A DNA stretch of 64,000 nt from assembly GCA_031213475.1 (NCBI GenBank), contig JARUPZ010000018.1, positions 8,258,406 through 8,322,405 on the forward strand, given 5' to 3'. The notes under the pieces were generated by a model. It saw only the letters and a program-made list of their open reading frames with translations. It was not told the DNA's origin and did not search any database. This DNA is from Nereocystis luetkeana (Eukaryota > Sar > Phaeophyceae > Laminariales > Laminariaceae). Below, piece after piece: positions 1-64,000 of the stretch. The position numbers and the translations under genes are program-made. Each line of letters opens with the position of its first letter. The first letter of the stretch is position 1.

Positions 1-160
1 CTCTCACGACGGCACCAGACGAGGAGCTACATGATCTACTGTACTACTGTAGATAGATAGATGGGAGATATCATGATCTGTGTTGATCTATCCGATCTGT
101 CCGAGCTGTGAGTGCCTTCGGTCGATTGTCCTACGTAGGGTATGGAGCTCGTGGAAGTTA

Positions 161-510
161 GGCCCCGGTGGTTCAAGTGGTTAACCTCGAATTTCACTTG
201 TGTTTGAGTCCTGGGTTCGAGCCCCAGGTGGGTCGGACATTTGACTTCATTTGCAAAATTAAAAATAAAAAAGGATTCAATTGTTGAGAGCGCCTTGCAG
301 CGGCGTGGGTAGGCACAATTCGATGCGAGTCGACGAGGGAAGAAAAGGCTGAAATCTTCTGGCGATAAAAATGAAGGCACGTACCGTAGCGGGAAGGGGG
401 TAGAAGAGCCTGCTATGTGACCCCGGATCTGAGTTACGAGTTGGAGGGAGAGAGAAGAAGAAGATGTGCGAAGATAATAAATGGGATGAGCAAAAAAAAA
501 AAAAAAAAAA
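161..510 (+). repeat. SINE-A, full-length copy
   Basis: A tRNA-derived SINE of about 350 bp. The head has a Pol III A-box-like TGGTTCAAGTGG at 169-180 and a B-box-like GGGTTCGAGCC at 213-223. A conserved body of about 270 bp follows and a run of 19 A ends it. Eight or nine more copies occur in the window, mostly lacking the head. Family membership is seen directly. The tRNA origin is inferred from the two boxes and their spacing. Confidence 0.85.
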
Positions 511-715
511 CGGTAGATCGGCGACCCGTCGGTAGATCGATAGGCCGTCGGTAGATCGGTGACTCGTCCCTGGGTGATACAACCAGAGCCAACAGGGCTG
601 TTTCGCCACCCTCGTATCCTGGGTTGGAGCAACGACGAAACACGAGTGAGTATTCGTGTAGGGCCTGCATAGAAGGCTGCGTAGTGGAGGAGTGAAGGCA
701 AAAAAAAAAAAATGC
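511..715. other. Short ~20-bp tandem repeat and possible retroposon tail
   Basis: Three units built on cggtagatcg follow the SINE (511-570). An A-run at 699-711 ends an unclassified segment. No gene is recognised. Confidence 0.4.
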
Positions 716-938
716 GTATGCATCTCTTCGTTCGGTTGCATAAAGGAACTGAACCACACTAGCATGTGCCGAGCGTGGTGAGCGTGTTCTCACTACTGGA
801 GGTATGGAGTTCATACGGACACTCTAATCTACTGTACGTAAGGTGTCCCAGATGTACCGGTAGCTCGCGGTTACGCAGAAAAACAAATGTATTTCCGTTG
901 GAAGCTCATTCTTACCGATACAGAGTTGTATATATTAA

Positions 939-1100
939 TAGTAGTAGTAGTAGTAGTAGTATTGGTGGTGATGGTACTTATAGAAGAGTAGAATAACATA
1001 TGCCAGGTATATATATATATATATTGTGTATATGTGTGTTTGACGTGTTGCTGGGGTATATATACATATATATTATATATATTATATATATATATTGCTA
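939..1100. repeat. AGT and TA microsatellites
   Basis: A (TAG)n run at about 939-960 and AT-rich dinucleotide tracts at 1010-1100. They explain the open frames in this stretch. Confidence 0.8.
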
Positions 1101-1239
1101 GAGACTCACACATATCCCGTTCCAGGTTTGCCTCTCAGGCCGGGTCCCGCGTTGTCACTCACCTGAGCTTGGCGTTGCCCTATTCGGGTGGATGTTGATG
1201 GGTCTGAAACCAGGGCTCAGCCTATGGCTCGCCCCCCCC

Positions 1240-1530
1240 CTGTTCCCTATCCACGTACACGCCTTCCACGCAGTATGCCATCCCTTTGCCGTATGTGAGG
1301 GGAAGATACTTTGCTACCCTCCTAAGACTTTGTAGGCCTTCCAGAGCAATCCAGAACACAGGCAAGCTCATCCTGATAGGAGGTAACCAGAAACATGGAA
1401 GCCTGGGGTAACCACCTGTGTCCACGAACTAGACCATGCATCGAAGGTGCCAGTTCTCAACATCCAAGCAGAGCATACTATGGAAGACTGGAGCAAATAC
1501 CTGCTGCCCAAACTAGAACATGAACCGTAG
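1240..1530 (+). pseudogene. Possible coding remnant, unrecognised
   Basis: Two protein-like stretches lie close together in different frames. One is open over about 1240-1408 and includes LPYVRGRYFATLLRL and GKLILIGGNQ. The other is open from 1387 to a TAG at 1528 and reads VHELDHASKVPVLNIQAEHT then MEDWSKYLLPKLEHEP. They could be two exons of a last gene or a decayed copy. The opposite strand is also open here, so direction is uncertain. I recognise no family. Confidence 0.25.
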
Positions 1531-1679
1531 ATGCGGCTCCTCAAACCCCCTCCCACTTTCATCTCTACTCTGCGAAGCTACGAACCCTCTGTCGACAGGA
1601 CACGGAGAAAAGGCCCGACCCGAAAGGGGCTCGAAACACGTGAGCACCGCCGCTACCGCCGCAGCGGGAGTGGAGGGGG

Positions 1680-1790
1680 GTACTTATTTGTTGCTTACGT
1701 TAGTCATTTGACCGTCGACCACGCATCCCTTTCGAGACGGAGCACCGTTCCTATTCCTATTGGAGACACCTCCAACAGTTGAAGCGGCAG
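1680..1790 (-). repeat. Dispersed repeat R6, partial
   Basis: Reverse-complement relative of sequences at 30600-30760 and 54930-55095. All share a segment equivalent to ggaggcgtctctatcagg and the phrase gggatgcgtggtcgatgg. A poly-G run of about 24 follows at 1790-1814. Confidence 0.6.
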
Positions 1791-1894
1791 GGGGGGGGGG
1801 GGGGGGGGGGGGGGCAAAATGCATCCTGAGTAACCGAATAACACAAGTTACCTCAACATCCCAGCGAGGGCGGCGGGTGTGTGTGTGCACATGT

Positions 1895-2262
1895 CATGCA
1901 TGGCCGTAGTCGTCTGACCATAGACCCTCGCATCCCTACATACAATGTCGGGACGGCGCACGGGAGCAGACATTGCGTACACCAAGCACGAAGCGCCGTG
2001 AGTGTTGTGCGAGTCGCGTGAAGGGTAAGCTTAGTATCCTGCTAATACTATGAATAAGAACCGCTTGTCACGGGGACTTGCACATGGATGACAGCGTCGA
2101 GTTAATCAATTTGGTTTCTGGTGTGGTCACTTCCAGAGACAGCAGTGAATATGCTATGCAATTGCCTCGTGGGTGCCTTCCCATATGCACCCTACGTGAT
2201 ACACGAAAATTCCCCTTGTGCGGAGTTAGGGCTCTCCACCCCGCACAAGCTATCCTGCTCGA
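1895..2262 (+). repeat. Dispersed repeat RepD, long copy
   Basis: Starts near catgcatggccgtagtcg and runs through two sub-blocks (1895-2035 and 2070-2262). The same order of blocks is found on the minus strand at 60875-61285, so this is one element of about 370-400 bp. No terminal repeats or coding sequence were seen. Confidence 0.65.
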
Positions 2263-3114
2263 CAGCCAGCGGGGGGGGGGGGTGGGGGGGCGTGCACACT
2301 GAAAGCAAAATTACTCGAGGTACTCCCACATCCCGAATGGGGGAAGGCGGGGGGCGGGGGTGGGGGGTGGATACTGAGCGCGGAATTAATCCAACCTACC
2401 TCCACATCCCCAGCTGGGGGAGGTGTGTGTGTTGGGAGGGGGGGTCGGACAATGGAAGCGCGGTAAGTGATCCTGTGTGAGCGGCTACAGCATCACCACC
2501 GAATCACCCTCGGCGATGACGGGCGGGGGGGGGGGGGGTTCGGGGTTCGGCAGGACGACCGAAAGAAAAAAAACGCGCGTGACTATAACGGTTACGGACG
2601 AAAACGTGCTTTGGGTTTCTTGGCGTCTACGGCCTACCTGGTACGTAACAGCAGCAGTATTTGTTACTCGACTGTAATACTCTTCACGGTGACGGCGGTG
2701 GGTGGTGGTGCTGGTGGTGAGTCGGCAAGGGAGAGAATGCCGAGGGGAGGTCTGCCTTACAGTGGTTGCGAAGAGGGTTGCCCATGGACCACCCCATCGT
2801 ACTCGTACAGACCATACAACGCCAGGTACGAGTAGCAGGCATGTACCTGGTACGACACACGATGAACGATCGAGCATGACGACACCCATTCTTACGCATT
2901 TTGGACGAATAAATGAATGAATGTAGAAGATGTTGAACGTAAGTAAGTGAATGCCAAAAGTGTGCGTACAGGTATTATTACTGCTGTACTATTACTACCT
3001 ACGATGATAATGGTGAATAGGAGCACTGCTACCGCTGCTACTTTACTGCTTGTTGTGGGTCGCGATATATATTTGAATGAACACACTGCTCGTGCATGCA
3101 CTATTCGCTGCTGG

Positions 3115-3215
3115 ACCCCTTTTAAAACTCCAGTCCCGTTTGGGGACACACCACTCAAATTCCAAGTGGTTTGTCCCGAATTGTCCCCAAAACGAGACTG
3201 CAGTCCTAAAAGTGT
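3115..3215 (+). repeat. M2 hairpin (piggyBac-like MITE)
   Basis: Inverted halves centred on ctccagtcccgtttgggg and ccccaaaacgagactgcag. The right edge is followed by ttaa. Confidence 0.75.
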
Positions 3216-3227
3216 TAATACCTGGGG

Positions 3228-3350
3228 AACCTAGGAGATGGTATGTTTTTAGGGACGCACGCGCAAGCTCTTCTATAAAAAAAGAAACCTTCGAAGTGAG
3301 ATTCGAACCCGTGTCCTGGCGACGACGTCAAATGTGAAGGGTGTCAAATA
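3228..3350 (-). repeat. SINE-B, minus copy
   Basis: Its B-box-like gagattcgaaccc (reverse complement of GGTTCGAATCTC) lies at 3298-3310. It is a close inverted match of the copy at 3503-3660, including a GCGCGTGC block after the head. Confidence 0.6.
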
Positions 3351-3502
3351 GCATTATTACCTATATCGAGCTATATCGGGATACAATATCGACCGATTGC
3401 CCAACCCAGGGTGTTCCTTATAACAGCAGTATAATAGTAGTATTAGTGTGGGCGCGCTGTAATAAGGATTGCCCCGGGCTGGATAATCGATCGACCTTTC
3501 AC

Positions 3503-3660
3503 CCCCATATAGCTCAGTAGGTAACACCTTCACATACGACGTCGTCGGCAGGACACAGGTTCGAATCTCACTTCGAACGTTTCATTTATAATCAAACGCT
3601 TTTTTTGCGCGTGCATGAAAAATACATCTCCCTGGTTCCCCGGAAAAGCGGGTACGTAGG
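3503..3660 (+). repeat. SINE-B, tRNA-like, plus copy
   Basis: A tRNA-like head with TATAGCTCAGTAGG (A box, about 3508-3521) and GGTTCGAATCTC (B box, about 3559-3570). A tail including gcgcgtgcatg follows. The acceptor-stem halves do not pair well, so this is a SINE or tRNA relic rather than a working tRNA gene. Confidence 0.6.
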
Positions 3661-3956
3661 CGTATGTATACGGTACCGACGCCCCAAAGATCCCGCCGTT
3701 TAGAGGGGGGGGGGGGGTTATTTTGAGGATCATACCCTCGGCTGGGAAATCGATCGATCTTCTACCTAATAATCTGTCTATGCTATGTAATACCTTCTTC
3801 ACAGCGCCCGGTTTAGACGTCAATTTGGTGTCCACGAACGGTGCTCAATATCTAATACCGGTATTCTTTTCGACCTTGGCCTAAACCTCTATCTATTGCA
3901 TGGGATTTAGAGTTGGTCCCACCGCGGAGCTATTTAATAGCTGTGTTTCTCAACCC

Positions 3957-3993
3957 AATTTATATTATTATTTCTCTTGCCATCCGACAATCA
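3957..3993 (+). repeat. Target-like direct repeat flanking the RLE element, left
   Basis: A segment ending cttgccatccgacaat resembles 8610-8646 and 9551-9588. The first two lie just outside the two ends of the RLE retrotransposon. Confidence 0.55.
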
Positions 3994-4168
3994 ATGTGCA
4001 ACATGATCTTCAGCATGGATCACTCATAACTTTCCCGAAAGAAGAAAACCTCGGAAACGAAAGGAAACCCATGCGCCAAGTCTACCTCCCTTCCGTGCCA
4101 ACTTTCGGCTTGTCTACTCTATTTGCTGTATTTGCTCCTTCCTTCTCATTACGTTCTATTCTTGAATC

Positions 4169-5244
4169 CTAAGCTGCACCCAAGCTCCATCCCCACGCCA
4201 TCGGTATGGATCTGTCGTCCCTCCCCCCCCTGTTCCTTCTTCCTTCTTGGCGGTCCCTATGCTGAAGCTTGAACCTCGACACCCTCCTCGAAATGGCGAC
4301 CTGAGTGGTCACCGAGACGATTTTGAGCAGGCGTTCCTTCACTACCCCCTTCCTTGCCATGGGCCCACCATCCCTCCCCCCCACGACGCTAGCTGCCAGC
4401 TGGTCGATGAAGTTGCTGCCCTCTACCCCGAGGCGCCCAAAGCTTTCCACCGCTAAGGTGACTAGTGTGTGGCTCCGCTCGTCGAAGGACACATGTCCCG
4501 GACGCGCGTAGTGTTGGTGCTTGCGCGCCTCGGAGGTAGAGGCAGCTGATCCATCATGATCAGCGCTGCCTCCTCGCAGGTGGACCTGCGCTTGCGGGTC
4601 TGCATGGGTGACGTCCAGCAGGATGGACTTTTCCCTGTATTCCCTGTTGGGAGTATCCCGAAGACCTCATCTCCTGACAACGATGTCCATCCGCAGGTTC
4701 CGGTCTGCAGTGAACGGTTCGCCGCTCTCCACTTGGTAAGGGATTCCCAGCCGCTTCAGCGTGCGGGAGATCGCGTGAACCAACGGTTGATGTTGGTTTA
4801 CCTGTGCCCCTGCTCTGGACAGATGCGTGCGTGGCGTGTGTCTATGTCGACTGCCTCGCAGCAGGGGCATCTCACCGCCACGTGCTCCTCGATGCCTATG
4901 AAGCGCCTTCCCATGCCCACGAACTCCTCTGCTGGTATGACACGGAGCGAGGCTGTTGGCCTCGCCCGAAGGCAAGCAGTGGCTCCTGCTCCTTGTATAC
5001 TCCTGTAGCGAGCTTTGGCGAAGGCCTTGGTCTCACTCCCCCCCAGCGGGTCGCCTGGTCCAGGTGGGCGTGCAATCTCGGGTAGCCCCTCCAGCGAGTC
5101 TGTGTGTGCAGCGTGTCGACCTTGATTCACCAGCTTGCCCAATCTCTGTTGAGCCTTCCGGGAGTTAGTGGTTACGGCATCATGCGCCGCCAGCATGCCG
5201 GCTTCAGGGGGCCCTGGGACGAGGTCCCCCTCTGCACCCATGCT
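4169..5244 (-). pseudogene. RLE element: Cys-rich motif and restriction-like endonuclease
   Basis: In one frame, down to about 4800, the sequence has RCPCCEAVDIDTRHARICP. In the next frame it has GAQVNQHQPLVHAISRTLKR, then LRMDIVV and KSILLDVTHADPQ, which fit the catalytic D and (D/E)xK strands of RLE nucleases (the DVT motif). A TGA at 4667-4669 lies between the last two motifs. The conserved order argues for RLE rather than an apurinic-type nuclease. Confidence 0.7.
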
Positions 5245-7176
5245 CTATTCCAGCCAGGATTCGGGGACGATACCCTCCATCGCTTCTTTAGTCACGCCCC
5301 ACGTGTCCCTGATCTCTCGCAGGCTGCCACCGAGCTCAGCAATGATGCTCGAATGAGGGAGACCCCTCTTTACCCTGTCTCCTAGCGGGCCCGTGAGGTC
5401 TGCTAGAACCTCCGGCAGGATGCCCACCCTACTCCCTATTGAGGCAGACATTCGCCTCGCTTCCGTCGACGGCAGCCCTAACCCTCCTGCTCCCGTAGAA
5501 AGGCGTGCTTGGGCTTGTTGGTAGGGGTTCAGAGTCAGTTGGCTGGCTGGGCACCCCTCCTGGAAAAAAGACTGTGCGTCCGCCGCTCCCGGTAGCTCTA
5601 GGATATTTTCGTAGGCCCACTGAGCCCCGTTGTCGGCCCTTCGGCATGCTTCGAGTGACAGCCCCGGGTCCAGAGCCCTTTCGAGGTAGCCCGTCCGCTG
5701 CCCGAGGGATTCGACGGTGATGAGGGCCGCCGCTTGCTTGTCTGGCATGTTAGCGAGGCAGCGTGCAAGGCGGTCCGCGCCTCCGTCCCTCACTACCTCC
5801 ATTGCTCGCCTCAGCACGTATTCATCCGAGCCGATCGGGACACCCGCCACCGCCACCCCTCCTTCGTCTGCGATACGGACGTCAACGCTCTCCAGGAGCG
5901 TTATCTCCTCCGCCGTCGGGACGTGTCCTTTGGGTGGTAGTGCTACGGTCTTGGCGGGGTTGACCACAATGCCGATGACGTCTAGCTCTCGCCGGAGGAA
6001 GGCAAAAGCTCTAATTGTGTTGGCCGTGACCCCCATAAGGCCGAGAGATACATCGTCCAGGCAGGCGAAGGCTTCCACTCCTTCTCCTTCGAACTCCTGT
6101 CGGAAACGCTTCAGCCCCGGTCGCAACGCCAGGCAGAACACTGCCGGCCCCCTGGGGTCCCCTTGCTGGACACCGCTGGAGCAAGCGATCGTCCTGGTCT
6201 CCCCTGAGTCCATCCGGAAATACACGTTGGCGGGTCTTGTGCCGTAGCACTTCGCCACAAATGGCGTGAGCGCTGGAACGCAGTTGGCCGCCTCTTCAAG
6301 CACCGCCGTCCGTTTAACCGTGTTGAAGGCGTTGGAGCAGTCCGTTAGGACGACCCAGTTGCCCGTCTCGTGTAACGTCCTAGCCCTCAGTCCCACATGC
6401 TCCACTCCTCCGGGTACGGCGACCCCAAACTGCCTCACCTCTCGGTTGACCTCCTCCAACCGCGGCCGCCACTGTCGCATAGCCCCCGCGGTGATGAGCC
6501 GCCTCCATGTCATTCCCACGCAAACCGGCCCGCACTTTTCCCCCAAGGCAGTGAGGCTTGACTGCAAGAAGAGCTGCCAGAATTCTGGCGGGAACGCGTC
6601 CGGCTCGTCGGCGATTCTCCGCCAGAAGGCTGTCACGCCCTTTCCGAACTCTTCCCGCCCGATGTCGGTGTGGATGATGGATTGCAGGTGCGCAAAGCGT
6701 TGACCGTCGCTTCCGGGGCCTGAAAGGGCACTGCGGGAGCTGATGGCGTCGAAGAGCACCTCGGAGGCGTACTCATCGTCAGGGCGCCACGGAGGGGCGT
6801 TTCCGTCTTCCACCTCGGTGGCGGTCGCCAACACCGCAGCCGCCGCCGCCGCGGACACTGCGGCGTGATCTTCGGAGGAGAACTTGGCCACCAGTGTGCT
6901 CCACGTCGTTTCGTTTCCAGCTGATCGTGGCTCTGCTAGCAGGCTGCGAGCTGCCACTTTGACCCCTCCCGCGTGGCGACACGCCGACGACGCCCGTTCA
7001 GGCTTCGTCTCCTCCGAATCTTCTTGGGCGGCATCCCGTCGCCTCAGGCCCCCTCCCCTGGTGAATGCTATCAGCCATGGGAGCAGGAGCACTATATCCC
7101 CGCTCTCCACCAACGCGAACCTCTGTCGCCTCTTGATTCGGCCGTCCGGTGAGTGGAGCAGGGCTGGCATGAGGTA
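5245..7176 (-). pseudogene. RLE element: reverse transcriptase domain
   Basis: About 640 codons. The GPGSDGQRF block near residue 150, LTDCSNAFNTVKR near 275, SSGVQQGDPRGP near 331 and the catalytic CLDD near 370 (the usual YxDD) are RT motifs in order. The domain ends at TAG 5245-5247 and the same frame continues. The low number of breaks suggests moderate age. Confidence 0.88.
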
Positions 7177-7467
7177 CTATAGCTTGATCGCCCGTAGGAG
7201 CGAGTTCGGCGTCGCCGACTCTCGGTTCGGCCTGTGCTCACCCATAGCGTGGTTGAGGGTGCCGAGCACGTGAATGCTAATGCGCGCTTGTGCGCCAGCC
7301 AACTGCGGCTGCACTGTTTTCCCGGTTGCGAAACGTTGGCCCAGGGCATCCAAGGAAACGGCATCAAGTGGTGGCCCTATACCCAAGCTGTTCTGGTCCC
7401 ACCCGTACCAAAGCCCCCGGCTGCGAAGGCCCTCATCACCTATGGTCCCCCCTCCCATCCTCGCGGC
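7177..7467 (-). pseudogene. RLE element: linker between finger and RT
   Basis: 97 codons in the same frame as the finger and the RT, bounded by TAG at 7468-7470 and TAG at 7177-7179. No domain is recognised. Confidence 0.55.
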
Positions 7468-8454
7468 CTAATTACGAAGCCCCGGGTCCGCTTGGACCGC
7501 TGCCTGCAGTGCTTCCCGTCTTGGATGTTGTGCTCCGCAGTTGACTGCTGGGCAGCGGAGAGGTGCCGGGGCTGCGCCTCTCGCAAGGGCCTCCACCACA
7601 CAACGGGCGTGAAGCACGTGGCGCCCTTGTCCACATGGAAAGCGTACCGCCCGGTGCCCTAGTTGTAGCGTTACACCGCAGACCCCGCACGCCACTTCCC
7701 CAGTGGTGTCGCTAAGGAAGGCCCCGGGGCGCGTCCCGTTCCCGGCTCTCCTCCCCGACGCCGTGGGAGATCCTCCGGTTGGACCCTCGTCGTTTGGCAT
7801 CCCAGACCCCCTGTTGTCCATTGCGGCTCTTCTCCCTCCACTTCTTTGGCTCGTCTCTCTCCCTTCTCTCCCCCCTCTCCCCCCACCATTCCGCGGCCTT
7901 CCCGTTTCTGGTTCTCCTCTACCCTCGCTATCTCTCTCCTCTCTGGTAGGTTCGCTCCTGGTACTCCTCCCCACTCCCTCCTCCCCCTCCGTCCCCCCCT
8001 CGCCCCCCTCGCCCTCCACTCCCCTTGCCCTATCTGCTCCCCCCTCTCTCCCCGCTCCCTCCGCCTCCCCCGTTCTCTCCGCCACCCCCCCTCCCCCCGC
8101 TTCCCCCGCCTTCCTCACTCCCTCCACCCCGCCCCCCCCCTGTCCCCGCGCTTCTCTCGCCCCCCCCCCCGCCCCCGCTCCCCCCTCCGACCCCCTGCCT
8201 GCTGACGAAGGTGGTGCACTACCCCCTCTCCCCGCTCTCGCCGCTTCCCCCGCTCCTCCCGCTCCCCTCGCTGCGCTCCCGTTCCCCCCGCTCCCCCCGC
8301 CCCCCTCCACTCCCTCCACTCCCTCCGCTCCCCTCGCTTCTCCCGCTCCCCCCGCTCCCCCCGCTCCCTCCGTTCCCCCTTCCCCCCCCGCTCCCCCCGA
8401 TCCCTCCCTCCCCCCCGGTCCCCACGCTTCCCCTTCTCCCTCCGCTCCCCCCAC
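7468..8454 (-). pseudogene. RLE element: low-complexity leader and RING-like finger
   Basis: About 225 residues of Gly/Glu/Arg-rich sequence precede a finger with CGVCGVTL, then FPCGQGRHVLHARCVVEAL and RCPAVNCGAQH, a spacing like a RING or C3H2C-type zinc site. The same frame continues past a TAG at 7468-7470 into the linker and RT. The leader corresponds to the C/T-rich stretch 7850-8500 on the + strand. Confidence 0.65.
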
Positions 8455-8609
8455 TCCCTCCCCCCCTCCCCCCTCCCCCCTCCCGCCTGCTGAAGAGGGT
8501 GGCGCACTACCCCCCCGCCTGGCGTTTCGCCCCGTACTCGCGTCGGCCCCTCTCCCTGAACTGCTTCCTCGTGGACCCCTCCCAGAACCTCTCGATCGGC
8601 CTCGTCTAC

Positions 8610-8646
8610 CAATTTATATATTATTATTGTGCTTGCCATCCGACAA
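8610..8646 (+). repeat. Target-like direct repeat flanking the RLE element, right
   Basis: caatttatata... to cttgccatccgacaat matches 3957-3993 apart from a few bases. A third relative is at 9551-9588. Confidence 0.55.
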
Positions 8647-8654
8647 TGTGTAGT

Positions 8655-9010
8655 GTTGTTCTAATAAACGACTATAATAACAGAAAGTGAAGAACTCTCC
8701 AGAACAAAAGCGCGGCAGTATCCTACGACAAATTTATATTGTTCTCGTGCCGCGATCTGAGCCTATCTATACGAATTATATATTTTTTCTTACGTGGCAT
8801 ATACTACTGGCATATATTATGCAATCGGGCGCCCACACTATACTGTCGTCCTGGCGGTGTAACTCGGACACCAATTTGTACCACATCCACATCCATCCAC
8901 GCAGTGAGTGGCCGTTGTTTCAGTCGTCACTTTTACTATACTACTTGCTGCCGTCATTTTTTTCCCGTGCTTTTATTAGTACTAGTTAATGTGGCTTTTT
9001 AACCCTTAAT
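8655..9010. other. AT-rich stretch, nothing recognised
   Basis: No coding frame, repeat family or RNA gene is apparent between the RLE element and the M2 hairpin. Confidence 0.5.
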
Positions 9011-9013
9011 TAA

Positions 9014-9114
9014 CCCTTCCTTGTAGGACCTCAGTCAGTCCCGCTTTGGGGACAAAACTACGTAGTCAAATTCTTAGTTTGTCTCCAAAACGGGACGACT
9101 GCGGTCCGAAAGTA
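9014..9114 (+). repeat. M2 hairpin with TTAA at both sides
   Basis: TTAA at 9010-9013 and TTAA at 9115-9118 flank CCCTTCC... and a cggtccgaaagta right end, as expected for a TTAA target duplication. Confidence 0.75.
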
Positions 9115-9550
9115 TTAAATATAGCACAACTGTTTAACAGTTGTCTGTGCGCACGTAACGTCCCTGAAAATCCGAGAGAGCCTACTATTAATAGTCTACT
9201 CTGTACCAGGTAGATGATATAGAGAAGGAGGAGCTGAAAAAAACTGGCGGGTATCGTTCTTGTGAATTTCAATCTTTTTATTGGAACGTCACATCACATC
9301 ATCGATCGGGAAAAAAGTAAAGACGGAACAACAAGAAACAACAACACACACACCACAATAATATACTCCATGCACATGGCTCATTCACCCGTCCCCTCCC
9401 TTTTTTACGGAGATAATTCCCTGGATGAAAGTCGGACCAGGTACGAGTACGTACTAGCTGCGTAGTGTAAGTGTAACATGTACCAGGGTATATCTAGGTG
9501 CGTGTATGGTACGCTACTATACAACCACCGCAACCAGAGGAGGAGTGGTA

Positions 9551-9588
9551 TACTATTATTATTTCCCTTGCCATCCGACAATGTGCAG
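9551..9588 (+). repeat. Third copy of the CCATCCGACAAT repeat
   Basis: attattatttcccttgccat followed by ccgacaatgtg. It is the unoccupied relative of the repeats that flank the RLE element. Confidence 0.5.
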
Positions 9589-9639
9589 CATCATACCCAC
9601 CTATTATCTATATACCAGGTACCTGGTATACACAACATA

Positions 9640-10618
9640 TACTCACACTCGCTCATATACATTAAAACATAATACCTGTGGTGGTGTAAAAATAAGGAAA
9701 AATGAGCGTTAAAATTATTAATGCATAAATACTGGTGGCAGTTTATCAGCAGCTTGCCGGCCGATCGAGCCCACGCATTAATGTGCACAGCACCAGCAGC
9801 AGAATGCACACGTTCGCACTGAAAAACCGAAGAACTCGATGTATAACGGGTACACATTTACACCATGGGTATCAGTGAGCCTGCGGCATGCGCGCGGGCT
9901 ATTCGGCTATTCATTCGGGGGTGGGGCAGTTGAGACTGGCTTGAGACTGAAGGCGAAACCCCCGGTCCCCGATGAAGGTCCGCAATTTTATCGAACTGAA
10001 ACCTCTCTTTCGTCTCAGGAGCCAAGCGGAAACGCGGAAACAACGCGGCGGTAGAGACGGCGAGTTTTGTGAGAGGCACGGCATCCGAAAGCACTGGTAG
10101 CCTGCCTCAACCGCTAGAGCTTCTCCTTTCCCCCTGCAGCCATAGATGCGACCGTGTGGACGTGCACGGGAGATTTGCACCCTGCACGGCCAGTGCAGGG
10201 ACGGGTTGAGGAACGGCGGCGGCCAAGCTGATCGGAGAGAAAAGAGAAAAAGCTTGATAGAATAGACGCAACTGCTTGAAGGGTTTCCCCCTCTCCTGTC
10301 TTGTAACAAACGCTCGGAGATCTTGAGCCTGCTTCCGTCCGTGCTTGACTAGCCTCGCCTCCGCCACCCACACGAAGCTCTGGGGTTGGCTGGTGTCCAG
10401 TCGGCGGCGTGCAGACGGGGTGCTTGGACAGAGAGGGAGATAAACACTGGGCTATACGGCGTCCTACAATCCCGAGATGGTTGAGAGTAGCCCCTGGATT
10501 GCACTTCACAAAGGGGGCCGAGGAGAGGGCCAGGCTCCAGGCAGTGGCTCTGGAGGAGGAGGAGGGGGGGGGGGGGGGTGATGTCGGTGGAGGCGGCGGC
10601 GGGAGCGGTGGGGGGGGA
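9640..10618. other. Upstream region of the flippase gene
   Basis: No recognisable exon, TATA box or initiator can be called with confidence. The frame of exon 1 is open from about 10409. A promoter and 5' UTR probably lie here, but this is inferred from position only. Confidence 0.35.
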
Positions 10619-10846
10619 ATGGAAGCCAGGACTAAACTGCTGGGGACGAAGAAGAAGACGGGAGGAGGAGCGAGAGGGAGAGGAAAGGGGGGCGTGAGAA
10701 GGGAAAAGAACGACACGAACAAACCGCCCTCCAACCCTCCGGGGTGGCCCGACCGAAGCGACGTGCGGGACCGCCCGCACAGGACTATCCTCCTCAACAA
10801 GGAGCAGGAGTACTGCTTCTGCACCAACTTCGTCCGCACGAGCAAG
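10619..10846 (+). CDS. P4-ATPase exon 1
   Basis: About 76 codons. They begin with a basic, Gly-rich low-complexity stretch and reach the conserved pre-TM1 block ending FVRTSK. The exon ends in phase 0 at AAG before the donor gtgggc at 10847. The reading frame stays open upstream to about 10409 with no other ATG, so the start or an earlier exon is uncertain. Confidence 0.8.
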
Positions 10847-13800
10847 GTGGGCTCGGGTTTGTTTTTTTTGTGTGCCCACGCGCGCGTGCGTTGGCAGGAA
10901 GTACACAGGTATCGACTCGTCTTTCACCATTACGGCCGTTGCTCACATGTGTCACATTTTTCACTCATTTTCCTCATGTATATATCGATGCGATGGGACG
11001 AGCGGTTTTTGTTTTTTGTGTCGTTTTTTGCCGACGACGCGGGGATTGCGGCACGATGACCGGACCATTTTTTGGCGCGTGATCATCCCGAATTCTGCGT
11101 CCTGTTTATGTGTGCTTCGCGATGCGTATTGCGTAACGCCATCATCGCATGGTGCTGCTGTATATTAGAGTAGCATAGCAGTAGTGCACCCCATCTAACT
11201 TCGTTGCATGGTCGTGTATGTATGTAGCCGGCAATGGCGGCAGCATAGGTGGCACGGAGGGGTACGGCACGTTGCAACGCCTCTCGCTTCGTAGCGTCGT
11301 TAGGGACAACCGCCCCTGTATTCTGGGCTGTGCTTGTTCTCTCGTTCCCTCCCTCTGGTTGCCTTGTCCCGTTCGTGTTTTCACATGCGGTTGGAGGAAA
11401 ATTCAAGTTTAGTCGAGGGAGTGACAAGCCCGCATGGTTATACGTGGGTACCTGATGTATGACCTGCTTGTATCGCACAAGCAACCTGATACGTACGTAC
11501 AGCAGTGGTATTCATATTAATAGTACCAGGTATAGTATACGTATTCTGTCTTAGTATTTGTCTTCCCTGGTACCCATGGTACCTGGTATTGCCTATTTAT
11601 ACGTACCAGGTACCTTGTATTTTGCGTTGTGTGGGTCAAAGATGTCGGGAGACAGCACCCTCACCCCTTTGACAGACAGCAACTTTGCCTTGACTTGCCT
11701 CGAGTGGTGACACCCACCTTTCCTACCTGGTACCTGGTAGGTTTTAGTGTGAAACACTCGGCCCCATACCCTTGGCAGCGCACGCTTCGCGTTGCTTGAC
11801 ATGTCTCCTGACATCTTTGTCCCTGGTGTTGAGGAATGTCGGCTCGGAAATGCTTTCCAGCGGGTGGGTGTATTATCTTTCGTTTAAGATATTCCTACCT
11901 AACTACACACATCACTACAGCGAGAAGTTTTCCTGAGTCATTTATCCTACCTGTCGAGAAACTAAATATCTGTGGTCACGGACTTCTTGTGTGAGGCTGT
12001 TTCCTACTGGTTTGCGGTTCGATTTCGAGCTTCAGATTTGTATTTTTCGATCTCAAAAACGAATGACCCTGCTTATGCAGTCGAAATATGCAAAATCCGA
12101 CCGGAAATTTTTCGATTTGAGAATCCGATGACCCAAGTCGTTGGATTTTGGGCCAAAATCCGATGACCTGGGTCATCAGATTTTCAAATCGAAAAATGGC
12201 ATGCTCTTTAAATTCAAGATGTTATCCATGACAGCAAACAGCGGCAGGACGATCGATGAGTTGGAAGGTGACACAGCTGTATAGCGACGTTGCTTCGCGT
12301 CCGACGCTCGGGCGGCGGGCGGCGCGACCCTCCGTGGCCAGACGTCAGTCGCCTGGCGCGGGCTCGGGCCTAGAGGACGAAGAGAAGCGCACTCGGCACG
12401 CACCTCTCCGTGGATACGTACGAGTACCTGTAGGTAGAATACACTGCTGTACAGCAACAGCAGTCAGTCACAACATGGAACCCAAAACACCAAGACAGGT
12501 GGCTCTAGCGCACTAGCCACATCTCTTCGCCGCCAGACCAGAGGTGGTCAGCCTTGGCTCGGACGCTTGGGTCCTACGCGCACTGCAGCGCACCCAGCGC
12601 GTCTCTTCGCGGCGCCAAACCACAAAAACAGCAGTTGGTCTCGGCGTTTGCCCAGATCTCTACACACACAATAAATCTGATTTTTCCGCATAGGAAGGCT
12701 GTTTCGATTTGCCAACTTCACATTTGAAAATGCGATCGGGCCAAAATCTCAAGCTCAAAAATCGAACCGCATAGGAAACGGCCTGAGAGAAATACGAAAC
12801 AAACCGAAAATAATCGCAAATAATGGGTCATGGGCTGTGATTTTTCGAAGATTTTTTTTATTAAATCGCGAGAAGAATGTTTTTCGTTCGATTTGATTTT
12901 TATCTGATTGGTCGAAAACTGAGCCACCAACGTTTTGGATTGAATTTGATTTTTGAAAAAAAAAGAAGAGAACGAGTTCAACAAGAGGTATTGGGGACTT
13001 ATTTTGCTCTTCTTGTGATTCAATTTGAGGCGTTTGTTCAACTCGACGTGGCATGTTCCTGAAACCGAAGCAAGCCACGCAAACTTGGGCCGTGTCGTTG
13101 ACTGCTTCAGAGCCCCCGAGAGGCAAGGCCACCGGAGCAGCCGCAGCCCGAGGTCCGACGGCCCCTGGCAGAGTAGAACACCCGCGGCACCTGAAGAAAA
13201 ATCGAGGCCGTTGCGAACCCAATTTTGCATCCCTCTTTGCCTCTCAAACCACACGAGCACCGACCAAGTTACGACTTCGCTCAGGAGTTCGATCGCTGTA
13301 TCCCCATCGCTGCTGGCGGCGTGGGCTTTGGGGCTGCGCCAGCCACCCAAGACATCCCAAGAGCGATAGCCTCTTCGGCGGTGCCGGCAGAAATAATCGG
13401 TCGCTGGCGGCGGTGCCCCGGGGGGAGCGAGGGCGGTCGCTCGATAAGACCCATACGTGGTCATACTCTTCACGAAACTCTATTCAACTATAATCGATTA
13501 TATATTTTTGTTCAATTGCAATCAAAAAGTTTGCTCGTTAAGAGGGCCGGTCTTAACGAGGGCAAAAAAAACGAAAGAAAAAACGGAATCAAACGAACAG
13601 AGTTTTGTTTTTCGCAAAAAACAGCAGGTTGAGTCCTAACCAGAACCAAGAAACGAAAAAAAAACGAAACAAAAAGAAGCCGAGTCGATTTTTTACGCGT
13701 TGCATTTTTTCGGAATGACTCAACCGCCACAGCACGTGCTTCCCGGCGATAGCGCTCGACAGCGACGGTGGATAGGCACAACTCGCACACGTGACGCACC

Positions 13801-16800
13801 CTCCACAGCAGGCGGTTCTCGTGGTACAACCCGCTCCCTCCGGAGTGCTGTGTGTGTGTGTTCTTCACCGTTCTTTCTACCCGTCGACATCCAGCACAAC
13901 CAGTGTCAGTGCCGATTCTTCAATCCTATTAATAGAAGAGATACAAGTTCTGTGGTCACAAAGCTACGCCACAGAGATACTACGTTGCCACCTCTCAGGT
14001 ATGCAGTAAGCACAGCAGTGGGCAAAGCAATGCCATGCCATCATACTAGATACGACAGGCTTGACATACATATTCTAAGAAATAGAGACACGAAAGGAAA
14101 CGATCGAAGAGAAAACAAAAACAAAGACAAGTCGAAAGAGAAGAAAAAAAAAAAAATGGAAAAAAAAAAAATGAAAGAAAACTAGAAGAAACAATCTGTC
14201 GCCCCCCCCCCCCCGCAGGCGAGGTGGCCAACACTTGAAAAAGAACGAGCTGGAAAGCAAAATAAAAACATAACAAAAACACCACTGCTTGTAAACAGAG
14301 TAAGACAAAGAACCAAGGAAAAAATAACAAAGGGGAAATAACAGGCAGACCAAAGCCCAAAGCACCCTCCAAGTGGCGGCAGCAGTTTGTGGTACCACGA
14401 GTAGTATAGCCAGGTTCTCCCTGCTAATCCGCCTGGTACCTTGCTACCCAGACTGCCGTCTCCGCCCTGCGTTCGTCAACTATGCCCAGCCCCTTGGCGT
14501 CAGACACTACGAAACGAGCAGAGCAGGCTCGTCATCCAACCACGCCACACGACTCCTTCAATACCTGGTACGGCTTATCAATAAAAAAGGATGAGAAATA
14601 AATAAAAAGAAAATCACGGAGAATCAGCGCAAGAAAAAAAAACGAAACAAAAGGAGAAGACAAGGGAAGACCACGTTCGAACCAGCTGCACCAGTTGGTG
14701 GCACTAGTAGTATGGTCATGTTCTACTTCCTAGTCGGCCTGGTGCCTTGCTACCCTGTCTGCCATCTCCTTCCTACTTTCGTCTACCGCAGTTTCCCTTC
14801 TACTCCTGTTCCCCCCCCTCTCCGCATTCCCTTGGTCGGGTTTTCTGCCACTTCTCCTTTTGCCCCCCCCCCCCCCCCATTCCCTTGGACACCATCCACG
14901 GCGGATGCGCGGCGCTGCCTACTCATCTCAGCATCAGCCTCGTGCCACCTCACCATGAACCGTTCGGCTGCTTCAAGGATCCCCCGGTACCGCTTCCCCG
15001 CTTTTTTTGCTGCAGTGAGCCACAACGCGGTCTCAACTCCAAACACCAAGGGGGCAACTTCGGTTGACCCTTCGGTGGCTCGGAACTCCCTAAGGTCTTC
15101 GACTATGCGTCTATGCCAAGTCTTACACTGTCCGCCTGGTCTCGGGTTCTCCCCACCAGCTATCGTCCCGAACATTACCCGACTGGGTAATCGCTCCTTG
15201 CTTTGCCGTGCCACGCCCCCTGCAAAGAAGAGCCGCCGTTTACGAATGGCCGTTTCGATGCTTTCGCAACGTGTCATCTTGAGGGCCTTCGCGTACGAGA
15301 GGGTGGCATGGTCAGTACGAAGTCGGCGCTGGAAGCCAATGACTTGCAGCAGGACTTGGTGGTGAGCCGTTCGAAGCTTGGCAAGGTGTTCCGCTCTGAG
15401 GATCCACGTCACACACCCATACAGCAGGGTCTCAACTTGTGTATCGGTCATCGCTGTTCGATGGCAGACGTTTGAATGTTGAGTGGGACTCACGTCGAAA
15501 TCTATACCGCCACAGCCACTTCCTGATCCCCCGGTTTCTTACGAGGGCACCCCATGGTGATTCCCTGCCCATACGTGCTCGCGCCGTCAGCAGACGAGCC
15601 GCGTGGCAGCTACATGCACAACCTCGGCCATCGTGCGCTTGCCAACCGGTCGTAGAAACCTTATCGGAACTTCATCCCAAGGCTTCGACCTCCTATGTTT
15701 CTTTTCGACCCTGGGTATCCAATATTTCGGGTATTTGGCACACATTTCGTTTTTTTCAAGTCCTATGGGACTTAACAAAAACGAAATGTGAAACGGAGTT
15801 ATCGGGATCTCTACTTCTATTTTTTTTAATTTGACCAACAAAACTCACGTGCTCTTTAGTTCTGCTCTTCGTTTTTTATTTCGTTTTTTTTTCGTTTACC
15901 CCCGTTCGCGTTAGGACCGACTCTAGTAGAGGCCCTAAGCAAAAGCAAGAGTAATGCCGACGCACCGGGTACGAGAACACAACGCACGCCAGATACTCGT
16001 AGATAATAAATACTGCAGCAGCAGTCGATGTATCACTGCTGCTGTTGTACTTCGTACCAGTACAGCAGTAGATATATTTCGCTGGTGTTGTACTAGTACG
16101 TCGTACCAGTACATGTATATTGGATCTTCTGTTTTTTTTTTTTTTTCGCTCATCCCACTTGTTATCTTCGCACGTCTTCTTCTCTCTCTCCTTCCAACTC
16201 GTAACTCAGATCCGGGGTCACATAGCAGGCTCTCCTACCCCCTTCCCGCTACGGTACGTGCCTTCATTTTTATCGCGAGAAGATTTCAGCCTTTCCTTCC
16301 CTCGTCGACTCGCATCGAATTGTGCCTACCCACGCTGCAAGGCGCTCTCAACTACTGCTATACGGCAGCAGTGCTGTACGAGTATCCAGGAGTGGTGGCC
16401 CACTTTGTTTTCAGTATATACCTCCTCGGCGACTTACACTTTCTACATATACCAGGCCGTACCTGGTTAGTGCCTAGAGTACTTGGCTGACGCTGTATAC
16501 GTAATACCTACGAATTCAGTACCACTCTGTCCGGAAATGTAAGGAACCGTTTATTTTCATATTTATAACTGAACCATCCCTATATTTCCGGACGGAGTAT
16601 TAGTTCGTGGTGAGTCCCAGTATGATGCAGGTGTGTACGTGTGTGTGTGTGTTCTTCACATTAAACCGTTCTTTCTACCCGTCGACATCCAGCACAACCA
16701 GTGTCCGTGCCGATTCTTCAATCCTAGAAGAGATACAAGTTCTGTGGTCACAAAGCTACGCCACGGTAGACGAAAGTAGGAAGGAGATGGCAGACAGGGT

Positions 16801-16893
16801 AGCAAGGCACCAAGTCGACTAGGAAGTAGAATATGACCATACTACTAGTGCTACCAACTGGTGCAGCTGGCTCGAACGTGGTCTTCCCTTGTC

Positions 16894-16930
<37 letters not shown>

Positions 16931-19900
16931 CTCTCTTGCGCTGACTCTCCGTGATTTTCATTTCATTTTTTCTCTTCCTCTTCCTTTTCTGATTGATAAG
17001 CCGTACTCAAGGAGCCGTGTGGCGTGGTTGGAAGACGAACCTGCTCTGCTCGGCTCGTATTGTCTGACGCCAAGGGGCTGGGCATAGTTGACGAACGCAG
17101 GGCGGAGACGGCAGTCTGGGTAGCAAGGTACCAGGCGGATTAGCAGGGAGAACCTGGCTATACTACTCGTACCACAAGCTGCTGCCGCCACCTAGAAGGT
17201 GCTTTGGGCTTTGGTCTGCCTGTTATTTCCCCTTTGTTATTTTTCCTTGTTACTTTCTCCTTGGTTCTTTGTCTTACTCTGTTCACAAGCAGTGGTGTCT
17301 TTTGTTATTTCTTCTTTTTTCCAGCTCGTTCTTTTTCAAGTGTAGGCCACCTCGCCTGCGGGGGGGGGGGCACGACAGATTGTTTCTCTTAGATTTTGCT
17401 TTCATTTTTCTTCTTTTTCTTTTTCGACTTGTCTACCTTGTTTTGTTTTCTCTTTGATTGTTTCTTTTCGTTTCACTATTTCATAGATTGCGTATGTCGT
17501 GCCTGTCGTATCTAGTATGATGACATGGCTTTGCATTGCCCACTGCAGTTCACACTGCACACGTGGCAACGTAGTATCTCTGTGGCGTAGCTTTGTGACC
17601 ACAGAACTTGTATCTCTTCTAGGATGGAAGAATCGGCACGGACACTGGTTGTGCTGGATGTCGACGGGTAGAAAGAACGGTTTAATGTGAAGAACACACA
17701 CACACACACACAGAGATACTACGTTGCCACGTGTCATGTGTCGAATCAAAAGCGTCGAGTCAAACGCTTCTCAGTTGTACGTATCATGCGTACTTGATAC
17801 GTACGTGCCCGTACAGGACCAGTGAGCAGTGAGTAAGTATCCATTTACTGCCGTACCTTGTACCTTTTTACCTACGAGCACCGGTACGGGTACGATTCAC
17901 CTCTCGTACCTGTATACCAGGTATACGACGTACTCAGTATCATGTGTATGAGACCATGTGCCACGTTAGTCTACAGCAGTAGGTGTCCAATTTTTGGAAC
18001 CAAGCGCGGCTTGCTAGAGAGGTCAAAGTATTAGAACATCAAAGTAGATGAAAACGTCCATGCCCAGCCCCGGGAAGCAGCACAACAGCAGCACGTAGTA
18101 GTCTGCTTGGAGAAAAGCCTTGGAAAATGTACTATTTACGGGGGACCATAGTAAATAGAATCAATTACCAGGTACCTGGTACCTGGTATTGTTTATAAAA
18201 ATAGGTTCGAAATATATACCTGGTAGGTTTTTGTTTTCACCGTAGGTCCTATTTACTTTAAATAGGCCCTCCGTAATACTATTAATACGTGCCGGTATAT
18301 ACGAGTACGTAGGAGCACTATTAATACTATCTACTCGTACGTACTCGTATCTGGCCGTAGGTGGGAAAAGGAGGAGTACAAAAGCGGACCATCCCACGCT
18401 CCCAGCGTGAATATACTACGAGCACCAGTGCCATTGTCAGAAATAATATTCACTTGCGGTATGCCGTTTGCACCGTTGTTGATCCCCTCCCAGACGGGCA
18501 TCTATTCACCCTTTTAGGACCGCAGTCCCGTTTTGGGGACAAACTACTTGGAATTTGAGTGGTTTGTCCCCAAAACGGGACTGCGGTTCTAAAGGGGTCG
18601 TTTGCACGATGCTCGCAGGAGGGTCACAATTCGGGACGGGAGTCCCCAGCAACGGCCGGAGGCTTCGTTCTATCAACCCAAACACTTCCACAATACCTGG
18701 TACCTCGTATGGCAAGAAAGAGTGCATCGGTACATCGTAACCCTATGCCATCTGCAAGTAAGTGTTCTCAAGTTCTCACGCAACAGGTACCGTGCATTGC
18801 TGGGTTCAAAAGTGCCACGTGGTTGTTGTGTCATCATTAATTGTGTAATTTGCTTTCGGAACCTTCGTGTTAACCCTCTTAGGACTGCAGTCCCGTTTTG
18901 GGGACAAACTACTTGGAATTTGACTGGTTTATCCCCGAAACGAGACTGCGGTTCTAAAAGGGTTGACGTTTTCGTTCAATTTCGAGTGAAAAGGTTCAAT
19001 TGCTTCGTTTAACGAGACGACGAGAGCGAGACCAACTTACCCCCACATCAATGATTATAAATTTACGGTATGCCGCTTGTTCAAGAAAATTGTACCAGGT
19101 ATATCGGAAAAACTACTTCAGTTCGTACATGAAATTACGGGATAATATGATACTCCTTCTGATATAAGATATTTCAATATTACGTTGAGTACGATTCGAA
19201 TATAGTCAGATAGAGACGTGATACGATATCGCAACGCTTGCGTGTGTTGTTCGCATCAGACCGTCGTTCTTTGTACCCGTCGACATCCAGCACAACCTGT
19301 GTCCATGCCGGTTCTTCAATCCTATAAATCTTACCTGTATTCGTACGAGTATCATACTATCTCTGTGGTCACTAAACTACGCCACGAAAGATACACATCG
19401 TTTTACGATGCAGTTCCAGTTTTGCAGTTCAGAGTTCAGAGTAGACAATGCCATGGCATGGTCATGTCATCGTACTGGATACGACATGTAGATACTATTA
19501 ATATGAAAGAGAGACAACGAAAGAAAAAAACGACGTATAATGCGTACATACCAGGCACGAATTGTCCGGGTACCAGTATTAATTTTCAATAGTCTACTGG
19601 CTCCTCCTGCAGTCATCTTTATGTCCCGCCTTTCACATGCTTTAGATTGTGCTTGAAACGCTGTGTAGCACTCCCCCCTTCTGCCCCCTTGTCCGTGGTA
19701 TGCGTCACCTCTACGAGTAGGCACCTGGTACATATTATACGTGCGTAGGTGATGAAACTCTCGGAATGCTCGAGGACCGCAGTCAGTAGCTCGGTATATA
19801 GTCGGTGTGCAGCACCGGCAGCACCAGTCCAAAAGTTTTGGATCCTGTGATGGCGGAGCAGCAGCAGCAGCAGCGAGCAGCTGATGGCAGCTGATGCATG

Positions 19901-20904
19901 CAGTGTTTGCTGTGTTCGCGAATGCGAAAAGTTCCAAGCAGTCAGTCTATGTACCCTGCGTGGGGCCTTGTAAAACCCGTGGTACGCGCGATCGGAGTAC
20001 CTCATACCTCACACAGCTTGCAAAGATGAGTTTCGACGACATCCTCGATCTCACAGCTGCTGTTGTTTTTCGATCGGACAGCTGCTACATATCCAGGGTA
20101 TGTATAGTCTGCGTGTGTTCTTCACATTAAACCGTTCTTTCTACCCGTCGACATCCAGCACAAGCAGTGTCCGTGCCGATTCTTCGATCCTAGAATGAAG
20201 GCACGTACCGTAGCGGGAAGGGGGTAAAAGAGCCTGCTATGTGACCCCGGATCTGAGTTACGAGTTGGAAGGAGAGAGAGAAGAAGATGTGCGAAGATAA
20301 TGAATGGGATGAGAAAACCAGGGTAGTACAGAAAGTGCGCGTGCATGCACACACCAAGCTATGAGTAGCTACTTCTGAGACCTGGTACCAGGAATTCATC
20401 AACTGATGAATCGCCCCCGTGATCGCTTGGTGCTATTTTGGCATATGGTGCCGTTGTGTGGATGTTGGATTTAGGCCCCTTGTTCGCTCGTGGTGGGCGT
20501 CAAGGGGGGGAAAGGGGAAAGGGCACACGTCCGTCCTCGCTGTGTCTCCACCTATTTGCACTGCTCGCTGTGTGCGTTTCCACCCTCTAAGACGCCTTGA
20601 CCGGCGCCTGGTGCTTTCGAAGATGAATCTAAGACGTGCCAAGACGCGATAGTAGCGAGTAAGACGTCGTGCCTCTCTCTGATCGACGGATGAAACACCT
20701 TTTAGAGCCGCAGTCCCGTTTGGGGGACAAACCACTCAGGTGTCAAGTAGTTTGTCCCCGAAGCGGGACTGCGGTCCTGAAGGGGTTGAGCCGTATTTTA
20801 AAACACAGACAGGTCGGAGAGACAGATCACGATCTGCTTGCTGCTGTGGATCATCTAGATCCCAGCCTCCCGTTTTTATGGGAAGAGGTTGTGCAGGGTC
20901 TGTG

Positions 20905-20935
<31 letters not shown>

Positions 20936-23900
20936 CGCTCATCCCATTCATTATCTTCGCACATCTTCTTCTCTCTCTCCTTCCAACTCGTAACTCAGAT
21001 CCGGGGTCACATAGCAGGCTCTTCTCCCCCCTTCCCGCTACGGTACGTGCCTTCATCTTTATCGCGAGAAGATTTCAGCCTTTTCTTCCCTCGTCGACTC
21101 GCATCGAATTGTGCCTACCCACGCTGCAAGGCGCTCTCAACAATTGAATCCCTTTTTTTATTTTTGCAAATAAAGTCAAAGTCCGACCCTCCTGGGGCTC
21201 GAACCCAGGACTCAAACAAGTAGAATTCGAGGTTAACCACTTGAACCACCGGGGCGACCGGCTTATAGTACGGATCCGCTTCCAGGAAACATGTGCCGCC
21301 AATAAATAGATCATGCTATATTGTAAAATTTCCGCGAATCATCTCGTCCGCGCACCTCGTCCGCGCACCTATTACGGGGGACCATAGTTAATAGGACCTA
21401 TGGTATACATAAACATCTATATATTTAACCATTTTTACTACCAACATTTGGTCCTATTAACTATGGTCCCCCGTAATACTAATAATAAGACACCTTCATT
21501 GCGACCGAGCCGTGACGTTTTTCAACCCTACTGGCAACATGAAGATGAGCTGTGCACGTAGATAATACCTGGTACAGATCAGGTACTATCTACACTGAAC
21601 AATATAGATAGATCATGAAAGTGGAAGTGGAAGTGGACGAGCTGTCCGACAGCAGTGTAGAAAAGTGTCCAAGTAAGCGACGATTCGAGAGCAGCACCCG
21701 CCATTCCGTGACAAGAAGCAGGCCTGCCCGGGATGCGGAGAGGTATAGAGGGTGTACCCGGAGTTGGGGGGAATAGAGCGCGTTTGGTTCTCGCGCTGTG
21801 GTGCGAATCGTTTTCCCACAGCTCTCGGTTTTTCCAGGCCGGGAAGGTTGCCGATACCGAATCAAGGGAGGCGTTTTTCGGAAAGATCTGGTCGAGAGAA
21901 AAAAAGCCTTCCTAAAAAAAAGATCATGTTCGACACTCTATTACGGGGGACCATAGTTAGTACCAGGTAGCTTTGTTGAATACATACCAGGTACCAGGTA
22001 GGTTTTTATGTATACCATAGGACCAAATATTTTTAGTAAAAATGGTTAAAAATATATCCTGGTAGGTTTTTATGTATACCATAGGTCCTACGTATTAACT
22101 ATGGTCCCCCGTACCAACAATATTTGGTCTCATTAACTATGGTCCCCCGTAGTAATGGCACCGTTTCTTGCCGTTGTCGAAAAAAAAAACAACGAGCGCT
22201 GACGAAAATCGATCGCCCATGTGCGAAACTCGACGCTCTATACACCTCTGTCCCTTTAAATATTTACCGTTTGTGTTGACTGTAAGTATGTAAATGGTAC
22301 CTATATTCCAGGACAGAGTGGTATTTGGTATGGATACTCCACAAAGGCAACTGCGGCAAGCACTATTAACCCCTTTAGAACCGCAGTTCCGTTTTTGGGG
22401 ACAAAACAGTCAAATTTCAAGTAGTTTGTCCCCAAAACGGGACTGCGGTTGTAAAGGGGTTAATACGTACCGCAGCAGTATGATTCGTGCGTACAGCAGT
22501 AGACCCTGCCTGGTAGACCCTGGGCCTGGCGTCGTGGGTAGTTCCGTTGAAGCCGGCGACGTATACAAAGTACAGCATTACGCGACAGTCGTTATGAATC
22601 TCCTATTTTGGCTATTACGGGGGACCATAGTTAACAGGACCTATGGTACACATAAAAACCTATATGTTTAACCATTTTAACTAACAATATTTGGTCCTGT
22701 TAACTATGGCCCCCCGTAATAATAAGGCTCGCGGCTTACCATTGCTGTGGTTTCTATTTTGATGCATGGGCTGTCCTGTAAGAGTGGCGTGTACAAGGTA
22801 TTAATATTACGGGGGGCCATAGTTAATAGGACCTATGGTGTACATAAAAACCTAAATATTTAAGCATTTTTACTAACAATATTTGGTCCTGTTAACTATG
22901 GTCCCCTGTAAATAGCTGTAAATTCTTGAACTAAAACTCGGCCTGTAGTTATTTACTCTCATTTTCTTCAAACACGTGTCACGTACCACTGCCTCATGCT
23001 CGTACCACCCCGGCATTCCGCTCCGAGGATGGAGTGGTCGGAAGGTGCGTGCCGTGATGTGTTGGTGTATCGGTTGCATCCATTCCTCTCACTGGCGAAC
23101 GGACCCCCGGCAAAACCTGCCATTTTTCTGTTGGGGGCACGCGACCACCTGCGCCACCTTACCAGTGACCTACCTACCAGGTATTAGATTTTTTGCATAT
23201 TTTTGGCGATGAGTTAATGTGACAAACATCAATGACCTACTGCTACTGCTGCTTCATACATGTACTTCAATCAACAAAACGACCTCTACGACTACCGCTG
23301 TACTATCTATTACGGAGCGAGCAGGTATGCATGCGTCCCCGACCCTCCCGGGGCTTGGCCGGGGGCGCTCTCGGCTCCGGCTCTCCCTGTTTTCTTGACC
23401 TTCACCATCACGGAGTACTCGTATTCAGTATTCAGTATCCCCGGCGGCTGGCCAGCCAGCCGTGGAAAGCCGGAAGCCGCTGGGGCATGTGGACCTGTTG
23501 ACACGCGGTTCGACTGGATGCTGTATGCTGCATGCTGCATGTCGATTTAATTTTAATGGGCTCGAATGGCACTAAGGTCGTCGCCGACGAGCGAGTCTTG
23601 CCTCTCGTGAAATATTAATGTTCCTTTGTGCTCCCCCTCCCCCGCCGCTAATACTGGACCCATTCGGGGGGGCTCACGACATTCCCCTCTCTTCATGCTT
23701 GATCCTATATGTCACGTTGGGAGAGGTGGGTGGGGGGGGGGGTGTACTCGTGTTAGGCGTGACCGTGCGTTGTCGTCTGACCATCGACCCTCGCACCCCT
23801 ACGATGCCGAGACGGAGCACGTCGGTTTTCACAGACCAGGCAGAGATTTGATTGCACCACGCGCGAGATCACCGTGAGGTTTTGGGCGACTCGCATGAAG

Positions 23901-24395
23901 GGTGAGCTGCCTCCTACTAAGGGCCGGAGGGGGGGGGATGGGGGGTGTACTCGATATCATGCATGGCTGAGTCGTATGACCATAGACCCTCGCATGCCCA
24001 CAATGAAGAGGGCCCATGTGGCACATGGCGGTGGGCATCGAAGGATGGTCTCGGCGGCAAGATGGCAAGAGAACCCCGTGAGAGAAATGCGAGCAAGCAC
24101 TGCTGTTGTCTGCGGAGTTCCAAGTGTCGACAGCCAGAGTCGGCGAGCGGGAGGGCGGGAAAGAAACGGGAACGCTCGCTGTAGTGCCCCGCGTTCTGGC
24201 GCTCCCTGCGCTCGTCCATCGTAAATCTGTGTTTCCTTTGATGTTGCACGACGCAGCTAAAGACTACTAATACTACTACTACTACTACTATTACGGGGGA
24301 CCATAGTTAATAGGACCTATGTCATACGTAAAAACCTATATATTTAACCATTTTTACTAACAATATTTGGTCCTATTAACTATGGTCCCCCGTAA

Positions 24396-24442
<47 letters not shown>

Positions 24443-25543
24443 TTTAATACTACTACCACTATTACTCCTGTATACTGCTGTAGTGCCCTCTGGCGTATAC
24501 CAGGTAACTATGTCCCCGTTACCACGCAAGACAGGATGCACTGGCATCATACTGGATCTACGGCAGCGAGCGCTGTTTCAGTCTGCTGTCCGCTGGTTTT
24601 CATCCCGCGTACGTATAATTCAACGCCGCAAATACCGCCGTGTACGTAACAGCAGTTCTGATAACAAACCTCGTCCCGATAAATATCGCAGCTCTTTTTT
24701 AATATTATTATTATTAATAGGGCCATGGGGGCAGTGAACACGCCGAGCAATGCGTGTCCTACGTCGATGAAAATATTTCTCGAGCAGATCCTGTCCAAGG
24801 CCACAACATGGCCTTCTTATTTTGGATAAAAATCTACCCGGAAACATCAACTCAAAGGTTGTGTTATCCTGAATTTTACCTATTCGATACATTCCAAACT
24901 TCGACGCTAGACGACGAGGGAAGAAGATGCTGATTTTCTTCCCGCGGTAAAATGCAAGGCTCGTGTACCGTAGCGGGGAGGGCGGAGGGAGCGCCCCCTG
25001 TGTATGACCCCGGATTGTGGATTACGACTACTACTACTACTATTACGGGGGACCATAGTTAATAGTACCTATGGTATACTTAAAAACCTATATATTTAAC
25101 CATTTTTACTAGCAGTATTTGGTCCTATTAACTATGGTCCCCCGCAATAGTAAATAGGACCAAATGCTGTTCGTAAAAATAGGGAAGTAGAAAGGTTTTT
25201 GTGGGTACCATTAATAGAGGTTCTCTTCAATATGACCCCCCGTGATGAAAGGGAGAGAGAGAAAAAAAAGGACGAAACATCATGAATGGGAACAAGAAAA
25301 AAGAAGGAAAAAAAAAGCACGTATGATGACACACCCCCCCCGAGGATAACACGCTATTAATAGGTAGCACAACGCCCAGGGTCATCACACGGGTGGTGAT
25401 ATAGCACTCCTCCATGGAAGCTACGTCGCAAGTGGTGGTGGCTTTCAGAAATGTCTCGTGAGACCCTCCGCTCGGCTTTTATGTTCCGTTCTCCCCGTTA
25501 GCTTCGGAAAAAATGTTCCGGGTGTTGAATGAAATCTCGTTGT

Positions 25544-25584
<41 letters not shown>

Positions 25585-28500
25585 CCATCCCATTCATTAT
25601 CTTCGCACATCTTCTTCTCTCTCTCCTTCCAACTCGTAACTCAGATCCGGGGTCACATAGCAGGCTCTTCTCCCCCCTTCCCGCTACGGTACGTGCCTTC
25701 ATTTTTATCGCGAGAAGATTTCAGCCTTTTCTTCCCTCGTCGACTCGCATCGAATTGTGCCTACCCACGCTGCAAGGCGCTCTCAACAATGGAAGGATGC
25801 GGTATGATATTCTGGTACGAGTATTTCCGGCTACTCTTGTCAAAATATAGGATAGAAGTCGGAAAACAGCACACGAATGCCTACGACCGCGGGGGGTGAT
25901 ACAATATAGAAGTTCCACACACAGCTTGCAAAGATGAGTTTCGACGAAATCCTCGCGATTTCACAGCTGTTGTTGTTGTTGTTTTTTTTTATAATTATTG
26001 AGAGTTAAATATGGGTAAATACCCCGTATGATGAGAAGGATCAAAAGGTATCGCCGAAGCATCTTGTTTTGGGACGTGTGTGTGTGCGTGTGTGTGTGTG
26101 TGTTTTTTTTCTCCGCGGCACAAGCAGAGGCACACGGCACGAATAGAACAGGAATAAAACGTAAAGATTGGTCACAGAGGACAAGGGGAATAAAGTGTCC
26201 ATAATATGGCCGACACGTACATGTCCCAGGTCATGGATGCATATATTTCCCCGCCCGCTTGAGACGAGATCGAAGCGGAGTACCCCGGGTCACAGGTGCT
26301 GGCCACTGCTCTCGTACGTAACAACTCGGGTCCGCCACTTTTAATAGAGTAGTGCTCTTACACAAGTAATTGCTTGCGGCAGACCGGTACCGCTCCTGGG
26401 CGACCAGCTTATTCGGACACGTTGCGCGGCGTTTTTGGACAGCGGTAGTGTACATTGGCTGACGCTGATGTTGTTGTTACACTACGTCTTTTCCCCCGGC
26501 CCTTTTAGGAGTGCAGTCCCGTTTTTGGGGACAAACTACTTTGAGTGGTTTGTCCCAAAAAACTTGCTGTAATTTGAGTGGTTTGTCCTTGAAACCGGAC
26601 TGCTGTTTGCCGTGAAAAGGGTTTTAAAGCGGTAAGAGCCGTGGCTACGTAGACATGTGAGTTGGCTGAAGATTAGTCGGCGAATTCCATGCAAATGGTG
26701 TATACCTGGTACGTACTCTTACTATATATAGTATATAATGGTGGGTGAACGAATTCGTTGCTTTCATGCCTGTAATGGTTCCTGAACAACTCTATGGAGC
26801 TACACAACCCATTAGAGCGCGCGATCGAATTATGCCTACTGCTGTGGTAATAGCATCGCACCAAGCTTGCAAAAATTGAGTTTTCGATTGAGTAATTTGT
26901 CGACATCACATCTGCGTTTTTTTTTGTTATTCTTCATGTATTAATAGTCGTTTTCTGGTAGTCACTAGTTGGCTAGGTTTTACGACAGTTTTCTATAGTT
27001 GCGCGCTGTGCTTGATTTCGGAGTTCTGCGTTATTGTCTCACGTCTTGCCCTGGCGCGTTTCCAACTCGACTGACGATTTTGTTTTCGAAGACCTTTGAA
27101 CCAGCAGTACCCAGGGCAAGGCTGGTCGTCGGCTTACTACAGTACGCCACCAAACTATTGCGGGGGGGCATGTTGCGGGGGACCATAGTAAATTAGACCT
27201 ACGGTGCACATGAAAACCTGTATATTTCCCTATTTTTACCAACAATATTTGGTCCTATTTAATGTGGCCCCCCGTCATAGGAATACATGGTAGTCAGAAC
27301 CCACGAATGGACCCAATAACCATGTATGTCCCTATGGTTCATGGTTACACCTTTTGTGGTTCTGATCGATGTTGCCTCTTGATGTAACCACTCGCCGTGA
27401 ACTCCACCCAACTCGCAGCCAGCCCTATGTGCCAAATAAGCCAGAAGAGAGATATATGTCAAAGCAAGGGAAACCCTGCGCTCTCCAGGGTATGGGGCCG
27501 AGTGTTCCCACGCTGACGAGGCCTCGTAGGAGTTTGATGTCAGTCAGAGGGCGTGGAAAGGCGAAGTCGGTCGCTTGTCGAGGGGTGACGTGAAATAGGT
27601 GCTGCCTTCCTGATGGTATCTTTGATACTGTGCTCTGCAAGGAAGTTACCGCTGTTGCGTGATTGATTTTTTCCCGACACAATTAACCGTGTGTTCTGGC
27701 CAACGACACCCGGAGCGTCGAGCGCCCAGCCCGGCAGCACGCCCAGTGTCCGAATTGGCATGGACGTGATATCTACCCAAAATTACCGTCTCTGATGCTG
27801 TTCATGCTGCTGATGCTGCTGATGCTGATGCTAACGATGATATTTATGGCCGTTTTACTCCTGTGTTCTAGTGCCATGTTGACGTGTCAATCTGAGCCAT
27901 CTCTGGCTTTTGGAATTCTTAGTGCAGGCCTCATGCTGCTGCTGCTGCTGCTGCTGCTACTCTGTGGCTGCTGCTACTGTTGATCAGGCCCTTGTTGAGG
28001 TTCGACGGGGCCTACGAACTTGTGGTGTCGGCCTCAACTTCTCGTTGAGGCAAGAGAGTGCTCTCGTCCATCACTTGATGTTGTGTACCACACTGTTTCA
28101 TATGATAGGGTACCGTTCGCAGTCAATGTTCGTATAAAAAACGGCCCCTGATATGTCGGAATCTGTTCCACAATATAGGGTGCCGTTTGGAGTCAATGTT
28201 CATATCAAGACTAGAGTGGCGTACAGCAGGGCTGTGAATCGGAGCGAAGGTTTTTCTTTGTTGGGATCGGTTTCGGCGAGAAGCTCGTATCGATCGAATT
28301 TTTAATCGTTAAAAAAAAATCGGCTCGCTTGAAGTTGGAGTGATGTCAAACGAGCGAAGCGAACCCCACTCATCAATCAGGGCTCCCGATAGGTGTCACG
28401 CTCTTCCGCCAGCGAAACCTTTGCCGCGAAGTCACGCATACACTCACAAGAAGTAGAAAACAACAGCTTTGAAATCGAGGATTTCGTCGAAACTAAGATT

Positions 28501-31500
28501 GCAAGATGTGCGTCACACCAGGCCGTACTAATGAAGTGACGCTTCGATCGCGCGTACGATTACGGGGGACCATATTAAATAGGGACCTACGGTACACACA
28601 AAACCTTTATATTTCGCTATTTTTGCTAACAATATTTGGTCCTATTTACTCTATGGTCTCCCGTAATGCGGGTTTTACATGGTATCATGCAACACGGCGC
28701 CGACGGCATGTTTTAGTAGTTGCAGTGGCTTGCCGCAACACGTGGGTACTCATACTCGATCCGTGTTCGTAGTGCGCTCTTAATACATGTTTGGGCGCAG
28801 GTGGCAAATGTTCGAGGTACGTTTACTTGGTGTTTCCGCGCCGGAGGCGAAAACATTTTGGGGCTTTCTTTTTGTTTCTGCACTCTCCCTTGCGCTGTGC
28901 GTGTGTGTGTGTGTGTTTTTTTTCCCTGATGAGGTGTGGTCAACTTGTTGAATGGTTTCGCTAATTTTGGTTGCGTAGAAGATACGAGAGATACCTGTCC
29001 TTATCGCCACATAGAAGGCTGCTGTTGATAAAGACGCAAGAGGATGCCCGTCGGAAAATTACGTCTGACCATATTCGCACCGGCTCAATCGTACCCTTTA
29101 CCAGTGCTTTATTCGAGTTAGTCACTTTGGACCGACCAACTTGGGAATTGTACGTACCAGGTATGTAATTTGTTTTGGCTCTCACTGCAGCAGCGGTAAA
29201 ACGTTCCAGAAAGGTGCATTTTTTTTCAAGATTTGTTCGGGTGTATTTTCACGCATACAGCAGTGGGCGCCCGCAGTTAAGAAACATTATGTTGAATGAA
29301 GAAAAGGCTCAGATCGGCACCAACAATAATAAAATTGGGTCAAGAAACACTATACCCTGGTATGAACGAACGTATATATATATACGAGATACCCAACAGA
29401 TAATTAGGTTGGTAAAATCGGAGCCGAGTCATCGGAATCAATCGTGCGCGTCTCAAGCGACATCGAGATGGCAAAGTTGAGATGATTATTTCGCCGATTT
29501 GTTCATATCGGAACGTCTTTTACCGGCCGGCTACTTTGGTTTCCTCCCCAGCCGCGCGGGGTTTACTCATGGGGAGTATTGGGATGAGGGTTACCTTAAG
29601 GCCGGATGCCTCCCCCGGAAAAACCCCTCCAAAGGGCCGCCGGAGGCGTTTTGGTTTTTTATCATGCACAGCAGCAGTGGGCGTCCGGTGTTGAGAAACG
29701 TCAATCTGGTGTAGGCTCAATATCTCATCTTGTTCCCGACCTTGATATAACTCTGTTGTATAGGATGGTACGTGTTCATTTGAAAGAGGGGTGGCAACTG
29801 GTACGCACCTACAGTAGTACCGGTACATGACAGCACTATTTAATAGTGTAGTAGTTGCTCGCTTCTGGCTGTTTTTTACCCGGGGAGATGGTGGCGGGAC
29901 ACGAAAAAACATACCAGGTACTCGTACGATATACACCCGAAAAATTCTGCTCGCCGTGTTTTGGTTCTGAGTATTATTCACATCTGCATATGTACATCCA
30001 TGTGTTCCCACGTATTACAGTAGTAGCAGGCAGCTTGCGGAGTCTGATGTTGGTATATATTGTTGTTGTTTTTCTCACACTAACTCACAATACAATGCAG
30101 TCCGTGGTCGCAGGATAGGCTCCAATAACTCTGGAGTGGAAGAAATACCATATATCTACGTGAGCAGCCACTGCTGCTGTGTTGTATTGTAATAATATTA
30201 GTAGTGGTCCCTTTCAGGGGCAATTCTGTTTTTGGCGTTGTATGCGCGGCAGTACGGGTGGAGGTGTTTGGCTGTGAGCCCCAAGGGTTTCGTGGGTCAG
30301 TCACAGCACCAGTGGAAGGCTGCTGTGTTCCGTTGCAATGGTCGTACCTGACAGGGTTGTTTTCTTGTGATTCTCATTCCATCTATTATCGTCACCCCAC
30401 CTCACCCCGGCTCCCTCCCTTTCGAAACCCTAATCCGGTTTTTTGTGTTTCCCATTCCATGTGTTATCTTCACCCTACCTCACCCCGGCTCCCTCCCTTC
30501 CGAAACTCCACTCCGGGGTCATACACCCGTAGCAGGCCCTTCTCTCCCCCCACGTCACAGGCCGCCAAACAGGAATGGGGTAAGGCTTAGCTGAATAGTT
30601 TCTACCAGGTATGTATTACTCATACACATTTGGGAGACAGCGCGATAAGCGCCCGATTTGTTTGGAGGTGTCTCTGTTAGGAGTGGGAACGGTGCTCCGT
30701 CTCGGAAGGGATGCGTGGTCGATGGCCAAATGCATGACATGGGTAAGCAATAAATGAGTACTCCCTAGACCTTGGGTTCTAATAACTACACACTTGTGGG
30801 TATCCGAGTACCAAACCTGGTTGTGTGTTATATTGGTCCTACCCGGGTAGATTTCACGACCCGGCCCAACCCGTCACTTTTTCAAAATTGTCGGCCCTGC
30901 CTGGTCCGGTGCATCCCTTTTTTTTTAGTACTCGGCCCGGCCTGTCCCACCTCAATTTTTTAGATCGACCCCATATGACGAGCCCTGGGTGTTTTGGTCA
31001 AGCCGGGGCAGATTACCGGGTACATCCAGAGTATCCATGCACCCTGTATATATACCAAGCAATGCCTTTCGAGCACCGTTTTTTTTTGTGGCGAGAAGCA
31101 CTGGGTCGGTCGCCTTGTCTGTGTTGTTGGTGGGTATGTTGTCTGTCGCCGTGTGCTGATTGGCTGATTGCTTTCGCTTCGGCGAGAAGGCGTTCGCTCG
31201 CAGAGTTATCAGTTATCAGATACCAGTTTTTTTTTTGGTCATTCCCCGTGTTTGTAAAGTAATTTCCAAGTACGTGGGTGAAATGTTTACAGACGACAAA
31301 GTATCAGGAAAGTTGAATTTCCGTACTATTTTTTGGAATTATTTTTCTCACAAATATCGAGGAAACGCTCTCCGATAAGGTCGGCCGTGAGACTCTAGAT
31401 AGCTCCCAACACCTTGGGAAGCCTTTGCAGTGGGGGGTCGCGATTCAAGAGCTATGTTGGTTCCAAGAGAAGTACTCGTTCGACCCTTTCAGGACCGCAG

Positions 31501-34500
31501 TCCCGTTTTGGGGACAAACTACTTGGAATTTACTGGTTTGTCCCCAAAACGGGACTGCAGTTTTGCCCTAAAGTGCATGTGGCATATTCTAAGCTACTAT
31601 AATACTACTGCTGTAGTTACAGTATGTATTATTGGTTCCGAACAGGCCCTACACTCCCCTCTGTGATAGCTCGCAACACCTTTTGGTAATGTTCTGTATA
31701 CCTGGTAGGTCACAGCCTTTTTTTTTTTTCCCTTGTCCCCTCCAGAAATTTGCACCAACAGCTGCGCCAACATCGTTTGCTCAGCGATTTTTTTTCGTCC
31801 TATATCCCCTCCAGAAAGCTGCTCCTACGCAACCTCGTTTTGTTCCGTTTTATACACCGACGTGGTGTGTTTCAGTCTTCAGGCCGCATGCAGCCAGCCA
31901 GCAGTGTAGCATTCGTGTATCAGCAGTGTCTACTGCTGTACATGCACCGCACACCACAGCAAGCAACACGCATTTGTACTTTTACGATTAGAATAGTAAA
32001 TATCATACCACTATGGTCGGAAATATAAGGAGCATTTTGTCCTTAATGTGAAGACCAACCTGTCCTTATGTTTGCGTCCAGGCTGGTACGAGATGCCACG
32101 CTGCATGGAGATGTAAGGACCGTTGAGTATTGATCTCTATATACATGCACCAACGGTCGTTCCCCGTGCAGAGGTGTATTCTGTGTACAAGGTACGGTCA
32201 CTGTAGAAAAAATGTACAGGTTGTATGTGCTTTGGAATGCTGCAATGTGTACGTGAGTCAATTGGAATGTTTGCGTTGATGTTGAATGTTGATGTTGACA
32301 TATACTTACATGCATGTTGAACTTGTTGACCATCAGTATTTCTCGTGTACAGTACTGTAATACTCTGCTTGTCTATGCATTTAGTAGATTGTTTTTAGTG
32401 TTGGCACCCCACCCCTACTGTCAGAAAGAAAGACAGCAAACTATAAAAAAACTGCAATGAGTGTTGTTGTTGGTGGAGTTCGTTGGTGTTGATGTAGTTG
32501 ACTCTATGGCGCAGCGGGCAAACCCGTACGTGAGTGGGATAAATCACGCTGAATAGCGGCAACAGAGTCGGAGTATCCGCACGGTCAAGTGCACCCACCA
32601 TAGATCGGTCTACTATTTCGGGGGGCCATAGTATATAGGCCCTACGGTACACTCGAAAACCTACATATTTTTATATTTTTTACGAACAATGTTTGGTCCT
32701 ATTTACTATGGTCCCCCGTAATACTGCTTTTGTTATTGAGAGCTCTCGCTCTCAAGATGCTGCAGTATATATAACATGTAACGCACGTGGAGATGTTTTG
32801 CATCAGCTGTGAAGCTTGCCACTCAGTCGGCAATAAGTATAGCGGACGCACACTGGTTGATTAGATCAACACTGGTTGATTAGATCTACACCCCCGTGGG
32901 ACAGTTTCGTTGACGAAAATCTTTGACCGTTGCAGAAACGGTCTCTTGAGTGATGTTGGGGGGATGATACCAATTGGCACACCCGAGTTACGGTGCGAGG
33001 AGTCGTACTGCACTGGCCGGCACCACGACACTCTTAGCCGTCCGTCCTACCGGGTGCTCAAGGTTCTCGTGGACGCTTGATGAACACGCTAGCGTTGTCG
33101 TTGTATTGGTGTTACTGTGGGCCGTGGTAGCAGTATTAATAGTGCAGCGGAACCCCTCATCAACCCAAAAATCTACCACTCTGTCCCTAAATATAACGAC
33201 CAGTTCTACGTTAGTATCCAATCAAAACGGCCCTTACATTTTCGGGACAGCTTGGTATATGTTACCGTAGGTATTTTTTGTACCAGGTACTTCTTTGACC
33301 GGCAATATAAGCACCATTTGAACTTTGATATTATTATCGAACGGTGCTTGTAATCCCGGCCAGAGTGGTAAGCACTTTAGGTCCTGATTGCTATCACGGG
33401 GGACCATAGTAAATACCAGTAGGACCTACGGTTCACACGAACACCTGTATATTTCGCTGTTTTTTTTCAACAATATTTGGTCCTGTTTACTATGGTCCCC
33501 GTAATATTGTTCCCCGTAAAAATGTAGACCAGTCTGGTCGTAAGTATAAGGTACGTTTAGACGGTAACAAAATGTCGAAATGTGCCTTGTATTCCTGGTC
33601 AGAGTAGTGGCTTTGTCGGAGTCTCCCATCATGGTCGCTGGGGGTTGGGGTTGCTGCCGCTGTGTGTAGCGTTAGTTGTGATCGTACCGTGCTATCACGG
33701 GGGACCTATACTAAATAGGACCTACGGTACACACAAGAACCCTACATATTTAACTATTTTTACTAACAGCAGTATGTAGTCCTGTTAACTATGGTCCCCC
33801 GTCATAATAAACCGCCGTTCGACCCCTTTAATATGCTATCGAATGCCTGGTGAGTGGTGCGATACCCTCCTTCCGATATTTGGAACGCTGTTTCACAGGA
33901 TAGAGTTCGCACCTGGCAGCGAGAAGACCGTGAGCTGGGTGCCAGCGGCCCCTCGCCGATTTGTCGTCCTTGTCGAAGTACGAGTAGTGCTCTGTTTTCT
34001 TGTGGATGGCTGCCTGTACCCTATCTAAATGGATGGGGCCCGTGAGGAATGGGAGTGGAGCAAAAGTTGTCCATGTCCGAAGCACGTCTACTTTTTATAG
34101 TGTTCATATGATACGATATAATATGATAAAATATTACATGATACAGTATGATTCAATACAATATACCAGGGTAGTGCTGTTGTTTTTTACCTGGTAATTT
34201 ATATATATTCACACTACCTGGTATGTGCATACTTCGTACATATGCGATATTCCGGTATAGTCAATCGAAGGGGAGAGCAGGGTAACGCGAAGACGTCTTC
34301 GTGGGGGGTATACCTGGTAATCATTACGGGATCGGTGATGCAAAACACCTCCTAGATGGTCCGGACGGCCCCCCAAATGCTCGTGGCTGCACATATATAT
34401 CAGGCAGATGCCGAAGGTCGTTAAGCGCTGTTCGTCCCCAAAGATGGCGAGCGAATCGATCACTGCGCGTGTTGCTGCCTCGCTTTAGCCCCGGGGCCTT

Positions 34501-37500
34501 GAGCGCTGTACGTCCCGAAGACGGCAAGCACAGCAGCAGTGGTCAGTCAGTGCGTGGGTTGGTGACCTCTCCTGTAGCTTGAATTTTCTCGGCGTCAGGC
34601 GGCCGGTGTTGGCGGCTGTGTGTGTCAAATGGTTGGCAGCCCATTTTTTGGTGTTGTCTCGACTTTGTTTCTAGCACGCTCCTGATTTGTGGCGCGCACC
34701 GAGAATCTTGCGCTACTGTATACCATGGTACTTCGGGTCATACTTGCGCCCTCTAACCCCCGTGCCTTCCCCCCTCCCTCCCTCCCTCCCTCCCTCCTTA
34801 CCTCCCTCCCTCCCTCCTTGCCTACGTACCGTCTAACGTCGACATGGCACTACAATCATCCTGACCCAACTACAACGGTATTGCGAACACACGCGAGCAG
34901 TACACCCACCTGGACTTTCTGCCTCGATTTCTGATGGAGGAGTTCCACCCGAGGCGTAAGATGGCGAACGCCTACTTCCTCGTGCTGGCGTCGCTGCAGA
35001 CGATCCCGGAGATCACCAACACCTTCCGCGTGCCGACCATCCTGATGCCCCTGTCGATCGTGGTCATCGTCGACGCCGTCTTCGCTATCCTAGAGGCAAG
35101 AGCAGCGAACAAAAAAAAAAAAAAACGACACCACCAACCATCGTAGTATTGGTGGTGGTGGTGATGGTATGTTTGGCGTTTTTTTCAGGGGGGGGGTGAT
35201 GCTTGCTCCGTTTTTGTCCCCCATGTCTCTTTTTTTTCCGGGGTGGATGGGTGCTGGTGGGTGGCGACCGTGGTGGGTGTTGATGGGTGATTTTGGCGGG
35301 GGGGTTTTTGAGGTGGGGATGGTGTTTGCTTGGTTTTCGTCTCCCGTGCCCCGTTTCTTTCTGCTTTTGCTTCGTCTTCTGAGGTGTTGGTGATGGTGGT
35401 GGTGGCGATTTTTGTGGAAGGCGCGGATGGTGTTTTGGTTCGTTTTTCGTCTTCCGTGCTTTGCCGTGCTTTGTCTTCTGACGCGGTGGTACGGTCGATG
35501 TTGATGATGAGTTGGTGCTGGTGGTGGTTGGTGATGGTGAGGCTGGGTAGTGTTGACGGTTGTGTCGGGTGGTAGGAGGTGACGGCGGCGGTAGGATCGA
35601 GGAGCACTACTCGTGCGCCCCACTCAACCCGCTCATCGTTCGGCCATAAAAATCTGCCACACGTAACGTCGGGAAGGCACTCTGAATGCATCATATAAGT
35701 ATTCACCATACTCTTTTGTTTTCGCTGCGGGGGGGGGTGGGGGGTGGGGGGGGGGGGGAGAGGGGTTGTATTTATTTTCCACTATTTTTCGTTCGTTCAA
35801 TGTTTGTTTCTGCTTATTGTTTTTTTTCCCGTTTCTTTTCGACCATTTTTTTGCTCCTAGTGATCTATGTATGTGCGTATATTTTTAACTTTTTTTTTTT
35901 AATCGTTTTTTGCTGGCTTCCTTTTTCTGGGGACCCCTCAGGACGTGGCGCGGCATCGTGCAGACGCGAAGGCAAACGCCTCCCCCGCGCGGGCGCTTGA
36001 CCTGCAGCGCGCGTGCGGGAGGTTCAGGCGGGTGGAGTGGAGGGATGTTCGGGTAGGGGATCTACTGCTGGTCAAGAACAGGGAGAGCATCCCGGCTGAC
36101 CTGTTGGTGAGGTGGACCTTGTGCGGTCCGAGGAATGCAGAGATGTATCTCCCTCGTCACCCCTGTCTGGCTGGGGGCAAGGGGAGGGGGGAGGAGGGAT
36201 GTTTGAAACGGGATCCGGGGGGGGGGCGGGGGGAGGGGTTGGGGGTGTGAGGGGGTTGGGCAGGTGGCGGGCGCGGAGGCGGAGTTCGTTTGCTATGGTG
36301 TGTAGTAGAGTACTTGTTGAGGCCGTGGGCCGACAATCGTGTCTAGATTGGGTGCCCCTCAGGGTGCTCAAAGATATCGAACTTAAAACAACGAATAATG
36401 ATGCAAGCATGAATAGCCACTATTGCGGCACCTCCCGGAGGGGTGGTAGTCGTACCCGGGAGGAAACATGCCAGTTGTCTCTACGTACACCAGACGGTTA
36501 CGCGTAACCATCTCGTACTCCCCGACAGTTTATGTGCTCGCCTCAGCTAACAGTCCGTGCGGGGTGACCCCTCGGCGAAGCAGAGGTCGTTGTGCAGAAT
36601 GGTTGAGGGTGAGCCTCTGGGTGTTCCCCCGCTGTAGTTCCCTCTGTTGTCGTTGTTGCGGGTGTTCCTTGTTTTGTTGGCGTTGCGCTGTTGTTTCTGT
36701 TCGTTGGTGCGTTGCTATTTTCGGTTTCAACATGGTTGATACTCTACGCCGTTGTTCATGTTGTTGTTGGTACATTTAAATGCTGGTTGTCGTAGTGTTG
36801 TTAACCCCTTTAGTACCGCAGTCCCGATTTGGGGACAAACCAGTCTAATTCCAAGTAAGTTGTCCCCAAAACGGGACTAGGGTCCTAAAAGGGTTATCGT
36901 TGTTCTGTCGGGCTTTTTTGTTTTTGTTGTTGGTTTTGTTGGTGGTATGTGATGGTGCTATCGGTTTCGATGAACGGTGTTGTTGTTGTTGTTGTCGTTG
37001 TTGTTGTCATTGTTGTTGCTGCTGCTGTGTTGATGCGGGTGTTGGTCTATTTTCTTCGTGTATTGTTGTTAATGTTAAGTTGGGTTTGATGTTGTTGGAT
37101 TTAGTTCTGATGCCGTTGCGGTTGCTGTGTTGCTGTTGCTGTCGCGGTCTCTTCGATCACGCTGCCGTTTTTGTTTTTTGTTGGTGTTGTTCGTTTTGTT
37201 GTCGTTGGTGAGGGTGGTGTCGGCGGTTTTGACGGTGTTCTTGTTGCCACCACGCTGCCGGGTTGATGCTGAGGTTGATCCTGCCTGTTCGCCGGTCGGT
37301 CTGCACGCAGGTGATGGGGGCGCACGAGCCCAACCCTGAGGCGAAGGCCGGCATCTGCTACGTCGAAACAAAGTCCTTGGACGGCGAAACGAACCTCAAG
37401 ATCAGACAGGTAAAACCTAAGAGGAAAAGGGAAGGTTTTCTTCTTTTGTTTCCCATCCCCTTTATCTCCTTCGCCCTTCTTTTATTCTACATCCTCCCTG

Positions 37501-39294
37501 ATCGCAACTCAGATCCGGAGTCACACAGCAGGCTCCCCCTCCCCCCCCCCACCCACCCACCCTCTCCCCACTACTGCTGGTTCGTGCCTTCGTTTTTTAT
37601 CGCGAGAAGACTTGAGCCCTTTCTCCCCTCGTTCGTAGACTCGCGTCTAACTTCGCCCCACCTGCGCTGTGCGCTCTCAACAGTTGATTGGTTTTACTTT
37701 TTTCGCATATGTAGAAAGAGAGAGTATCACCACGGTGAGGTTCGACCCAGCGTATCAATCTTGAGGTAGCATCCGAGGTCAACAGGTAGACTACAGGGGT
37801 GGCTGGCTGGAGAGGGGGCTACGCCGTTCACTACTGCACTGCGTTCTAGAACCGCGGTCCCGTTTTGGGGACAAACCGCTCGAATTTTAGGTAGTTTGTC
37901 CCCAAAACGGGACTGCGGTTCTTGAAGGGTCAAGTAATTTTCCTGTAGAACAGGAGTCCAGTCCTACAAAAAGGGGATTCACCCTTTCAGGACTGCAGTC
38001 CCGTTTAAGGATAAATTACTTGGAATTTGACCTGTTTGTCCCCAAAACGGGACTGCAGTCTTAACTGGGTTGAAAAATAATTGAGGGAGTTGTGGAGGGA
38101 GGGAGAGGGAGGGAGGGAGGGAGGGAGGGAGGAAGTTGTAGCAGGAGGGGGATAGTTGTGGAGGGATGGAGGGAGAGAGTTGTGAAAGGGGACGAGGGGG
38201 GGGGTTGTTGAAAACCGGAGGGGGTAGGATATAGAGAGATAGGGAGTAGTAGACAAGCGAAGGGAGTTGTGGAAAAACGGGGGGAGCTGTAGAAGAAAGG
38301 AAGGAGTTGTAGGAGGAAGGAAGGAATTGTAGAGAGAGAGAGAGGGAGTTGTGAACGGAGAGGGGAGGAGGGAGTAGGCTGAGGTGAGTTTCCGCCGTTT
38401 TTTCTTCTCGTGTTTTTTTGCTTTTTTGAAAAAAAACGGCTTTCTTGATTTTGACCGGAGTCTCAGAGAAACGGTTTTACGGGTCATTTCGGCTCTTTTC
38501 GGCTAAAAGAAAAACTAGAATCGTCCAAGAAAAACTCCGGCAGGCACCAAAAACACGTTTTTTCGGCTTTGTCGACTCCGAAAAAACAGCTTGTCGGCCT
38601 TTTCGGCTCGTTTGTACTGCTCGTTCACACGTAAATTGATTATTGTTGTGTTGCAGGCTCGGTCGGCTTGCAATATCAGCAGAGCGCGCTGCCGACATCG
38701 ACCAGGAGGCATGAGAAACCCGCAATGCACCTCCCATATTTTTGTGTATTTTTTTGTCGGAAATACCAAGCATTCGGTGTTTGAACAGGGGACGAGTGAA
38801 AGACGGCTCTTGTGCAGAACTCGGCCCCCGGGACTTGAAATCGGCCCTGTCCCCGCAAAATCGGCGAAGGAAAAGAAATAAATGAGCTTTTTTAAAAAAC
38901 CCGGACTTGTTTACCCCATAGTCAGCCTTTCTCGGCAACAAAGCTGACGAACGCTACAACCTGAGAGGGAGGGAGCCGTAGAAGAACGAAGGTAGTTGGG
39001 GAGAGAGGGAAGGAGTTGTACAGTAGAAGGACGGAGGGAATTGTAAAGGGAGAGGGAGTTTGTTGGGGCCGCGTCTAACGGGGCAAAACGGTGCTCTTTC
39101 GTGGAATCGGCGAATTTCGATTCTAGTGAGAGGTGGACCGAGACCAGGGGCGGACGAAGTGGGGAGGGGGTGTGGGGAGCAGGGGGGCGGAGGGGGGTAC
39201 TCGATGAGCTTTTCAGAAGAGTTACCGATTTCAAATGTGTGCCCACTATTGTGTGTCCGTTCGTTCATCCTGAAAAGAGAAAATACCTGCTTGT

Positions 39295-39326
<32 letters not shown>

Positions 39327-42300
39327 TTTTCTGTATTTTGTGTGTGTATCCGTCTGTTGGTCTAACCGCCTTGTCGGTTTATTCTGTCTGCCGGTCTGCC
39401 TGTCTATCCGTCTTTCTGTCCGTCTGTCTGTCCGTCTGTCTGTCCGTCTGTCCGTCTGTCTGTTCGTCTGTCGATCCGCCTGTCTAATGTGTCTGTCAAA
39501 TTGTCCTGTCTGTCTTTCATGTCTGCCTGTCTATCCGCCTGTCTGCCTCCCCTCTGCCTCTCTGTCGGTTTTTGTATGTCTATCCGTCGGTTTGCCTGTC
39601 GGCCCGTCGGCACAGGCGATCCGCCCCTCCATCGGACGAGTCTCTTGCCCCCAAGACGCCGCCTGCCTCAAGGGTCGCGTAGCCATGGAGCACCCCAACA
39701 AGCTCCTCGACAGCTTCTCCGGAACGATAGAGCTCGATGGAATCGACTCCGCCGGAGGGGCCACCACCAGGTGCGCTTCACTCTGACCAACTGACCACGG
39801 TATCAGGATCTCTGTCCCGTTTTGGGGACAAACCAGTCAAATTCTAAGTAAGTTTGTCCCCGAAACCCCGAAACGGGACTGCGGTCCTGATAGCGTGGTC
39901 AATTTAATCATTTTAGAATTGCAGTCTCATTTTGGGGACAAACCACTCAAATTTCGAGTAATTTGTCCCCATAACGGGACTGCGGTCCTCAAAGGGTTGT
40001 AGTTGTAATCCCTTTGGGACAATTTACGTAGAAGCAGGCTCTGGAATATGTTTGTGTGCACTGCATGCAACTCAAAATGGATTTTGAGGGGGGGGGGGGG
40101 GGGGTTGTATTACGGGGGACCATAGTAAATAGGACCTACGGAACACACAAAAACCTACATACGTGTTCATTTTTACTAACAATATTTGGTCCTATTTACT
40201 ATCGCCGCGCGTAATAGTTGACACCCCGGACAGGTGGTCGATTCCCACCTTCATTTTTTACTGTGTCCTTCGTATATACAAGAACTTTTTAATCGAATAT
40301 TAGTGTGCAAAAGGTCCTGTTACGGGGGGCCATAGTAAATAGGACCAAATGTTGTTAGTAAAAATTGGGAAATACGTAGGTTTTTGTTTGTGCCGTAGGT
40401 CCTACTTACTATGTATGGTCCCCCGTAATAATATGTTTAGGTTACTTCAGGGAAGATAGATCAGTTATGACGAACTACGGCTGTGTCCCTATACGTATAA
40501 GAACCTTTTTGATTGAATAGTAGCGTACGAAAGGCCCTCATACTTTTTTAGCTTAATACAGGGAATACATATTTGCTGATTACGCATGATGCACTCCTCT
40601 GTCCCTATATTGAAGAACCGTTTTGATTGAATATTAGTGCACAAAAGGTCCTATTTTTATTTTTATTTTCCCGCCCCGGAGAGCGAGAGGAAACCCCTGT
40701 CCACACTTATTTCTCAAGTTTTCGTGTGCCGGTTCGAACCCGGTTCGTTTCTTCCACCCTTGTCGGGCCTGTCTGTGACCGTCATTGAAGTGTGGTTTAC
40801 TCCGAGGATTTTTTTGTTGCTGTTGTTCTCACATTAACTCTCTGACGAAGGAGTCCGTGGCCACACAGAGGTGCTGGAGCCCTATGAAGAGCCGAAAAAC
40901 AAAAAAATCGAGAATTCGGCTGCCTCAAAATACACGAAACGAAGAAAGCGCACACGAACTAAAACCAATGTGCAAACTGAACTAACATGGCCGCGGGTAT
41001 ATCCTCTCAACTATAACATAGAAGAGTACCCCCGTTCCCACCACTAACCAACTCGGGCTGCTGACTACAGCGGATGCTGTCTGAAGTGCTGCCTGCACCG
41101 TACGAAACGCACGGATGTAGGCACCTGAGTCTATTAGTAGATATTATCTCTCTTGTGACTCAGGTAGTGTGGAATGTGAACCCACTAAAACCCCTCATAG
41201 TCTCCCCAGCTTTTGGCTCAGTACACGAGCCACCCTACCCGTCCGGGCGTTGGTCCGCAACATTAATAATATTTCGTGGCAGTTGTACGCATGTGCACAT
41301 GTAGCTCATGGTGCTGGGTGGGAGGGAGGGGAGCCTTGCGTCCTGCATCATCTGTATGCAGGACATTTTTCGCTGGGTGACATCTGTACGACTGCTGTGC
41401 AGGTCTTGCCGCAACCTCTCAGAACTTCAGCTGAGAAGGTACGCATGGGGTGTCGCATTTTTGGGTATACATACAGCAGTATTACGGGGGGTCAAATTAA
41501 ATAGGGCCTACGGTACATACAAACACCTATATACTTCCCTATTTTTACTAACAGTATTTGGTCTTATTAACTATGGCCCCCCGTAATAGTGGTCCCTCAA
41601 TAGTACCGGTACATATTAATTGCGTTAACCCCTTTACAACCGCAGTCCCGTTTTGGGGGCAAACCGCTCAAATTCTAAGTAGTGTGTCCCCAAAACGGGA
41701 CTGCGGTCCTAAAAGGGTTAACATGTGCCAGTGGGTTAAACCGGCAATAAATACTGATGAAACCGACACTACTCCGGACCGGGGAATATATGGGTTTCAG
41801 TGTGGGAGTCAAAATAATTATTTACCGCACATATTTTTGGTCTTCCTGTCTCTCCGTCTGTGCCAGTTTAGATTTCAGGGGCGATCGCTGCGCAGGGGTG
41901 ACCGCAGCGATCGCCTCCACACAAGACCTGGTGCAAAAAATACATCAAAATGTATCTACGAGTAGGTGTATCAACTCGCAGAAATAGCTGCACTTACTGT
42001 ACGGGCTGTAGTACGACAAGCGTCAGGGAGGATCGCTGTGGAAGCAACGGTGTCTCGCACTTCTCGTGCATCAGGTACAGCTTTTTATGGTCTGTGACCA
42101 CAGAAATCAGTATATATCTCTAGGATAGGGAATCAGGACGGACACTGGGTGTACTGATGGAGCTGGGTAGAAAGGACGATTTAATGTGAAGACAACAACT
42201 ACAACAACACCAACAACAACAACATGATGACGAAACCACAGCGAAAACATTCCTCCTGTGGTGCGAATTTTGGACATGCAGTGAATGAAGCACAGCAGTA

Positions 42301-45300
42301 CCAATTGTAGCTTGCACCTGGGGGCAGGCAGATCAGCAGGGGTATGAAGTATGAAGTGGAGGAAGTATTAATATTAATAGTTTAGTTGTACAACAACGGA
42401 GTTCGTACGTATGATTTTTTTATTTTTTATTTTATTTTATTTTTCTCATCCCATTAATTATCTTCGCACATCTTCTTCTCTCTCTCCTTCCAACTCGTAA
42501 CTCAGATCCGGGGTCACATAGCAGGCCCTTCTACCCCCTTCCCGCTACGGTATACCACCTTTTTACAGCAGTAGCTGTGTAGCAGTATATATACCGTTAT
42601 TTCACATATTGTTCTCACAGTAACTCACAATACAGTGCAGTCCGTGGTCGCAGGACAGGCTCAATAACTCTGGAGTGGAAGAAATACCTCAAGTAAAAAC
42701 AGAGGCAAAAACAAAAAACAAGCATACGCACTCCACCACTGCGGACACCAGGGAAGCAAAAAGGAGACTATTAATAGCAGACAAACCACGAAAAAAAGAA
42801 GATGAAGCGCAGCAAAAAAGCAAAAACAAAAACAAAAGCAGCTAGAGCAGAACGCAAAAAAACAAAACGGAACATACCAACAGAGACACAAAGAGCTACG
42901 AACGGGAAAGAAAGAAAGATAAAAATAAAGTAAAACAAGGGACAAAAAGGGACAAACACGGGCGACATACCAGGTACCTGGTGCGCACCGAAAATGTCAG
43001 GGAAGCGCAACTTTTTCACCCCTTTGTAGACATACAGACAGCAACTTTGCCTTGACGTGCCTCGACTTATACCAAAATAGTACCTGGTAGGTTTTAGTGT
43101 GGAACACTCGTCCCTACACTCTACGGGTAGAAAGAACGGTTTAATGTGAAGAACACACACACACACACTTGACGGCGCACGGTTTGTGTCGCTTGGCATG
43201 TCCCCTGACCCCTGATTCCTGGCGTGTTTGCTTTTCTTTTTTTTTGCTTTTAGCCAGTAGCGGTGTATATACCGGGATTGATACCTGGTACCTGGGGTAC
43301 GCACTTCGCAGGAAATGCGTCGTTGATAATACCAGGTGTGTGTGTGTGTTCTTCACATTAAACCGTTCTTTCTACCCGTCGACATCCAGCACAACCAGTG
43401 TCCGTGCCGATTCTCCAATCCTAGAAGAGATACAAGTTAGGTGGTCACAAAGCTACGCTACAGAGATACTACGTTGCCACGTACCAGGTGTGTGTGTGTG
43501 TTCTTCACATTAAACCGTTCTTTCTACCCGTCGACATCCAGCACAACCAGTGTCCGTGCCGATTCTCCAATCCTAGAAGAGATACAAGTTAGGTGGTCAC
43601 AAAGCTACGCCACAGAGATACTACGTTGCCACGTGTGCAGTGTGTACTGCAGTGGGCAATGCAAAGCCATGTCATCATACTAGATACGACAGGCACGACA
43701 TACGCAATCTATGAAATAGTGAAACGAAAAGAAACAATCAAAGAAAAAACAAAAACAAGGTAGACAAATCGAAAGAGAAGAAGAAGAAAAATGAAAGCAA
43801 AATCTAAGAGAAACAATCTGTCGTGCCCCCCCCCCGCAGGCGAGGTGACCAGGTATGCAGTAAGCACAGCAGTGGGCAATGCAATGCTATGTCATCATAC
43901 TAGATACGACAGGCAAGACATACACAATCTATGAAATAGAGAAACGAAAGGAAACAATCAAAGAGAAAACAAAAACAAAGAAGACAAATCGTACAGCAGG
44001 ACGATGTCTATTGAAATATGAATTATTTTGTGCCAAAGTCCAGGTTACGAGGTACAACAGCAGCACGTATCATACGAATGTACAAACGAACCTCAGGTGT
44101 ATTTTATAATTATGACACAAACTATACACCCGTGTCATGAACGTGAAATTCGAAATGTAAGTTTGCCGTGTGTTTCAGTGGATATGCGCAGGCTGGTTCG
44201 GGCCTGCCGCCTCACGGGCCACTCAAATTGAGTTCAACTCCAATGTCCACGCCGTTTTATGATTTATTGGAGGTATGAAAGAAAGACCCTGGAATTTTGG
44301 ACGCGAATTCTTTGAAACTCCATGCCAACCCGTTACAAACTCTTTTTTTTATTATTATTTTTCGCTATTACGGGGGGCCATAGCAAATACCAGGTAGGAC
44401 CCATGGGACACACGTAAACCTATATATTTACCAGTTTCTACGACAGATTGTTTCTCTTAGATTTTGCTTTCATTTTTCTTCTTTTTCTTTTTCGACTTGT
44501 CTACCTTGTTTTTGTTTTCTCTTTGATTGTTTCTTTTCGTTTCACTATTTCATAGATTGCGTATGTCGTGCCTGTCGTATCTAGTATGATGACATGGCTT
44601 TGCATTGCCCACTGCAGTTCACACTGCACACGTGGCAACGTTGTATCTCTGTGGCGTAGCTTTGTGACCACAGAACTTGTATCTCTTCTAGGATGGAAGA
44701 ATCGGCACGGACACTGGTTGTGCTGGATGTCGACGGGTAGAAAGAACGGTTTAATGTGAAGAACACACACACACACACACACGAACAACGTTTGGTCCTA
44801 TTTACTATGATCCCCCGTAATAGAGTGTCAGTGGCTTGGCAGGGGTTTATCGAACACGTATGCCAAATTTCAGGGTGTATCTCCAAAAAACGGCGTGGAC
44901 TTTTGGATTTTTTTGTGCGGTAAAAGGTCCAGAAAAGATGGCGTTGCCTCGTAATTACTCAGTTCCAGTAGAGGATCAACTTGTGTCCTTACCTTTTTAG
45001 AACTCCAGTCCCGTTTTGGGGACAAACCGGTCAAATTCCAAGTAATTTGTCCCCTATTGTCCCGAAAACGAGACTGCAGGCCTAAAAGGGTTAAATACTA
45101 AAATATAAGTATGACTCGATGTTGATCCCGTGGAGTTCTTCGAAATTTTGCCCCGAAATGTTTTCCAGGGCATGCTTTCGAGCACGTGGAACCGGTTCGT
45201 CCAAAAAAAAAAAAAAAAAAAAACTCATCTTCCCTACGGAAACGCCCACTGTTTCTGACCGTTTTTTTTAAGGCCCGGGGTTGGTTGGTTGGTTGGTGCA

Positions 45301-48300
45301 CATTTCCGCGGGTATGATAGCACCAGCTCTATACAAATCTTTGACTGTGTCACCCTCTTCCGCTGTGGAAGGCGGTCAGTATGATACCACCTACGATGTG
45401 AAATTCCAGTAGATGTTGCGAATGGGCATTTTGCATTTTGTGGTGAGCGAGGTTTTGAGGGGAGGAGCATGAACGAGCTCGTACTATTTTTACAGGGGAC
45501 CATAGCAAATAGGACCTACCAGTACATACGGTAAAAAAAACAAACTACCAGGTATTAATTTCCCTAGTTTTTACCAACAATATTTGGTCCTGATTACAAT
45601 TGATATTACGGGTGACCATAGTAAGTAGGACCTACGACGGTACATACAAAAACCTATATATTTCCCCATTTTCACCTACAATATTCGGTCCTATTTACGG
45701 TGGTCCCCCGTTGAACCTGGTAGGCAGTATGTGTAATACTACTATTATGGAGGACCGTAGTAAATAGGACCAAATATTGCTGGTAAAAATAGGCAAATAT
45801 ATAGGTTTTGCGTGAACCATAGGTCCTATTTACTGTGGTCCCTCGTAATAGAGGTAGTACGGGGGGGATATGTCATCAGAACCTAGTATGATCGCCAACA
45901 GTAAAAATAAAGGGGTATAGGTTTTTGTGCGCATGATGGGTCCTGATTACTATGCCCCTGTTACTGTTTACCGTGTTAAATATTGGTGGTCAATGGTCAA
46001 GTGACTAAGGCAAGCAACAAATGAGTACCTCCCCCCCCCCCCCCCCCCCCCCCTCCCCGGCCCGGTATGGGGGGGGGAATATGGCCGGCGTAATAGGTTC
46101 ATTAACAAAGCGTGAAATATCTTAGTCCCCATGCATTACTAGTGTAGTAACCCTGTCTCGTAGGTTGTGATCACAGACAGAGCTTGTACATAGATACTGG
46201 TACCTCTGTCGGAGGAGGAGTTCGATGTCGATCGAGTCCTACGATTGCATCGGTGTGAATCGGGTGAGATTTGGACCTCTGATCCGTGCCGTCCCAGAAT
46301 TATGCGCCGGCCGCACCTCGTACCCCCCCTCCCCCCCTCCCCCGCCGCCTTCTCCGACATGGTACGATATGATATGCTGCTGGTAATAGGATGTGATACC
46401 ACTCTGACCGTAAATATAGGACCGTTTTGATTGAACGTTAGTGTAGAAACCCTTTATTATATTTAGGGACATAGTATAGACTATGATATAATACGATACG
46501 ATACGATACACGATATTCTCAGGTTCTGTACGATACGATACACGATATTCTTACGCTTTGTACGACACGATACACGATATTCTTAGGTTTTGTACGATAC
46601 GATACACGATATTATTAGGTTTTGTACGATACGATACACGATATTCTCAGGTTTTGTACGATACGACACACGATATTCTTAGGTTTCGTACGATACGATA
46701 CACGATATTCTCAGGTTTTGTACGATGCGATACACGATATTCTTAGGTTTTGTACGATACGATACACGATATTCTTAGGTTTTGTACGATACGATACCAC
46801 GATATTCTTGGGTTTTGTACGATACGATACACGATATTCTTGGGTTTTGTACGATACGATACACGATATTCTTAGGTTTTGTACGATACGATACACGATA
46901 TTCTCAGGTATTATACGATACGATACGTCGATATTCTTACGATATGATGCGATATGGTGTGATGGTGTGATGCAGGGTTAGGGAGGTCATCCTCCCCCGC
47001 AACCTCCTCCTGCGGGGGTGCGTCCTGAGGAACACGAAGTGGGTGGTGGGGCTGGTGCTCAACACAGGCCCGGACACGAAGATCATCATGAGCTCCTTAG
47101 AGGTGAACAGGTTGCCCTTGCCCTTCCCTTGGGCCCTGAGCTAGCCCGTAGGCTCGGTCTGGGATGTTTTCTTTTGTTGTTGCGTGTTTCGAGTCACACA
47201 AGGGTATATAGATATTGTGGCGAAACCCGGAAATCAGTTCTTCTCTTGAGATTGATAGTTTTTTTTGGGGTACGTACGTGAACATCAAATTGCATCTTGT
47301 TTTCGATTGTGTTATTTATACACGAGGAAGTACCTGGTGCGTGGCCTGGTTTTTGTTTTGTTGTTCCTTGTTTAGGTCCACCAGGCTGTGCAACGCTATA
47401 GGTTTGGCTCGGCTCGGCGTGGGTTGGTCTATGCCTCGTGGCGCTCGCCGTCCGACGTACATGGTGCTTGCTGAGATGCCCGCGTTTTCTGGTGTGGCGT
47501 TTTTTTCCAACTTTTTTTGTTTTGTTTTTCTTGTTGTAGTGGTGAAACGCGCAAAAGCTGAGAGCAGCTCCACGAAAGCTAGCTCAGCACGCTATTAATA
47601 ACCACGACGATAAAATGTTGAAGGAGAAAAAAAACGCCTCCATTACTCCCTAACAGCACAATGCCTCCACCCCCCCCCCCCCCCCCCTCCCCCGGTAAAT
47701 AATGCAACCGTACGGTGTGAAAACTGCCCCCCCCCCCCTGTCACAACCTCACCCCCCCCCCCCCCCCCCCCCTACGCCACCCCCGTAAATAAATGGTACC
47801 CTACGATGCGAAAAACAGCCCCCCCTCAAGACCTCGCGGCTGGAGCAACGCACGAACGTGGAGGTCTGGCGCATCGTACGGTTGCTGTGCTCCGTCTGCC
47901 TCCTGGGCGCGGTGGGGTCCTTGGTGTGGAACGTGACTTCCTCCGACGACCACGTGTATTTAGTGTGGGACTTGGATGCTTGGCAGGGCTACGTGAAGGT
48001 GGGTACGCGCTGGGCCGAGGGGGGAGCGGGGGGGGGGGTAGGAGGGGGCAGGGGGGGGGGGGGGGGGGGGGGGGGCGTACTCATGGGGGCGTACTCATTA
48101 TCATGCATGGCCCTAGCCGATTGGCCATGAATGGGGGGGGGGGGGGGGGGGGGGTGTACTTGATAAGGGGGTTAGTCTTGAGGTCTTGATTGTTGTCTAC
48201 AGTAGTGTGAGTAGATGTTTCGTTTGTGTCGGGTGTTGAGGTTTATAGGTGGTGGTGGAGAGGCGAGGGGAGGCGGGGGAGGTATATAGGGGGGTAGTCT

Positions 48301-51300
48301 TGAATGATATCTCGGTTTTGTCGGGGGTGTATGGTGATGGTTGGTGGTGGAATGAAGGATGGGGGGGGGGGGGGGGGGGGACGCGTGGTCTCGCTTGCGC
48401 TTCTACCTGCCGTGTTTTTTTCTTGGCTTCTGGTGGTTTGCCGGCGGTTCGGATGTCGGGTCTGCCCTTTCTTACCTTTTTCGCTCGCGAGTGAGTAAGT
48501 GACTGTGCCCGTCGTTCGGCTGCTGCGTACCCTTTTGTGTTTCTGTTTCAACCCTGTCGGGACTCCATGTAGGGGGGGGGGGGGGGGAGGGGGGGGGGAG
48601 GGGGGGGGAGGGGGGGGGGGGGGGGAGGGGGAGGGGGGGGGGAGGGGGGGGGGAGGGGGGGGGAGGGGGGGGGAGGGGGGGGGAGGGGGGGGGGAGGGGG
48701 GGGGGAGGGGGGGGGAGGGGGGGGGAGGGGGGGGGGAGGGGGGGGGGAGGGGGGGGGAGGGGGGGGGGAGGGGGGGGGGAGGGGGGGGGAGGGGGGGGGG
48801 GAGGGGGGGGGGAGGGGGGGGGAGGGGGGGGAGGGGGGGGGGGGGGACGTTAAAAAAAAGGGACGATTAGAGGAACGATCACCTTTTTACGGGGGGGGGC
48901 ATAGTAAATAGGACCAAATATTGTTCGTAAAAAATAGGTAAATATGTAGGTTTTTTGTGTGTACCGTAGGTCCTATTTACTATGCCCTCCCCCCCCCCCC
49001 CCCCCGTAAAATGGTGATGATACGACTTGGTGCCCGAGTCACCGAGCAAGGAGTCGTCATCACACGGGCGCAACATGATCCTTTACCCGTACGGTTGGGC
49101 GCTCGCATTCGAATGGTTGGTAACACGAAAAGGTATAATTTGTGTTGGTCGCTAGCCCTTATCCCTTTTAGGACCGCAGTCCCGGTTTGGGGACAAATTT
49201 ACTTAGAATTTGACTAGTTTGTCCCCAAAACGGGACTGCGGTCCTAAAGGGATTAAGAGGGCTCCCAAAAGAATCATCACGGGGGACCAAAGTAAATAGG
49301 ACCTAATATTGTTAGTAAAAGTAGGTAAATATATACCAGGTAGGTTTTTGTGTGTACCGTAGATCCTAGTTACTATGGTCCCCCGTAATAGTAGCCGGGT
49401 TGGTTTTCACCTCTTGCTTGCGTTCGATGTGGCGGGTCTTTTTTGTTGCGGGCGGCCCTTCTCGGCTCCTGACTCCTTGCTCCTCACTGGCTCAAATCCC
49501 TATCCCTCGTCCGCACATTTGTGTGTGTATTTTTTCTCCCCCCCCCCCCCCCCCGCCTTCACCCTTTCCTGCCCCCCTCCACACCCCGCGCTTTTCGTGT
49601 TTTTTTTTTTTGGATGATCTTGACAGGAGGCGTTTATCCAGTTTCTGTATCTGTTCCTGCTCCTGGGAAACTTCATTCCCGTGTCCCTCTATGTGTCGAT
49701 GGGTACGGTCAAGTTCTGCCAAGCATTCTTCATGAAGCAGGTGGGTTGTTTTGTTTTTATAGCGGTTGGTCTCGTTGGTGATGTCGGGTGTTTGTTTAGT
49801 GCTGGTGTCGATATTGCTTGGTTTTTGTTGCCTACCAGGTATGGTGTTGGTGCTTCTGGTGAAGCCGATACGGGACAGTAGTGTTGATGATTTTGTGCAC
49901 ACCTCGCAGACAGATGAGACAGATCATCTAACAGATCGTTCCCACAGTTCATGATCTAGATCGTTCAAGACAGAACGATCATCTGTATGATCTGTATGAT
50001 TTGTATGATTTGTATGATTTGTGTGATGTGTATGATTTGTATAATCTCTTGATCTCTATGATCTAGCTCATGTTGCCGGGTGGAAGCCGCTTATTCTGCG
50101 TGATCTACCGCAGCACACGTTCCCTTGGGTTGGATCCGTACTGTATATGCAGATCCCGCACAACCTCTCACAACGGCAGTCGAGGAACTAGATCATCTAG
50201 ATTATGATCTATCTGTAGCCAGATAGATCATCATCTGTCTGTCCAAGGGGGATTTTGCTTTATGGTGATGCTGACGATGTGGACGACTGGGCTGTGCTGC
50301 TTTTTGTTGGATGTGTGCGGACGATGTATTGTATGTGCTGCACGAGCTCCGTGATGGAGAGAGGTAACACAGGCGCTCGTGTTGGACATCGAACGACAGT
50401 AGCACTGCTGTAGAATGGCTTGGTAGGTGGTCCGCGTGCCTATCAAGATCAATTTCGTCGGTTCAAGTCTCACCGAGTGCATGCTCGTAGTTTTTTTTTG
50501 TTCTTGCAAAAACAAACTATACGCGGAAAGCGCGAGAGCGTGAGTTAGCTGCGTTCGATGAAAATCGACGAGCAATGGGAATACCGAACCCTATGCGCGA
50601 CAAAACATAATGGGAGTTACCGGGGGGGAGAAGGGTGGACACCTGTGACCACGGCTTGCCCAGAAGCTCGTTGTGGGTAAAACCTCCTACGAGCTAGGCT
50701 GGAAAGTAAAAGTGATGTAAAAAAAGCAAGAAAAAAACGAGATCGATACGATACCGAACCAACAGGCGTCCCCCAGTGTGGCGGTGGGGTGCCAGAGCAA
50801 CATTTCGACCTTGCTGGGGGAGACCGCCTTGTTGGTTTCGGGTTACGAGTGCAATTTTCCTGTCGCGCCGAGCGATTCTGACCGCCTTATATCGGGATAC
50901 CGCCTTGTGGGGTGGATATAACCCCTACGTACGTACTGCTGTAGGAGTAAACAATGAAGAAACATATGTGGGAGTAAACAAAAACAAGTACCAGGTATTG
51001 GATACAAGAATGATAATCTCGATATTTATATTCGGGTTATAGATCAGACTGACGATCGATTTTTGCCCATTTTTGTTTCTTGTGTGTGTGTGTGTTTTTT
51101 TTGGTTTTTTTTTTCATCGTTGCTGTGTTTTTTGTTCCGTCTTCGACCAGGACCTGGAGATGTACCACAAGGAAACGGACACGCCAGCTCTAGTGCGAAC
51201 GATGGCCCTGAACGAGGAGCTGGGACAGGCGAGTCGAGGGAAAGTGAAGTGGACGTGGAGGATGGGAGGGGCAGGGTTTCGAACGTAGTTAGGCGTTTGC

Positions 51301-51703
51301 TTCCTTCTCTGATACCACTCTCGACGTAAATGTAAGGACCCTTTGACGATGTTGTTAGTGTCTAAAAGACCGTTGAATTTTCGTCCGGAGTGGTGTAACT
51401 CTGTCCGGAAATGAAAGGACTTGTTACTCTTACGGTTGATGTATAAATGCTCCTTTATATTCCCGGGCAGTGAGCTCTGTTGTATATACGTACGTATACT
51501 ACAGTAATGCGAGGTACATGGTATAGAATGACACAAAATGGCGCACTTGTTGAGATGGAGGGGTTATGGGCGTGGCGGAGGGGGGGGGTTGAGGGAGGCC
51601 CGCCCTCCCTTCCCCTGTATTGAGCGAAACAGGGGGGGGGGGGTGATGGTGGAGATGACGATCTTGTGTTCATATTGATGAGAGGTGGGGATGGTGATGT
51701 TGT

Positions 51704-51765
<62 letters not shown>

Positions 51766-54700
51766 TGGTGTTGATATTGATGAGATCGTGATGGTGTTGG
51801 TGTGATAAATAGTGATGGTGATGATGGTAGTGATGACGGTGATGATGGTGGTAATCATGATGATGATGATGATGATGGTAGTGATGACGACGAGTTGATG
51901 CTGACGATGGTGATCCTGGTGGCGTTGATGACGATGATGATGATGTTGGTGGTGACGATGACTCTGGTGTGACGCAGGTTTCGCACGTCTTCAGCGACAA
52001 GACCGGGACGCTGACCCAGAATGTGATGGATTTCCGCAAGTGCAGCATCGGAGGCGTGTCTTACGGAAGAGGTGTGACCGCGATCGGCCGGGCGGTGGCG
52101 TCCGAAAGAGGAGATAGCATCTCGGAGGAAGATCAGGTGAGGGAGGGGAGAGCCCACCCCCCCCCCCCCCCCCCGCCCCCAAGACTACCATAGATTTTCC
52201 ACAAGTACACTCACGTTCGTATACTTCATCCGCTTTGGTAATAGTTGGTGGGATGAGACTGAGGGTTTTTTGGTTGTAGTTTCGGTTGTGTGCGCTCGTG
52301 TTGTTCATACTCTTAGCTTTGCTTTCTCCGTTTTAGTTTGTTGGATTAGTGTACTATACCTGGTAGACCTCTACCTCGTGGTTGTTTTTTTTTGTGCATG
52401 TTCCCTCTCTGTATTTTGTGTTTTCTCTATTTTTTTTTATTTTTTTTCTCTCGTTTTTTGTGTTTTTCTTTTTTCTCTCGTTCTTTGTGTTTTTCTTTTT
52501 TCTCTTGTTTTTTGTGTTTTTGTGTTTTTGTATTTTTCGTTCCAGAACGCCTTCCAGAAGGTTTTGAGCCTGCCTTGTTTGATCACGGGCTAGGGTGTGG
52601 CGATGTGTGGAGGCGATAACAACTACAACCTGTACGGGGGGGCCTAGTAGTCAATAGTGCCGGTCCCTCAATAGTGCTGGTCCCTCAATAGTGCTGGTCC
52701 CTCTATAGTGCCGGCCCCCCAATAGTGCCGGTCGCTCTATAATGCTGGTCCTCCTATAGTACCGGTCCCCCTATAGTGCCGGTCCCTCTATATTGCCGGT
52801 CCCTCTATAGTGCCGGTCTCCCTATAGTGCCGGTCCCCATATAGTACCGGTCCTCATATAGTACCGGTCCCCCTATAGTTCCGGCCCTATCATGCTGGTC
52901 CCTCTATAGTACCGGCCCCCCAGTAGTGCCGGCCCCCCAATAGTGCCGGTCGCTCTATAATGCCGGTCCTCCTATAGTGCCGGTCCCTCTATATTGCCGG
53001 TCCCTCTATAGTGCCGGCCTCCCTATAGTGCCGGTCCTCATATAGTGCTGGTCCTCATATGGTACCGGTCCCTCTATAGTGCCGGTCCCCCTATAGTGCC
53101 GGCCCCTCTATCATGCCGGTCCCTCCATAGTACCGGTCCCCCTATAGTGCCGGTCCCTCTATATTGCCGGTCTCCCTATAGTGCCGGCCCCCCTGTAGTG
53201 CTGGTCCCTCTATAGTGCCGGTCCCTCTATAATGCTGGTTCCTCTATAGTGCCGGTCCCTCTATAATGTTGGTTCCTCTATAGTGCCGGCCGCTCTCTAC
53301 GGATAGCGCCTATGAAATCGCTTGGCACATACCGGGTACGGCACTCAGTAGTATGGGACTAACCAGTGTGGCGGTGTGCGGAGTAAATAGTGCCGGCTGC
53401 CGCTATAAATTATACCGGTGCTATACATGGGCCGGCACTACTGCTGTGCTGTATGTACACCCCTATATTCGTACATCTTGTTCGGTTCTGAATACTCGTA
53501 GTACTCTGACGACGGCGGCAGCACCAGCAACGAGTCGTGTTGTACAGCATCCGCTGACTGCGCTATCAGAGCTCGGTTCGTGATTCGATCACTGTCTCTT
53601 CTTTTTTTGTTGCTGAATCATTCTTTCTGTCCATCTTATGCTTGTCCTTGTGCGCTATCCGTGTTGCTGTGGCTTGGTTCGTGATTTGTTCACCGCTTTC
53701 TTATTTTTTCTCCTTTTTTTTTTTTCTTTTATATTTTTTCCCTTTTTTTTTTCTTCTTGTTCTGTGCTTGTTGTTTCTCTTGTTCTTGCTGTCCGCCTTG
53801 TGTTTGGTGTCGTTATTGTGGTTGCGTCGTTCCTTCTGTTTAGGGTCATCCTTGTGGTTGTCTCCTCGCTCAATTTTATTTTGCGAGTGTTTTTCCTTGT
53901 TTCCGCGTTCTTGCGCCCCATCGTTTAGCTTGCACCATGTTGTTCTCGTGTTTGTTGTCATGCCGGGTCTTTGCATGGTTCGTTCTTTATTGTGCAAATG
54001 TTCGTTGATCTTCTGCGTGCTCCTTGTGCTTCACCGTTGTGCTCACGTTCGTGCTTGGTATTGTTTGCCTGTCCTTACGGCTGCAGGAAGCGGAGACCGT
54101 GATCGCGAAGAAGCCCCCAGTTCCGCACGTGCGCTTCTACGACCCTCGCATATGGAAAGACCTCGACGGAGCCAAAGGTACGAGGGAGGCAACTGATGTG
54201 ACGTGACGTATGTGACGTGACGTGACGTATGTGACGTGACGTGACGCGATGTGACGTGACGTGGAGTATGTGACGTGACGTGCATGACGTGACGTGACCT
54301 AGCAAGCAATAGGCGCTCGCACCGGAGTGGGGGAGGTATAATCATCTAATGCATGGCCGTAGTTGTATAGCCATAGACCGTCGCATCCCGACAATGCCGG
54401 GACGGAGCACGTCAGGTTTTCACCGACCAGGCAGATATTGCTTGGAGGAAGGGAAGGGGGGGTGGGAGTATTTGTGTCATTCATGGCCGTAGTCGAATGA
54501 CCATAGACCCTCGCACCCCTACAATGCCGGGGCGGAGGACGTCTTGTTTTCGCCGACCAGGCAGACCCTGCTTTCGCACCGAGCGCGAAGCGTATCGTGA
54601 GGCGTTGGTTGAATCGCATGAAGAGTGAGCTGCACCCTACTAAAAACCGTTCAAGCCGCTTGTGAGGAGGACTCGCACCATGCATGGCAGCGTCAATGAC

Positions 54701-57700
54701 GTGATTTACTTTTCATTGATTTGGGGAGGGTGGGGGGAGTTGTATAGCGTGATCGTTGGCGTTTTACGGCCGGGCGGACGGTGATTGAACACGTGCGCTG
54801 TCCCCGTGTCATGCTCTTATCTTTCCCCGATTCGTTTTGTTCGGGATGAAGTGCCTCCTGTTCTGTCCCACCTCTTCTTACCCATCCCCCCACCCCACTC
54901 AAACAGGAAGGGGATCGTAGTAGGTTTAGCTACTGTAAATAGTTTCTACGTATTACACATATGAAAAAACAACGTAATGAGCGCCCAACTGTTGGAGGCG
55001 TCTCTATCAGGAGTATGTAGGAAGGGCGCTCCCTCTCGAAAGGGATGCGTGGTCAATGGTAAAAATGACTAACACAAGCAACGAATGAATACGCCCCCAC
55101 CCCCACTCACTCACTCACTCACTCACTCACTCCCTCCCTCACTCACTCACTCACTCACACCCGTGCCCCTACCTACGCTCGACGCCCGGCCTCAGGAGAG
55201 AAACAGCGCGCGCTCCTCACCAACTTCTTTCTCGCCCTGGCCGTGTGCCACACCGTCATCCCGGAGCGAGGCGTCACTACCGCCCGCCGCCGCCGCAGCA
55301 GCCGCCGCCGCCGCTGCAAAGAGATCAGAAAAATCAGGGAGAGCCGCCGGCGGGAGAATGGACAAGACTGTCGAGAAAATCGGGGGGGCGATGGTGGCGG
55401 TGGCGGAGGCGGAGGGGGTCCGGGGGGTGGGAGGGGCAGCGGGAGCCTTGACTGTGCGGGTGGAGGTGGAGGTGGAGGTGGCGGTGGAGATGGGGGCGTC
55501 GATTGCGGGGGCGAGGGCGGTCGCGCGTTCGAGTGTGAGGACGACGACGATGATGATGATGATGGTACTGACGAGGATTGTGAGGATGATGACGTTGAGG
55601 AGGAATGTGAGGATGGCGGGAGTGGTGGCGATGAGGGCGTTGCCGACTGCGAGCGTCCGCTGCGACGACGGAGAGGAGGTGGGCGGCAACAGCAGCAGCA
55701 GCAGCAGCAGCAGCGTCGAGACAGAAGCGGACCCAAACCGGACGGGGGGAGCAAGGGCAACGGCAGCCGGGAGAGCGATCGCGCGATAGGCTGGAAGGCG
55801 CAGGCGCTATCGGGGGTAGGGGAGCGAGAGGAGGAGGGGAGGATGGCGGAAGAGGGAGAGGACGAGGAAGACGACGAGGAGGAGGAAGAGGAGGAGCCAC
55901 AGGATGAAGGACCGCCGAGGCTTTCGGCGTCGAGTCCGGACGACGAGGCGCTGGTGAGTGCATGCCGGATAGTGCCGTATGTCCTTGCCCTTGTCTCTTG
56001 TCCTTATTTTTGTATTCATTGTTGGTTTTATAGTTGCCCTTGTCCTCACCCCGACCCTACCCTCACCCTCACCGTTGTCATTGTTCTTATCCTCATCCTC
56101 ACCCCACCGTTATCCTTGTCCTTATCCTTATCGTTGTTCTTATCCTTACCCGTATCCATATGCGTGCCGTATTATTGTCCTTATCATTGTCCTCTTGCTG
56201 TCCTGATTATATCGATATCCTTGCCCTCAGACTCATCCTCTAAATTATCGTTGGGCGATTTTTTACCCGTGTCCGTTTACATACCCTTATTGCCAGTTTC
56301 GCTATCCTTCTTATCATTTTCGTCATTCTTATCGTTATCCTTATCATTTTCGTTATTGTGTTTCTGAACCTTAATCCCTGTCCTTCTGCTTATCATTTGA
56401 TTTATCCTTATTATCATCCTTATTCTTTACTTTTTCCTCGTCGTCATCCTTGTCTTCATCCTTAGTCCTATCATTATCCCTATCATGATATCCTTTTGTC
56501 CTCGTCCCTATCCTTATCCTTATCGCCATCCTCACATATGCCCTTATCCTTGTCCTCATCCTTATCCGTATCCTTATCCGTATCTTTGTCCTTATCCTTA
56601 TCCTGGTTCGTTGTCCTTATCTGCCTCCCCCCCCCCCGCTGTTTGTTGTTCAGGTCTTGGGCGCGAGACATTTCGGGATGGAGTTTCGCGACCGCGTGGA
56701 CAACTACGCCTGCGTGCGTCGATCGGGCGCGTTCTTGAAAGGCGCTCGAGGGCACTCGTCCCGCTCCAGGACAAGGGCTCCCGAAGAAAGAGGCGCCGGG
56801 CGGGCGGCAAGTGGCTGGGGCGTCGGTTCCGGCGGCGACGGAGGGTTCAGGCCCGCGAGGTGAGGTGAAGCGGGGAGTAGGAGTTGGGGCCGATGCATTG
56901 CCCTAGACGATGGATGAAAGTGCACGTGTAGGGTTATTTATCTGTAGTGGGTGGGATAATTAACTTGTTGGGGGGGGGTTCGGGCACACGACGTACATTA
57001 TGTACGGTAGTAGTATATGTATATACTTCGTGCGAGTATACACCTGGCGTGGGAATCTGGGAGAAAGGATCTTCAGGTTGTTAGGCTGTTCAGTTTTTTT
57101 CTCTGTGAAGTGCTGCTGCTTCTGCTGCTGCCAGCTTGGCGCCGGCTTTCTTCGACAAAATGGTTGAATGTTCCACACCAAATGTTAATTTACTTCTTTC
57201 GGAATTTTTTCCTTTGCGATCGGGGTTCGTGTCGACGTTGAGGTTCAAGGCCAAGCAAGTGTACTCACAAGCACGTTTGTAGCTCAGACTGGGTCAAGGT
57301 CTGCCTGCAGCCCTCGGTGCTTCTTCGGCTATTTTTGTGTGCTGTTTGTTCCAAGCGGAATTTCGGCTGACTCTTTTCAGGGCGGCGGCGACGCCGCACG
57401 ATTAATATATATATATATGTATAATATATATATACCTGGTAATATTTATACTTGACAAACGGCTTGACCTGGTAGCTTGACTGATTTCATTCAACCTGCT
57501 GCAGCGGCTCGACTAGCTGGGTGATGACCAGACCCCAACTCGAAAGGCGGGCACCCTACAGTAGTAGCAACGCACCTGATTTACACCTTTTTTTGTCTTG
57601 GAGTCAGCGTTGAAGAAAAAAATGTCCAATATTCAGCCTGAAAATCGTGCCATTCCTTTTAGAACTCCTGTCCCGTTTTGGGGACAAACCAGTCAAATCC

Positions 57701-60700
57701 GACGTAGTTTTTGTTCCCAAAACGGGACTGCTGCTTTGAGAGGGTCGAAATGATTCAGGCCGTAAAAAATCGCCTAAAAAGCATTTTTGAACGGCTAAGA
57801 AGCGTTTTTGAACGCCTAAAAAAACTGAAGAATGCACCTGATAGTAGTAGTAACTGTGTGCAATTAAGTGCCCACAAGTGAGTATTTTGTTGGATGTCTT
57901 ACCTGGTATATTTTTTTTTGTTGTGTCGAAGAAACGTCGAACGTGTTTTGCCCTCCCTGCGCTGGTATCCCCTGTGCTTGGTTCTGCAGAGGTTGTGCGT
58001 GTGTCGCATGGACGTGAAAAAAAACAAACGAGGACAGTTTAGATGAAACTGGTATTTAATAGCCGGTTACGTAAGTCTGCTTTGGTTCTGAGGAGCATAC
58101 ATAGCCTTGATGAAAAACATAAGTAACCCGTGTAGGATAAGTAACCCGTGTAGGACCGCAGCCCCATTTTGGCGACTACCTACTCGAAATTTGAGTGATT
58201 TGTGCCCAAAACGAGACTGCAGTCCTACGTAGAGGGACGAAGTGTTCACCCCCCCCCCCCCCCGATTATTTTAGAGAGTCCTTGCCGTTTCAGTGAGCTC
58301 CCAACTTTATTTTCACCATTCCGCGGAAGGGGTAAACTAAAACATCGTCGCGGATAAATAATATTGGTCCTGTTTTTTTTTTTTTGCTACCGCTCTCTCT
58401 GATGTCCAGCGCAAACCCCCTCTATGTGGACGAGCGGTACGAGGTGCTCAGGATTCTGGACTTCACGAGCGCGAGGAAGCGCATGAGCGTCATCCTTCGC
58501 GACGCCGAAGGGTGAGAGAGAGAGAGAGAGGACGGAGGGAGGGAGGGAGGGACGGAGGGAAGGACCCGCCACCCGCCGCCCGAAAATGTAGACACCATGT
58601 CCGAACGTATAAAATAGAAACAACATTTTTTTTTTCTGTCCACACTTATTTCTCAAGTTTTCGTGTACCGGTTCGAACCCGGTTCGTTTCTTCCACCTTG
58701 GTCGGGCCTGTCTGTGGCCGTGGTTTACTCCGTCTTCTTTTTTACCAGGTACCTGGTACCCTGGTATATACTTACAACGTTTAGGGCCGCGGTCCCGTTT
58801 TGGGGATAGACTACTTGGAATTTGGCGGGTGTGTCCCTCTAGACAGGACTGCGGTACTAATACGGGGGGGCTCATCAAATACCGGTAGGACCTACGGTAC
58901 ACACGAAAACCTATACCAGGTATATATATATATATATTATATGTATATATCGCTATTTTTACGAACAATTAGTAGGTCCTATTTGCTATGGTTCCCCATG
59001 ATAGAGTGGTCTATTTTTTTCCGAAGGTTTAACATTTTTACTTACGCCGTCAGGGGAGCGCACGACCGACGAACAGAAAACGAGACAACACCTCGAAAAA
59101 AGACCCACGGGAACGAGTGGTGAGATGGGATCTCTGTAATTTTGGTACGAATGGAAAACAGAACACGGCGTTTCAACTCGATTTTAGTATACCCCCTGTC
59201 CGACGTGCTCCGTCCCGGTGGTGTGTTGCGCAAACAGGGATGCGACGGTCTATGGTCATACTACCGCGGCCATGCATGATATGAATACCCCCCCCCCCCC
59301 AGCTCACCCTTCATGCGACTCGCCGGACACCTCACGGCGCTTCGCGCTTGGTGCAAGCAATGTCTGCCTGGTCGGTGAAAACCCGACATGCTCCGTCCCG
59401 GCATTGTGGGGATGCGAGGGTCTATGGTCATACGACTACGGCCATGCATGAGATGGAGTACATCTCTCCTATCGAGTACACCCCCCCTCCGCCACTCTGT
59501 CTGGGTCTCGAAAATGGCAGTGGGGTTCCGATGTCCTTTTTCGTGTCTTCCTGCAGCAGTAGCAAACAGGTTTCATTACGTAAGCTGGACATGAATTATC
59601 GCGACACCAGCTCTACCTTTTTAGCCTTTTTTCACGTACGCTTTCACGGGGGGGGCATATTAAGCAGGACCTGCGGTGCACACAAAAACCTATGTATTTT
59701 CCGCCGTTTTTACTACCAGGTACGTGATAGCGTTTGGTCCTATTTACTATGATCCCCCGCAATAGCACGTACTTTTGGCGGACAGCTTTTGTTTGGGGTG
59801 ACACGTGGGGGTTCAGACAGCTTGGCAACGCGTTTCCTCAAGAGTTACAGGTATGGCTCGGAACAATAAGCCGCCGAATAAATGTTGCCAATTTTTTTTT
59901 TTTTTTTTTCTTCTTTTTTTTGCTTATCCCATTTATTATCTTCGCCCATCTTCTTCTCTCTCTCCTTCCAACTTGTAACTCAGATCCGGGGTCACATAGC
60001 AGGCTCTTCTCCCCCCTTCCCGCTACGGTACGTGCCTTCTTTTTGATCGCGAGAAAATTTCAGCTTTTTCTTCCCTCGTACGCCGGTTAATATGAGGGGT
60101 CGTTTGTATACTACGGTAATGTGTAATACAAAAGGTCCTTACATGTAGAGACAACGTGGCGAAAAGGGCTTTACACCTCTAGCAGAGGGACAAAGGGCGA
60201 ATGTGCCTCCGAAAAATTTCGGATAAACCCGTAAAAAACCAATATAACCCACAGCCGGAAACAGAAATCGGAGGAATCCGCCGCGCCGAAAAATCCCGGA
60301 GGAACGAATTCGCAGACGAAATAATCTCGGGGGTCTTGTGTGTGCTCCCACTTCTTTTTTTTTATCAAACAAGTTGGGTCAGGCGTTACGTTTCTTCGGT
60401 ACAGCAGTAGCGCCGGTCGCTGTATATATAGTGCCGATATGTATGCGCCAGCCAATAATACCGGCATTGTTATGGCGGCACTATACACTCTTTGCTCTGC
60501 CACGCTGGTGACTCCCGTCTGTGCCGAGCGATTCCACAGACACTGCTGTAGCGGGCAGCCAGTAGGGAGGGACCACTACTTCTGGCATAAACAGGGTCAA
60601 AACAGGGCTACCTATTATTCGTGCCTATTATTGGGCTGTCTAGCTAGACGCGATGTCCGAGGCGGTGTATTTCTAGAAATGCTCACGGTTTTTGTCGGCC

Positions 60701-63700
60701 CGTCCACCCCCCTCGCTGCTCTGTGTCCCATGCTCATGTTGCACCCCACCCCCCCACCCCCCCCCCCCCCCACCCCCCGATTAAAACACGTTAACCATTG
60801 CGTGAGCAGGAAAACCTCGGGATTTTTTGTTTTTTGGTGGCGGTTGCTGTGGAAGGCGGTCGAGTTATAGATCGATCTTGTGCGAGGTGGAGAACCTCAA
60901 ACCCTCGCAAGCGGAATGGCCGCATCGCGTAGTGTGTACCAGGCGTATGGTGTGGCGCCCACGAGGCAGTTACATACAGTAGTATACCCACGGCTGTCCA
61001 CTCTAGAGGTGACCACACCGGAAAACAAAGCAATGAATTCGACGCGGTCATCCAATATGCAGAAAAGTACACCCAAGTCGCCGAAACCCGCCTCACGAGC
61101 GGTTCTTGGTAGGATGTAGCTCACCCTTCATGCGACTCGCCGAACAAACTCGTTGCGCTTCGTGAGCTTGGCGCCAGCAATGCCTGCCTGGTCGGTGAAA
61201 ACCCGACGCGCCCCGTCAATGGATTGTATGTAGGGATGCGATCGTCTCATGGTCATACAACTGCCGCCATGCATCACAAGGAGTACCCCCCCCCCCCCCC
61301 CCCTCTTACTACGACCTTCGTCACCAAAGATGTCACGCAGGTGACCGGGATTTGACGTGTGAACCGTCGATTAAATAGTATTACAAGGACAAAACAGACC
61401 TTGACGCGCCCCCCAAAAAGACCCGTCTCCAACCATAGTTGTTCGTCACCCCCCACACCCCCTCCCTTCCCCCCCCGCCCCCACCCGCCTCCTTATGCCT
61501 ATGAACCGTGCCTGGTTGCGGCGCATCCCCAGGAAAGTGCTGATTCTGTGCAAGGGGGCGGATTCGGTCATGGTCCCCCGGCTCGCTCAGGCCTCTAGAA
61601 AACCTTCCGGTGCCCCCGCCACCGCCACCACCACCACCGCCACCGCCGCTACCGCCACCGCTACCACCGCCGCCGTTGGGGGTGTAACCGGAGGTATGGC
61701 CGGAGGCGTGGCCGGGGGCAGCCATGTGGTCGGGCACGTCGTCGGTCGTGTCGTGCATGACGGGGATGGCGGCGGTCGCGGCGCGCAGGGCGAGGGGCTG
61801 ACTACCGTGGCGGCGACTTGCGAGGGCGTCGACGCTGTCGGTGGGGGTGGGGGTGGGGGTGGTGGCGCGGGGGGTGGGGGAGGGGGCGAAGCGTCTGTTG
61901 ATGGGCAGTGGATGGAGGAGTGCTGGGATACCAGCAGCGAGGTGGGTTGGGGGTGGCAAGGGGGGTGGACGGGTAGAGGGGAGAGGAGAAGGTGTGTGTG
62001 TGCGCGTGTGGCGTGGGGTGGGGTGGGCCGACGGGGGCAGCCGCATCGCGGTGATGGTCGTGATCCCCCCCGTCCCCGTCGTTGGAGGTGTCTCTATTAT
62101 TACGGGGGACCATAGTTAACAGGACCTATGGTATACATAAAAAACAATATATTTAACCATTTTTACTAACAATATTTCCTATTAACAATGGTCCCCCGTA
62201 AATAGTACGCGTATGTCTGGCACCTTGTCTGTGTGTTCGTGCGTGTGTTCGTGCGTGCGTGTGTGTGTGTATTTTTGTGAACTTTCTCTGTGTGGCGGCT
62301 TCCACATTTTACCTTTCCCCCCGTGGCTGTCGGCATTTTATTTTGTGTTTTTGCTGACGGCGGCATTTTTGGTGTTGGTGGTGTTTTTTGCAGGATAATC
62401 AGCCCGAGGGGACCAAGAGCAGGGAGCGCACGCTGGAGCACATGGAGGTCTACGCGAGGGAGGGCCTGCGGACCCTCCTGGTCACCTGCGCGGACCTAGA
62501 CGGGGACTGGTTCGCCGCGTGGGACAAGAGGTAAGCTGCGTCGGTTGTGGGAAGGGGTGGGGGGTGGGGTGGGGCGGAGCGAGAGTTGAAGGCGGGGTGG
62601 CCGGGGCAAGAGTAAGGTGAAGAGGAGAGAGGGGCCGGGGAGGCTGAGAGGCGGGGGCGGGGGCGGAGGCGGGGCTAGAGACGAGGGGGGGGGGGGGGGG
62701 GGGGGGAGAAGGGGGGGGGGGGGGGGGGAAGGGCAAGAGATGGAAGTGAAAGGGGGGGGGATAGGAGGATGGGGAGTCTGTAATATTTTTGCCGTCTTGT
62801 TGTAAGCTTCGGTTGTTTCGCTCGTGGTCTTGTGTTTTTCGTCTCTGATTTTCTTGTTTTGCTTGGTTTGTGTTGTCTGCTCGCTTGGCTGTTGCCGCCT
62901 CGCGTACCTGATTTTTTTTTCTGGCACTTTTTTATTGTCTCGGGATATGACTCTCGCCCTGTAGGTTCGAGGTGGCGAGCACCGACCTGACCGAAGTGGA
63001 GAACAAAAAGAAGGGCCTGAACAATGCCATCGACGGCCTCATGGACGAGGTGAGTTGGATGTGTAAGAGGTTACCGGGGGTGTGTGGGGAACCACTCCGT
63101 CCCGAACTATTCGTGAGGGAACGCTTGGTTTGTGTAGTGATGTTCAAACAGACACTATATTTTTAGATACAGAGTGTAAACGGCTGTTATGGGTGTGGAG
63201 GTTGGGTGGTGGCTGTTGGTTTGCAGGTGTTGAATGTGTACAGTAGTTGTGTTGGTGTAAGGTGTATTGCTCGTGTTTTTTGTTGTTGTTGTTGTTGCTC
63301 TGTTGTTGGTGCTGCTGCTCTTTTGTTCTTGTCATTTCCGTTGTTGTTGACAATGTGGTCCCAGGTTCTTGACGTCGCTGGGTTTTTTTTTTCGTACTTC
63401 CCAGTTCTTGGTTGCGTTTCACGGTAAAGATGAAAACTGTACTATTACGGGGGACCATAGTTAATAGGACCAAATATTGTCAATAGAAACGGTTAAGTAT
63501 ATAGGTTTTTATGTATACCACACGTCCTATTAACTATGGTGCCCCGTAATATCAAATAAAACTTGAACGAAAGAAAAAAATGACGTGGAGCGGCCTGTAA
63601 TGGGTGTACTTGCTCGTGCCTTTTGCATCGAAACACCCTCATACTTCGTGTACGTATGATGTATGCGTCTAAACACAACATCGGAAAACTCTGAACACCA

Positions 63701-63923
63701 TCGACAGGTGGAGGCGAACCTGTGCTTGCTGGGGTGCACCGCCATCGAGGACAAGCTTCAAGACGGAGTTGGACCCTGCGTGGAGGCGTTGCAGATCGCG
63801 GGTGTTCGGGTGTGGATGCTCACGGGAGACAAAGAAGAAACGGCCGTCAACATCGGGGTGGCGTGTCAGCTCCTGGGACCGGAGGACGTGGTGGAGAGGA
63901 TAATCATCAACATGGACCCCCAG
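10619..63923 (+). CDS. P4-type ATPase (phospholipid flippase), 18 exons, 3' end beyond the assembly gap
   Basis: This is a split gene for a P4 ATPase, the membrane pump family that moves phospholipids from the outer to the cytosolic leaflet. The exons join in phase to about 1168 codons. Visible landmarks are the N-terminal stretch before TM1 ([18 protein letters not shown]), TM1-2, DGET near residue 220, TM3-4 with PVSL, the phosphorylated Asp in DKTGTLTQ near residue 454, SSPDDEAL, the FTSARKRMS block, KGAD near 893 and [12 protein letters not shown] near 1135. The distal P-domain motif GDGANDV and TM5-10 are not in the window. Introns range from about 430 bp to 24 kb. The nucleotide-binding domain carries three low-complexity insertions. 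The start at ATG 10619 is the first in-frame ATG of the first recognisable exon, but an upstream exon cannot be excluded. The family call is secure. The subfamily, substrate and need for a CDC50 partner are not visible. Confidence 0.95.
11625..11830 (+). repeat. Dispersed repeat R8, copy 1
   Basis: Shares gacagcaactttgccttgac and ggttttagtgtg with 42985-43235. It carries an internal double TACCTGGTA near 11724-11739. Confidence 0.6.
11990..12795. repeat. Foldback-like segment
   Basis: The left end (ggctgtttcctactggtttg and cggttcgatttcgagctt) is an imperfect inverted match of the right end near 12720-12795 (aagctcaaaaatcgaaccgc and ataggaaacggcc). About 450 bp of unrelated sequence lies between. 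This suggests a DNA element with subterminal inverted repeats. No transposase is seen. Confidence 0.5.
13848..15500 (-). mobile_element. LINE-J, long 5'-truncated copy
   Basis: A minus-strand LINE with the end of its ORF at 15493-14783, then about 930 bp of 3' UTR reaching a (AC)n tail at 13850. The UTR is the repeat seen as short 3' ends throughout the window. The copy is 5' truncated. The reverse transcriptase core is absent. Confidence 0.8.
14783..15493 (-). pseudogene. LINE-J ORF C-terminus
   Basis: 236 codons. [20 protein letters not shown] and [19 protein letters not shown], then [14 protein letters not shown], form the post-RT region typical of the C-termini of Jockey/L1-like LINEs. 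The C-terminal Gly-rich tail may be out of frame. Only this 3' part of the ORF is present. Confidence 0.75.
16132..16352 (-). repeat. SINE-A, head-less copy
   Basis: A T-run at 16132-16146 (poly-A on the minus strand) and the SINE body up to gcgctctcaac. The tRNA-like head is missing. Confidence 0.8.
16522..16598 (+). repeat. M3 MITE (Stowaway-like)
   Basis: The left end ccactctgtccggaaatgta and the right end tatatttccggacggag are inverted. TA lies on each side. Confidence 0.7.
16638..16765 (-). mobile_element. LINE-J 3'-terminal fragment
   Basis: About 125 bp of the 3' UTR end with its (AC)n tail on the minus strand. It abuts head-to-head the plus-strand copy that starts at 16766. Confidence 0.75.
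16766..17715 (+). mobile_element. LINE-J, plus-strand copy with (AC)n tail
   Basis: About 930 bp of 3' UTR ending ttaatgtgaagaacacacac at 17715. It is the reverse complement of 13850-14790. It contains a T-run at 16900-16930 and a poly-G block at 17360-17370. Confidence 0.8.
17760..18130. other. No feature recognised
   Basis: Unique-looking sequence with many TA-flanked short motifs (TACCAGGTA near 17918, CAGCAGTAGG near 17970). Confidence 0.4.
18134..18276 (+). repeat. M1 MITE, with internal micro-inserts
   Basis: Left TTTACGGGGGACC and right ccctccgtaa at TA. It carries three overlapping TACCAGGTA/TACCTGGTA units at 18166-18188 and one more near 18217. Confidence 0.75.
18508..18598 (+). 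repeat. M2 hairpin
   Basis: Near-perfect inverted halves, acccttttaggaccgcag and ctgcggttctaaaggggt. Confidence 0.85.
18874..18961 (+). repeat. M2 hairpin
   Basis: TTAA on the left, ccctcttaggactgcag and ctgcggttctaaaaggg as inverted ends. Confidence 0.85.
19240..19540 (-). mobile_element. LINE-J 3' end, diverged
   Basis: Matches the LINE-J 3' UTR (cccgtcgacatccagcacaa, then agctacgcc-like and the A-rich block) with more substitutions than the other copies. The (AC)n tail is lost, so it is older. Confidence 0.65.
19858..19880 (+). repeat. (GCA)n microsatellite
   Basis: A short GCA triplet run in intron 1. Confidence 0.8.
20110..20193 (-). mobile_element. LINE-J 3'-terminal fragment
   Basis: About 84 bp of the 3' end, gtgttcttcacattaaaccg to ttcttcgatcctag. 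It joins directly to a SINE-A fragment at 20194. Confidence 0.75.
20194..20317 (+). repeat. SINE-A fragment
   Basis: The 3' third of the SINE body from aatgaaggcacgtaccg to gaatgggatgag, without head. Confidence 0.8.
20697..20787 (+). repeat. M2 hairpin
   Basis: Inverted halves tttagagccgcagtcccg and cgggactgcggtcctgaa. Confidence 0.8.
20927..21255 (-). repeat. SINE-A, near full-length
   Basis: T-run at 20927-20935 preceded by a (TA)n run, complete body, and a head with the B-box complement ggctcgaaccc near 21196 and the A-box complement ccacttgaacc near 21239. Confidence 0.85.
21372..21476 (+). repeat. M1 MITE, intact ends
   Basis: TA|TTACGGGGGACC at the left and GGTCCCCCGTAA|TA at the right, with about 105 bp in between. 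A good reference copy. Confidence 0.85.
21600..21930. other. Unclassified segment of intron 1
   Basis: Both strands have open frames of 60-90 codons, but none resembles a known family. Treated as non-coding. Confidence 0.35.
21941..22153 (+). repeat. M1 MITE, compound copy
   Basis: One left end and two right ends (about 22110 and 22150), so two M1 copies are merged. Several TACCAGGTA/TCCTGGTA units interrupt the inner part. Confidence 0.65.
22244..22321 (+). repeat. M3 MITE
   Basis: ctctgtccctttaaatattt at the left and attccaggacagagtgg at the right, followed by TA. Confidence 0.65.
22370..22459 (+). repeat. M2 hairpin with TTAA at both sides
   Basis: TTAA at 22366-22369 and 22460-22463 flank CCCCTTTAGAACC and an inverted right end. 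Confidence 0.85.
22615..22719 (+). repeat. M1 MITE
   Basis: Clean TTACGGGGG and CCCCCGTAA ends at TA. Confidence 0.85.
22807..22911 (+). repeat. M1 MITE
   Basis: Clean left end. The right end reads ggtcccctgtaa. It lies only about 90 bp from the previous copy. Confidence 0.8.
23735..24060 (+). repeat. RepD, two partial units
   Basis: Two units with catagaccctcgca blocks near 23780 and 23980, each preceded by a poly-G tract. The first includes cgagatcaccgtgagg and gcatgaagggtgagctg. Confidence 0.6.
24291..24395 (+). repeat. M1 MITE inside a (CTA)n microsatellite
   Basis: ACT/CTA triplets flank both ends (24267-24290 and 24396-24442), so the element inserted at a TA within the array. Confidence 0.85.
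24906..25026 (+). repeat. SINE-A, diverged fragment
   Basis: gacgagggaagaagatgctg, cgtgtaccgtagcgggga and gaccccggatt blocks in SINE order, with many changes. Confidence 0.55.
25043..25147 (+). repeat. M1 MITE next to (CTA)n
   Basis: Left end after a CTA run. The right end shares its CCCCCGCAA with a second, decayed M1-like half that continues to about 25245. Confidence 0.75.
25548..25790 (-). repeat. SINE-A, head-less copy with 36-bp T-run
   Basis: Longest tail of the family here (25549-25584). The body matches the other copies almost exactly, so this insertion looks young. Confidence 0.85.
25850..26495. other. No feature recognised except a (TG)n run
   Basis: A (TG)n run at about 26080-26102. 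The rest is unclassified intron sequence. Confidence 0.4.
26500..26622 (+). repeat. M2 hairpin, enlarged centre
   Basis: ccttttaggagtgcagtccc and a degraded right half. The central segment ggtttgtcc is duplicated. Confidence 0.65.
26640..27170. other. No feature recognised
   Basis: AT-rich intron sequence without a repeat match in this window. Confidence 0.4.
27176..27278 (+). repeat. M1 MITE, diverged
   Basis: gcgggggaccatagtaaatt at the left and ggccccccgtcat at the right. Confidence 0.7.
27285..28140. other. Unclassified, with a CTG triplet run
   Basis: A CTG run at 27931-27960 and CTG-rich sequence from 27795. Minus-strand frames here look vaguely protein-like but match no family I can name. 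Confidence 0.35.
28560..28666 (+). repeat. M1 MITE
   Basis: tacgggggaccatattaaat at the left and ggtctcccgtaa at the right. Confidence 0.75.
28670..30050. other. No gene recognised
   Basis: Two loosely related stretches (29250-29310 and 29660-29720) share gcagtgggcg and gaaac blocks, a possible degraded repeat. Otherwise nothing is apparent. Confidence 0.35.
30052..30152 (+). repeat. Dispersed repeat R7, copy 1
   Basis: actcacaatacaatgcagtc and ggagtggaagaaatacc match 42608-42690 nearly base for base. Confidence 0.65.
30364..30560 (-). repeat. SINE-A-like, duplicated and diverged
   Basis: Two successive blocks equivalent to the SINE body (ccattccatctattatcgtc and ccattccatgtgttatcttc), then ctccggggtcatac as in the SINE. 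Confidence 0.5.
30595..30760 (+). repeat. Dispersed repeat R6
   Basis: Shares tagtttctac, ggaggtgtctctgttagg and gggatgcgtggtcgatgg with 54930-55095. Confidence 0.6.
31483..31572 (+). repeat. M2 hairpin
   Basis: gaccctttcaggaccgcagt and gggactgcagttttgccct as inverted halves. Confidence 0.75.
32010..32085 (+). repeat. M3 MITE, diverged
   Basis: taccactatggtcggaaata at the left and gtccttatgtttgcgtccag at the right, ending ggta. Confidence 0.5.
32614..32721 (+). repeat. M1 MITE
   Basis: Left end mutated to TTTCGGGGGG, right end GGTCCCCCGTAA. Confidence 0.75.
33177..33252 (+). repeat. M3 MITE with TA-CCA and TGG-TA ends
   Basis: TA then ccactctgtccctaaatata, and cattttcgggacagcttgg then TA. 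Shows the CCA...TGG termini used in the footprint argument. Confidence 0.7.
33290..33368 (+). repeat. M3 MITE
   Basis: A TIR-like gaccggcaatataagcacc at the left and ggccagagtgg then TA at the right. Confidence 0.55.
33394..33504 (+). repeat. M1 MITE carrying TACCAGTA
   Basis: At the internal AAATAGGACC site this copy reads aaataccagtaggacc. Confidence 0.75.
33528..33606 (+). repeat. M3 MITE
   Basis: gaccagtctggtcgtaagta at the left and attcctggtcagagtagtgg at the right. Confidence 0.55.
33695..33804 (+). repeat. M1 MITE
   Basis: Left tcacgggggacctatac, right ggtcccccgtcata. A CAGCAGTA sits where other copies read CAATATTTGG. Confidence 0.7.
33810..34760. other. No gene recognised; AT-rich ATGATA tract
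   Basis: Degenerate tatgatacgat/atgata repeats at 34105-34165. Two related stretches near 34420-34450 and 34500-34525 share gcgctgt-cgtccc-aagatgg-like words. No family is recognised. Confidence 0.35.
34766..34815 (+). repeat. (CCCT)n tract upstream of exon 2
   Basis: CCCTCCCT repeats end about 85 bp before the exon 2 acceptor. Confidence 0.85.
34901..35095 (+). CDS. P4-ATPase exon 2 (TM1-TM2)
   Basis: 65 codons starting [19 protein letters not shown], a close match to the P4 consensus before TM1. Two hydrophobic segments follow ([16 protein letters not shown] and [17 protein letters not shown]). The exon ends in phase 0 at GAG. The donor is non-canonical GC (gcaaga at 35096). Confidence 0.92.
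35096..35941 (+). other. Intron 2, GC-AG, GT-rich
   Basis: This 846-bp intron begins with GC and ends ccctcag. About 35140-35580 is a degenerate G/T-rich tandem tract (tggtggtgatgg-like). A poly-G run lies at 35732-35758 and a T-run at 35890-35900 sits before the acceptor. No gene is seen inside. Confidence 0.75.
35942..36106 (+). CDS. P4-ATPase exon 3 (start of actuator domain)
   Basis: 55 codons starting [12 protein letters not shown] and containing [23 protein letters not shown], the P4 block that leads into the actuator domain. The acceptor is ccctcag, the donor gtgagg, and both ends are phase 0. Confidence 0.93.
36107..37310 (+). other. Intron 3 with G-rich start and GTT-rich end
   Basis: Just after the donor lies a G-rich stretch (36170-36260). 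An M2 hairpin sits at about 36805-36893. From 36900 to 37240 the intron is rich in gttgtt triplets. No coding sequence is recognised. Confidence 0.7.
36805..36893 (+). repeat. M2 hairpin with TTAA on the left
   Basis: TTAA at 36801-36804, then ccccctttag-type end. The right half ends cctaaaagggtta. Confidence 0.8.
37311..37409 (+). CDS. P4-ATPase exon 4 (DGET motif)
   Basis: 33 codons with [20 protein letters not shown]. The DGET loop of the actuator domain supplies the glutamate that drives dephosphorylation in P4 pumps. The acceptor is gcacgcag, the donor is gtaaaa, and both ends are phase 0. Confidence 0.96.
37436..37795 (-). repeat. SINE-A, old copy
   Basis: Body blocks in order (cccatcccctttatctcctt, cagatccggagtcacac, tatcgcgagaaga, gcgctctcaacag) with many changes. 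It reaches into a degraded head. Confidence 0.6.
37848..37930 (+). repeat. M2 hairpin
   Basis: gttctagaaccgcggtcccg and gggactgcggttcttgaag. Confidence 0.8.
37984..38070 (+). repeat. M2 hairpin, second in pair
   Basis: ccctttcaggactgcagtcc and gggactgcagtcttaactgg, about 55 bp after the previous one. Confidence 0.75.
38080..39065 (+). repeat. Purine-rich minisatellite, split
   Basis: Degenerate units around gggagttgtagaagg fill 38080-38375 and resume at 38965-39062. The 590 bp between them (gtttccgccg to acaacctg) look like an insertion without a recognised family. Confidence 0.6.
39290..39605 (+). repeat. CTGY tetranucleotide array next to exon 5
   Basis: (CTGC)n passes into (CTGTCCGT)n-like units and ends about 10 bp before the exon 5 acceptor. 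It explains the Cys-rich open frames. Confidence 0.9.
39616..39770 (+). CDS. P4-ATPase exon 5
   Basis: 155 nt encoding the rest of the actuator region up to [13 protein letters not shown], matching the P4 block that precedes LLLRGC. The acceptor is cggcacag and the donor is gtgcgc. The exon ends in phase 2 and the split Arg codon is completed by exon 6. Confidence 0.92.
39797..39898 (+). repeat. M2 hairpin
   Basis: ggtatcaggatctctgtccc and gggactgcggtcctgatagc. The last 10 bp differ from the family ends. Confidence 0.7.
39906..39998 (+). repeat. M2 hairpin
   Basis: cattttagaattgcagtctc and gggactgcggtcctcaaag. Confidence 0.75.
40110..40214 (+). repeat. M1 MITE
   Basis: Left end TACGGGGGACC after a poly-G run. 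The right end is degraded to gccgcgcgtaa. Confidence 0.75.
40320..40428 (+). repeat. M1 MITE, opposite orientation of its centre
   Basis: The inner order is ggaccaaatgttgttag first and gccgtaggtcc last, the reverse of the previous copy. Confidence 0.8.
40695..40830 (+). repeat. Dispersed repeat with B-box-like core, copy 1
   Basis: atttctcaagttttcgtgtg then ccggttcgaacccggttcg, shared with 58640-58735. The core is a perfect B-box-like palindrome. It may be a tRNA-related SINE. Confidence 0.5.
41482..41586 (+). repeat. M1 MITE
   Basis: ttacggggggtcaaattaaa at the left, ggccccccgtaa at the right. Confidence 0.75.
41629..41717 (+). repeat. M2 hairpin, TTAA at both sides
   Basis: TTAA 41625-41628 | CCCCTTTACAACC ... 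CCTAAAAGGG | TTAA 41718-41721. The clearest target duplication of the family. Confidence 0.9.
42085..42215 (+). mobile_element. LINE-J 3' end with (AAC)n tail
   Basis: ggtctgtgaccacagaa to gatttaatgtgaag, followed by acaacaacaac-type repeats instead of (AC)n. Confidence 0.7.
42417..42552 (-). repeat. SINE-A, short copy
   Basis: T-rich tail, then ctcatcccattaattatc to cccgctacgg. Only the last third of the body is present. Confidence 0.8.
42608..42690 (+). repeat. Dispersed repeat R7, copy 2
   Basis: actcacaatacagtgcagtc to gaagaaatacc, matching 30070-30152. Confidence 0.65.
42985..43235 (+). repeat. Dispersed repeat R8, copy 2, interrupted
   Basis: Matches 11625-11830 on both sides of a short LINE-J insertion at 43125-43168. 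Confidence 0.65.
43125..43168 (+). mobile_element. LINE-J, 44-bp 3' stub
   Basis: gggtagaaagaacggtttaa then tgtgaagaacacac. Only the last about 27 bp of the LINE plus its (AC)n tail. It interrupts repeat R8. Confidence 0.75.
43330..43490 (-). mobile_element. LINE-J 3' end, first of a tandem pair
   Basis: taccaggtgtgtgtg then the 3' UTR end up to acgttgccacg. It is directly followed by another copy with the same taccagg preface. Confidence 0.75.
43491..43850 (-). mobile_element. LINE-J 3' end, second of a tandem pair
   Basis: About 350 bp from the tail inward to the poly-C block and gcaggcgaggtgacc. Nearly identical to the first over the shared part. Confidence 0.8.
43853..44000 (-). mobile_element. 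LINE-J internal UTR fragment
   Basis: ggtatgcagtaagcacagca to aaagaagacaaatcgta, matching 14000-14135 better than the neighbouring copies. Confidence 0.7.
44368..44820 (+). repeat. M1 MITE split by a LINE-J insertion
   Basis: The left part 44368-44443 and right part 44781-44820 form one M1. It also carries TACCAGGTA at the internal AAATAGGACC site (about 44394). Confidence 0.85.
44444..44780 (+). mobile_element. LINE-J insertion with target duplication
   Basis: A 337-bp 5'-truncated copy, cagattgtttctcttag to the (AC)n tail, nested in M1. ACGA at 44440-44443 and again at 44781-44784 is a likely target duplication. This fixes the 3' end and tail of the family. Confidence 0.85.
44993..45090 (+). 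repeat. M2 hairpin, TTAA on the right
   Basis: cctttttagaactccagtcc and actgcaggcctaaaaggg, then TTAA at 45091-45094. Confidence 0.8.
45490..45965 (+). repeat. Cluster of four M1 copies
   Basis: A decayed copy (about 45490-45598), clearer ones at about 45606-45712 and 45745-45848, and a very decayed one to about 45965. TACCAGGTATTAA interrupts the first. Confidence 0.7.
46389..46475 (+). repeat. M3 MITE
   Basis: TA then ccactctgaccgtaaatata, and attatatttagggacatag at the other end. Confidence 0.6.
46490..46945 (+). repeat. 32-bp minisatellite
   Basis: About 13 units of a 32-bp repeat made of gtacgatacgatacacgata then ttcttaggtttt. It ends about 30 bp before the exon 6 acceptor. The repetitive open frames in it are not genes. 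Confidence 0.95.
46976..47102 (+). CDS. P4-ATPase exon 6
   Basis: 127 nt encoding [20 protein letters not shown] and onwards to KIIMSSLE, the diagnostic P4 segment before TM3. The acceptor tgatgcag directly follows a decayed end of a 32-bp minisatellite. The donor is gtgaac, phase 0. Confidence 0.95.
47103..47818 (+). other. Intron 6 with poly-C tracts
   Basis: 716 bp. C-runs at 47661-47697, 47728-47738 and 47751-47772 occupy the 3' part. A TATTAATA motif lies near 47592. No coding potential is seen. Confidence 0.65.
47819..47998 (+). CDS. P4-ATPase exon 7 (TM3)
   Basis: 60 codons. They start [20 protein letters not shown] and contain a hydrophobic TM3 segment ([16 protein letters not shown]). 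The acceptor aaaaacag follows poly-C arrays. The donor gtgggt is followed by poly-G. Both ends are phase 0. Confidence 0.92.
48570..48846 (+). repeat. (G7-10 A)n array
   Basis: About 277 bp of nothing but G-runs separated by single A. Strong G-quadruplex potential in the sense RNA of intron 7. Confidence 0.95.
48887..49009 (+). repeat. M1 MITE with expanded C-run
   Basis: tacgggggggggcatagtaa at the left. The right end has CCCCC expanded to about 18 C before GTAAA. Confidence 0.75.
49163..49252 (+). repeat. M2 hairpin, TTAA on the right
   Basis: ccctttaggaccgc-type left end and gcggtcctaaaggga, then TTAA. Confidence 0.85.
49276..49386 (+). repeat. M1 MITE carrying TACCAGGTA
   Basis: aaatataccaggtaggtttt, where other copies read aaatatataggttttt. 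Confidence 0.8.
49627..49740 (+). CDS. P4-ATPase exon 8 (TM4, PVSL)
   Basis: 38 codons, [20 protein letters not shown] followed by [18 protein letters not shown]. This is TM4 with the lipid-path motif, here PVSL where most P4 pumps have PISL. The acceptor is ttgacag, the donor gtgggt, phase 0 at both ends. Confidence 0.95.
49741..51150 (+). other. Intron 8, 1.4 kb
   Basis: Contains an ATCT/GATC-rich stretch with tatgatttg repeats (49915-50225), a tRNA-like SINE remnant at about 50405-50600, and a T-rich end. No coding sequence is recognised. Confidence 0.6.
50405..50600 (+). repeat. tRNA-like SINE remnant (SINE-C)
   Basis: tggcttggtagg (A box, about 50416) and ggttcaagtctc (B box, about 50460), then an unrelated tail with a T-run. 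Not a working tRNA: no complete cloverleaf could be drawn. Confidence 0.45.
51151..51228 (+). CDS. P4-ATPase exon 9
   Basis: 26 codons encoding [18 protein letters not shown] and NEELGQ, the conserved P4 block just before the phosphorylation site. The acceptor is cgaccag. The donor is GC (gcgagt at 51229), the second GC-AG intron of the gene. Confidence 0.95.
51319..51473 (+). repeat. Two adjacent M3 MITEs
   Basis: First copy 51319-51395 (ccactctcgacgtaaatgta to cgtccggagtggtgta), second 51398-51473 (ctctgtccggaaatgaaagg to tatattcccgggcag). Confidence 0.65.
51699..51965 (+). repeat. (GAT)n array before exon 10
   Basis: A pure run at about 51702-51763 followed by degenerate GATGGT units to within about 15 bp of the acceptor. 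Confidence 0.9.
51978..52136 (+). CDS. P4-ATPase exon 10 (phosphorylation site)
   Basis: 53 codons. [19 protein letters not shown] carries the aspartate that is phosphorylated by ATP (about residue 454). [12 protein letters not shown] follows as in P4 pumps. The acceptor gacgcag lies at the end of a GAT-rich array. The donor is gtgagg, phase 0. Confidence 0.97.
52640..53300 (+). repeat. 17-bp minisatellite
   Basis: About 38 units of tatagtgccggtccctc with common variants (ggcc for ggtc, cccc for ccct, gctgg for gccgg). It occupies the centre of intron 10. Confidence 0.95.
53300..54086 (+). other. Rest of intron 10
   Basis: After the minisatellite, 53380-53470 carries loose relatives of its unit (aatagtgccgg, gccggcacta). 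53600-54080 is T/C-rich with no recognised gene. A related loose block is at 60395-60490. Confidence 0.45.
54087..54177 (+). CDS. P4-ATPase exon 11
   Basis: 91 nt encoding [20 protein letters not shown] and IWKDLDGAK, matching the P4 segment with the F-D/Y-D-P motif that follows the phosphorylation loop. The acceptor is gctgcag and the donor gtacga. It ends in phase 1. Confidence 0.88.
54195..54300 (+). repeat. (GTGAC) array after exon 11
   Basis: About 20 units of gtgacgtgac with occasional gtatgt. It starts about 18 bp after the exon 11 donor. Confidence 0.9.
54340..54680 (+). repeat. RepD, two units
   Basis: Units at about 54345-54450 and 54475-54640, each with gccgtagt and catagacc-ctcgca blocks. 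The second continues to gcatgaagagtgagctg. Confidence 0.7.
54900..55095 (+). repeat. Dispersed repeat R6
   Basis: Best preserved copy: tagtttctacgtattacac, ggaggcgtctctatcagg, gggatgcgtggtcaatgg and caagcaacgaatgaatac. Confidence 0.65.
55100..55160 (+). repeat. (CACT)n tract before exon 12
   Basis: CACT/CCCT units end about 35 bp before the acceptor. Confidence 0.9.
55196..55953 (+). CDS. P4-ATPase exon 12 (N domain with long low-complexity insert)
   Basis: 758 nt. It starts [20 protein letters not shown], the conserved N-domain helix, and ends [11 protein letters not shown], the SSPDE motif. Between them lie about 210 residues of Arg-, Gly-, Asp-, Gln- (a run of 9) and Glu-rich sequence, where most P4 pumps have a few tens of residues. 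The frame is open throughout, so the insert is probably translated. The donor gtgagt is perfect and phase 0. An intron hidden inside the low-complexity part is possible but not required. Confidence 0.85.
55954..56653 (+). other. Intron 12, made of CCTTATCC-like repeats
   Basis: From about 55975 to 56625 almost the whole intron is a degenerate pyrimidine-rich array of units such as cttatcc and cctcatcc. The acceptor gttcag follows a short poly-C tract. Confidence 0.75.
56654..56859 (+). CDS. P4-ATPase exon 13 (N domain)
   Basis: 206 nt. [11 protein letters not shown] continues SSPDDEAL exactly as in the P4 consensus. A Gly/Arg/Ser-rich stretch of about 45 residues follows with no family match. 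The donor gaggtgagg gives phase 2, which fits exon 14. The insert makes the 3' end a little less certain than the 5' end. Confidence 0.8.
57655..57745 (+). repeat. M2 hairpin
   Basis: ccttttagaactcctgtccc and gggactgctgctttgagagg. Confidence 0.7.
58140..58236 (+). repeat. M2 hairpin, diverged
   Basis: tgtaggaccgcagccccatt and gagactgcagtcctacgtag. A poly-C run follows. Confidence 0.65.
58410..58511 (+). CDS. P4-ATPase exon 14
   Basis: 102 nt encoding [20 protein letters not shown] and [14 protein letters not shown]. This is the N-domain block with the Phe and Arg-Lys residues around bound ATP. The acceptor is gtccag. The donor gtgaga starts a (GA)n tract. It ends in phase 2. Confidence 0.95.
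58640..58735 (+). repeat. Dispersed repeat with B-box-like core, copy 2
   Basis: tgtccacacttatttctcaa to tctgtggccgtggtttactc, nearly identical to 40700-40800. Confidence 0.55.
58781..58858 (+). repeat. M2 hairpin, short
   Basis: ttagggccgcggtcccgttt and ctagacaggactgcggtact. Confidence 0.6.
58860..59001 (+). repeat. M1 MITE carrying TACCGGTA and TACCAGGTA
   Basis: At the internal AAATAGGACC site it reads aaataccggtaggacc. A TACCAGGTA followed by a (TA)n run sits in the centre. Confidence 0.75.
59195..59460 (-). repeat. RepD, two units, minus strand
   Basis: Two units, each with tgctccgtcccgg, gggatgcga and ccatgcatga blocks in minus-strand order, separated by cacccttcatgcgactcgcc. Confidence 0.7.
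59645..59761 (+). repeat. M1 MITE carrying TACCAGGTA
   Basis: Left cacggggggggcatatta, right gatcccccgcaata. tactaccaggtacgtgatag replaces the usual tactaacaatat. Confidence 0.7.
59893..60079 (-). repeat. SINE-A, head-less copy
   Basis: T-run at 59893-59910, body to ttccctcgta. The head is missing. Confidence 0.8.
60875..61285 (-). repeat. RepD, long copy, minus strand
   Basis: Reverse-strand partner of 1895-2262 with both sub-blocks (61285-61110 and 61065-60875). A poly-C run follows at 61288-61303. Confidence 0.65.
61533..61941 (+). CDS. P4-ATPase exon 15 (KGAD plus Ala/Thr/Gly-rich insert)
   Basis: 409 nt. [19 protein letters not shown] carries the KGAD nucleotide-binding motif. About 110 residues of Pro/Ala/Thr- then Gly-rich sequence follow, ending EECWDTSSE. 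Most family members need only a short linker before the next block in exon 16. The frame is open and the donor gtgggt is phase 0. An unseen intron inside the GC-rich part is possible. Confidence 0.82.
62100..62201 (+). repeat. M1 MITE
   Basis: tacgggggaccatagttaac and ggtcccccgtaa. It lies in intron 15. Confidence 0.85.
62394..62530 (+). CDS. P4-ATPase exon 16
   Basis: 137 nt encoding [20 protein letters not shown] and [14 protein letters not shown], the P4 block with the E-G-L-R-T-L motif. The acceptor ttttgcag is strong. The donor gtaagc gives phase 2. Confidence 0.96.
62540..62765 (+). repeat. G-rich tract after exon 16
   Basis: Poly-G and GGGGC-type runs begin about 15 bp after the exon 16 donor. 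Confidence 0.85.
62965..63049 (+). CDS. P4-ATPase exon 17
   Basis: 85 nt encoding [20 protein letters not shown] and AIDGLMDE, matching the P4 region between the EGLRTL block and the E-x-L-x-L-L-G-x-T-A-I-E-D block. The acceptor is cctgtag and the donor is gtgagt, phase 0. Confidence 0.93.
63445..63549 (+). repeat. M1 MITE
   Basis: ttacgggggaccatagttaa and ctatggtgccccgtaa at TA, in intron 17. The centre is in the reverse orientation relative to 62100-62201. Confidence 0.85.
63708..63923 (+). CDS. P4-ATPase exon 18, truncated by gap
   Basis: At least 72 codons. [20 protein letters not shown] is followed by [20 protein letters not shown] and [16 protein letters not shown], the hinge and distal P-domain start with the TGDK motif. 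CAG at 63921-63923 is followed by gttg and then unknown bases, so it is unclear whether 63924 is a donor or the exon continues. Confidence 0.95.
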
Positions 63924-63927
63924 GTTG

Positions 63928-64000
63928 NNNNNNNNNNNNNNNNNNNNNNNNNNNNNNNNNNNNNNNNNNNNNNNNNNNNNNNNNNNNNNNNNNNNNNNNN
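63928..64000. other. Assembly gap
   Basis: Seventy-three undetermined bases end the window inside or just after exon 18 of the flippase gene. Confidence 1.

Follow-up and report, generated by a model that had tools for sequence, protein, structure and literature searches.

A dense record of TACCWGGTA motifs in the Nereocystis luetkeana genome, most likely left by transposon excision

The window—the whole 64-kb stretch of Nereocystis luetkeana DNA analyzed here—contains 48 copies of the 9-bp motif TACCWGGTA, 25 of which read TACCAGGTA and 23 TACCTGGTA, together with copies of two short repeats, M1 and M3. The motifs are termed scars below, in keeping with the origin that we propose for them. 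Unless a strand or another kind of evidence is given, the following entries are motif matches with no strand assigned.

2635..2643, scar TACCTGGTA
2844..2852, scar TACCTGGTA
9204..9212, scar TACCAGGTA
9613..9628, nested scar pair, 7 bp apart, opposite centre base
11524..11532, scar TACCAGGTA
11580..11588, scar TACCTGGTA
11604..11612, scar TACCAGGTA
11724..11739, nested scar pair
14562..14570, scar TACCTGGTA
16520..16598, plus strand, M3, right end decayed (TIR matches give the outer limits)
17915..17923, scar TACCAGGTA
18166..18188, nested scar triplet (CCAGG, CCTGG, CCTGG)
18217..18225, scar TACCTGGTA
18694..18702, scar TACCTGGTA
19093..19101, scar TACCAGGTA
21373..21475, plus strand, M1 MITE copy without scar, query of the insertion census (M1 alignment)
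21566..21574, scar TACCTGGTA
21961..21969, scar TACCAGGTA
21985..22000, nested scar pair
22241..22323, minus strand, 83-bp M3 copy (TA to TA) with decayed right end (TIR matches)
23175..23183, scar TACCAGGTA
24498..24506, scar TACCAGGTA
26703..26711, scar TACCTGGTA
29155..29163, scar TACCAGGTA
29912..29920, scar TACCAGGTA
30603..30611, scar TACCAGGTA
31699..31707, scar TACCTGGTA
33174..33370, plus strand, composite M3, TACCACTCTG...CAGAGTGGTA, with a scar inside (TIR matches)
33281..33289, scar TACCAGGTA, within that composite M3
34188..34196, scar TACCTGGTA
34215..34223, scar TACCTGGTA
34311..34319, scar TACCTGGTA
34721..34730, variant scar TACCATGGTA (full CCA + TGG)
42968..42976, scar TACCAGGTA
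43081..43089, scar TACCTGGTA; the aligned copy in L009 is without it (copy alignment)
43282..43290, scar TACCTGGTA
44388..44396, scar TACCAGGTA in M1 (AAATA-CCAGGTA-GGACC); other copies empty (copy alignment)
45546..45554, scar TACCAGGTA in M1 copy (M1 alignment)
46397..46471, plus strand, M3, right end decayed (TIR matches give the outer limits)
49334..49342, scar at M1 central TA; other copies empty (copy alignment)
49833..49841, scar TACCAGGTA
50989..50997, scar TACCAGGTA
52357..52365, scar TACCTGGTA
57433..57441, scar TACCTGGTA
57900..57908, scar TACCTGGTA
58743..58758, nested scar pair, opposite centre base
58880..58887, variant scar TACCGGTA
58914..58922, scar TACCAGGTA
59714..59722, scar TACCAGGTA in M1-like copy (M1 alignment)

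The original prediction had counted more than 40 copies by eye, where less than one was expected in 64 kb, and both figures hold: 43 of the 48 lie between 11520 and 60000, and in 100 dinucleotide shuffles of the window the mean was 0.32 and the largest number 2, none attaining 48. The positions listed in it were correct to about 6 bases, with 11603 now moved to 11604, 58913 to 58914, and the TACCGGTA variant from 58876 to 58880; the motif in the example given at 44391 begins at 44388. The genome-wide count of both 9-mers, which check the prediction had itself proposed, gave 182,395 occurrences in 465 Mb (91,240 + 91,155) against 1,744 (861 + 883) for the reversed-word control, so that the absence of enrichment that would have spoken against it did not occur.

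In a 279-kb sample, which takes in five 3-kb loci chosen for having the motif, CCAGG was the most enriched of the TA-N5-TA words (147 versus 2.7 expected under an order-2 Markov model), and in the 264 kb without those five loci the figures were 135 versus 2.4. Forms with one mismatch were likewise in excess (128 observed versus 55 expected), which excess points to decay and therefore to inheritance of the scars. As to open reading frames, those of at least 150 codons held 32 of the 135 scars versus 24.6% of the TAs, and those of at least 200 codons 6 of the 135 versus 8.5%. A single and very uniform word might bring to mind a linker, an adapter, or some other artefact of library or assembly; we grant that explanation practically no probability in view of the decayed forms, the duplication of the TA described below, and the presence of the motif at least once in each of 20 ten-kb regions.

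When copies of repeats were aligned, the scar appeared as a 7-bp insertion converting TA into TA-CCWGG-TA, and its empty counterpart was a single TA in several repeats. The two filled and empty pairs reported earlier (at 44391 and 49330) were thereby confirmed, further pairs were found, and empty sites devoid of a TA, which would have contradicted the earlier reading, did not turn up. Given its high frequency and its palindromic arrangement about a single W, the motif might also be envisaged as a protein-binding site under selection, and thus as no scar at all; that explanation we consider very improbable because the motif occurs as an insertion, with the TA duplicated, in one of several aligned copies, and because of the nesting in 7-bp steps, the excess of decayed forms, and the variants in length at one and the same site. 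Beside an origin by excision, some scars might still serve as binding sites, as a partial use.

Among 48 aligned M1 copies, insertions of the CCWGG type—two or three of them decayed—constituted, as counted by eye, 10 of the 14 that measured at least 5 bp. One TA of M1 was then followed genome-wide: with exact flanks, it was empty 3,845 times and held an insert of 3–30 bp 1,035 times, the reversed control giving 0. Of these inserts the first 100 listed include 71 with TACCWGGTA (nested in 10) and 59 with a length of +7 bp, and 15 of the 29 without the motif were by eye close variants (CCGG, CCATGG, CCA, CCAG, etc.); single scars among the 100 had CCAGG 39 times and CCTGG 12 times. At this same TA a whole M3 of about 80 bp, TA-CCACTCTG...-TA, with M1 on both sides, was present in three of 11 fetched loci (L052, L060, and L062), which are homologous repeat copies and not alleles; a fourth M3 there had its second TA changed (L053), and one further locus (L063) bore an element of about 940 bp with 22 of 24 TIR bases matching. 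Among 100 of the 198 CC-starting sequences listed behind the M1 flank, M3 occurred once, and in the fetched loci and the sequences listed it was the sole family recognized by eye at the M1 TA. The empty, scarred, and M3-occupied forms therefore represent three states of one homologous site, in which both TA duplicates are kept around the footprint and the element itself lies at the same place in another copy, as befits a Tc1/mariner excision footprint.

M3 is short, has terminal inverted repeats, and is flanked by a duplicated TA, in the manner of a Stowaway-like MITE; its ends are CCACTCTG...CAGAGTGG, and CCACTCTGTCC...AATATAAG resembles by eye what we take to be the TIR consensus of the grass Stowaway elements. 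From TA to TA the span was 83 bp in 18 of 40 collected copies, and 11 of the 40 were a longer repeat with a weak match at the right end. The end word TACCACTCTG occurred 5,814 times in exact form genome-wide versus 549 for the control, and exact scars outnumbered recognizable M3 loci by about 12:1 (135 versus 11 in 264 kb). A pattern search for host repeats that bear M3 in one copy matched none without M3, and no autonomous element bearing M3's own TIR turned up.

We conclude, with high confidence, that TACC(A/T)GGTA is the repair scar of an excised Stowaway-like MITE that inserts at TA and belongs to the Tc1/mariner group, here M3; longer kin with CCA...TGG ends are possibly scar sources as well. 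According to this model, M3 inserts at a TA and duplicates it, as its presence within M1 shows, and upon its departure both TAs would remain, as the three states of the M1 site suggest. From the end sequences and from mariner biochemistry—Mos1 is cleaved three bases inside its end (PMC4344528)—the cut would be expected three bases inside the element, leaving 3-nt 3' CCA overhangs on both flanks; end joining over a one-base overlap, with A facing A, followed by fill-in, would then yield CCAGG or CCTGG, depending on how replication or mismatch repair resolved the A:A mismatch. A full fill-in would give CCATGG, and trimming CCGG or CCA, which minor products were all observed at the M1 TA; and because each scar adds a TA, insertion and excision could be repeated there, producing nested scars such as those found in 7-bp steps. 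CCWGG, CCATGG, CCGG, and CCA can thus all be derived from the CCA/TGG ends of M3, and only a few variants (CCAAGG, CCTAGG, CCCTGG, and CCAGGG) need extra or changed bases. The original proposal, in which a Tc1/mariner-type element with M3-like ends targets TA and is excised imperfectly, is supported by the three M1 states and the minor products, and its arithmetic (left CCA plus right GG, left CC plus right TGG) fits. The 39:12 inequality of the centre bases counts against a random resolution of A:A, which would not give it; inheritance of scarred M1 copies, or a biased repair, may lie behind it.

That inequality favours another explanation, namely that the scars were multiplied mainly by the copying of scarred repeats, M1 and others, so that few excisions would account for many scars; and M1, with 2% of the 264 kb, does hold 15 of the 135. 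We nevertheless judge it quite improbable, since the other 120 lie outside M1 and most scar sites had no second aligned copy among the matches listed. Moreover, at the one M1 site CCAGG and CCTGG coexist with nested mixtures and with minor products, and several of 20 fetched scarred M1 copies (from 51 single-scar places listed) had differing extra scars at other TAs. A tree of M1 copies, of little power (28 rows, 5 of them empty), gave no clustering of the scarred ones. The same 120 scars outside M1, along with the differing flanks of 127 scar arrays, disagree with the notion that the motif is the central part of some longer repeat whose flanks are fixed, which objection the original prediction had raised against itself.

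Excision of M3, then, is the preferred origin; alternatively, another TA-inserting family with CC...GG ends could have produced the scars, with M3 a minor contributor. One candidate is the element encoding two uninterrupted 437-aa mariner-type transposase frames found in the genome (L124 and L125), whose helix-turn-helix regions and catalytic D spacing place them in that group: HTH_Tnp_Tc3_2 scored 32.1 and 31.4 bits against a cut-off of 31.5, and DUF7769 26.5 and 23.5 bits, both below its cut-off of 27; the IS630 model matched the one frame compared with it, with an E of 7e-10, below that model's cut-off; 39 residues separate D303 from D343; and phmmer reached Mos1 in the PDB with an E of only 0.03. 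Presumably both frames are of the DD39D type, which we take to be tied to plants. Their element has CCA...TGG ends at a TA, one end being CCAGTCCGAC..., and the end read GTCGGACTGG-TA in 6 of 13 end-word matches, one of these ends adjoining M1-like sequence. Such a source would agree with the few occurrences of M3 at the M1 TA and with part of the flanking preferences, for which M3 was represented by 80 half-sites, 34 of them distinct and some coming from the longer M3-like repeat. M3 and scars diverge at +2 (G, 0.53 versus 0.26), and the +7 preference is weaker for M3 (A/T, 0.71 versus 0.84); at +1 (A, 0.09 versus 0.07) they agree, as they do approximately at +6 (T, 0.38 versus 0.47). Against it stand the rarity of the element (the 13 matches, not all true ends, versus 5 for the control), the confinement of its end words to the two transposase loci among those fetched, the far commoner exact M3 end words, and the recognition of M3 alone at the M1 TA, so that we regard it as unlikely. 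Pogo-type elements (28 DDE_1 matches) were dropped as a source because the three loci fetched had no clear TA-flanked TIR; DDE_3 (PF13358) had 0 matches in 30 candidates. By eye, no family with CCAGG ends was present among the TACCWGG-starting sequences of the sample, and when sequence was aligned with itself to detect large insertions flanked by TA, M1 alone came up.

Excision footprints are of a known kind, and in the literature searched we found no report of such a density. For grass Stowaway MITEs, one intron yielded five putative footprints whose end fragments measured 1–4 bp (PMC1925063), a shorter length that, like that of ZB below, counts somewhat against our reading: as here, the TAs are kept on both sides of short element-end fragments, a site gives several products, and new insertions lie beside old footprints; here, in contrast, one 5-bp product dominates, its exact form occurring 182,395 times. 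Osmar 14T32 in yeast, with repair mainly by NHEJ (PMC4561436), and ZB in human cells, with footprints of 0–3 bp (PMC7913693), likewise have element-derived overhangs and leave the footprint between duplicated TAs, although our scar, unlike that of ZB, is of 5 bp and constitutes a genomic record rather than an assay. In two rice species, whose mariner polymorphisms comprised 21 and 31 excisions, insertions and excisions of small elements were also read from genomes; there insertions exceeded excisions by 2.8:1 and 2.6:1 between recent relatives (PMC4423477), whereas here exact scars exceed M3 loci by the above ratio over an unspecified span of time. The brown alga Ectocarpus is similarly rich in Tc1/mariner MITEs, with 17 families that total almost 12,000 copies (PMC12477816), the main text of that article not containing the words "footprint" and "excision". 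EsV-1-7 repeats point to a brown-alga-like host for the present genome.

Transposon excision has thus most likely left in this genome a record of unusual density, some 180,000 scars of one kind, which is larger than the dense record of cut-and-paste activity claimed originally; studies of footprints commonly deal with dozens. At a single TA, about one-fifth of the M1 copies with exact flanks show a change, for the most part owed to elements now gone. Together with empty and occupied homologues, the scars would allow the leaving versus the staying of cut-and-paste elements to be measured from sequence, would reveal the outcomes of end joining at mariner-type breaks in the germ line along with the favoured TAs, and would supply dense insertion characters for phylogeny. 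We also entertain, as a rather doubtful extension, a standing clearance in the germ line instead of a passing burst, wherein a mariner-type transposase—resident, and perhaps kept by the host—would remove M3 very frequently, with excision decoupled from re-insertion; if that were true, the genome would have been emptied of M3 and the scars would remain, at about 12 exact ones per M3 locus.

Finally, two other words were mildly enriched in the 279-kb sample, TACAGTA (93 versus 42 expected) and TACSGTA (69 versus 38), which may be scars of other families.

The window contains 48 copies of the word TACCWGGTA (W being A or T), in which a single TA has become TA-CCWGG-TA; the central base is A in 25 copies and T in 23. 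The total compares with a mean of 0.32 and a maximum of 2 in 100 dinucleotide shuffles; and 43 of the 48 copies lie within 11520..60000, where the original prediction had counted more than 40. Throughout the genome (465 Mb, 1,987 contigs) the two strands carry 91,240 and 91,155 copies, versus 861 and 883 for the word read backward, which totals (182,395 versus 1,744) bear out the proposed enrichment. Twenty 10-kb regions, taken at round-number positions of large contigs, contained 87 scars, with at least one in each, a density that extrapolates to about 202,000 per genome; together with the window, 135 scars were present in 264 kb, or about one per 100 TA dinucleotides. When the sample was extended to 279 kb, which length additionally contains five loci selected for the motif, CCAGG was the most enriched word of the form TA-N5-TA (147 versus 2.7). 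TACAGTA (93 versus 42) and TACSGTA (69 versus 38) were mildly enriched in those 279 kb and may represent scars of 3 bp left by elements ending in CAG and CGG; self-alignment placed CAGTA insertions at window 39021 and 60977.

The flanks of 144 sites were joined and then aligned against the sample. Among the alignments listed, second copies of the surrounding repeat, where present, often had a single TA. Such counterparts were found around L019:2187, L001:1501, and L008:1501, and in M1, a MITE repeat of about 100 bp, perhaps longer, with a central TA and the repeated ends CGGGGGACCATAGT; the empty site at all of these is one TA, as had been claimed. Two counts of insertions were made without requiring the motif. 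By eye, 10 of the 14 insertions of at least 5 bp in 48 M1 copies were of the CCWGG type, a few being decayed; and the self-alignments of the sample gave 50 insertions of 7 bp, 38 of 6 bp, and 36 of 8 bp, with the exact motif in 14 of the 50.

The central TA of M1, searched genome-wide with exact flanks, was empty in 3,845 matches and held an insert of 3–30 bp in 1,035 (reversed control, 0), so that 21% of the matches were altered there. Among the first 100 of the 1,035 inserts listed, from contigs C1–C3, 59 added 7 bp and 71 contained TACCWGGTA, 10 of them nested; the single scars, read from the first TA in the M1 orientation, were CCAGG in 39 instances versus CCTGG in 12. The other 29, classified by eye, comprised 15 close variants (CCGG, three; CCATGG, two; CCAG or CTGG, three; CCCTGG, two; and CCA, CCGGG, CCAGGG, CCAAGG, and CCTAGG), 5 decayed forms of CCWGG, and 9 others. 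Among those nine, CTTCGAAG and CTCCGGAG, along with CTCCGAG, also found between TAs at the M1 center, resemble scars left by further families, whose ends would be CTTC or CTCC. On C1, the listed empty sites were much denser between 15 and 21.9 Mb than between 0 and 15 Mb.

The scars are most likely excision footprints, and their proposed source is M3, a Stowaway-like MITE that inserts at TA and whose ends resemble CCACTCTGTCC(G/C)GAAATATAAG. Its end word TACCACTCTG occurs 5,814 times genome-wide versus 549 for the control; the TA-to-TA span was 83 bp in 18 of 40 collected elements, and 11 of the 40 were a longer repeat with an M3-like start. The junction word AAAACC-TACCACTCTG had 11 matches (control, 1), all of whose loci were fetched. 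In L052, L060, and L062, M1 flanks both sides of a complete M3 that is bounded by TA at each end, one base of the right end being changed in L062; an M3-type element was thus present at the very site that is scarred in homologous M1 copies. L053 resembles these three, except that its second TA is changed and its left flank decayed; L057/L063 contains one element of about 940 bp with TIR bases matching at 22 of 24; and M1 was not seen on both sides at the other six of the 11 loci. A CC-starting sequence behind the M1 flank had 198 matches (control, 13), of which 100 were listed, with the last letter restricted, up to C20, so that other M3 copies such as L052, L060, and L062 were left out; M3 appeared there once, the rest being scars, decayed copies, and singletons, and no further element family was recognized by eye in those 100.

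In the 264 kb we found 11 M3 loci versus 135 exact scars, or about 1:12, whereas in two rice species, according to a passage of PMC4423477, 21 and 31 mariner excisions were outnumbered by insertions; since the time scales differ, this comparison constitutes a contrast and not a test.

As described in PMC4344528, Mos1 cleaves the non-transferred strand three bases inside the element end; and, according to PMC4561436, NHEJ is the main route by which yeast repairs breaks of the Osmar/Stowaway type. If both element ends carried CCA and were cut in a Mos1-like manner, 3' overhangs would be left with CCA facing CCA: an overlap of one base would place A opposite A, whose fill-in would yield CC(A/T)GG; zero overlap would yield CCATGG; and trimming, CCGG or CCA. 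All four predicted products were found, although the model by itself would account neither for the strong predominance of the one-base overlap nor for the 39:12 ratio of CCAGG to CCTGG. The TAC(A/T)GTA footprint of Sleeping Beauty arises by the same mismatch logic.

A genome profile search with HTH_Tnp_Tc3_2 gave 24 matching places. Two fetched loci (L124 and L125) have uninterrupted 437-aa frames, counted from GTG, with 90% mutual identity, and a third has a related frame, which shows 72% identity to them across the portion aligned. The two frames scored 32.1 and 31.4 bits with HTH_Tnp_Tc3_2 (Pfam cut-off 31.5) and 26.5 and 23.5 bits with DUF7769 (cut-off 27); the NCBIfam IS630 model gave 7e-10 on the L125 frame, below the model cut-off; phmmer against the PDB reached Mos1 at E 0.03 only; and DDE_3 had no match among the genome candidates searched. 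D182, D303, and D343 are invariant across the frames, with 39 residues separating the last two. The end word of the element bearing these frames had 13 matches (control, 5), reading GTCGGACTGG-TA in six, one of which adjoins M1-like sequence, and GGACTGGG-TA in one; from the reading GTCGGACTGG-TA, the predicted transposase family therefore also has CCA...TGG ends at TA, and it may move M3. On contig C29 of the same assembly, about 3.89–5.05 Mb, 13 HTH_Tnp_Tc3_2 matches, each with one internal TAG, are spaced mostly by 80–105 kb, apart from a single interval of about 200 kb. The first five are on the + strand and the next eight on the –, an arrangement that suggests repetition and inversion of a long unit.

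That the scars spread mainly through copying of repeats already scarred is an unlikely alternative. In a low-powered tree of M1 copies (28 rows, 5 empty) the scarred copies did not cluster, and some of the scars at the central TA may be inherited; but 120 of the 135 scars in the 264 kb lie outside M1, and among 20 scarred M1 copies that were fetched, several bear additional scars that differ. Against an M3 origin, the scar flanks have a palindromic preference, A being scarce at +1 and T favored at +6, with A/T at +7, which preference the M3 flanks share only in part; and a pattern search for a host repeat that usually bears M3 but sometimes lacks it found none.

Beside the 135 exact scars, one-mismatch forms numbered 128 versus about 55 expected; if that whole excess were decay, the mean divergence would be near 6% per site, though CCCGG and CCGGG, nine of each, may be repair variants instead. 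The existence of decayed scars argues against a somatic origin or one programmed in each generation.

Stowaway and mariner footprints are, as a kind, already known; in the open-access listings searched and the papers cited here, we found no report of a genome with such a density of one scar. PF19114 (EsV-1-7), a family expanded in brown algae according to a passage of PMC7457493, matched 150 of the 150 scored among 1,722 candidates in the genome, which makes a brown alga the probable host. The window also contains:

5245–7176, LINE-like element whose 643-aa open frame includes a reverse transcriptase domain
46497–46939, tandem array of 32-bp units
48572–48846, G-rich run of 275 bp
52654–53289, tandem array of 17-bp units
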